DNA of 22,828 bases, from assembly GCA_017542915.1 (NCBI GenBank), contig JAFXWI010000071.1, forward strand, positions 1 through 22,828, in the 5' to 3' direction. Origin of the DNA: Paludibacteraceae bacterium (GTDB taxonomy: Bacteria; Bacteroidota; Bacteroidia; Bacteroidales; Paludibacteraceae). The notes under the pieces were generated by a model that worked only from the letters and a program-made list of their open reading frames with translations, made no database searches and was not told the origin of the DNA. Positions 1-22,828 of the stretch are shown here, piece by piece; positions within the stretch are counted from its first letter, which is position 1, and each line of letters begins with the position of its first letter. Both the position numbers and the translations under genes were made by a program.

Positions 1-72
1 CTAACCCTCTCATCCCCTAATCCTCTCATCCACTAACCCTCTCATCCCCTAATCCTCTCATCCACTAACCCC
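1..72. repeat. Octamer array with perfect 32-bp higher-order repeat
   Basis: Nine 8-base units run from base 1. They alternate CTAACCCT, CTCATCCC, CTAATCCT and CTCATCCA. Bases 1-32 and 33-64 are identical, so a four-unit block was duplicated as a whole. The array may begin before the window. It resembles a telomeric repeat, but a related array lies inside the window at 2807-2886, so a chromosome end is not implied. Confidence 0.95.
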
Positions 73-190
73 TCCCAAGGGCTCTGCCCGAGACCGGAAG
101 CAGAGCGGATCGAGACCGGAAAGGAGGCATCCTAGACCATGCTAATTGTAACACAACCATAATAACCACATATACAACGATTTACAGCCG
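73..190. other. Intergenic stretch with one small hairpin
   Basis: GCTCTGC at 81-87 and GCAGAGC at 100-106 form a 7-bp inverted repeat just after the octamer array. GAGACCGGAA occurs twice, at about 90-99 and 112-121. I see no TTTG-type Bacteroidetes promoter before the gene at 191. Confidence 0.6.
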
Positions 191-886
191 ATGTCAAAAC
201 ATCTAAAAACAACCATATTTTCGCTTTTAACAAGCACCCTTTTCCAAGAGGTGCCTTCTCCTGCTGTTTCCAAGGTTCGAGCCCGTGGTGTGCGTTATTT
301 ATACCCCATTGATGGAATCAATTACTACTGCGGCATGATGAACTCCCACAAGAAAGGCCAAAAATACCGCAAGCACATCATCGTCCGCCGTGTCCCGCGT
401 TTTGGCGGTCTCCACCAACTCTATACCTACCATTTCCCCAAGACGTGGTCTGCAGCCTGCGTAGCTAACCGCGAACTCATCAAAACCGCCCAGAAACTCG
501 CTCACTCCCTCGAACACGACTACTCTCCGGAAGGCATCGAATGGAGACTCCGTTTCTTCCATCATTATTTCCATGTAGTTAAAGGTGGTGCCAAACCGGA
601 ACCCGGTCTCAAGCCCTATACCCGTTTCTATCAATACGTCTACGTCTGCATCTACCGCGACCTCAAATCCGCCGCCCAACAAGCCTCCGCCCAACAATCC
701 GCCCTTGCCGAGCAACCCACCGCTGAGCCATCTTTGTTGAGTGCTCCGTGCGTCAGCGCGGAGTCCCCTTCGCCCTTAAGCCCCGAGGACGTTTCCTTCG
801 TGCCCATAGATCCTCGTCCCCTCCGTTCCCGCCGCACGTATCCCCTCAACGCCCTCATCCATCGTCAAATCGTCAATACAAATTAG
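191..886 (+). CDS. Conserved Bacteroidales protein of unknown function
   Basis: A 231-residue protein without signal peptide or membrane segment. The central part (about residues 30-160) is basic and aromatic. It has motifs such as RYLYPIDGINYYCG, HIIVRRVPRFGG and PYTRFYQYVYVCIYRDL, and is rich in Tyr, His and Arg. From memory, similar sequences occur as unnamed proteins in Bacteroidales, but I cannot name a domain. The last 65 residues or so are low-complexity (Ala, Ser, Pro, Gln) and look disordered. The start ATG follows the 73-190 stretch, and a T-rich run follows the stop. The many C-ending codons differ somewhat from the downstream genes. The composition would suit nucleic-acid binding, but that is a guess. 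Confidence 0.7.
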   Translation: MSKHLKTTIFSLLTSTLFQEVPSPAVSKVRARGVRYLYPIDGINYYCGMMNSHKKGQKYRKHIIVRRVPRFGGLHQLYTYHFPKTWSAACVANRELIKTAQKLAHSLEHDYSPEGIEWRLRFFHHYFHVVKGGAKPEPGLKPYTRFYQYVYVCIYRDLKSAAQQASAQQSALAEQPTAEPSLLSAPCVSAESPSPLSPEDVSFVPIDPRPLRSRRTYPLNALIHRQIVNTN

Positions 887-913
887 TTTTTTTTCGTTTT
901 TTTCTCTTTTTAT

Positions 914-945
914 TTGCATATATGCCAAAAAAAGTGTACCTTTGC
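914..945 (+). promoter_or_regulatory. Bacteroidetes promoter for tRNA-Gly and probably rnpB
   Basis: The -33 TTG is at 914-916 and the -7 element TACCTTTGC at 937-945, with a 20-base spacer. Transcription should start around 950-953. No other promoter is evident before rnpB, so the tRNA and rnpB are probably co-transcribed. Confidence 0.8.
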
Positions 946-956
946 ACCCGATTTCT

Positions 957-1002
957 CTGAATAGAGGTATTCAGGGTCCCCGAAAATTTCAATTTTTGGG
1001 GA
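957..1002 (+). other. Two perfect hairpins in the tRNA leader
   Basis: CTGAATA (957-963) pairs with TATTCAG (968-974) around a GAGG loop. Just downstream, 977-988 pairs with 991-1002 over 12 bp (one G-T pair), with a nominal 2-base loop that would open in practice. They sit between the promoter and the tRNA 5' end. No T-run follows either hairpin, so a simple terminator is unlikely; a processing or stability role is possible. Confidence 0.6.
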
Positions 1003-1018
1003 AAGCGTAGCATAACTC

Positions 1019-1089
1019 GCGGTGTTAGCACATCGGTAGTGCATCGGCTTCCCAAGCCGAGGAGGCGGGTTCGATTCCCGTACACCGCT
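1019..1089 (+). tRNA. tRNA-Gly (anticodon CCC)
   Basis: Acceptor stem GCGGTGT (1019-1025) pairs with ACACCGC (1082-1088), and the discriminator is U at 1089. The anticodon stem TCGGC/GCCGA encloses the loop TTCCCAA, with anticodon CCC at 1051-1053. The T arm contains GGTTCGATTCC. The 3' CCA is not encoded. Confidence 0.96.
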
Positions 1090-1137
1090 CTGTCACGTCG
1101 ACAACAAGTGTGAAGAGAAAGCAAATCGGTCTATCGC

Positions 1138-1439
1138 TGAGGAGAGAAAGAAAGGGGTACGCTCCTTGATCTCATCCGCAGAGGAAAGTCCGGGCAGCAC
1201 AGAGCACCACAGCGGTTAACGGCCGTCAGGCAGAAATGTTTGGTCCCTGCTACAGAGACGAGTAATGTGAAACGAGCACACTGTGGGCTGCAATTCCAAG
1301 TAAACCGACGTTTGAGCGCTGCTCGCGTGAGTCGGAGGGTAGGAAGCGAGAGAGAGACATGGTAACATGGTCTCCGAGATTAATGATAGACGCCCGAAAG
1401 GGTACAGAACCCGGCTTATAGATTTGCTCCCTCTCCTCA
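1138..1439 (+). ncRNA. rnpB: RNase P RNA
   Basis: Catalytic RNA that matures tRNA 5' ends. The diagnostic 5' core GAGGAAAGTCCGGGC lies near 1181-1195. The diagnostic 3' core ACAGAACCCGGCTTATAG lies near 1404-1421. The ends close by a 9-bp P1 helix: TGAGGAGAG (1138-1146) with CTCTCCTCA (1431-1439). The length of about 302 nt fits a bacterial A-type RNA. It lies about 48 bases after the tRNA with no visible promoter of its own, so it is probably processed from a shared transcript. Confidence 0.96.
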
Positions 1440-1440
1440 C

Positions 1441-1487
1441 TAACGTGCTAAAAGCACCATTTTTACCATTTAACGTGCGAAGCACCA
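1441..1487 (+). repeat. Duplicated mini-hairpin unit between rnpB and the YihY gene
   Basis: TAACGTGC occurs at 1441-1448 and 1471-1478, each followed by a GCACCA partner. This makes two small hairpins: GTGC-TAAAA-GCAC (1445-1457) and GTGC-GAA-GCAC (1475-1485). The first is followed by ATTTTTACC and may act as a weak terminator for rnpB. Similar small GC hairpins lie next to several repeat arrays in this window. Confidence 0.65.
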
Positions 1488-1497
1488 ATTTATCGCC

Positions 1498-2814
1498 ATG
1501 AAAAAGATCTCCCAAATAAAGGATTTTGTGCGCTACGACATGTGGCGGCGTACGTCCACTGAGTATAGTGGATTCTTTCAGCGTTTGGGATATGCAATCA
1601 TTCGTACAATCGCGCTGGTCATCCGGGGTTTCACAAGCAAGAACCTCAACGACACTGCCAAATCCCTCACCTACTCTCTTATTTTCGCGGTAATCCCCAT
1701 CTTAGCGATGGTGGTAGCTGTTGCGAAAGGTTTCGGTGTACTGGACATCATCGAACAGCAGTTGAACCACTCTTTCTTAGGCGAGACGAACATGGTGCCG
1801 ACCATCATGGCGATGGTGCAACGATACTTGGACACTACGCAAGGCGGACTCTTCATCGGTATCGGCTTGGTCGTTCTCCTTTGGGCAGTTTACTCGTTCT
1901 TTCAATCGGTAGAGAGCGCTTTCAACCGCATCTGGAATGTCAAACGCTCTCGTTCTATTCTTCATCAGGTTACGACGTATATCGCGATAGTGGTCTTGAT
2001 CCCTATGTTCCTTGTTTGCAGCGCAGGTATCACAATCTTCATTCATTCGACCGTGGAGAATGTACTTCCGCTGGAAAAGGTATATGAGTCCTTTCACTCG
2101 GTGGGTGTACAGATCTTTCAGTTTGTCGTTTGCTGGATTCTGTATATCTGGATGTACATGGCTATCCCGAACACCAAAGTACGATTCATGAGCGCGCTGA
2201 TACCCGGTATCCTAATGGGTACGCTTTTTCAGTTGCTGCAGATGTTATCGGTCTATTTGATTGCTATGTTGGGACGAACGAGCATCGTCTATGGTGCTTT
2301 TGCTACTATTCCTATTCTCATGGTCTTGCTGCAATACACGAGCCTGCTTATTCTCATCGGAGCAGAGATGAGTTACGCGATCCAAAACAACGAAGAGTTT
2401 GAGTACGAGCATGACCTGAGTCAGATGTCCAGAAGGTACAAAGACTTCATCACGCTCTACCTCCTTTCAATCATCATTAAGCGCTTCGAAGCAGACGAAG
2501 AACCTCTCACGGCTCACCAACTTGCTATTCGCGACCATTTACCAATCCGGTTAGTTAATCAGCTGCTAAGCCGTTTGGTGGAGACAGGAGTGCTTCGGGA
2601 GGTCTTTGTGGAGGACGAAGAGGATCGCACGTATCAGCCTGCTTTGGACACGCATAAGATCAGTGTGGGAATGGTCATTGAGCGAATAGAAAGTCAGGGA
2701 ACGGAGCTCTTCTTGCAACAACCATCTGAGGAAATGGAGACATTCTGGGAGAGCTATTTGGAGATGCTCCGGAACCATCGTGAACTCAACAAAGTACCCG
2801 TTAGTTCCCTCTAA
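1498..2814 (+). CDS. YihY/BrkB family inner-membrane protein with C-terminal winged-helix-like domain
   Basis: A 438-residue integral membrane protein. About six hydrophobic segments lie near residues 32-46, 58-78, 118-136, 160-182, 204-256 (two) and 265-290. The family signature is visible as NLNDTAKSLTYSLIFAVIPILAM-like and SFFQSVESAFNRIWNV stretches (residues 50-148). Residues 300-438 are soluble and charged; residues 312-385 look like a winged-helix fold (LTAHQLAIRDHLPIRLVNQL, VETGVLRE). The family was once misnamed ribonuclease BN; its function is uncertain. The ATG follows the mini-hairpin repeat and has no Shine-Dalgarno site. The stop codon TAA (2812-2814) falls inside the first unit of the octamer array at 2807, so the array may have set this C-terminus. 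Confidence 0.9.
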   Translation: MKKISQIKDFVRYDMWRRTSTEYSGFFQRLGYAIIRTIALVIRGFTSKNLNDTAKSLTYSLIFAVIPILAMVVAVAKGFGVLDIIEQQLNHSFLGETNMVPTIMAMVQRYLDTTQGGLFIGIGLVVLLWAVYSFFQSVESAFNRIWNVKRSRSILHQVTTYIAIVVLIPMFLVCSAGITIFIHSTVENVLPLEKVYESFHSVGVQIFQFVVCWILYIWMYMAIPNTKVRFMSALIPGILMGTLFQLLQMLSVYLIAMLGRTSIVYGAFATIPILMVLLQYTSLLILIGAEMSYAIQNNEEFEYEHDLSQMSRRYKDFITLYLLSIIIKRFEADEEPLTAHQLAIRDHLPIRLVNQLLSRLVETGVLREVFVEDEEDRTYQPALDTHKISVGMVIERIESQGTELFLQQPSEEMETFWESYLEMLRNHRELNKVPVSSL

Positions 2815-2886
2815 CCCTCTAACCCTCTAACCCTCTAACCCTCTAACCCACTAACCCACTAACCCACTAACCCGTTAACCCATTAA
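2807..2886. repeat. Octamer array (10 units) filling the YihY-GH13 gap
   Basis: Ten contiguous 8-base units: five CCCTCTAA, three CCCACTAA, one CCCGTTAA and one CCCATTAA. The TAA of the first unit is the stop codon of the YihY gene. Only 10 bases separate the last unit from the GH13 start codon, so the array forms nearly the whole intergenic region. Confidence 0.97.
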
Positions 2887-2896
2887 AAAACAACAT

Positions 2897-4777
2897 ATGA
2901 AAAACAGAATTTCTCTTATTGCAGCGGTGTTGCTCATAGGACAGATCTCCTTTGCAGCACCTAAGATCACGCAAGTAGAACCCTTGTGCTGGTGGACGGA
3001 CATGAAGACTCCGTTGACGCTTATGTTTCACGGCGAAGACCTGCAGGACGCACAAGTGAGCGTTCAGCAGTTGATGAAAGGCAAAGTGATGCGCGGAGCT
3101 TGTCAGGGACTTGTGCCCACCGCCCAACATAATGCCGAGAGCCCGAACTATCTGTTCGTGGACATGCAAGTCAATCAACCCGGTACGTACCGTATCACCC
3201 TCCGGAAGGGCAAAAAGAAAGTGACGCACGACTACGTCATCAACGAACGCAAGGCAGGTAGCCGTGAGCGCAAGAGTTTCGACGCTTCGGATGTAGTGTA
3301 CCTGATTATGTCCGACCGTTTTGTAGATGGTGACGAGAGCAATAACAGCACTCCGAACACCAAAGAGAAAGCCGACAAGAACAACGTGAACGGCCGTTGG
3401 GGCGGTGACATACAAGGTATCATCAACTCCTTTGACCATATTGCCAAATTAGGTTGTACCGCTATCTGGCCGACTCCTATGTTGGGTGACGACGAGGCAG
3501 CTTGGAGTTATCACGGCTATGCTTGCTCGGACTACTATCATATTGATCCGCGTTACGGAAGCAACGAACTCTACAAGCAGATGGTACAACAGGCACACGA
3601 GAAAGGTCTGAAGATCCTCATGGACATGGTACCAAACCACTGCGGTTCGGCACACTGGTGGATAGCTGACCTGCCTTACCGGAATTGGATCAACCAGTTC
3701 CCTCAGTTCACCAATACCAATAACTGCTTCACCGCTAACTATGACATCAATGCTTCGGAGTACGACCGTCAGCTCTCTAACCGCGGTTGGTTTGATTCTC
3801 CGATGCCGGACATGAACTTGGAGAACCCCGACCTGCTGAAATACTTCCAGCAATGGGCTATATGGTGGATCGAATATGCAGACTTGGACGGTTTGCGTGT
3901 GGACACTTATCCGTATATAGAGAAGATCCCGGGCAGCCTTTGGCTCAAAGCGATCCGTGAGGAGTACCCGAACATCAATATCGTTGGTGAGTGCTGGACC
4001 CGTCCCGCTCCCGCAGTAGCTTATTGGCAGAGCGGTGCAAAGAACTTCGATGGTTTTGACAGCCACCTCCCGACCGTCATGGACTTCCCCGTAGAGGAAG
4101 CTATCCGTCAGGCTCTGGAGAACGACGGTCACGGATGGGGTAACGGTCTGACACGCGTGTATGACGCAATGACCTTGGATTATATGTACGCCGATGTGAA
4201 CAAACTGTTCACCTTCCTTGGCAACCACGATATGGGTCGTATTACGGACGTAGTGAAGGACAAAGACCCGCGTCGCGTGAAATTGGCATATGTGCTCTTG
4301 GCTACCATGCGCGGTATTCCGCAGGTTCTCTACGGAGACGAATATGCAATGACCTCCAAGAGCGAAGATCCGAATAACCACTCCTATCTGCGTGCTCCTC
4401 TGCCGCAAGGCGCAGCTGTGACCGCAGATATGCAGGATATGTTTGATTTTCAATCTGCCCTCTTCCAGTGGCGTAAGAACGAACCTGTGCTCCATTGGGG
4501 TAAGACCATGCATTTCCTGTCTCGGGACAACACCTATGCTTTCTTCCGTTACAATGACAAAGAGGCAGTCTTTGTCTTCGCTAACGCAGCCGAGGAGCCG
4601 CGTTTGGTACCTGTTAAGAATTATGCAGAGATCTTAGGTCAGTATAATCCGGTAGGTATCAATCCGCTTACAGGCGAGACGATAGACCTGTCTCAAGAGC
4701 AGAAAGTAGATGCCCTGAGCACACTGGTTGTTAAGCTCCAGAACAAACCCGTTCAGAAGAAAAAGATCCGCCGATGA
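2897..4777 (+). CDS. Secreted GH13 alpha-glucan hydrolase (SusA/neopullulanase-like)
   Basis: A 626-residue retaining alpha-glucosidic hydrolase, probably periplasmic, likely cutting maltooligosaccharides, pullulan or cyclodextrins. Residues 1-20 are a Sec signal peptide (cleavage near SFA-AP). Residues 22-115 form a beta-sandwich like the cyclomaltodextrinase N-domain. Residues 130-500 are the (beta/alpha)8 barrel. GH13 motifs are present: DMVPNH (243-248); GLRVD with nucleophile Asp336; VGE with acid/base Glu365; NHD with Asp445. A C-terminal beta domain covers about 535-615. Length and layout match Bacteroides SusA, but no SusC/SusD genes are adjacent, so I give no symbol. No promoter is visible; the gap upstream is the octamer array. 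It overlaps the next gene by ATGA. Confidence 0.9.
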   Translation: MKNRISLIAAVLLIGQISFAAPKITQVEPLCWWTDMKTPLTLMFHGEDLQDAQVSVQQLMKGKVMRGACQGLVPTAQHNAESPNYLFVDMQVNQPGTYRITLRKGKKKVTHDYVINERKAGSRERKSFDASDVVYLIMSDRFVDGDESNNSTPNTKEKADKNNVNGRWGGDIQGIINSFDHIAKLGCTAIWPTPMLGDDEAAWSYHGYACSDYYHIDPRYGSNELYKQMVQQAHEKGLKILMDMVPNHCGSAHWWIADLPYRNWINQFPQFTNTNNCFTANYDINASEYDRQLSNRGWFDSPMPDMNLENPDLLKYFQQWAIWWIEYADLDGLRVDTYPYIEKIPGSLWLKAIREEYPNINIVGECWTRPAPAVAYWQSGAKNFDGFDSHLPTVMDFPVEEAIRQALENDGHGWGNGLTRVYDAMTLDYMYADVNKLFTFLGNHDMGRITDVVKDKDPRRVKLAYVLLATMRGIPQVLYGDEYAMTSKSEDPNNHSYLRAPLPQGAAVTADMQDMFDFQSALFQWRKNEPVLHWGKTMHFLSRDNTYAFFRYNDKEAVFVFANAAEEPRLVPVKNYAEILGQYNPVGINPLTGETIDLSQEQKVDALSTLVVKLQNKPVQKKKIRR

Positions 4778-4971
4778 ACGAGTTCATGAACCAAGGAATA
4801 AACAAAAAGTGCCCTCGTTGCGGGGCACCTTTTGTTTGTCACCACGAGAATCCGGCTATCTGTCAATGCGCAGGTATTCACCTTACAGAAAATGCGCGCA
4901 CTTACCTGCGCACGCATTACAGAGATTGTTTGTGTAGAAAATGTCTGGAGGATGTGAATAATTTTTCGTAA
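4774..4971 (+). CDS. Small cysteine-rich CWC-type protein
   Basis: A 65-residue protein with eight cysteines (13, 16, 22, 30, 32, 52, 54, 57): CPRCG, then C-x7-CQC, then CLCRKCL near the end. This matches the Cysteine-rich CWC family, whose function is unknown; the spacing suggests one or two metal sites. There is no signal peptide, so it is likely cytoplasmic. Its ATG overlaps the TGA of the GH13 gene (ATGA), which suggests translational coupling. A functional link with a periplasmic hydrolase is not obvious. Confidence 0.8.
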   Translation: MNEFMNQGINKKCPRCGAPFVCHHENPAICQCAGIHLTENARTYLRTHYRDCLCRKCLEDVNNFS

Positions 4972-4995
4972 TAACGTTATTACGTAATTACGTAA
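4967..4995. terminator. AT-rich palindromes between convergent genes
   Basis: CGTAATAACGTTATTACG (4967-4984) is a perfect 18-bp palindrome that starts inside the last codons of the CWC gene. TTACGTAATTACGTAA (4980-4995) is both a direct repeat and a palindrome. They fill the gap between the plus-strand CWC gene and the minus-strand BtuF gene. A bidirectional terminator is plausible but they lack a GC-rich stem. A DNA-binding site is the alternative. Confidence 0.5.
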
Positions 4996-5003
4996 ATACG
5001 AAA

Positions 5004-6038
5004 TCAGTACAACCTCTCCGCGAAATGGAGCGTAGAATCGGGGGCGTTATTCAGAATATGAATAACGTCCTCAAGCATTTCTTCAGGGTGTACTACCCCA
5101 CGCTCCCAGAAATTATTCGCGCCGGATGGAAGACGTTGTTTGCGCCAATTATAGACGCGTCCGTCTTTATACGCCTTAAACCAAGTATGCTTCTCGTCCA
5201 TCTGAGCCAATTCCGACAGACTGTTTCCTCCTGCTCCAACCCAGACGTCGGCATCGTGGAAATAATGCAGGGTCTCTTCAATTGTCAACGGGATAGATGT
5301 CTCGCGTTCGTCATCATAGAACGGATATTCCGCGCCTGAATCTTTGAAGAGATAAGCCAAGTAGTTCTTACCGGAAGGAACATACCAAGTGCCACGAAAA
5401 TTATTACCACTCATTATTTTCGTGGATTGGAGATTTGAGATCTGAGATTTGAGATTTATATATTGTGTTTCCACCTTTTGAAAGATGGAATCGGCCTCGT
5501 GCAGTTTGCCGGTGAGGGCTCCGAGCACGCGGATCCATTCAGCTCGCGCTAAAGGAGAGTGTTCTTGCCATTCGTTGATATAAATAGTGAACACGCCTAA
5601 TTTCTCCAAACGCGTTGCCTCTAAGTTATCATACTGACCGTAGTTCACCGCCAATAACGCATCCAGACCTGCCTGCAAGGTACGCTCAGCAGAAGGCTTC
5701 ATAGAGTCCCCAAGATCTATCTCATCGCCCTTAACAGGCGTGTATATCAACTCCGGATTGCAAACCGCCACCAGACAGTCCATCGCATCCAGCACATAGA
5801 GAAAACCGACCTGCACGGTACTCATCGTCCCTAAGCGTCGCAAAGGCTCACGGACACACAGACGCTGGTAAGGCTGAAACACCTCTACCACTACTCCGGT
5901 ATCCGTCTGAGTGATCTGACAGCCCTCGGCATACTTATTTCCGGCAGGCACACTACCCTGCTCTGCAGGCTGTTTTCCACAGCCCGCAAAGCAAAGCAGC
6001 ATGAGAGTACAAAGTACGGTGTACGAGATGGTTCTCAT
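5004..6038 (-). CDS. btuF: BtuF-like periplasmic-binding lipoprotein (cobalamin uptake)
   Basis: A 344-residue substrate-binding protein of the helical-backbone metal/cobalamin class. It should carry B12 from the outer-membrane receptor to an ABC importer, which is not in the window. Residues 1-20 are a lipoprotein signal (LCFAGC, Cys20). The N-lobe has RRLGTMSTVQVGFLYVLDAM (about 67-86). The hinge and C-lobe follow, including TWYVPSGKNYLAYLF and DVWVGAGG. The start ATG overlaps the stop of the DUF4465 gene by one base (TAATG), and the gene is last in the riboswitch-led B12 operon. Residues 194-205 (KSQISNLQ region) are encoded by a heptamer array and probably lengthen a surface loop. A siderophore-binding role is the alternative, but context favours B12. 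Confidence 0.8.
   Translation of the reverse strand: MRTISYTVLCTLMLLCFAGCGKQPAEQGSVPAGNKYAEGCQITQTDTGVVVEVFQPYQRLCVREPLRRLGTMSTVQVGFLYVLDAMDCLVAVCNPELIYTPVKGDEIDLGDSMKPSAERTLQAGLDALLAVNYGQYDNLEATRLEKLGVFTIYINEWQEHSPLARAEWIRVLGALTGKLHEADSIFQKVETQYINLKSQISNLQSTKIMSGNNFRGTWYVPSGKNYLAYLFKDSGAEYPFYDDERETSIPLTIEETLHYFHDADVWVGAGGNSLSELAQMDEKHTWFKAYKDGRVYNWRKQRLPSGANNFWERGVVHPEEMLEDVIHILNNAPDSTLHFAERLY
5425..5459. repeat. Heptamer array inside the BtuF gene
   Basis: Five 7-base units on the plus strand: GATTGGA, GATTTGA, GATCTGA, GATTTGA, GATTTAT. Read from the minus strand they encode part of the LKSQISNLQS stretch without breaking the frame. Confidence 0.85.
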
Positions 6039-6889
6039 TAGAGTTCAGAGCCAAGGATATTGAATGCCTTCTCACCACGGAGAATGACTACTTTACCGTC
6101 ACGAATCACCTTAACGGCCTTCACTGCTGCATCGGTATTGTGGATACCTTCGCTCAGATCGAACTCAGCCTTCTCCGGCTCTACATATCCTTCAGGCTTT
6201 GCAGCACCGAAGTTATCCATTGCAAAGTAAGCCGGCGTGTTCATAAAACCATAGCTCTCGTCACTACTACTCAATTGGAATTTGAGTCCCTCAATCTGAT
6301 GACCAAGGTTCTGGAGGTCAACATAGGTCCACTGATTGATATACTTACCATCTTTAGCCAGATAGACATCAATATAACTAAGGAATTCTCCTTCATAACT
6401 ACCGTATATTCTCAGTTTGAACCAATCATCCTTACCGAATTTCTTGGCATAACCGTCTCCATTGCACATAGAGTTTACGGCATAAGCGGTGTTATTAATC
6501 CAAAAGCCTTTGAAAACTTGAGGATTATCGAACATAATAGAATCTGCACCATAATAGTTCTCATTCCAAACCGCGAAGTTATTTCCTTCATATGCACCTC
6601 CACATGCACTATGATAAGCATCCTGAAGACCTTCATATGTATTGGACATCTGGTTGCTAACTGTAAATGCAGAATAATAATCACCATAACCGCTATTACC
6701 TCCATAATAGCTCAGGAAATTGTAAGAACCACTTTTCCAGTTGTTCCAACCAATAACAGGAGCATCTGCACCTTGCCATACAGTGTCAGCCTTGGCAAGC
6801 ATGATGTCCTCAAACGTAGCTACTTGCAGTTGAGCAAACATAGCGGTGCTCATCAAGGCAGCCGCTGCTAAAAAGAAAATCTTTTTCAT
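6038..6889 (-). CDS. DUF4465 secreted protein in the B12 operon
   Basis: A 283-residue exported protein. Residues 1-19 are a Sec signal peptide without a lipobox (cleavage near MFA-QLQ). Residues 20-230 show the DUF4465 pattern: VATFEDI near the N-terminus, SGSYNFLSYYGG, GGAYEGNNFAVW, FKGFWINNTAYAVNSM and AYFAMDNF. The tail (about 235-283) has an acidic linker, then KAVKVIRDGKVVILRGEKAF and NILGSEL, which resembles a type IX secretion sorting tail. DUF4465 proteins often sit in Bacteroidales B12 loci. A cobalamin-binding surface role is plausible, but I cannot tell whether it is related to BtuH. It starts 56 bases after the BtuG stop and overlaps the BtuF start by one base. Confidence 0.8.
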   Translation of the reverse strand: MKKIFFLAAAALMSTAMFAQLQVATFEDIMLAKADTVWQGADAPVIGWNNWKSGSYNFLSYYGGNSGYGDYYSAFTVSNQMSNTYEGLQDAYHSACGGAYEGNNFAVWNENYYGADSIMFDNPQVFKGFWINNTAYAVNSMCNGDGYAKKFGKDDWFKLRIYGSYEGEFLSYIDVYLAKDGKYINQWTYVDLQNLGHQIEGLKFQLSSSDESYGFMNTPAYFAMDNFGAAKPEGYVEPEKAEFDLSEGIHNTDAAVKAVKVIRDGKVVILRGEKAFNILGSEL

Positions 6890-6945
6890 AAAATAAATGT
6901 TTTTAATTGTTAATAAAAAGGGTTAATTATAAAGTGTTATTCGCA

Positions 6946-8823
6946 CTATTTCACATGTAAATCGATCGCGCCGGACACTTCGGTGCTCAGTTCGCCTGTT
7001 TGCGGCAGGACTTCATCTACCGCATTATACACACGGATGAAATCCACAGAAGGCAGGTTCACCGCTTGTCCTGCTGCATCTACCGCCCAAGAGAGATCAA
7101 AAGAGGTGCCCTCTTTATCTGTATTGGGCTTATTATCCACATAGCCGAAATCCAAAATCCGCTGCACGTTCTGACCGCTTATAACCTTGGTCTGCGGTGG
7201 AAGAAGCGCACCGCTAACGGTATATTCATTCTCCTTAATCCACTGCGGATAATACGGATGTTTATGGAAGGGATTTTGCAGGGTGTCGCTCTCCCGAGTA
7301 TAAGTACGAACCACGGCATGTTGTGTCTTAGGATCATCATATAGACTACCTTTCAGCTCAAACCACTTGTCGTCCGGCAGACCATTACCGTTCTCGTCTC
7401 GGCTGACCAACACAATGCCGGGTTCGGAACTGCCATACTCGGTACTTCCACTCATATAGAACGCATTGCCAAGAATCTGCAGGTCATATCCGTCTTTGTT
7501 CTCCACCGGATGATCAAAACCAAACGTAATATATCCACCCCATCCTCCTAATGATACCATTCCACCGGCATTATTGGCAATCGACTGCTCACATTTGCGA
7601 CACATAGAAGCGGCATCATCGCCCTCCTCGTATTTCGGTAACTCATTGACAAACTGCCCCATAGCAGGCAGGTATTCATAGACCTTAGCGATATAAGGCG
7701 AATGACGAGTAGTGTCCCCGCCCGAAGGATCCGGATAGAGATCATAGGCTCCCACCACACGGCAGAGATGTCCCGGTATATCGCCCGTCTTGGCTGTCCA
7801 ATGCTCCCATCCGTCATAGTCATAGCAATGCAGCACACCGGATGAGACATAGTTCTTGGCGTCCGTGATATAGAGCGCATCGGAGCAAGCCAAGATCCCA
7901 TAAGGATGCTCATAGGCGGAGAGATTCATCGGAGAAGAGACAGGGGTATAATCGATCGTCGAGATCCGATGAACCGCCTTGTTCTCCCCGTCCAGCACAT
8001 AGGCGGTGTTGCCGTAAAGGGAGATATTCGAGCAGGAAACGGCAATACGCTTCAGGACTCGGTCATGATCCAATACCACTATCTGCGGTGCTCTGCCGGA
8101 ATAATTACCCTGACAACAAACCCATAGATGTTTCTGCTCGTCAGCACGTACCCTTGTGGGATTCAAGCCCACAGGTATCTGCTCTATCTCCGTAAAGCTA
8201 TTGAGGTCGATGACGGACAGCGTGGAGTCATAGCGGTTCGTGAGATACCCGCCGGAATTGGCGACATAGAGCCGGTCGTCGATAATACAAAGTTCATCAG
8301 GCTGGTGTCCTACTTTCACCTCACGCGTGATTTGCAGCGTAGCAGTATCTACCTCATAGACAGAACCAAACATATCCGGGTCAGCTATACTGCCCACATA
8401 GGCACTCACGTACATCTTACTGCCGTGAAACGCCAAATACCGACAATTCGGGATGTCCACCTGTGCTATATGTCGTGCTTTCGGATCCATCACCTCTACC
8501 TTATGCGAACAGTTGATGACCGCATAGAGCTTGCCTCCATACTGCTGAATATCATTGCCCACATCGCCTAACTCCTTCATCTGCTTTGGATTCTGCGCTC
8601 CATACCAATTGGCGTAATACTCACCCGAATGCAGATTGATATAATCCAAACGCGCTTTGTTAGACCCCATATTTCCCTCACAAAGGATATACAATCCACC
8701 CTCACGCACTTCGTCCGTGACGTGCGTGCCTATCGTCGGATAGATCACATCGTCATGACGACAGGAGAATAAGGAGTAAGGAATAAGGACTAAGGACAAG
8801 AATGCCCTGAATAGTCGAAGCAT
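6946..8823 (-). CDS. btuG: BtuG-like beta-propeller surface lipoprotein fused to a second surface domain
   Basis: Surface partner of BtuB that captures B12. I place the start at the ATG at 8823 (625 residues). The ORF opens at 8892, but that would overlap btuB and delay the signal peptide by 23 residues. From 8823 the protein begins MLRLFRAFLSL and ends its signal in LFSC (Cys21). Residues about 40-350 are YncE-type blades (NCRYLAFHGSKMYVSAY, PDELCIIDDRLYVANSGG, NPTRVRADEQKHLWVCCQG). From about 375 a second domain begins (SPYIAKVYEYLPAMGQFVNE), with GGMVSLGGWGGYITFGFDHP and SRDENGNGLPDDKW, known from Bacteroides cell-surface proteins. BtuG itself is normally only the propeller, so this looks like a fusion. 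The signal-peptide core is encoded by a heptamer array. Confidence 0.85.
   Translation of the reverse strand: MLRLFRAFLSLVLIPYSLFSCRHDDVIYPTIGTHVTDEVREGGLYILCEGNMGSNKARLDYINLHSGEYYANWYGAQNPKQMKELGDVGNDIQQYGGKLYAVINCSHKVEVMDPKARHIAQVDIPNCRYLAFHGSKMYVSAYVGSIADPDMFGSVYEVDTATLQITREVKVGHQPDELCIIDDRLYVANSGGYLTNRYDSTLSVIDLNSFTEIEQIPVGLNPTRVRADEQKHLWVCCQGNYSGRAPQIVVLDHDRVLKRIAVSCSNISLYGNTAYVLDGENKAVHRISTIDYTPVSSPMNLSAYEHPYGILACSDALYITDAKNYVSSGVLHCYDYDGWEHWTAKTGDIPGHLCRVVGAYDLYPDPSGGDTTRHSPYIAKVYEYLPAMGQFVNELPKYEEGDDAASMCRKCEQSIANNAGGMVSLGGWGGYITFGFDHPVENKDGYDLQILGNAFYMSGSTEYGSSEPGIVLVSRDENGNGLPDDKWFELKGSLYDDPKTQHAVVRTYTRESDTLQNPFHKHPYYPQWIKENEYTVSGALLPPQTKVISGQNVQRILDFGYVDNKPNTDKEGTSFDLSWAVDAAGQAVNLPSVDFIRVYNAVDEVLPQTGELSTEVSGAIDLHVK
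8767..8794. repeat. Heptamer array encoding the BtuG signal-peptide core
   Basis: Four units on the plus strand: GAATAAG, GAGTAAG, GAATAAG, GACTAAG, followed by a partial GACAAG. Read from the minus strand from the ATG at 8823, they encode most of SLVLIPYSLF, immediately before the lipobox cysteine. Confidence 0.9.
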
Positions 8824-8828
8824 TCCGG

Positions 8829-8865
8829 TCTTTATTCTTTCAGCGAAGCGGTCTTTACTCTTTAT
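8829..8865. repeat. Interrupted heptamer array between btuB and btuG
   Basis: TCTTTAT and TCTTTCA (8829-8842), then the 9-mer GCGAAGCGG, then TCTTTAC and TCTTTAT (8852-8865). It begins 3 bases beyond the btuB stop (TAG, 8868-8870). It fills the 44-base gap before the preferred btuG start. Confidence 0.8.
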
Positions 8866-8867
8866 TC

Positions 8868-10955
8868 CTAATATCTTATAGATAGCGTGCATCGTATATT
8901 CTGTTTAGGCATCGGATAGTTCTGGATCACTTCATAATCCTGTCCGAGCAAGTTATTGATTTCGAGGTTTGCTTTCAGCCAGATTTGGTCGTTGCGGGAC
9001 AGAGCCTGTCGTTGGTCGATGGGTATCTTCCACTCTCCGTAGATGGAGAGGTCATGCGTGTACCAAGGCTGTACATAGTTATAGACGGTGTTCTCCTGCT
9101 GACCATAACGTTCACCGACATAGATGAACGAATAGTTCAGACCATAATGATCTCCACGTTTACTCGACCATTCCAGTCCGAGCACCGCACTACCGCTATG
9201 CCAAGGGATATAAGGTATCTGATGCCGGTAATAGGTGTCCGCAGGGTTCGTGACATCAATCGCGGTCTGATAGGTATAACCGAGTCTCGAACGGAGCACA
9301 AATCGCAAAGGAAGATAGAGCGAGACATCCGCTTTCGCATCGACACCATTGATCTTCACGGTTCCAAGATTAAGCATCGTCCAACGGAACTGCTGTCCTT
9401 TCGGATACGCGATGATCTTGTCCGTCACGCGGTTGTAGTAATAAGAGAGACTTGCGCTTAAGGCATAGCCAATGTCGTTGGTCGTTGGTCGTTGGTCTTT
9501 GGACAAGCGATACGCTAACTCAACCGAATGTTGGCGGGCTAACTCCGGACGGAGGTTCGCATTGCCGAGATCTGTATAATAGAGGTCATTGAAGGTCGGA
9601 TAGCGATAACTCTGCTTGTAGAACGCATTGAGACTCAGGTCTATCTTCGGATACGGACGGAAAGAGAAAAAGACACCCGGGGTGAATCGACATTTGTCAT
9701 TGGAGATCTGAGATTTGTCATTTTGAACCGCAGTCATGAGCACCGACGCCTGAAGACGCAAATACTCCTTGAAATTAAACGCCGTAGCCGCACTCAGCCA
9801 ATGACTATGACGGTAGAAATGCTCGGATCCGGCTTTCAGCAACAGGTTCTCACGAGAAAGCGTATTGTATTGATAATCATACGCTACCGACACGTCCCAC
9901 CATCGGAACAACTGTATCTTATTGGCAAAAGACAGATAAACTTCTTGCTGCGTATAGGTATTGTCGGAAGGCAGAAGTTTCACGTCATAGTTCTTGTAAT
10001 GTGTATAGTCATTGGCGTATTTAGCCAAGAACCTTGTACTCCATCGGTTAAACCATTCATCCTTCCATTCCGCCTGAACAAAGGTATTTCTATCCCATAA
10101 GCGCTCTCCGTTTCGCCACACATTATTGACAATAGCTCCCGGCACACCGCGCTCCGACCAATAGTTATAGGCATGTACGCGCCAGAAACCAGTTGTGCGG
10201 TAATAATGATGCAAACCTAACTCCGTCCTAACGGCATTCACATCGCCGTTCTGCCGCACAGCTGTCGTGTCATACGCTGTCTCGCCGTTAGGGAGCACAC
10301 GTTTGTAACGGAACGGATACTTGCCGTTCGAATAGACATACTCGGCATCCAAGGTGAGCGAGAGAGCGTCTGTGAGTTTGACATCTACGCCCACATTGGG
10401 GTTCGCCAACGCAAACGAGCCAAAACGCATCTGGGCACGCACATGTACGCGCTCGTTCTCTTTGAAATACGGTTTACGGGTTGTCAGATAGACGTTTCCT
10501 GCGGCTCCAAACTCTCGGGCGGACTGAAAGATGTCGGATTTCTGACCATTGAAGAGCTGTATCTGCTCCATGTTATCGAGCGAGAAACGCCCTAAGTCCA
10601 CTTGTCCGTTCTGCGCGTTGCCTAATTGCACACCATTATAATACACAGCCGTATGCTGGCTCCCCATTGAGCGGATATTAATCGTCTTAATTCCCCCCAC
10701 TCCTCCATAGTCCTTGAGCTGCACGCCTGAGAAATACCGCAACGCATCCGCTACACTCAAGGCATTGAGACGTTGCAACTCCTCGCCCTTGAGGGTCTGC
10801 GGCACAATTATATCTTTGTTCAACGCACGCGCAGTAACCTCCACCTCCTCTATCTGGAAGTGGTTATACAACGAGTCAACCTCTGTCTCGTCCAAAGCGA
10901 AAACAGAGTGCGCACAGAGTGCTAAACAAAGTATGAAAAATATCTTTTTTACCAT
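8868..10955 (-). CDS. btuB: TonB-dependent outer-membrane cobalamin receptor
   Basis: A 695-residue outer-membrane receptor that imports B12 using TonB energy. Residues 1-20 are a signal peptide. Residues 34-42 (IEEVEVTAR) resemble a TonB box region. The plug domain covers about 45-160 (LSVADALRYFSGVQLKDYGG, INIRSMGSQHTAVYYNGVQ). A 22-strand beta-barrel follows, ending in an aromatic residue (LSIRY). The assignment to cobalamin rests on the cobalamin riboswitch directly upstream and the BtuG- and BtuF-like genes downstream. Two heptamer arrays lie in the barrel, encoding residues 411-422 and 485-494. Both fall between likely strands, so probably in loops or turns. The start ATG lies 5 bases after the riboswitch hairpin. 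Confidence 0.92.
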   Translation of the reverse strand: MVKKIFFILCLALCAHSVFALDETEVDSLYNHFQIEEVEVTARALNKDIIVPQTLKGEELQRLNALSVADALRYFSGVQLKDYGGVGGIKTINIRSMGSQHTAVYYNGVQLGNAQNGQVDLGRFSLDNMEQIQLFNGQKSDIFQSAREFGAAGNVYLTTRKPYFKENERVHVRAQMRFGSFALANPNVGVDVKLTDALSLTLDAEYVYSNGKYPFRYKRVLPNGETAYDTTAVRQNGDVNAVRTELGLHHYYRTTGFWRVHAYNYWSERGVPGAIVNNVWRNGERLWDRNTFVQAEWKDEWFNRWSTRFLAKYANDYTHYKNYDVKLLPSDNTYTQQEVYLSFANKIQLFRWWDVSVAYDYQYNTLSRENLLLKAGSEHFYRHSHWLSAATAFNFKEYLRLQASVLMTAVQNDKSQISNDKCRFTPGVFFSFRPYPKIDLSLNAFYKQSYRYPTFNDLYYTDLGNANLRPELARQHSVELAYRLSKDQRPTTNDIGYALSASLSYYYNRVTDKIIAYPKGQQFRWTMLNLGTVKINGVDAKADVSLYLPLRFVLRSRLGYTYQTAIDVTNPADTYYRHQIPYIPWHSGSAVLGLEWSSKRGDHYGLNYSFIYVGERYGQQENTVYNYVQPWYTHDLSIYGEWKIPIDQRQALSRNDQIWLKANLEINNLLGQDYEVIQNYPMPKQNIRCTLSIRY
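9474..9501. repeat. Heptamer array in btuB (barrel loop 2)
   Basis: Four units: GTCGTTG three times, then GTCTTTG. They encode KDQRPTTND (residues 485-494) on the minus strand. This is the least degenerate heptamer array inside a gene here. Confidence 0.88.
9689..9723. repeat. Heptamer array in btuB (barrel loop 1)
   Basis: Five units: GACATTT, GTCATTG, GAGATCT, GAGATTT, GTCATTT. They encode NDKSQISNDKC (residues 411-422) on the minus strand. The peptide resembles that of the array in the deacetylase gene. Confidence 0.88.
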
Positions 10956-10960
10956 TGGTT

Positions 10961-11073
10961 CGTCCTGTTACAGGAGGACTGCTCAATTAGCGCAAATGGT
11001 AAGCGATCTGACTTATGCCGCAAGGCAATCACAGTAGCCTGTCTGTCCGGGATTCTCACCCGAGTTCTCTTAC
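10961..11073 (-). promoter_or_regulatory. Cobalamin riboswitch controlling the btuB operon
   Basis: Read on the minus strand, the conserved core GGGTGAGAATCCC (11063-11051), GGACAGAC, GGCTACTGTGA and AAGTCAGA is present. It closes with a P1 helix: GTAAG (11073-11069) with CTTAC (11003-10999). The P1 5' strand includes the stop codon of the DUF1846 gene (11072-11070). Downstream, GTCCT and AGGAC (within 10961-10979) form a hairpin ending 5 bases before the btuB ATG. This placement suggests translational control by hiding the start region. No promoter of its own is obvious; readthrough from the DUF1846 gene is possible. Confidence 0.9.
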
Positions 11074-12551
11074 TTCTTTGCAGGATCCGTTGTTAAATCT
11101 ATTCCTAATTTCTTAAATGTTCTCCAATCTACCTCTTTGAGCATCACCGTGGAGTGCGCCTGACAACCCTTCAGTAAGGGAAGTGTCTCCAAGGCTTTAC
11201 GGCAGTTCTCATCTTGCAACGAGAGCACCGAAAGCGCTACCAACACCTCGTCCGTATGCAGTCTCGGGTTTTGACCGTGAAGATAATTGATCTTCGTCTT
11301 TTGGATAGGTTCAATGATCTGCTGAGGAATCAGTCGCAGCGAATGATCAATACCCGCCAATTCCTTCATGGCATTGAGCAGCAGCGCAGCCGAAGAACCC
11401 AATAATTGTCCTGCTTCCGCAGTGATGATCCGCCCGTCCGGCAACTCGATAGCCGCTGCGTGCGAGAACGTACCATCGTGCAAAGCACCCGTCAGCGCTC
11501 TGCGTTCACGAGCTGCAACCGTTGTACGGCGATAAGCGGTATTGATGCCCACTTGCTGTTGAAGCAAGGCTAATTTCTTGATTTCCGCATCGTTGCATTT
11601 ACCGTTAGCCAAATGGCACAAAGCCTGAAAATAACGGCGGATGATCTCCTGCTTGCTTGCCTCACGAACAGCATCGTCATCGCTGATACAGAAGCCCACC
11701 ATGTTCACTCCCATGTCGGTCGGTGACTTATAAGGACTCTTACCGTAGATAGAGGTAAAGAGCGCCTCCAACACCGGATAGATCTCCACGTCACGGTTAT
11801 AGTTCACAGCCGTCTTGCCGTACGCCTCCAGATGGAAGGGGTCGATCATGTTCACATCCTGCAGATCCGCCGTAGCGGCTTCATAGGCTACGTTGAGCGG
11901 ATGTTTGAGCGGCAGATTCCAGACAGGGAAAGTCTCGAACTTCGCATATCCGGCTTCGTGTCCGCGAACATGCTCGTTGTACAACTGCGAGAGACACACC
12001 GCCATCTTGCCGCTTCCGGGTCCCGGGGCTGTGACAACCACCAGAGGCTGCGTCGTCTCGATATACTCATTGCGACCAAAACCCTCTTCGCTCGCAATCA
12101 GATCCACATTATGCGGATAGCCATCAATGATATAATGGTAATAGACGCGGATACCTTTACGCTCCAAACGCTGACGGTACGAGTCCGCCGAACGCTGTCC
12201 TGCGTAGTGGGTAATAACGACCGAAGATACTACAAACCCACGACTCATAAACTCTTCGCGCAAACGGAGCACATCCTCATCATAGGTAATACCCAAATCC
12301 TGACGCACTTTATTGCGCTCAATATCATCGGCAGAAATGACGATAATAATCTCCAACGAATCGCGTAACTGAGTCAACATACGCAATTTGCTGTCGGGCA
12401 TAAAACCCGGCAACACACGACTTGCATGCATATCGTCGAACAACTTGCCCCCTAACTCAAGGTACAATTTGTTGCCAAACTGCGCTATTCGCTCACGAAT
12501 ATGCTCCGATTGAATCGTGATATATTTGTCGTTATCAAATGCTGTTACCAT
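11070..12551 (-). CDS. DUF1846 (UPF0371) family protein
   Basis: A cytoplasmic protein of 493 residues when started at the ATG at 12551. The ORF can be extended 4 codons to a TTG at 12563, but that codon overlaps the -7 promoter element. The family start, AFDNDKYITIQSEHIRERI, follows directly. Other family marks are KLYLELGGKLFDD, TAPGPGSGKMAVCLSQLYNEH (a P-loop-like stretch about residues 176-196) and MIDPFHLEAYGKTAVNYNRD. The family is well conserved in anaerobes and its function is not established. The promoter at 12560-12591 predicts a leader of only a few bases. The stop codon is part of the cobalamin riboswitch P1 helix. Confidence 0.92.
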   Translation of the reverse strand: MVTAFDNDKYITIQSEHIRERIAQFGNKLYLELGGKLFDDMHASRVLPGFMPDSKLRMLTQLRDSLEIIIVISADDIERNKVRQDLGITYDEDVLRLREEFMSRGFVVSSVVITHYAGQRSADSYRQRLERKGIRVYYHYIIDGYPHNVDLIASEEGFGRNEYIETTQPLVVVTAPGPGSGKMAVCLSQLYNEHVRGHEAGYAKFETFPVWNLPLKHPLNVAYEAATADLQDVNMIDPFHLEAYGKTAVNYNRDVEIYPVLEALFTSIYGKSPYKSPTDMGVNMVGFCISDDDAVREASKQEIIRRYFQALCHLANGKCNDAEIKKLALLQQQVGINTAYRRTTVAARERRALTGALHDGTFSHAAAIELPDGRIITAEAGQLLGSSAALLLNAMKELAGIDHSLRLIPQQIIEPIQKTKINYLHGQNPRLHTDEVLVALSVLSLQDENCRKALETLPLLKGCQAHSTVMLKEVDWRTFKKLGIDLTTDPAKK

Positions 12552-12559
12552 AATCGGGT

Positions 12560-12591
12560 GCAAAATTACTACTTTTTTTGCAATTATGCAA
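12560..12591 (-). promoter_or_regulatory. Promoter of the DUF1846 gene, nearly leaderless
   Basis: On the minus strand the -33 TTG is at 12591-12589 and the -7 element TAATTTTGC at 12568-12560, with a 20-base spacer. The ATG at 12551 lies only 8 bases beyond the element, so the transcript should be leaderless or nearly so. Confidence 0.78.
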
Positions 12592-12629
12592 GATTTTTTG
12601 ATTATTTTTGCAAAAAATATCGTTTGGGC

Positions 12630-12661
12630 TTGTTTGGAACGAAGATTTTTTGTAATTTTGC
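12630..12661 (+). promoter_or_regulatory. Promoter of the RluA-family gene
   Basis: TTG at 12630-12632, a 20-base spacer, and TAATTTTGC at 12653-12661. The -7 element is identical to that of the divergent DUF1846 promoter. The ATG at 12677 is 15 bases downstream, giving a leader of about ten bases. Confidence 0.78.
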
Positions 12662-12676
12662 AGCAAATTTAGGATT

Positions 12677-13963
12677 ATGGACATCCAAACAGCAGCGACA
12701 GAGATAATAAACAAGGTACACGGGTACATGTGCGAGCACCCCGAGAGCGAGTTACACCGACAGGGCAAAATGTTCGGTGTGCTCATGGTGGAGAGATCAG
12801 ATGTCAGAACTCAGTATTCAGACGATTACCTCGCTGCTTTCTCTGCCAAACTGGACGGTAGTTATCACCATGAGGGGTTTGTGCCGCCGGTTTATGAGAT
12901 GACTACTCCACCAGTGGGTACGAGCAAAGAGGAATCCAAACGACTGCAACGTCTGCTGTTCGCGCAATACAACTTCATCAACGGCAAAGGAGAAAGCAAG
13001 AACCTGTTGGACATCTTTGCCGATGAGAAACCTATCCTCTCTCCGGAAGAATGGTTTGATACAGGTGAAAGGTCAAAGGTGAAAGGAGAAAGGACGCCAC
13101 CTTCGGGTGCCGGTGAGTGCTGTGCGCCCAAACTGCTGCAATACGCTCTCACCCACGGACTCAAACCGATCGCTTTGGCAGAATTTTGGGTCGGTGCCCC
13201 TTCCCGAACAGAGCTTCGAAAAGAAGGTTGTTTCTATGCCCCTTGTTCCGGTAAATGTGTGCCTATCCTGCGGCATATGCTACAAGGACTCGAGGTAGAG
13301 GTGAAAGGTGAAAGGTCAAAGGAAGAAGGAGAAAAGTCAAAGGCGAAAGGGGAAAGGATACAGGTGATTTATGAAGACAACTATCTGATGGTGGTTAATA
13401 AACCGGCAGGACTGCTTTCCGTACCGGGTAAAAGCGATGAGCCTTCGGTAGAGTCGTACCTGCAAGCCAAAGCGGTACATAGGCTTGATCAAGATACCAG
13501 CGGACTGTTGGTACTTGCTAAAACGCCGGAGGTGTACAAGACGCTGCAGGCCTATTTCCAACGCCGCGACATCCTCAAGCGGTACGAAGCGGTAGTGAAG
13601 CCTTCAGATATCAGCCATCAGATGTCAGATGAAGGGATGATCTCCCTGCCACTTCTGCCGGATCCGTATGACCGACCAAGGCAGATGGTGAACATAGAGC
13701 ACGGCAAAGTAGCGATTACCCGTTATGTCGTTCGGGAGCAACGGGCGGACGGCACTTGTCTTGTGGATTTCTATCCCCTTACGGGCAGAACGCACCAGTT
13801 ACGTGTTCACGCGGCGCATCCGGATGGTTTGAATGCGCCTATTGTAGGCGACCGGCTCTATGGGTCTCCGGCTGAGCGGTTGATGCTCCATGCGGCTGAG
13901 ATCACCTTCTTGCATCCTATCACACAAGAAGAGATGCATTTCTGCATCCCTTCTCAGTTCTAA
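12677..13963 (+). CDS. RluA-family RNA pseudouridine synthase with N-terminal extension
   Basis: A 428-residue cytoplasmic enzyme converting uridine to pseudouridine in rRNA or tRNA; the exact target cannot be told. The catalytic domain covers about 228-428: YEDNYLMVVNKPAGLLSVPG, the catalytic motif HRLDQDTSGLLVLAK with Asp271, and RTHQLRVHAAHPDG (371-384). Residues 1-205 are an extra N-terminal region seen in large Bacteroidetes RluA proteins (ELHRQGKMFGVLMV, PKLLQYALTHGLKPIALAEFW). Four heptamer arrays interrupt the gene, encoding residues about 40-49, 130-139, 208-228 and 309-318. The second and third encode highly charged linkers (GERSKVKGER, KGERSKEEGEKSKAKGER). The frame stays open and the catalytic motifs are intact, so it is probably functional. 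Confidence 0.92.
   Translation: MDIQTAATEIINKVHGYMCEHPESELHRQGKMFGVLMVERSDVRTQYSDDYLAAFSAKLDGSYHHEGFVPPVYEMTTPPVGTSKEESKRLQRLLFAQYNFINGKGESKNLLDIFADEKPILSPEEWFDTGERSKVKGERTPPSGAGECCAPKLLQYALTHGLKPIALAEFWVGAPSRTELRKEGCFYAPCSGKCVPILRHMLQGLEVEVKGERSKEEGEKSKAKGERIQVIYEDNYLMVVNKPAGLLSVPGKSDEPSVESYLQAKAVHRLDQDTSGLLVLAKTPEVYKTLQAYFQRRDILKRYEAVVKPSDISHQMSDEGMISLPLLPDPYDRPRQMVNIEHGKVAITRYVVREQRADGTCLVDFYPLTGRTHQLRVHAAHPDGLNAPIVGDRLYGSPAERLMLHAAEITFLHPITQEEMHFCIPSQF
12795..12822. repeat. Heptamer array 1 in the RluA gene
   Basis: Four degenerate units: GATCAGA, TGTCAGA, ACTCAGT, ATTCAGA. They encode SDVRTQYSD, between the VLMVE strand and DYLAAFSAKLDG. Confidence 0.75.
13064..13109. repeat. Heptamer array 2 in the RluA gene with adjacent C(UUCG)G hairpin
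   Basis: Units GGTGAAA, GGTCAAA, GGTGAAA, GGAGAAA (13064-13091). They are followed by CACC-TTCG-GGTG (13098-13109), a classic stable tetraloop hairpin. They encode GERSKVKGER and the following PPSG. Confidence 0.85.
13300..13362. repeat. Heptamer array 3 in the RluA gene (nine units, 63 bases)
   Basis: Units GGTGAAA twice, GGTCAAA, GGAAGAA, GGAGAAA, AGTCAAA, GGCGAAA, GGGGAAA, GGATACA. The array is exactly 21 codons long and encodes the charged linker between the N-terminal extension and the catalytic domain. Confidence 0.88.
13602..13629. repeat. Heptamer array 4 in the RluA gene
   Basis: Units CTTCAGA, TATCAGC, CATCAGA, TGTCAGA. They encode most of PSDISHQMSD, between catalytic-domain strands KRYEAVVK and GMISLPL. 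Confidence 0.78.
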
Positions 13964-13973
13964 GAGTTGAAGG

Positions 13974-16628
13974 TTAATCCTTCTTCTCGGTATTCTGCGC
14001 TTCTTCATCGTCTTCGTCATGGTGGTAGTAATAGTACGAACGGTACGCTTTATCGTCCTTGACGAACTTGCCGTATAACTTACCGTACAACTTACCATAC
14101 CGTTTGGCATTGCTGTTTCGGTTACCATAACCGTAACCGTAGCCACCATAACCACCATAACCGAGGTGACCGTAACCGTAGCCGCCGTAACCGCCATAAC
14201 CGTAACCGTAACCGGATCCGTAGGAGTGACGACCTTCGGTCGGAATGTCGGAGAGGACGATCTGCACTTTCTCCACATTCTCCACCACTTCACGCATTTG
14301 CTCCAAGGTCTGTTTGCAGAAGGATTTATTGGTCTGCATGCATCGGATCACGAACAGACACATGTCACTTTGCTCAATGATCGCATAGGCATCCGGAACC
14401 AGACCGATAGGCGATGTATCGATGACAATATAGTCGTATTTCTCACGCAGTTCTTTAAGCGTATTTGCCAATTTATCCGAGTGAGTCAACTCTCCCGGGT
14501 TAGGCGGGATCGTACCGGCACGTACGAAATCGAAGCCGAACGGTGTGTCTGTCTCCATCGCTGCACTCAGATCGCAGTCTCCGATGAGGAAGTTCGAAGC
14601 ACCGTCACCGCCCTCCAAACCGAGTTTCGTGTGGATATTCGGTTTACGAAGGTCAAGGTCCATCAACAAGGTCTTCTTACCGGTCATCGCATACAGCGAA
14701 GCCAAGTTGGTAGAAAGGAAGGTCTTACCATCACCGGACTCGGTGGAGGTCACACAGATGACCATTTTCTCCTTACGTTTCAGCACAAACTCGATACGCG
14801 TTCGGATAGCACGCATCATCTCGGCATAACTCGATCGAGGCGAAGCACGAACCAGCGTCGGGTTTTGGTTACGAGCGTGACGCAATGTACCAATGAGGCG
14901 GAAGAGTTTGAGTTTGACTACATCCTTCGGCGAACGGATCTTGTTGTTCAGCAACTCGCTCAGGACGATGAGTACCAGCGGAATGAGGAAGCCTACAATC
15001 AGATAGGTCGTGGTCGTCTTCGATTTCGCTTTGGCGTTCATAATCGCCTGTACGCGGGCTTTATCCATGATCGAGTTATCCGGCGTATTGGATGCTTTCT
15101 GGATCTCGGCTTCGGCACGTTTCTGCAAGAAGAAAGTATAGTAGTTATCATCGATGCGGTAGTTACGCTCGATAGCTACCATCTGCAACTCTTTCTCCGG
15201 CAGTTTCTTGATAGAAGCCTCTACCTCATCGTAACGACGTTTGAGGTCGGCTTTCTCGATCTCAAGGGACGCGCGCATAGAAGTCACTACCTCTTCGATC
15301 GCCGTCTTGACATTCTCAATGTCCTTGGTATATTTAGCGTAGTACACGTTTTTCTCCGTCACTTCGCCTCGTTGGATACGCAGGTCATTGAGTTGCTGTA
15401 CTAATCCGATTAAGACCGGCTCATTCACGCCCATGGTCGTCGGAGCAATGACTGCTCCGCTCTCGATATTGGTATTGATATACTTGATGAGGTAGTCGAA
15501 ATAGGTCTCTTTCAGACGCAACTCCATGGACTGCTGGTCATAACCGGCAACCAAGCCCATCAGCTGACCGGCATAGGAGTTCACATCCACGAACTTGTTC
15601 TCCTGACGGAAATCGGTCATAGCCCCTTCGCTGACCTGCAGCGAGGATTGCAAGGTCACCAACTGCTCGTTGATGAACTTAATCGAGTTCTCGGCTACTT
15701 CGTTTTTCTGCTCCAAGTTTTGCAGCAGGTATATATGCGCCAACTTATCAAGGTACTCGCAGTCACGTTGCGGCGTCTCGCTCACGAGGGAGATAGCCAA
15801 AACGGTAGATCCCTCGGTAACGAACGACAGTTGCAAACGGCTCATGAACTCATCTACCAAGGACTCGTGTGTACGGAAACGGAAGTAGATCTTACCGCTG
15901 CTCACCATCAGCTCTGTCGGCCAAATAGTGATGTCAAACAACGGACAGGAGACCGGTTCGCCGTAACGCGCATCGATATCCATCGGTACATCCTCGTTGG
16001 TACAAGTGATATGCATCGTACCATCCTTGAGGAAATTGACCTGATAGAGATTGTCATAAGCACGCGGATCCAGACGGGTAGATTCCACCAAGATAGGCGT
16101 CTGACGATAGAGCTGACGGGTCTTAAATCGTCCTTGGGTAATGTACTCCACGTTCAAGAACGGCAGCGAGTCCACTACGCGGCTGGTCAGGTCATAGGAC
16201 TGAAGCATGATCATCTGGTTGTTGACGTTCTTGTAACCTGCGTCCACACCAAAACCTTGCATCAATGCCAAACTGGAACCACCATAACCGTTGTTCTCCT
16301 TAATGACGATCGTAGCTTGCGACAGATAAGAAGGCAGCCACCTTCTGTTCTTCAGCATCGCGAGACCCATTGCAATCGCAACACCTATCACGAACAGATA
16401 CCAGTAGTGCAGAAAGGTAAAGAACCACTCTACCGGATTAAAGTTCATCGAACTGTCCTCTTCGTCTTTGTCTTGGAGAGGATCTTGCTGATAGTACTGC
16501 TGATTTCCTCCCGGCTGATAGTACGCGTTTCCATAAGCGCTGCCGCCTTGGTAGTACGCATTGTTGCCTCCGGGCTGATAATAGGCGTTATTGCCGCCCG
16601 GGTTGTAATATTGATTATTGTCACTCAT
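13974..16628 (-). CDS. Wzc-type polysaccharide chain-length regulator / tyrosine autokinase
   Basis: An 884-residue inner-membrane protein that controls polymerisation and export of a surface polysaccharide. The first 50 residues are an unusual Tyr-rich repeat (PGGNNAYYQ-like). TM1 lies near 68-90 and a Wzz domain follows. A coiled-coil periplasmic region covers about 300-510. TM2 is near 540-557. The cytoplasmic kinase has Walker A TSTESGDGKTF (about 627-637), Walker A' LLMDLDLRKP and Walker B YDYIVIDTSP. The C-terminal tail (about 800-884) holds some 20 tyrosines in YG, GGYG and YGKL repeats, then a YRSYYYYHHDEDDEE cluster, the usual autophosphorylation region. It is the last gene of the minus-strand operon and converges on the RluA gene 10 bases away. 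Confidence 0.93.
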   Translation of the reverse strand: MSDNNQYYNPGGNNAYYQPGGNNAYYQGGSAYGNAYYQPGGNQQYYQQDPLQDKDEEDSSMNFNPVEWFFTFLHYWYLFVIGVAIAMGLAMLKNRRWLPSYLSQATIVIKENNGYGGSSLALMQGFGVDAGYKNVNNQMIMLQSYDLTSRVVDSLPFLNVEYITQGRFKTRQLYRQTPILVESTRLDPRAYDNLYQVNFLKDGTMHITCTNEDVPMDIDARYGEPVSCPLFDITIWPTELMVSSGKIYFRFRTHESLVDEFMSRLQLSFVTEGSTVLAISLVSETPQRDCEYLDKLAHIYLLQNLEQKNEVAENSIKFINEQLVTLQSSLQVSEGAMTDFRQENKFVDVNSYAGQLMGLVAGYDQQSMELRLKETYFDYLIKYINTNIESGAVIAPTTMGVNEPVLIGLVQQLNDLRIQRGEVTEKNVYYAKYTKDIENVKTAIEEVVTSMRASLEIEKADLKRRYDEVEASIKKLPEKELQMVAIERNYRIDDNYYTFFLQKRAEAEIQKASNTPDNSIMDKARVQAIMNAKAKSKTTTTYLIVGFLIPLVLIVLSELLNNKIRSPKDVVKLKLFRLIGTLRHARNQNPTLVRASPRSSYAEMMRAIRTRIEFVLKRKEKMVICVTSTESGDGKTFLSTNLASLYAMTGKKTLLMDLDLRKPNIHTKLGLEGGDGASNFLIGDCDLSAAMETDTPFGFDFVRAGTIPPNPGELTHSDKLANTLKELREKYDYIVIDTSPIGLVPDAYAIIEQSDMCLFVIRCMQTNKSFCKQTLEQMREVVENVEKVQIVLSDIPTEGRHSYGSGYGYGYGGYGGYGYGHLGYGGYGGYGYGYGNRNSNAKRYGKLYGKLYGKFVKDDKAYRSYYYYHHDEDDEEAQNTEKKD
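14121..14214. repeat. Tyr-Gly codon repeat in the kinase tail
   Basis: Degenerate tandem copies of CCGTAA, CCATAA and CCGTAACCGCCA-type units (plus strand) encode YGYG and GGYG runs on the minus strand. The period is 6 or 9 bases, in phase with codons. It is therefore a protein-level repeat and differs from the 7-base arrays. Confidence 0.85.
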
Positions 16629-16639
16629 AGGCTTTTAAA

Positions 16640-16667
16640 TATCAAATGTCCAATGTCAAATCTCAAA
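16640..16667. repeat. Heptamer array between the export gene and the kinase gene
   Basis: Units TATCAAA, TGTCCAA, TGTCAAA, TCTCAAA. They fill most of the 42-base gap between the stop at 16671 and the kinase start at 16628. Confidence 0.85.
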
Positions 16668-16670
16668 TCA

Positions 16671-17438
16671 TTACTTATACACATATGCTACATAGTTGAG
16701 CACCGTGGTCAGCAGCGCTACACTACTGGTAATGAGACCGGTGAAGGCAGCGTAGTTCGGTACTTTATAGAAACTACCCTTCTCTCGTGCGACATAGATC
16801 ACGTCGTTGGGATAGATATAGTAATACTTCGAATCGATGATCGTATTTGTACGCATATCGAACTCCAGTACTTCGGGTTCCTGACCTCCGTCACGCGGAC
16901 GAACGATCCGAATATGACGACGGTCACCGCTGTTCATCACATCGCCGGTCATCGCCAACGCTTGGAAGATATTCATTTTCTCCTTATAGACATAGAACTG
17001 TCCGGCATGCGCGTCTCCGACTACGGAGAAGTACTTGTTATACAACGCTAATTTGACATCCGCATCGGGGATGATCTCCCTAAACGCCGCCTTGACAGTA
17101 TCCTGCGCTTCGGCTTCCGTCAGACCTTGGATCTTCAAAGGACGCAAGAACGGCAGGTCGATCGTACCGTCCGAATAGACGCGGTACGAGTTCGCGTATT
17201 GACCGGAGGTCATCGTGTTAGCTCCTAACATCTTGCTATACGTCTCGTCCATGGTCACCAGACGATAGATGATCTCGTCGTTCACGCGGATTCGGTATGG
17301 TTGATAAGGCACACTGTCGTAAACCGGCAGTTTATTGCTCTTGGTCGGTTCCTGCAGATAGCCGATTACCCGATGACTGTAACAGCTACTCATCATTACG
17401 GCTACAAAGCCCAATAGTATGATCGTAATCTTTCTCAT
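16671..17438 (-). CDS. Polysaccharide export lipoprotein, Wza-type (second copy)
   Basis: A 255-residue outer-membrane-associated export protein. The lipoprotein signal is MRKITIILLGFVAVMMSSC (Cys19). A Poly_export domain covers about 45-130 (PYRIRVNDEIIYRLV, YRVYSDGTIDLPFLRPLKI). An SLBB-like segment follows (YFSVVGDAHAGQFYVYKEKMNIFQAL). A hydrophobic C-terminal segment (about 230-252) probably anchors it in the outer membrane. It starts one base after the stop of the first copy and lies upstream of the kinase with which it should form the export channel. Confidence 0.9.
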   Translation of the reverse strand: MRKITIILLGFVAVMMSSCYSHRVIGYLQEPTKSNKLPVYDSVPYQPYRIRVNDEIIYRLVTMDETYSKMLGANTMTSGQYANSYRVYSDGTIDLPFLRPLKIQGLTEAEAQDTVKAAFREIIPDADVKLALYNKYFSVVGDAHAGQFYVYKEKMNIFQALAMTGDVMNSGDRRHIRIVRPRDGGQEPEVLEFDMRTNTIIDSKYYYIYPNDVIYVAREKGSFYKVPNYAAFTGLITSSVALLTTVLNYVAYVYK

Positions 17439-17439
17439 A

Positions 17440-18291
17440 TTATTTGTCCTTTCCGTAATGTTTGTTCACATGATTAATACCCGTCTGCACAATGGTGTAG
17501 ATGAATACACCGAAGGAGATGGTAGCTGCAGTCACACCAATAACAGTCGTCACATGGTTGATACCGAAGCTGTAGCCCGGGATCTGACGGATATAGATGA
17601 TGTCGTTCGGCTCGATGTAGTAATACTCGGAGTTGACGAGATCTTCCGAACGGGCATCAAAAGTCTTGATGGTCGTCACGCCGTTGATCTCTCGTACCAG
17701 TTTGATCTCCTTGCGGCTGTTGAACTCGCCTAAGTCTCCTGCCAAAGCCAAGGCCTCAAAGATGGTCATCTTCTCCTTGGTAATCGGATAGCGACCGCTC
17801 TGTGCGCCAACGATAGAGAACGAACGGTTTACCACGTTCACCTCCACGGACACACTGCGATAACCCGGCATCTCTGTGATCAATGTACCTAACTGTTTCT
17901 CCAACTCATGCTTCACGTCACGAGTCGTCAGACCTTGCACATGAACCTTACCGATGGTCGGGAAATCGATGTTTCCCTCCTCGTCCACGAGATAGGTGTA
18001 GAGGTCATACGAACTGTTTTGTCCACCTCCTAAGCCCATCTGCTGACGCATCTGTGACGCATTCGCACCACCTGCATTGTACATCTTCATTACTTCTTCG
18101 TTCAAAGAATAGACATACACGTACAGACGGTCACCTATTCGCAGTACGTAATCCTCAAAACTCAAGGTGTCCGCATAGGAAGGGATGTACTTGTCCGGTT
18201 TCTGCATATAGTTCACTTTACGCGCTGTCACGCAGGACGCCAACGCAAAGCCCACTAAAGCCAGAAATAATATGTTTTTTAATTTATTCAT
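17440..18291 (-). CDS. Polysaccharide export lipoprotein, Wza-type (first copy)
   Basis: A 283-residue protein when started at the ATG at 18291: MNKLKNILFLALVGFALASC, lipoprotein Cys20. The ORF can be read six codons further to a TTG at 18309, but those codons lie in a heptamer array. It has a Poly_export domain (VLRIGDRLYVYVYSLNEE; YLVDEEGNIDFPTIGKVHV), an SLBB-like segment (NRSFSIVGAQSGRYPITKEKMTIFEAL) and a C-terminal hydrophobic segment (VTTVIGVTAATISFGVFIYT). The stretch VMKMYNAGGANASQMRQQMG is a Met/Gln-rich insert absent from the second copy. The order suggests the two paralogues are made together and may form a mixed channel or serve different stages. Confidence 0.9.
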   Translation of the reverse strand: MNKLKNILFLALVGFALASCVTARKVNYMQKPDKYIPSYADTLSFEDYVLRIGDRLYVYVYSLNEEVMKMYNAGGANASQMRQQMGLGGGQNSSYDLYTYLVDEEGNIDFPTIGKVHVQGLTTRDVKHELEKQLGTLITEMPGYRSVSVEVNVVNRSFSIVGAQSGRYPITKEKMTIFEALALAGDLGEFNSRKEIKLVREINGVTTIKTFDARSEDLVNSEYYYIEPNDIIYIRQIPGYSFGINHVTTVIGVTAATISFGVFIYTIVQTGINHVNKHYGKDK

Positions 18292-18325
18292 CAAATTTTC
18301 AAATTTCAAATGTCAAATGTCAAAT
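18291..18325. repeat. Heptamer array at the start of the first export gene
   Basis: Units TCAAATT, TTCAAAT, TTCAAAT, GTCAAAT, GTCAAAT. The array touches the ATG at 18291 and ends 5 bases before the stop codon of the oxidoreductase gene, so it forms nearly the whole leader. Confidence 0.9.
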
Positions 18326-18329
18326 TTGA

Positions 18330-19316
18330 TTATCGTTTCTCATCCCATCCGAAGGGGTGTGGGCTGAGAGGCAACTTAGCCAGCGGATGGTAGTCGCCTA
18401 CCAGACCTATCGGCTCAGCATGACGAATCTGAGCTACCGTCTCGATACACGGACGAGCCTCCGAGATGCGGAAACCATTACCGGCAAGAATCTGTTTGTA
18501 GCTCTCCGTATGCAGCTCGGTGAATCCTGCGCTGAACTCAAACTCCTCGCCATCAATGCTCAAGGTACGATAGGTTCGTTTCTCTCCTTGTACGGCATTG
18601 GCAGGCAGACAGTCTGCATTTATACTAAGGAAATAGCGCACGCGCGCACGCTCGAGCTCCAAGAAACCAGCCACACGGTCAAAACTCATCACATGGACGA
18701 TGTTTTGCTTCACGGGACCGAAGATCCATTGCAACATATCGTAGAAATGTACGCCGATGTTCGTAGCTATACCGCCTGACTTATGCACATCGCCTTTCCA
18801 CGAGCTGTAGTACCATTTGCCGCGAGAGGTGATATAGGTCAGATCCACGTCATAGATCTTATCCTTCGGACCGTTCGCTACTTTCTCCCTCAGCGCACGG
18901 ATCTTATCGTGCAAACGGAGTTGCAGGATAGTGTATGCCTTGTGTCCGGTCTCAGCCTCCATTTCCACGAGGTTATCGATGTTATAAGGATTCAGTACCA
19001 GCGGCTTCTCACAGATCACATCGCATCCGAGTCGCAGACCATAACGGATGAACGCATCGTGGGTGTAGTTCGGCGTACAGATAGAGAGCCAATGAAGGGG
19101 ATTGTCTGTACGCATCTGTTTGGAGCAGAAACGGTCGAACTGCTCGTTCTCGGTAAAGAAAGAGCAATCCGGGAACGAACTGTCCAAACGTCCCACACTG
19201 TCAAACTTATCATACGCCACCAACAGGTTATTACCTGTATCAGCGATGGCTTTAATGTGTCTTGGAGCAATATAACCTGCTGCTCCGATCAACCCAAAAT
19301 TCAATTTCTTATCCAT
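18330..19316 (-). CDS. Gfo/Idh/MocA oxidoreductase, WlbA/WbpB-like nucleotide-sugar 3-dehydrogenase
   Basis: A 328-residue NAD-dependent enzyme. The closest family I recognise is WlbA/WbpB, which oxidises C3 of UDP-N-acetylglucosaminuronic acid on the way to diamino-uronic acids. The Rossmann start is FGLIGAAGYIAPRHIKAI (residues 7-24). The catalytic EKP is at 103-105. Also typical are LQLRLHDKIRALR, TSRGKWYYSSWKGD and GGIATNIGVHFYDMLQWIFG with His190. The usual partners (aminotransferase and acetyltransferase) are not in the window, so the product cannot be fixed. The start overlaps the deacetylase stop by 8 bases. Confidence 0.88.
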   Translation of the reverse strand: MDKKLNFGLIGAAGYIAPRHIKAIADTGNNLLVAYDKFDSVGRLDSSFPDCSFFTENEQFDRFCSKQMRTDNPLHWLSICTPNYTHDAFIRYGLRLGCDVICEKPLVLNPYNIDNLVEMEAETGHKAYTILQLRLHDKIRALREKVANGPKDKIYDVDLTYITSRGKWYYSSWKGDVHKSGGIATNIGVHFYDMLQWIFGPVKQNIVHVMSFDRVAGFLELERARVRYFLSINADCLPANAVQGEKRTYRTLSIDGEEFEFSAGFTELHTESYKQILAGNGFRISEARPCIETVAQIRHAEPIGLVGDYHPLAKLPLSPHPFGWDEKR

Positions 19317-20115
19317 GATTTTGTTTTACTATTATTCGCTTCACTATATTTTTGATGGTTTGTAGCAACCATTCTTTATACCATGCTGACTTGCTGTTCG
19401 TCCACCGCTGTGGATGCGTGGTGATCATCACATGGTTTGGCAAGCGGTTCTTCTCGATTGCTTGGATCAAGTCCTGCGTCGTATGCCAAGTCAAGCCGGC
19501 TGCCGTCCACTGTTCTTGATACCCGGGTATCTTATCGCGCACGCTTACTTTGTAACCATCCCAGCAACGCCCCGTATCCGTCAAGTAGAACACATCGCTA
19601 AAATCGGTATCCATATACGGCTCGCCGATGATACCCAAGGCTTTGTAGTCGTATTTTTTCCAGAGGTCTTTGCTGTCGTATTGACTTGTCGGCGCACCGT
19701 GCATACAGATGGTCTCCACCGCGTAGTACTGACGGAAATACGTCAGCCAAGTCTGAAAATGATCGTACGCTCGGTCTATATCTCCTCCGCAAAGACTCAT
19801 GTCCTCGTAGTGATAGCCTATCTCATGTCCGAGCTGCGCGATAGAACGGATGATCTCCGGTTGATTGCTCTCCGGGATGATCCGGAAGTAATAACTGGCT
19901 TTCGCTCCGAGTGAGTGCTCTATCTGCGCAGTCTTCAAGCTGTTCGGGGCTTTCAAATCCACATCGTGACGGAGGATGACAAATTTGTCATTTGACATTT
20001 GACATTTGTCATTTGACATTTGATGCAGGTAATCTGCATAGGAAATCAATTCGTAGCCTTGTTTTTGCAAGGTCTCTAACAGCTCCCGATATATGTCCAG
20101 CGTAAAATCTTTCAA
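19309..20115 (-). CDS. NodB-like polysaccharide deacetylase family protein with TTG start
   Basis: A 268-residue cytoplasmic protein of the polysaccharide deacetylase fold. Motif 1 is ILRHDVD with the metal Asp/His pattern, and motif 2 is HEIGYHYE. ICMHGAPTS and MITTHPQRW are further conserved points. This type occurs in capsule and LPS loci; the substrate is unknown. The only usable start for the N-terminal DIYRELLETLQKQGYELISY region is TTG at 20115. A TAA lies two codons upstream, and the first ATG (residue 33) lies inside a heptamer array. Residues 31-44 (QMSNDKCQMSNDKF stretch) are a 42-base heptamer insert just before motif 1. The original start may have been lost to the array at 20111-20145. 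Confidence 0.85.
   Translation of the reverse strand: MKDFTLDIYRELLETLQKQGYELISYADYLHQMSNDKCQMSNDKFVILRHDVDLKAPNSLKTAQIEHSLGAKASYYFRIIPESNQPEIIRSIAQLGHEIGYHYEDMSLCGGDIDRAYDHFQTWLTYFRQYYAVETICMHGAPTSQYDSKDLWKKYDYKALGIIGEPYMDTDFSDVFYLTDTGRCWDGYKVSVRDKIPGYQEQWTAAGLTWHTTQDLIQAIEKNRLPNHVMITTHPQRWTNSKSAWYKEWLLQTIKNIVKRIIVKQNHG
19983..20024. repeat. Heptamer array inside the deacetylase gene (six units, 42 bases)
   Basis: Units ATTTGTC, ATTTGAC, ATTTGAC, ATTTGTC, ATTTGAC, ATTTGAT. Because 42 bases are 14 codons, the frame is kept and the peptide itself repeats every 7 residues (MSNDKCQ, MSNDKF). Confidence 0.93.
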
Positions 20116-20145
20116 TTCTTAATTCTTAATTTTTAATTTTTAATT
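20111..20145. repeat. Heptamer array at the fcl-deacetylase junction
   Basis: Units TTCAATT, CTTAATT, CTTAATT, TTTAATT, TTTAATT. The TTG start of the deacetylase gene (20115-20113, minus strand) and an in-frame TAA just upstream both lie in this array. Confidence 0.9.
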
Positions 20146-20152
20146 TCGAAAA

Positions 20153-21097
20153 TCATCGTTCGGCACGAACAGGATTTTCGAGAAAGTCCTTATAAGCGAG
20201 ACGGATACCATCTTCAAGTTCGGTCTTGTAGGTCCATCCGAGTTTGGTAGCTTTGCTCACATCGAGCAGTTTGCGCGGTGTACCGTCCGGACGGGTGCTA
20301 TCCCAAAGAATCTCACCTTCATAACCAATTACTTTCGCTACGAGTTCTGTCAAGGCTTTGATGGTCAACTCCTTGCCTGTTCCGGCATTCACAGTTTCGT
20401 TGCCCGAGTAGTTGTTCATAAGGAACACGCAGAGGTTAGCAAGGTCGTCCACGTAGAGGAACTCACGCAGCGGAGAGCCTGTTCCCCAGCAGGTCACGGA
20501 CTTAGCGCCGCTCACTTTCGCTTCATGGAAACGACGGATGAGTGCCGGTAACACATGGCTGTGCTCCGGATGGTAGTTATCGTTCGGGCCATAGAGGTTC
20601 GTCGGCATGACGGAGATATAATCGGTTCCGTACTGACGGTTGAGGAACTCGCAGTATTTGAGTCCGCTGATCTTTGCCAAAGCGTATGCCTCGTTGGTCT
20701 TCTCCAACTCGCCCGTTAACAGACAACTCTCCGTCATCGGTTGCGGCGCCATACGCGGATAGATGCAACTACTGCCCAAGAACTCCAGTTTCTTACAACC
20801 GTTCTTCCAAGCAGCATGAATGACGTTCATCTCCAAGATCATGTTATCATACATGAAATCCGCCAACGCGTTCTGGTTAGCGATGATGCCGCCCACTTTA
20901 GCTGCTGCGAGGAACACATACTCGGGTTTCTCTTCCGCAAAGAACGCTTCTACTGCCTCTTGGCGGCAGAGATCCAGTTCCTTGTGTGTACGTGTAATGA
21001 TATTCGTATATCCCTGACGTTGCAGTTCCCGTACGATTGCAGATCCCACCATTCCGCGGTGGCCTGCTACATATATTTTTGAATTCTTTTCCATCAT
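20153..21097 (-). CDS. fcl: GDP-L-fucose synthase
   Basis: A 314-residue NADPH-dependent epimerase/reductase that turns GDP-4-keto-6-deoxymannose into GDP-L-fucose. It has the Rossmann motif [12 protein letters not shown] (residues 11-22). The catalytic triad is visible as Ser109 or Ser110 in LGSSCIYP, with Tyr138 and Lys142 in [31 protein letters not shown] and [17 protein letters not shown] are typical. Length matches the family. Its ATG overlaps the gmd stop (ATGA), so the two consecutive pathway enzymes are translationally coupled. Confidence 0.97.
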
Positions 21098-22188
21098 TTA
21101 TCTATTCCCTTCTCTAAGAACTCCGCCAAGTTCACCTTGCGTATCTCCGCAGCGGCATCGTCGGCAGCTACTTTCTTCATATCATGTTTCACCATCAGCT
21201 CCACGAGTTGCTCAAAACTGGTGGTCTGCGGGTTCCAACCCAGTTCACGTTTGGCTTTGGAAGGATCACCAAGGAGGTTGACCACATCGGTCGGACGGTA
21301 GAAATCCGGACTGACAGCCACTACCACATCGCCGGTTTTAACGTTAACTCCCTTCTCCTCTATTCCTTCGCCTTCCCAACGGAGCTCGATACCTGCGTGC
21401 TTGAACGCCAAGGTAGCAAACTCACGCACGCTATGCTGCACACCGGTAGCAATGACGAAATCCTCCGGAGTCTTGTGTTGCAAGATCAGCCACATACACT
21501 CCACGTAGTCCTTGGCGTAACCCCAGTCGCGCAGCGAATCGAGGTTGCCGAGATAGAGACATTTCTGCTTGCCCTGCGCAATACGTGCGGCAGCGAGGGT
21601 GATCTTACGGGTCACGAACGTCTCACCGCGACGCTCGGACTCGTGATTGAAGAGGATTCCCGAGCAACAGAACATATTATACGCCTCGCGGTACTCTTTG
21701 ATGATCCAGAAACCGTACAGCTTAGCCACTGCGTACGGGCTATAGGGGTGAAAAGGAGTCGTCTCTGATTGCGGCACTTCTTCCACCTTGCCGTAGAGCT
21801 CGGAGGTAGAAGCCTGATAGATCTTACATTTCTCCTCTAAATGGTTCGTGCGCACAGCTTCCAACACACGCAGTACGCCCACCGCATCTACATCGGCGGT
21901 GAACTCCGGTGCATCAAACGACACCTGTACATGGCTCTGTGCAGCAAGGTTGTATATCTCGTCCGGCTGCACTTTGCCCACCAACTTAACCAGCGACATC
22001 GAGTCGCTCATATCTGCATAGTGCAAATGGAAATGCGGAGTTCCCTCCAAATGAGCAATACGTTCCCGAAAATCCACCGAACTACGACGGATGATACCGT
22101 GTACCTCGTACCCTTTTCCCAACAGAAACTCCGACAGATAACTTCCGTCCTGTCCCGTTACTCCTGTTATCAATGCTGTCTTTGCCAT
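21094..22188 (-). CDS. gmd: GDP-mannose 4,6-dehydratase
   Basis: A 364-residue NADP-dependent short-chain dehydratase that makes GDP-4-keto-6-deoxy-D-mannose, the first step to GDP-L-fucose. The cofactor motif is [12 protein letters not shown] (residues 7-18). Catalytic residues lie in QASTSELYG (Thr128, Glu130) and YAVAK (Tyr152, Lys156). [20 protein letters not shown] and [19 protein letters not shown] are family hallmarks. It is the first gene of the polysaccharide operon in this window, with a good promoter at 22266-22297 and a leader of about 70 bases. Confidence 0.97.
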
Positions 22189-22265
22189 GATATTTTTCTT
22201 ATATTTTTTCTATATTAATTTAATTCGTTTATCGGCATAAAACGCCATATTATGCAAAATAGCGT

Positions 22266-22297
22266 GCAAAGGTACAACAAAAATTGCACATATGCAA
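22266..22297 (-). promoter_or_regulatory. Promoter of the gmd-fcl polysaccharide operon
   Basis: On the minus strand the -33 TTG is at 22297-22295 and the -7 element TACCTTTGC at 22274-22266, with a 20-base spacer. The -33 element lies inside the left arm of the inverted repeat at 22289-22441. Confidence 0.8.
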
Positions 22298-22441
22298 ATT
22301 TTCGGGTGTTTTTCGTCCAATAAAATGAAATTTTATGGATTAAATGGGCATATGGGGCTTTATGCTTGCATAAAATGACCTATAGGCACATTTAATCCGA
22401 AAGCCGTTAGGCTGGACGAAAAATACCCGCCTTTGCATATG
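22289..22441 (+). other. Large nested inverted repeat (153 bp) with three internal arms
   Basis: CATATGCAAA (22289-22298) pairs with TTTGCATATG (22432-22441). After a 4 x 2 internal loop, 22303-22319 pairs with 22413-22429 over 17 bp with a single G-T. Inside are a 7-bp hairpin ATAAAAT-gaa-ATTTTAT (22320-22336); a 10-bp stem GGATTAAATG/CATTTAATCC (22337-22346 with 22389-22398) that contains TATGGG/CCTATA and TTTATGC/GCATAAA; and a small GCC/GGC hairpin. The G-T pairs suit an RNA read from the plus strand. No protein is encoded. It may be a structured RNA or a miniature mobile element. Confidence 0.75.
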
Positions 22442-22458
22442 TCCGGCAGGACGCGAAC

Positions 22459-22524
22459 GTACATTCGGAGGGAACCCGCCCTAAATTATGCAAATAAGTT
22501 TAGGGAAGGGGCGTGCCGAAGTAC
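22459..22524 (+). ncRNA. Candidate structured RNA hairpin upstream of a terminator
   Basis: GTAC and TTCGG (22459-22468) pair with CCGAA and GTAC (22516-22524), with one bulged A. CCC (22475-22477) pairs with GGG, and CCCTAAA (22479-22485) pairs with TTTAGGG (22499-22505). The arm is long and has an internal loop. Together with the terminator at 22575 this suggests a plus-strand RNA ending near 22609. I could not assign it to 6S, SRP, tmRNA or another family, and saw no good plus-strand promoter. Confidence 0.4.
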
Positions 22525-22574
22525 CACCGCACAGACTCCAACAATCCCTCTTTCTTTCTGTTCATAAAGGAAAC

Positions 22575-22609
22575 AAAAAAAACGCCCGAAAATCTCGGAC
22601 GTTTTTTTT
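22575..22609. terminator. Bidirectional intrinsic terminator
   Basis: Stem AACG/CGTT plus CCGA/TCGG (22581-22603) with one C-A mismatch. It is flanked by eight A's (22575-22582) and eight T's (22602-22609). It can stop plus-strand transcription from the structured region and minus-strand transcription of the partial gene at the right edge. Confidence 0.85.
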
Positions 22610-22612
22610 CAA

Positions 22613-22654
22613 TTCACAATGTACAAATCACAATGTACAATTCACAATTCACAA
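22613..22654. repeat. Heptamer array, left arm of an inverted pair
   Basis: Six units: TTCACAA, TGTACAA, ATCACAA, TGTACAA, TTCACAA, TTCACAA. It begins 3 bases after the terminator. Confidence 0.93.
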
Positions 22655-22730
22655 GGCGTCCTATAGGGTTTTGTACAAACTGATAAGTCCGTACGTATTC
22701 TTTTAGTCCGTACCAAACTCCGTGAGCCCT

Positions 22731-22758
22731 TTGATAATTGTGAATTGTGAATTGTGAA
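22731..22758. repeat. Heptamer array, right arm of an inverted pair
   Basis: Units TTGATAA and three TTGTGAA. TTGTGAA is the reverse complement of TTCACAA, so this array is inverted relative to 22613-22654. The 76-base spacer between them contains AGTCCGTAC twice and no gene. Confidence 0.92.
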
Positions 22759-22764
22759 TTCGGC

Positions 22765-22828
22765 TTAGCCGTTGTGCTCCTGATCGTAGGCTTCGCCGCA
22801 GACCTGCCAGAGGTAGGCACGCATGGTC
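22765..22828 (-). CDS. C-terminal end of an unidentified protein (cut by the window edge)
   Basis: On the minus strand the last 20 complete codons read TMRAYLWQVCGEAYDQEHNG and end at TAA (22767-22765). The residues look like real protein and the stop is followed by the CGGCTTAGCCG palindrome, a heptamer array and the terminator, as expected for a gene end. It is too short to identify. Confidence 0.5.
   Translation of the reverse strand, partial: TMRAYLWQVCGEAYDQEHNG

Follow-up and report, generated by a model that had tools for sequence, protein, structure and literature searches.

Heptanucleotide repeats of cyanobacteria are known as STRR, and the earlier work on heptamer repeats is said to include that of Mazel in 1990. 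The arrays described here resemble STRR in that several dispersed heptamer families occur in one genome. According to PMC4679880 and PMC4692102, Mrazek et al. reported in 2007 that heptanucleotides outnumber every other class in most genomes, and they suggested polymerase slippage. The bacterial preference for seven-base repeats has been under question since at least that year (PMC4679880), and no settled answer was found in the available extracts of this literature. Calothrix PCC 7601 carries three tandem heptanucleotides, and heptamer repeats GGGAATC (GGGANTN) and GGGGA(C/T)T have been described from Xanthomonas and Nostoc, respectively (PMC4692102). TAACTGA repeats occur in Beggiatoaceae, Cyanobacteria, and five Bacteroidetes, with two sets in Paludibacter propionicigenes (PMC4679880). 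The statements on the PMC papers follow extracts of the text.

In the Xanthomonas and Nostoc heptamers, as in those studied here, the units have both conserved and free positions; those repeats most often comprise four units and vary extensively in length and sequence between near relatives (PMC4692102). However, they are G-rich and quadruplex-capable, whereas the present arrays are mostly A-rich, comprise 40 units in 101 arrays, and lie in genes in 42 of 112 cases. Indeed, the common units of the nearest genome compared (G001) contain no GGG, AAAGGGG being the consensus of 2 of the 101 arrays. The TAACTGA repeats are likewise heptameric, dispersed, and sporadic, but they consist of one unit whose single-base variants are rarely repeated (PMC4679880), whereas many families with free columns are present here. 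Subirana and Messeguer described tandem repeats of constant size and variable sequence (PMC8161180). Our arrays likewise combine one repeat size with many sequences per genome and short conserved words, although their size is 7 rather than 20–21 and 52 nt. Judging from these extracts, the form of dispersed heptamer arrays and the heptamer excess are already known. No counterpart turned up in the literature searched for three features: the lexicon of many families whose columns are partly free, the replacement of arrays at fixed sites between genomes that are 94% identical, and the copying of a tagged segment. No report on heptamer arrays or tandem repeats of Paludibacteraceae, or on array replacement at fixed places, was found in a search that covered the openings of abstracts, with most subscription journals outside it.

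The window, i.e., the whole stretch of 22,828 nucleotides that was analysed, comes from a Paludibacteraceae bacterium and contains genes for a BtuB-like TonB receptor, a periplasmic binding protein, an RluA-family pseudouridine synthase, a Wzc-like protein, and polysaccharide export. Its features are given below, with the Tandem Repeats Finder (TRF) or lag-score evidence and the state of the site in two near relatives, RUG454 and RUG715.

5425–5457, minus strand: array AAATCTC x4.7, in frame in the periplasmic-binding-protein gene (5004–6038); TRF and lag score; other sequence in RUG715, 18 nt longer
8767–8797, plus strand: array GANTAAG x4.4 near the start of gene 6946–8892; TRF; equal length and family in RUG454 and RUG715
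8852–8880, minus strand: weak array of TCTTTAC/TCTTTAT units; lag score 7.0, no TRF row
9474–9502, minus strand: CGACCAA-family array, in frame in the TonB-dependent receptor gene (8868–10955); TRF; a different heptamer-like sequence of equal length in RUG454
9689–9723, minus strand: degenerate AAATNTC-family array in the same receptor gene (8868–10955); p 0.0027; unchanged in RUG454 and RUG715
12677–13963, plus strand: RluA-family pseudouridine synthase gene, containing four array slots
12797–12821, plus strand: slot 1 of this gene, TCAGANN units; lag score and protein comparison
13063–13094, plus strand: slot 2, AAAGGNN units, peptide GERSKVKGER; TRF and lag score
13299–13357, plus strand: slot 3, AAAGGNN units; TRF; shorter by 21 nt in RUG715
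13602–13631, plus strand: slot 4, TCAGANN units; lag score; AAAGGNN-like units in RUG715, 6 nt shorter
16637–16669, plus strand: AAATNTC array filling the gap from a polysaccharide export gene to the Wzc-like kinase gene; TRF; 7 nt longer in RUG454
18294–18325, plus strand: AAATNTC array at the start of polysaccharide export gene 17440–18309; TRF
19983–20023, minus strand: AAATGTC/AAATGAC array, in frame in gene 19309–20115; TRF; CGACCAA-like units of equal length and register in RUG715
20114–20146, minus strand: AATTAAA/AATTAAG array in the gap at the start of gene 19309–20115; TRF
22610–22654, plus strand: AATTCAC/AATGTAC array, left arm of a repeated element; TRF
22655–22735, no strand: core of about 80 bp between two oppositely oriented arrays; recurs in G001
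22736–22760, minus strand: AATTCAC array, right arm, inverted relative to the left arm; TRF

A preliminary description of the window had claimed about 15 arrays with a 7-base period, in both orientations, between genes and within them. The orientations and locations were as described, and the arrays proved to be real, in some degree, at all 15 places. Lag 7 was the best or second-best repeat lag at every place and the best among lags 5–16 at 13, lag 14 being the best at 13602 and 22613. Fourteen places outscored all of 20,000 control stretches taken from the window outside the arrays (null maximum 6.5); the array at 9689 is weak, with a score of 6.5 and p 0.0027 against the same controls. One array had been placed at 8829 and actually lies at 8852–8880. 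TRF reported a period of 7 for 11 of the 15 places and one of 14 (2 × 7) at 13599. A lag scan of the window, in which an array is defined by 17 of 21 matches, gave 11 arrays of period 7, two each of periods 8 and 9, and one of period 6, and no period-7 array appeared in 30 order-2 Markov shuffles of the window. The units are contiguous, and a CRISPR layout, with repeats held apart by near-constant spacers, was not found. Several units recur within the window: AAATNTC-type at 5425, 9689, 16637, 18291, and 19983, AAAGGNN-type at 13063 and 13299, and AATTCAC-type at 22610 and 22736. The arrays at 22613 and 22731, two of the 15, are the arms of a single element. Cores like that of the element are present in G001 at L045:9275–9352, L045:19895–19971, and L054:16971–17047; the combination of a common core with terminal inverted repeats is thus seen at window 22610–22760 and three G001 places, and not at most other arrays.

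All genome-wide counts are from relatives of the window genome, of which G001 is the nearest compared (62% of the window's sampled words in common). The window DNA is 94.6–96.4% identical to the rumen MAG RUG454 (G022) and 92.7–95.7% identical to G001, which is probably the rumen MAG RUG715, as one G001 contig equals a RUG715 contig reversed. Farther matches, at 70–76%, are to RUG12032 and Paludibacteraceae bacterium (RUI028). These matches place the window in an uncultured Bacteroidales member of the rumen, probably of the Paludibacteraceae. In 400 kb of G001, the numbers of arrays with periods 5, 6, 7, 8, and 9 were 0, 2, 101, 30, and 7, respectively. The enrichment of 7 over 6, 8, and 9 for which the preliminary description proposed a check is therefore present in this genome. 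Heptanucleotide arrays outnumber those of other unit sizes in G001 by our own lag scan, which differs from the LSSR statistic of Mrazek 2007. Period-7 arrays per 200 kb numbered 16 in G003, 12 in G005, and 20 in G008, with one in 120 kb of G009 and none in 48 kb of G012. In a genus sample of 1.21 Mb including the window, 162 arrays had period 7, 53 period 8, 46 period 11, 17 period 9, and 6 period 6; period 11 was commoner than period 7 in G010 and G012, of which 20 and 48 kb were sampled. Eight genomes from other families of the order yielded 2 period-7 arrays in 248 kb. The period-7 excess is strong and, within the sampled part of the order, is confined to part of this genus. Array length peaks at 28–33 bp (44 of 141 arrays), shorter arrays being fewer. 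In the G001 sample plus the window, 57 of 112 arrays lie outside genes and at most 40 bp from a start or stop codon, and 42 lie within genes, according to a simple ATG-to-stop caller.

The preliminary description had further held that the arrays share a period but not a sequence. Genome-wide this fails, as the arrays form recurring unit families. The 101 G001 arrays reduce to 40 consensus units, compared with a mean of 87 (minimum 78) under a null of equal A+T content, and 173 pairs of arrays have identical consensus units against 18 (maximum 33) in a composition-matched null. As single heptamers outside arrays, the 12 main units have unremarkable frequencies (percentiles 0.20–0.89, G001). Free columns also recur across unrelated arrays of one family, as in CGAC[C/T]AA, AAAT[N]TC, and CT[N]T[C/A]AA; column 5 is variable in 14 of 17 CGACCAA-type and 16 of 17 AAATCTC-type arrays. 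Shared variable columns reached p <0.05 in 7 of 10 families tested in G001 (p 0.0002 for all together) and were absent in AAAGGTG (p 0.91), AATGTAC (0.24), and TAATGAA (0.40). An N-X-N rule for free columns, suggested by several families, was dropped: among 182 arrays, 69 have exactly two variable columns, and these lie at distances of 1, 2, and 3 in 26, 24, and 19 cases. Units identical to those of G001 made up 11 of 20 in G008 and 7 of 12 in G005 (p 0.005 each), and 2 of 16 in G003 (p 0.36, no excess). Species-specific variants are seen in G006, where, by hand count, 48 of 50 ATTTGNN matches use only TA, TG, or TT. The order of units is not common to arrays: stretches of at least 20 were shared by 86 pairs, compared with 76 after unit shuffling. 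Copying of long untagged stretches therefore cannot be seen, and one has to assume that units turn over rapidly.

The clearest evidence of copying between arrays is a tagged spacer. A 12-bp spacer, AGCCCTTGCATG, is embedded in CGACYAA units, and its 18-base form, GACAGCCCTTGCATGGAC, has 9 copies in G001 and 7 in RUG454 (one with a mismatch); it is absent from 12 congeners (68–98% completeness) and from reversed controls. All 16 copies are preceded by C[T/C]A[A/T]C, i.e., the end of a CGACYAW unit. They include one orthologous pair, one tandem trio (29-bp units), and two RUG454 copies 910 bp apart with alike surroundings. After these related copies are discounted, the tagged spacer occupies 12 unrelated places across the two genomes. 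At two tagged places the untagged allele could be read, and both have CGACYAA units at the same point. Between tagged copies the surrounding unit variants differ, and the tag itself hardly varies. The presence of the spacer together with heptamers at 12 unrelated places indicates that array sequence has been copied between sites.

Arrays also turn over in place. A comparison with one or both near relatives was possible at 13 of the 15 window sites. RUG454 keeps length and family at eight of ten sites, with one gain of 7 nt (16637) and one replacement (9474), and RUG715 is unchanged at eight of twelve, with one loss of 21 nt (13299) and three replacements (5425, 13602, and 19983). The replacements at 9474 and 19983 are heptamer-like and equal to the window's arrays in length and register. 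Between G001 and RUG454, which are about 94% identical, 34 of the 45 arrays in five 20-kb stretches of G001 were mapped, the 11 unmappable ones being left out; by reading of the alignments, 14 are unchanged, 10 have the same family with a new length, and 10 are replaced. The 10 replaced slots hold another heptamer-like family in five cases, another period (8 and 16) in two, and no clear array in three; no donor was identified for the wholesale family changes. Three slots resemble local growth of the kind expected from slippage: at L054:13149 the period has gone from 7 to 8 in place, the new 8-bp array apparently deriving from the 7-bp sequence there, and at L044:5889 and L054:7218 an existing unit seems to have multiplied. 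When arrays of either genome were pooled and overlaps merged, 41 slots resulted, 16 in genes and 25 in gaps or at gene edges by the ATG-to-stop caller. Length changed in 5 of the 16 slots in genes, always by multiples of 3, which keeps the frame. Length changed in 20 of the 25 others; the difference was a multiple of 7 in 8 of these, where a rate of one in seven predicts 2.9, and a multiple of 3 in 7. These 8 of 20 indicate that gain and loss in steps of 7 bases occurs.

The conserved RluA-family pseudouridine synthase tolerates replaced heptamer-coded peptides at four places. Among the 120 of 7995 protein matches listed, the four slots lie between well conserved flanks and hold differing peptides, many plainly heptamer-coded, or nothing. 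Within that same list, the number of distinct peptides is 54 for slot 1 (119 proteins matched; peptides 5, 6, 7, 11, 13, or 14 residues long), 45 for slot 2 (91 matched), and 86 for slot 3 (119 matched). In a weak, low-confidence structure model (mean pLDDT 68.3, pTM 0.46), the slots would fall between helices and strands at approximately residues 39–50, 128–148, 211–228, and 308–318.

Collectively, the analysis argues that the heptamer excess is made by copying between arrays, not only by local slippage. The 15 window arrays are part of a genome-wide population, typically of 28–45 bp, built from a few dozen recurring, partly degenerate units such as CGACYAW, AAATNTC, AATTAAA/AATTACG, CTHTMAA, AATKNAC, TCAGANN, and AAAGGNN. 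We lean slightly toward the view that this population is renewed by homology-guided ectopic exchange between arrays together with 7-base gain and loss within them. A segment copied from one array would land in another array of its family, or at a few bases that match such an array. The copying step may be template switching during replication or short-tract conversion by host replication and repair enzymes, and within an array 7-base steps would be gained or lost through slippage or unequal exchange. In combination, these steps would spread families, shuffle unit variants, and renew arrays at fixed tolerant places, namely gene boundaries and, in frame, protein loops, selection presumably being the reason why the places are fixed. 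The unit families, shared variable columns, length change in steps of 7, replacement at fixed sites, and copying of tagged segments are all observed; exchange would account for spread and renewal, and not for the preference for 7 (less for 8 and 11) or the entry of an unrelated family into an occupied place. Evidence against it comes from the lack of shared unit order, the three replaced slots with no clear array, the failure to identify donors for wholesale family change, the three slots that resemble local growth, and the three families whose variable columns are not shared. A second process is conceivable, though unlikely: a sequence-selective, reverse-transcriptase-independent writing of heptamers that erases and rewrites patches in fixed register at tolerant places, including the gene of a conserved RNA-modifying enzyme. 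If it exists, closely related strains would carry different peptides at the same protein loops.

Local polymerase slippage, growing 7-base steps from whatever heptamer is present, followed by drift, was the reading of the preliminary description, which also allowed template re-copying, and it agrees with the polymerase-footprint idea of Mrazek as extracted from PMC4679880. The dominance of period 7 in G001, the gap changes by multiples of 7, and the three slots that look like local growth (L054:13149, L044:5889, and L054:7218) all suit it, and the 7-base step itself stands. As the main origin, however, slippage is rather unlikely. Growth from local seeds should make two-unit duplications of all kinds common, but only 18 lag-7 runs of 9–13 (about two units) lie outside arrays in 400 kb of G001, and 13 of them consist of array units (background 6%). 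The modal array length near 30 bp, the families and variable columns common to unrelated arrays, and the tagged copies at 12 unrelated places are also against it. The fixed and free columns of each family, and the 57 of 112 arrays close to start or stop codons, could instead reflect binding sites of proteins that need 7-base spacing, with selection keeping the units, leaving certain columns free, and arrays arising repeatedly where useful. Yet 42 of the 112 lie within genes, near relatives hold other families at the same place, and arrays occur in both orientations, which makes this reading quite doubtful.

Exchange between arrays, which we prefer, would call for ordinary replication and repair enzymes; these are favoured since reverse transcriptase (RVT_1) is mostly absent and MutS is present in all 15 genomes searched. 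That search covered RVT_1, Y1, MutS_I, and IMS, with G002, G004, G007, and G011 outside the set. Repeated copying of a short RNA template by a reverse transcriptase, as in telomerase or a diversity-generating retroelement, would explain a fixed period with degenerate columns, and array-bearing G003 has one RVT_1 match. It is nevertheless very improbable: of the six genomes rich in arrays, the five others, namely G001 (94% complete), RUG454, G005, G006, and G008, gave no match in what are incomplete MAGs. G010 and G012 gave none either; three matches were found in G009, which is poor in arrays, and one in G013. Mobilisation by a transposase as miniature elements is improbable, despite the recurring core of about 80 bp between inverted AATTCAC arrays. 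Of up to 202 flanks in G001, 26 share sequence with another flank, compared with 12 among 202 random control pieces, and what is shared comes mostly from a single repeated element, promoter words, neighbouring arrays, and the CGAC spacer; moreover, Y1, the sole transposase family searched, had no match in G001, G003, G005, or G006. Neither reverse transcriptase nor Y1 transposase is associated with arrays. An assembly artefact of metagenome bins is scarcely credible: arrays do lie at the ends of G001 contigs C12 and C48, but the same arrays occupy the same places in the window, RUG454, and RUG715, and array-coded peptides occur in many of the protein clusters listed. Three further candidates were dropped. 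Loss of mismatch repair does not fit MutS_I in 15 of 15 genomes; a Y-family polymerase (IMS) is found in 12 of 15 and is missing from array-bearing G006 and from G012 and G014; and an origin from tRNA anticodon loops does not fit CGACCAA.

Comparison of near relatives within the genus lets each site be scored for array copying, replacement, growth, or loss, and the 12-bp spacer is a natural tag for following movement. The seven-base preference is thereby open to direct testing in this genus of rumen bacteria. Outside the genus, a plasmid search with one array returned 15 records with E values of at most 1, of which six are from Nostoc, Tolypothrix, or Microchaete (best, a Nostoc plasmid at 9e-7), and two other array queries gave no match, possibly masked by the low-complexity filter. 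The Nostoc plasmid pieces resemble the G001 arrays in having heptamer arrays with alternating columns, e.g., GAC[A/C/T]AAT and TCAGRAK. Their consensus units are identical to G001 units in 5 of 25 cases (null 1.8, p 0.02), and 15 lie within one mismatch, which is no excess (null 13.7, p 0.36). Among viral contigs, the CGACYAA pattern was present in 1 stretch and the AAATNTC pattern in 49.

Arrays of period 8 and 16 occur in the window besides the heptamer arrays, and the features considered here are the following:
window 1–71 and 2807–2881, arrays of period 16 and 8, of the CTAACCCTCTCATCCC type and CCCTCTAA x9
window 1019–1434, tRNA-Gly(CCC) followed directly by RNase P RNA class A
window 14065–14222, repeats of period 9/12/15/30 close to the C-terminal end of a Wzc-like kinase gene
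window 22610–22760, and loci L045:9244–9380, L045:19830–20000 and L054:16934–17103 of a near relative (G001, taken as the rumen MAG RUG715), an element in which inverted AATTCAC/AATGTAC arrays flank a core of ~80 bp
congeners G012 (loci L093–L095) and G010 (L096), period-11 arrays with units AATCACCCACT and ACGGTCAGGTA

Period-8 families similar in sequence to the period-16 and period-8 arrays of the window are also contained in G001 and the congener G003. The word AGCGAAGCGGTC is found 13 times in the 400 kb sampled from G001 and again at window 8842–8853, and a slot in RUG454, a rumen MAG ~94% identical to G001, is occupied by a 16-bp array built from kin of this word. In the RUG454 counterpart of L054:13149, a period-7 array encloses a period-8 array (CCTCTCAT). 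Period 11 is more frequent than period 7 in G012 and G010, in small samples.

The tagged spacer is amplified at L230 (G001 contig C14), where three 29-bp units, each comprising the spacer and two heptamers, stand in tandem. An array matching window 16637–16670 forms the terminus of both G001 contigs C12 and C48; arrays seem to break assemblies. Toward the 3' end of the window, positions 22257–22479 constitute a dispersed repeat, of which G001 carries numerous partial copies and the congener G005 a few; it is adjoined by the words GCAAAGGTACAA, which we take to be promoter words of the Bacteroidales type.
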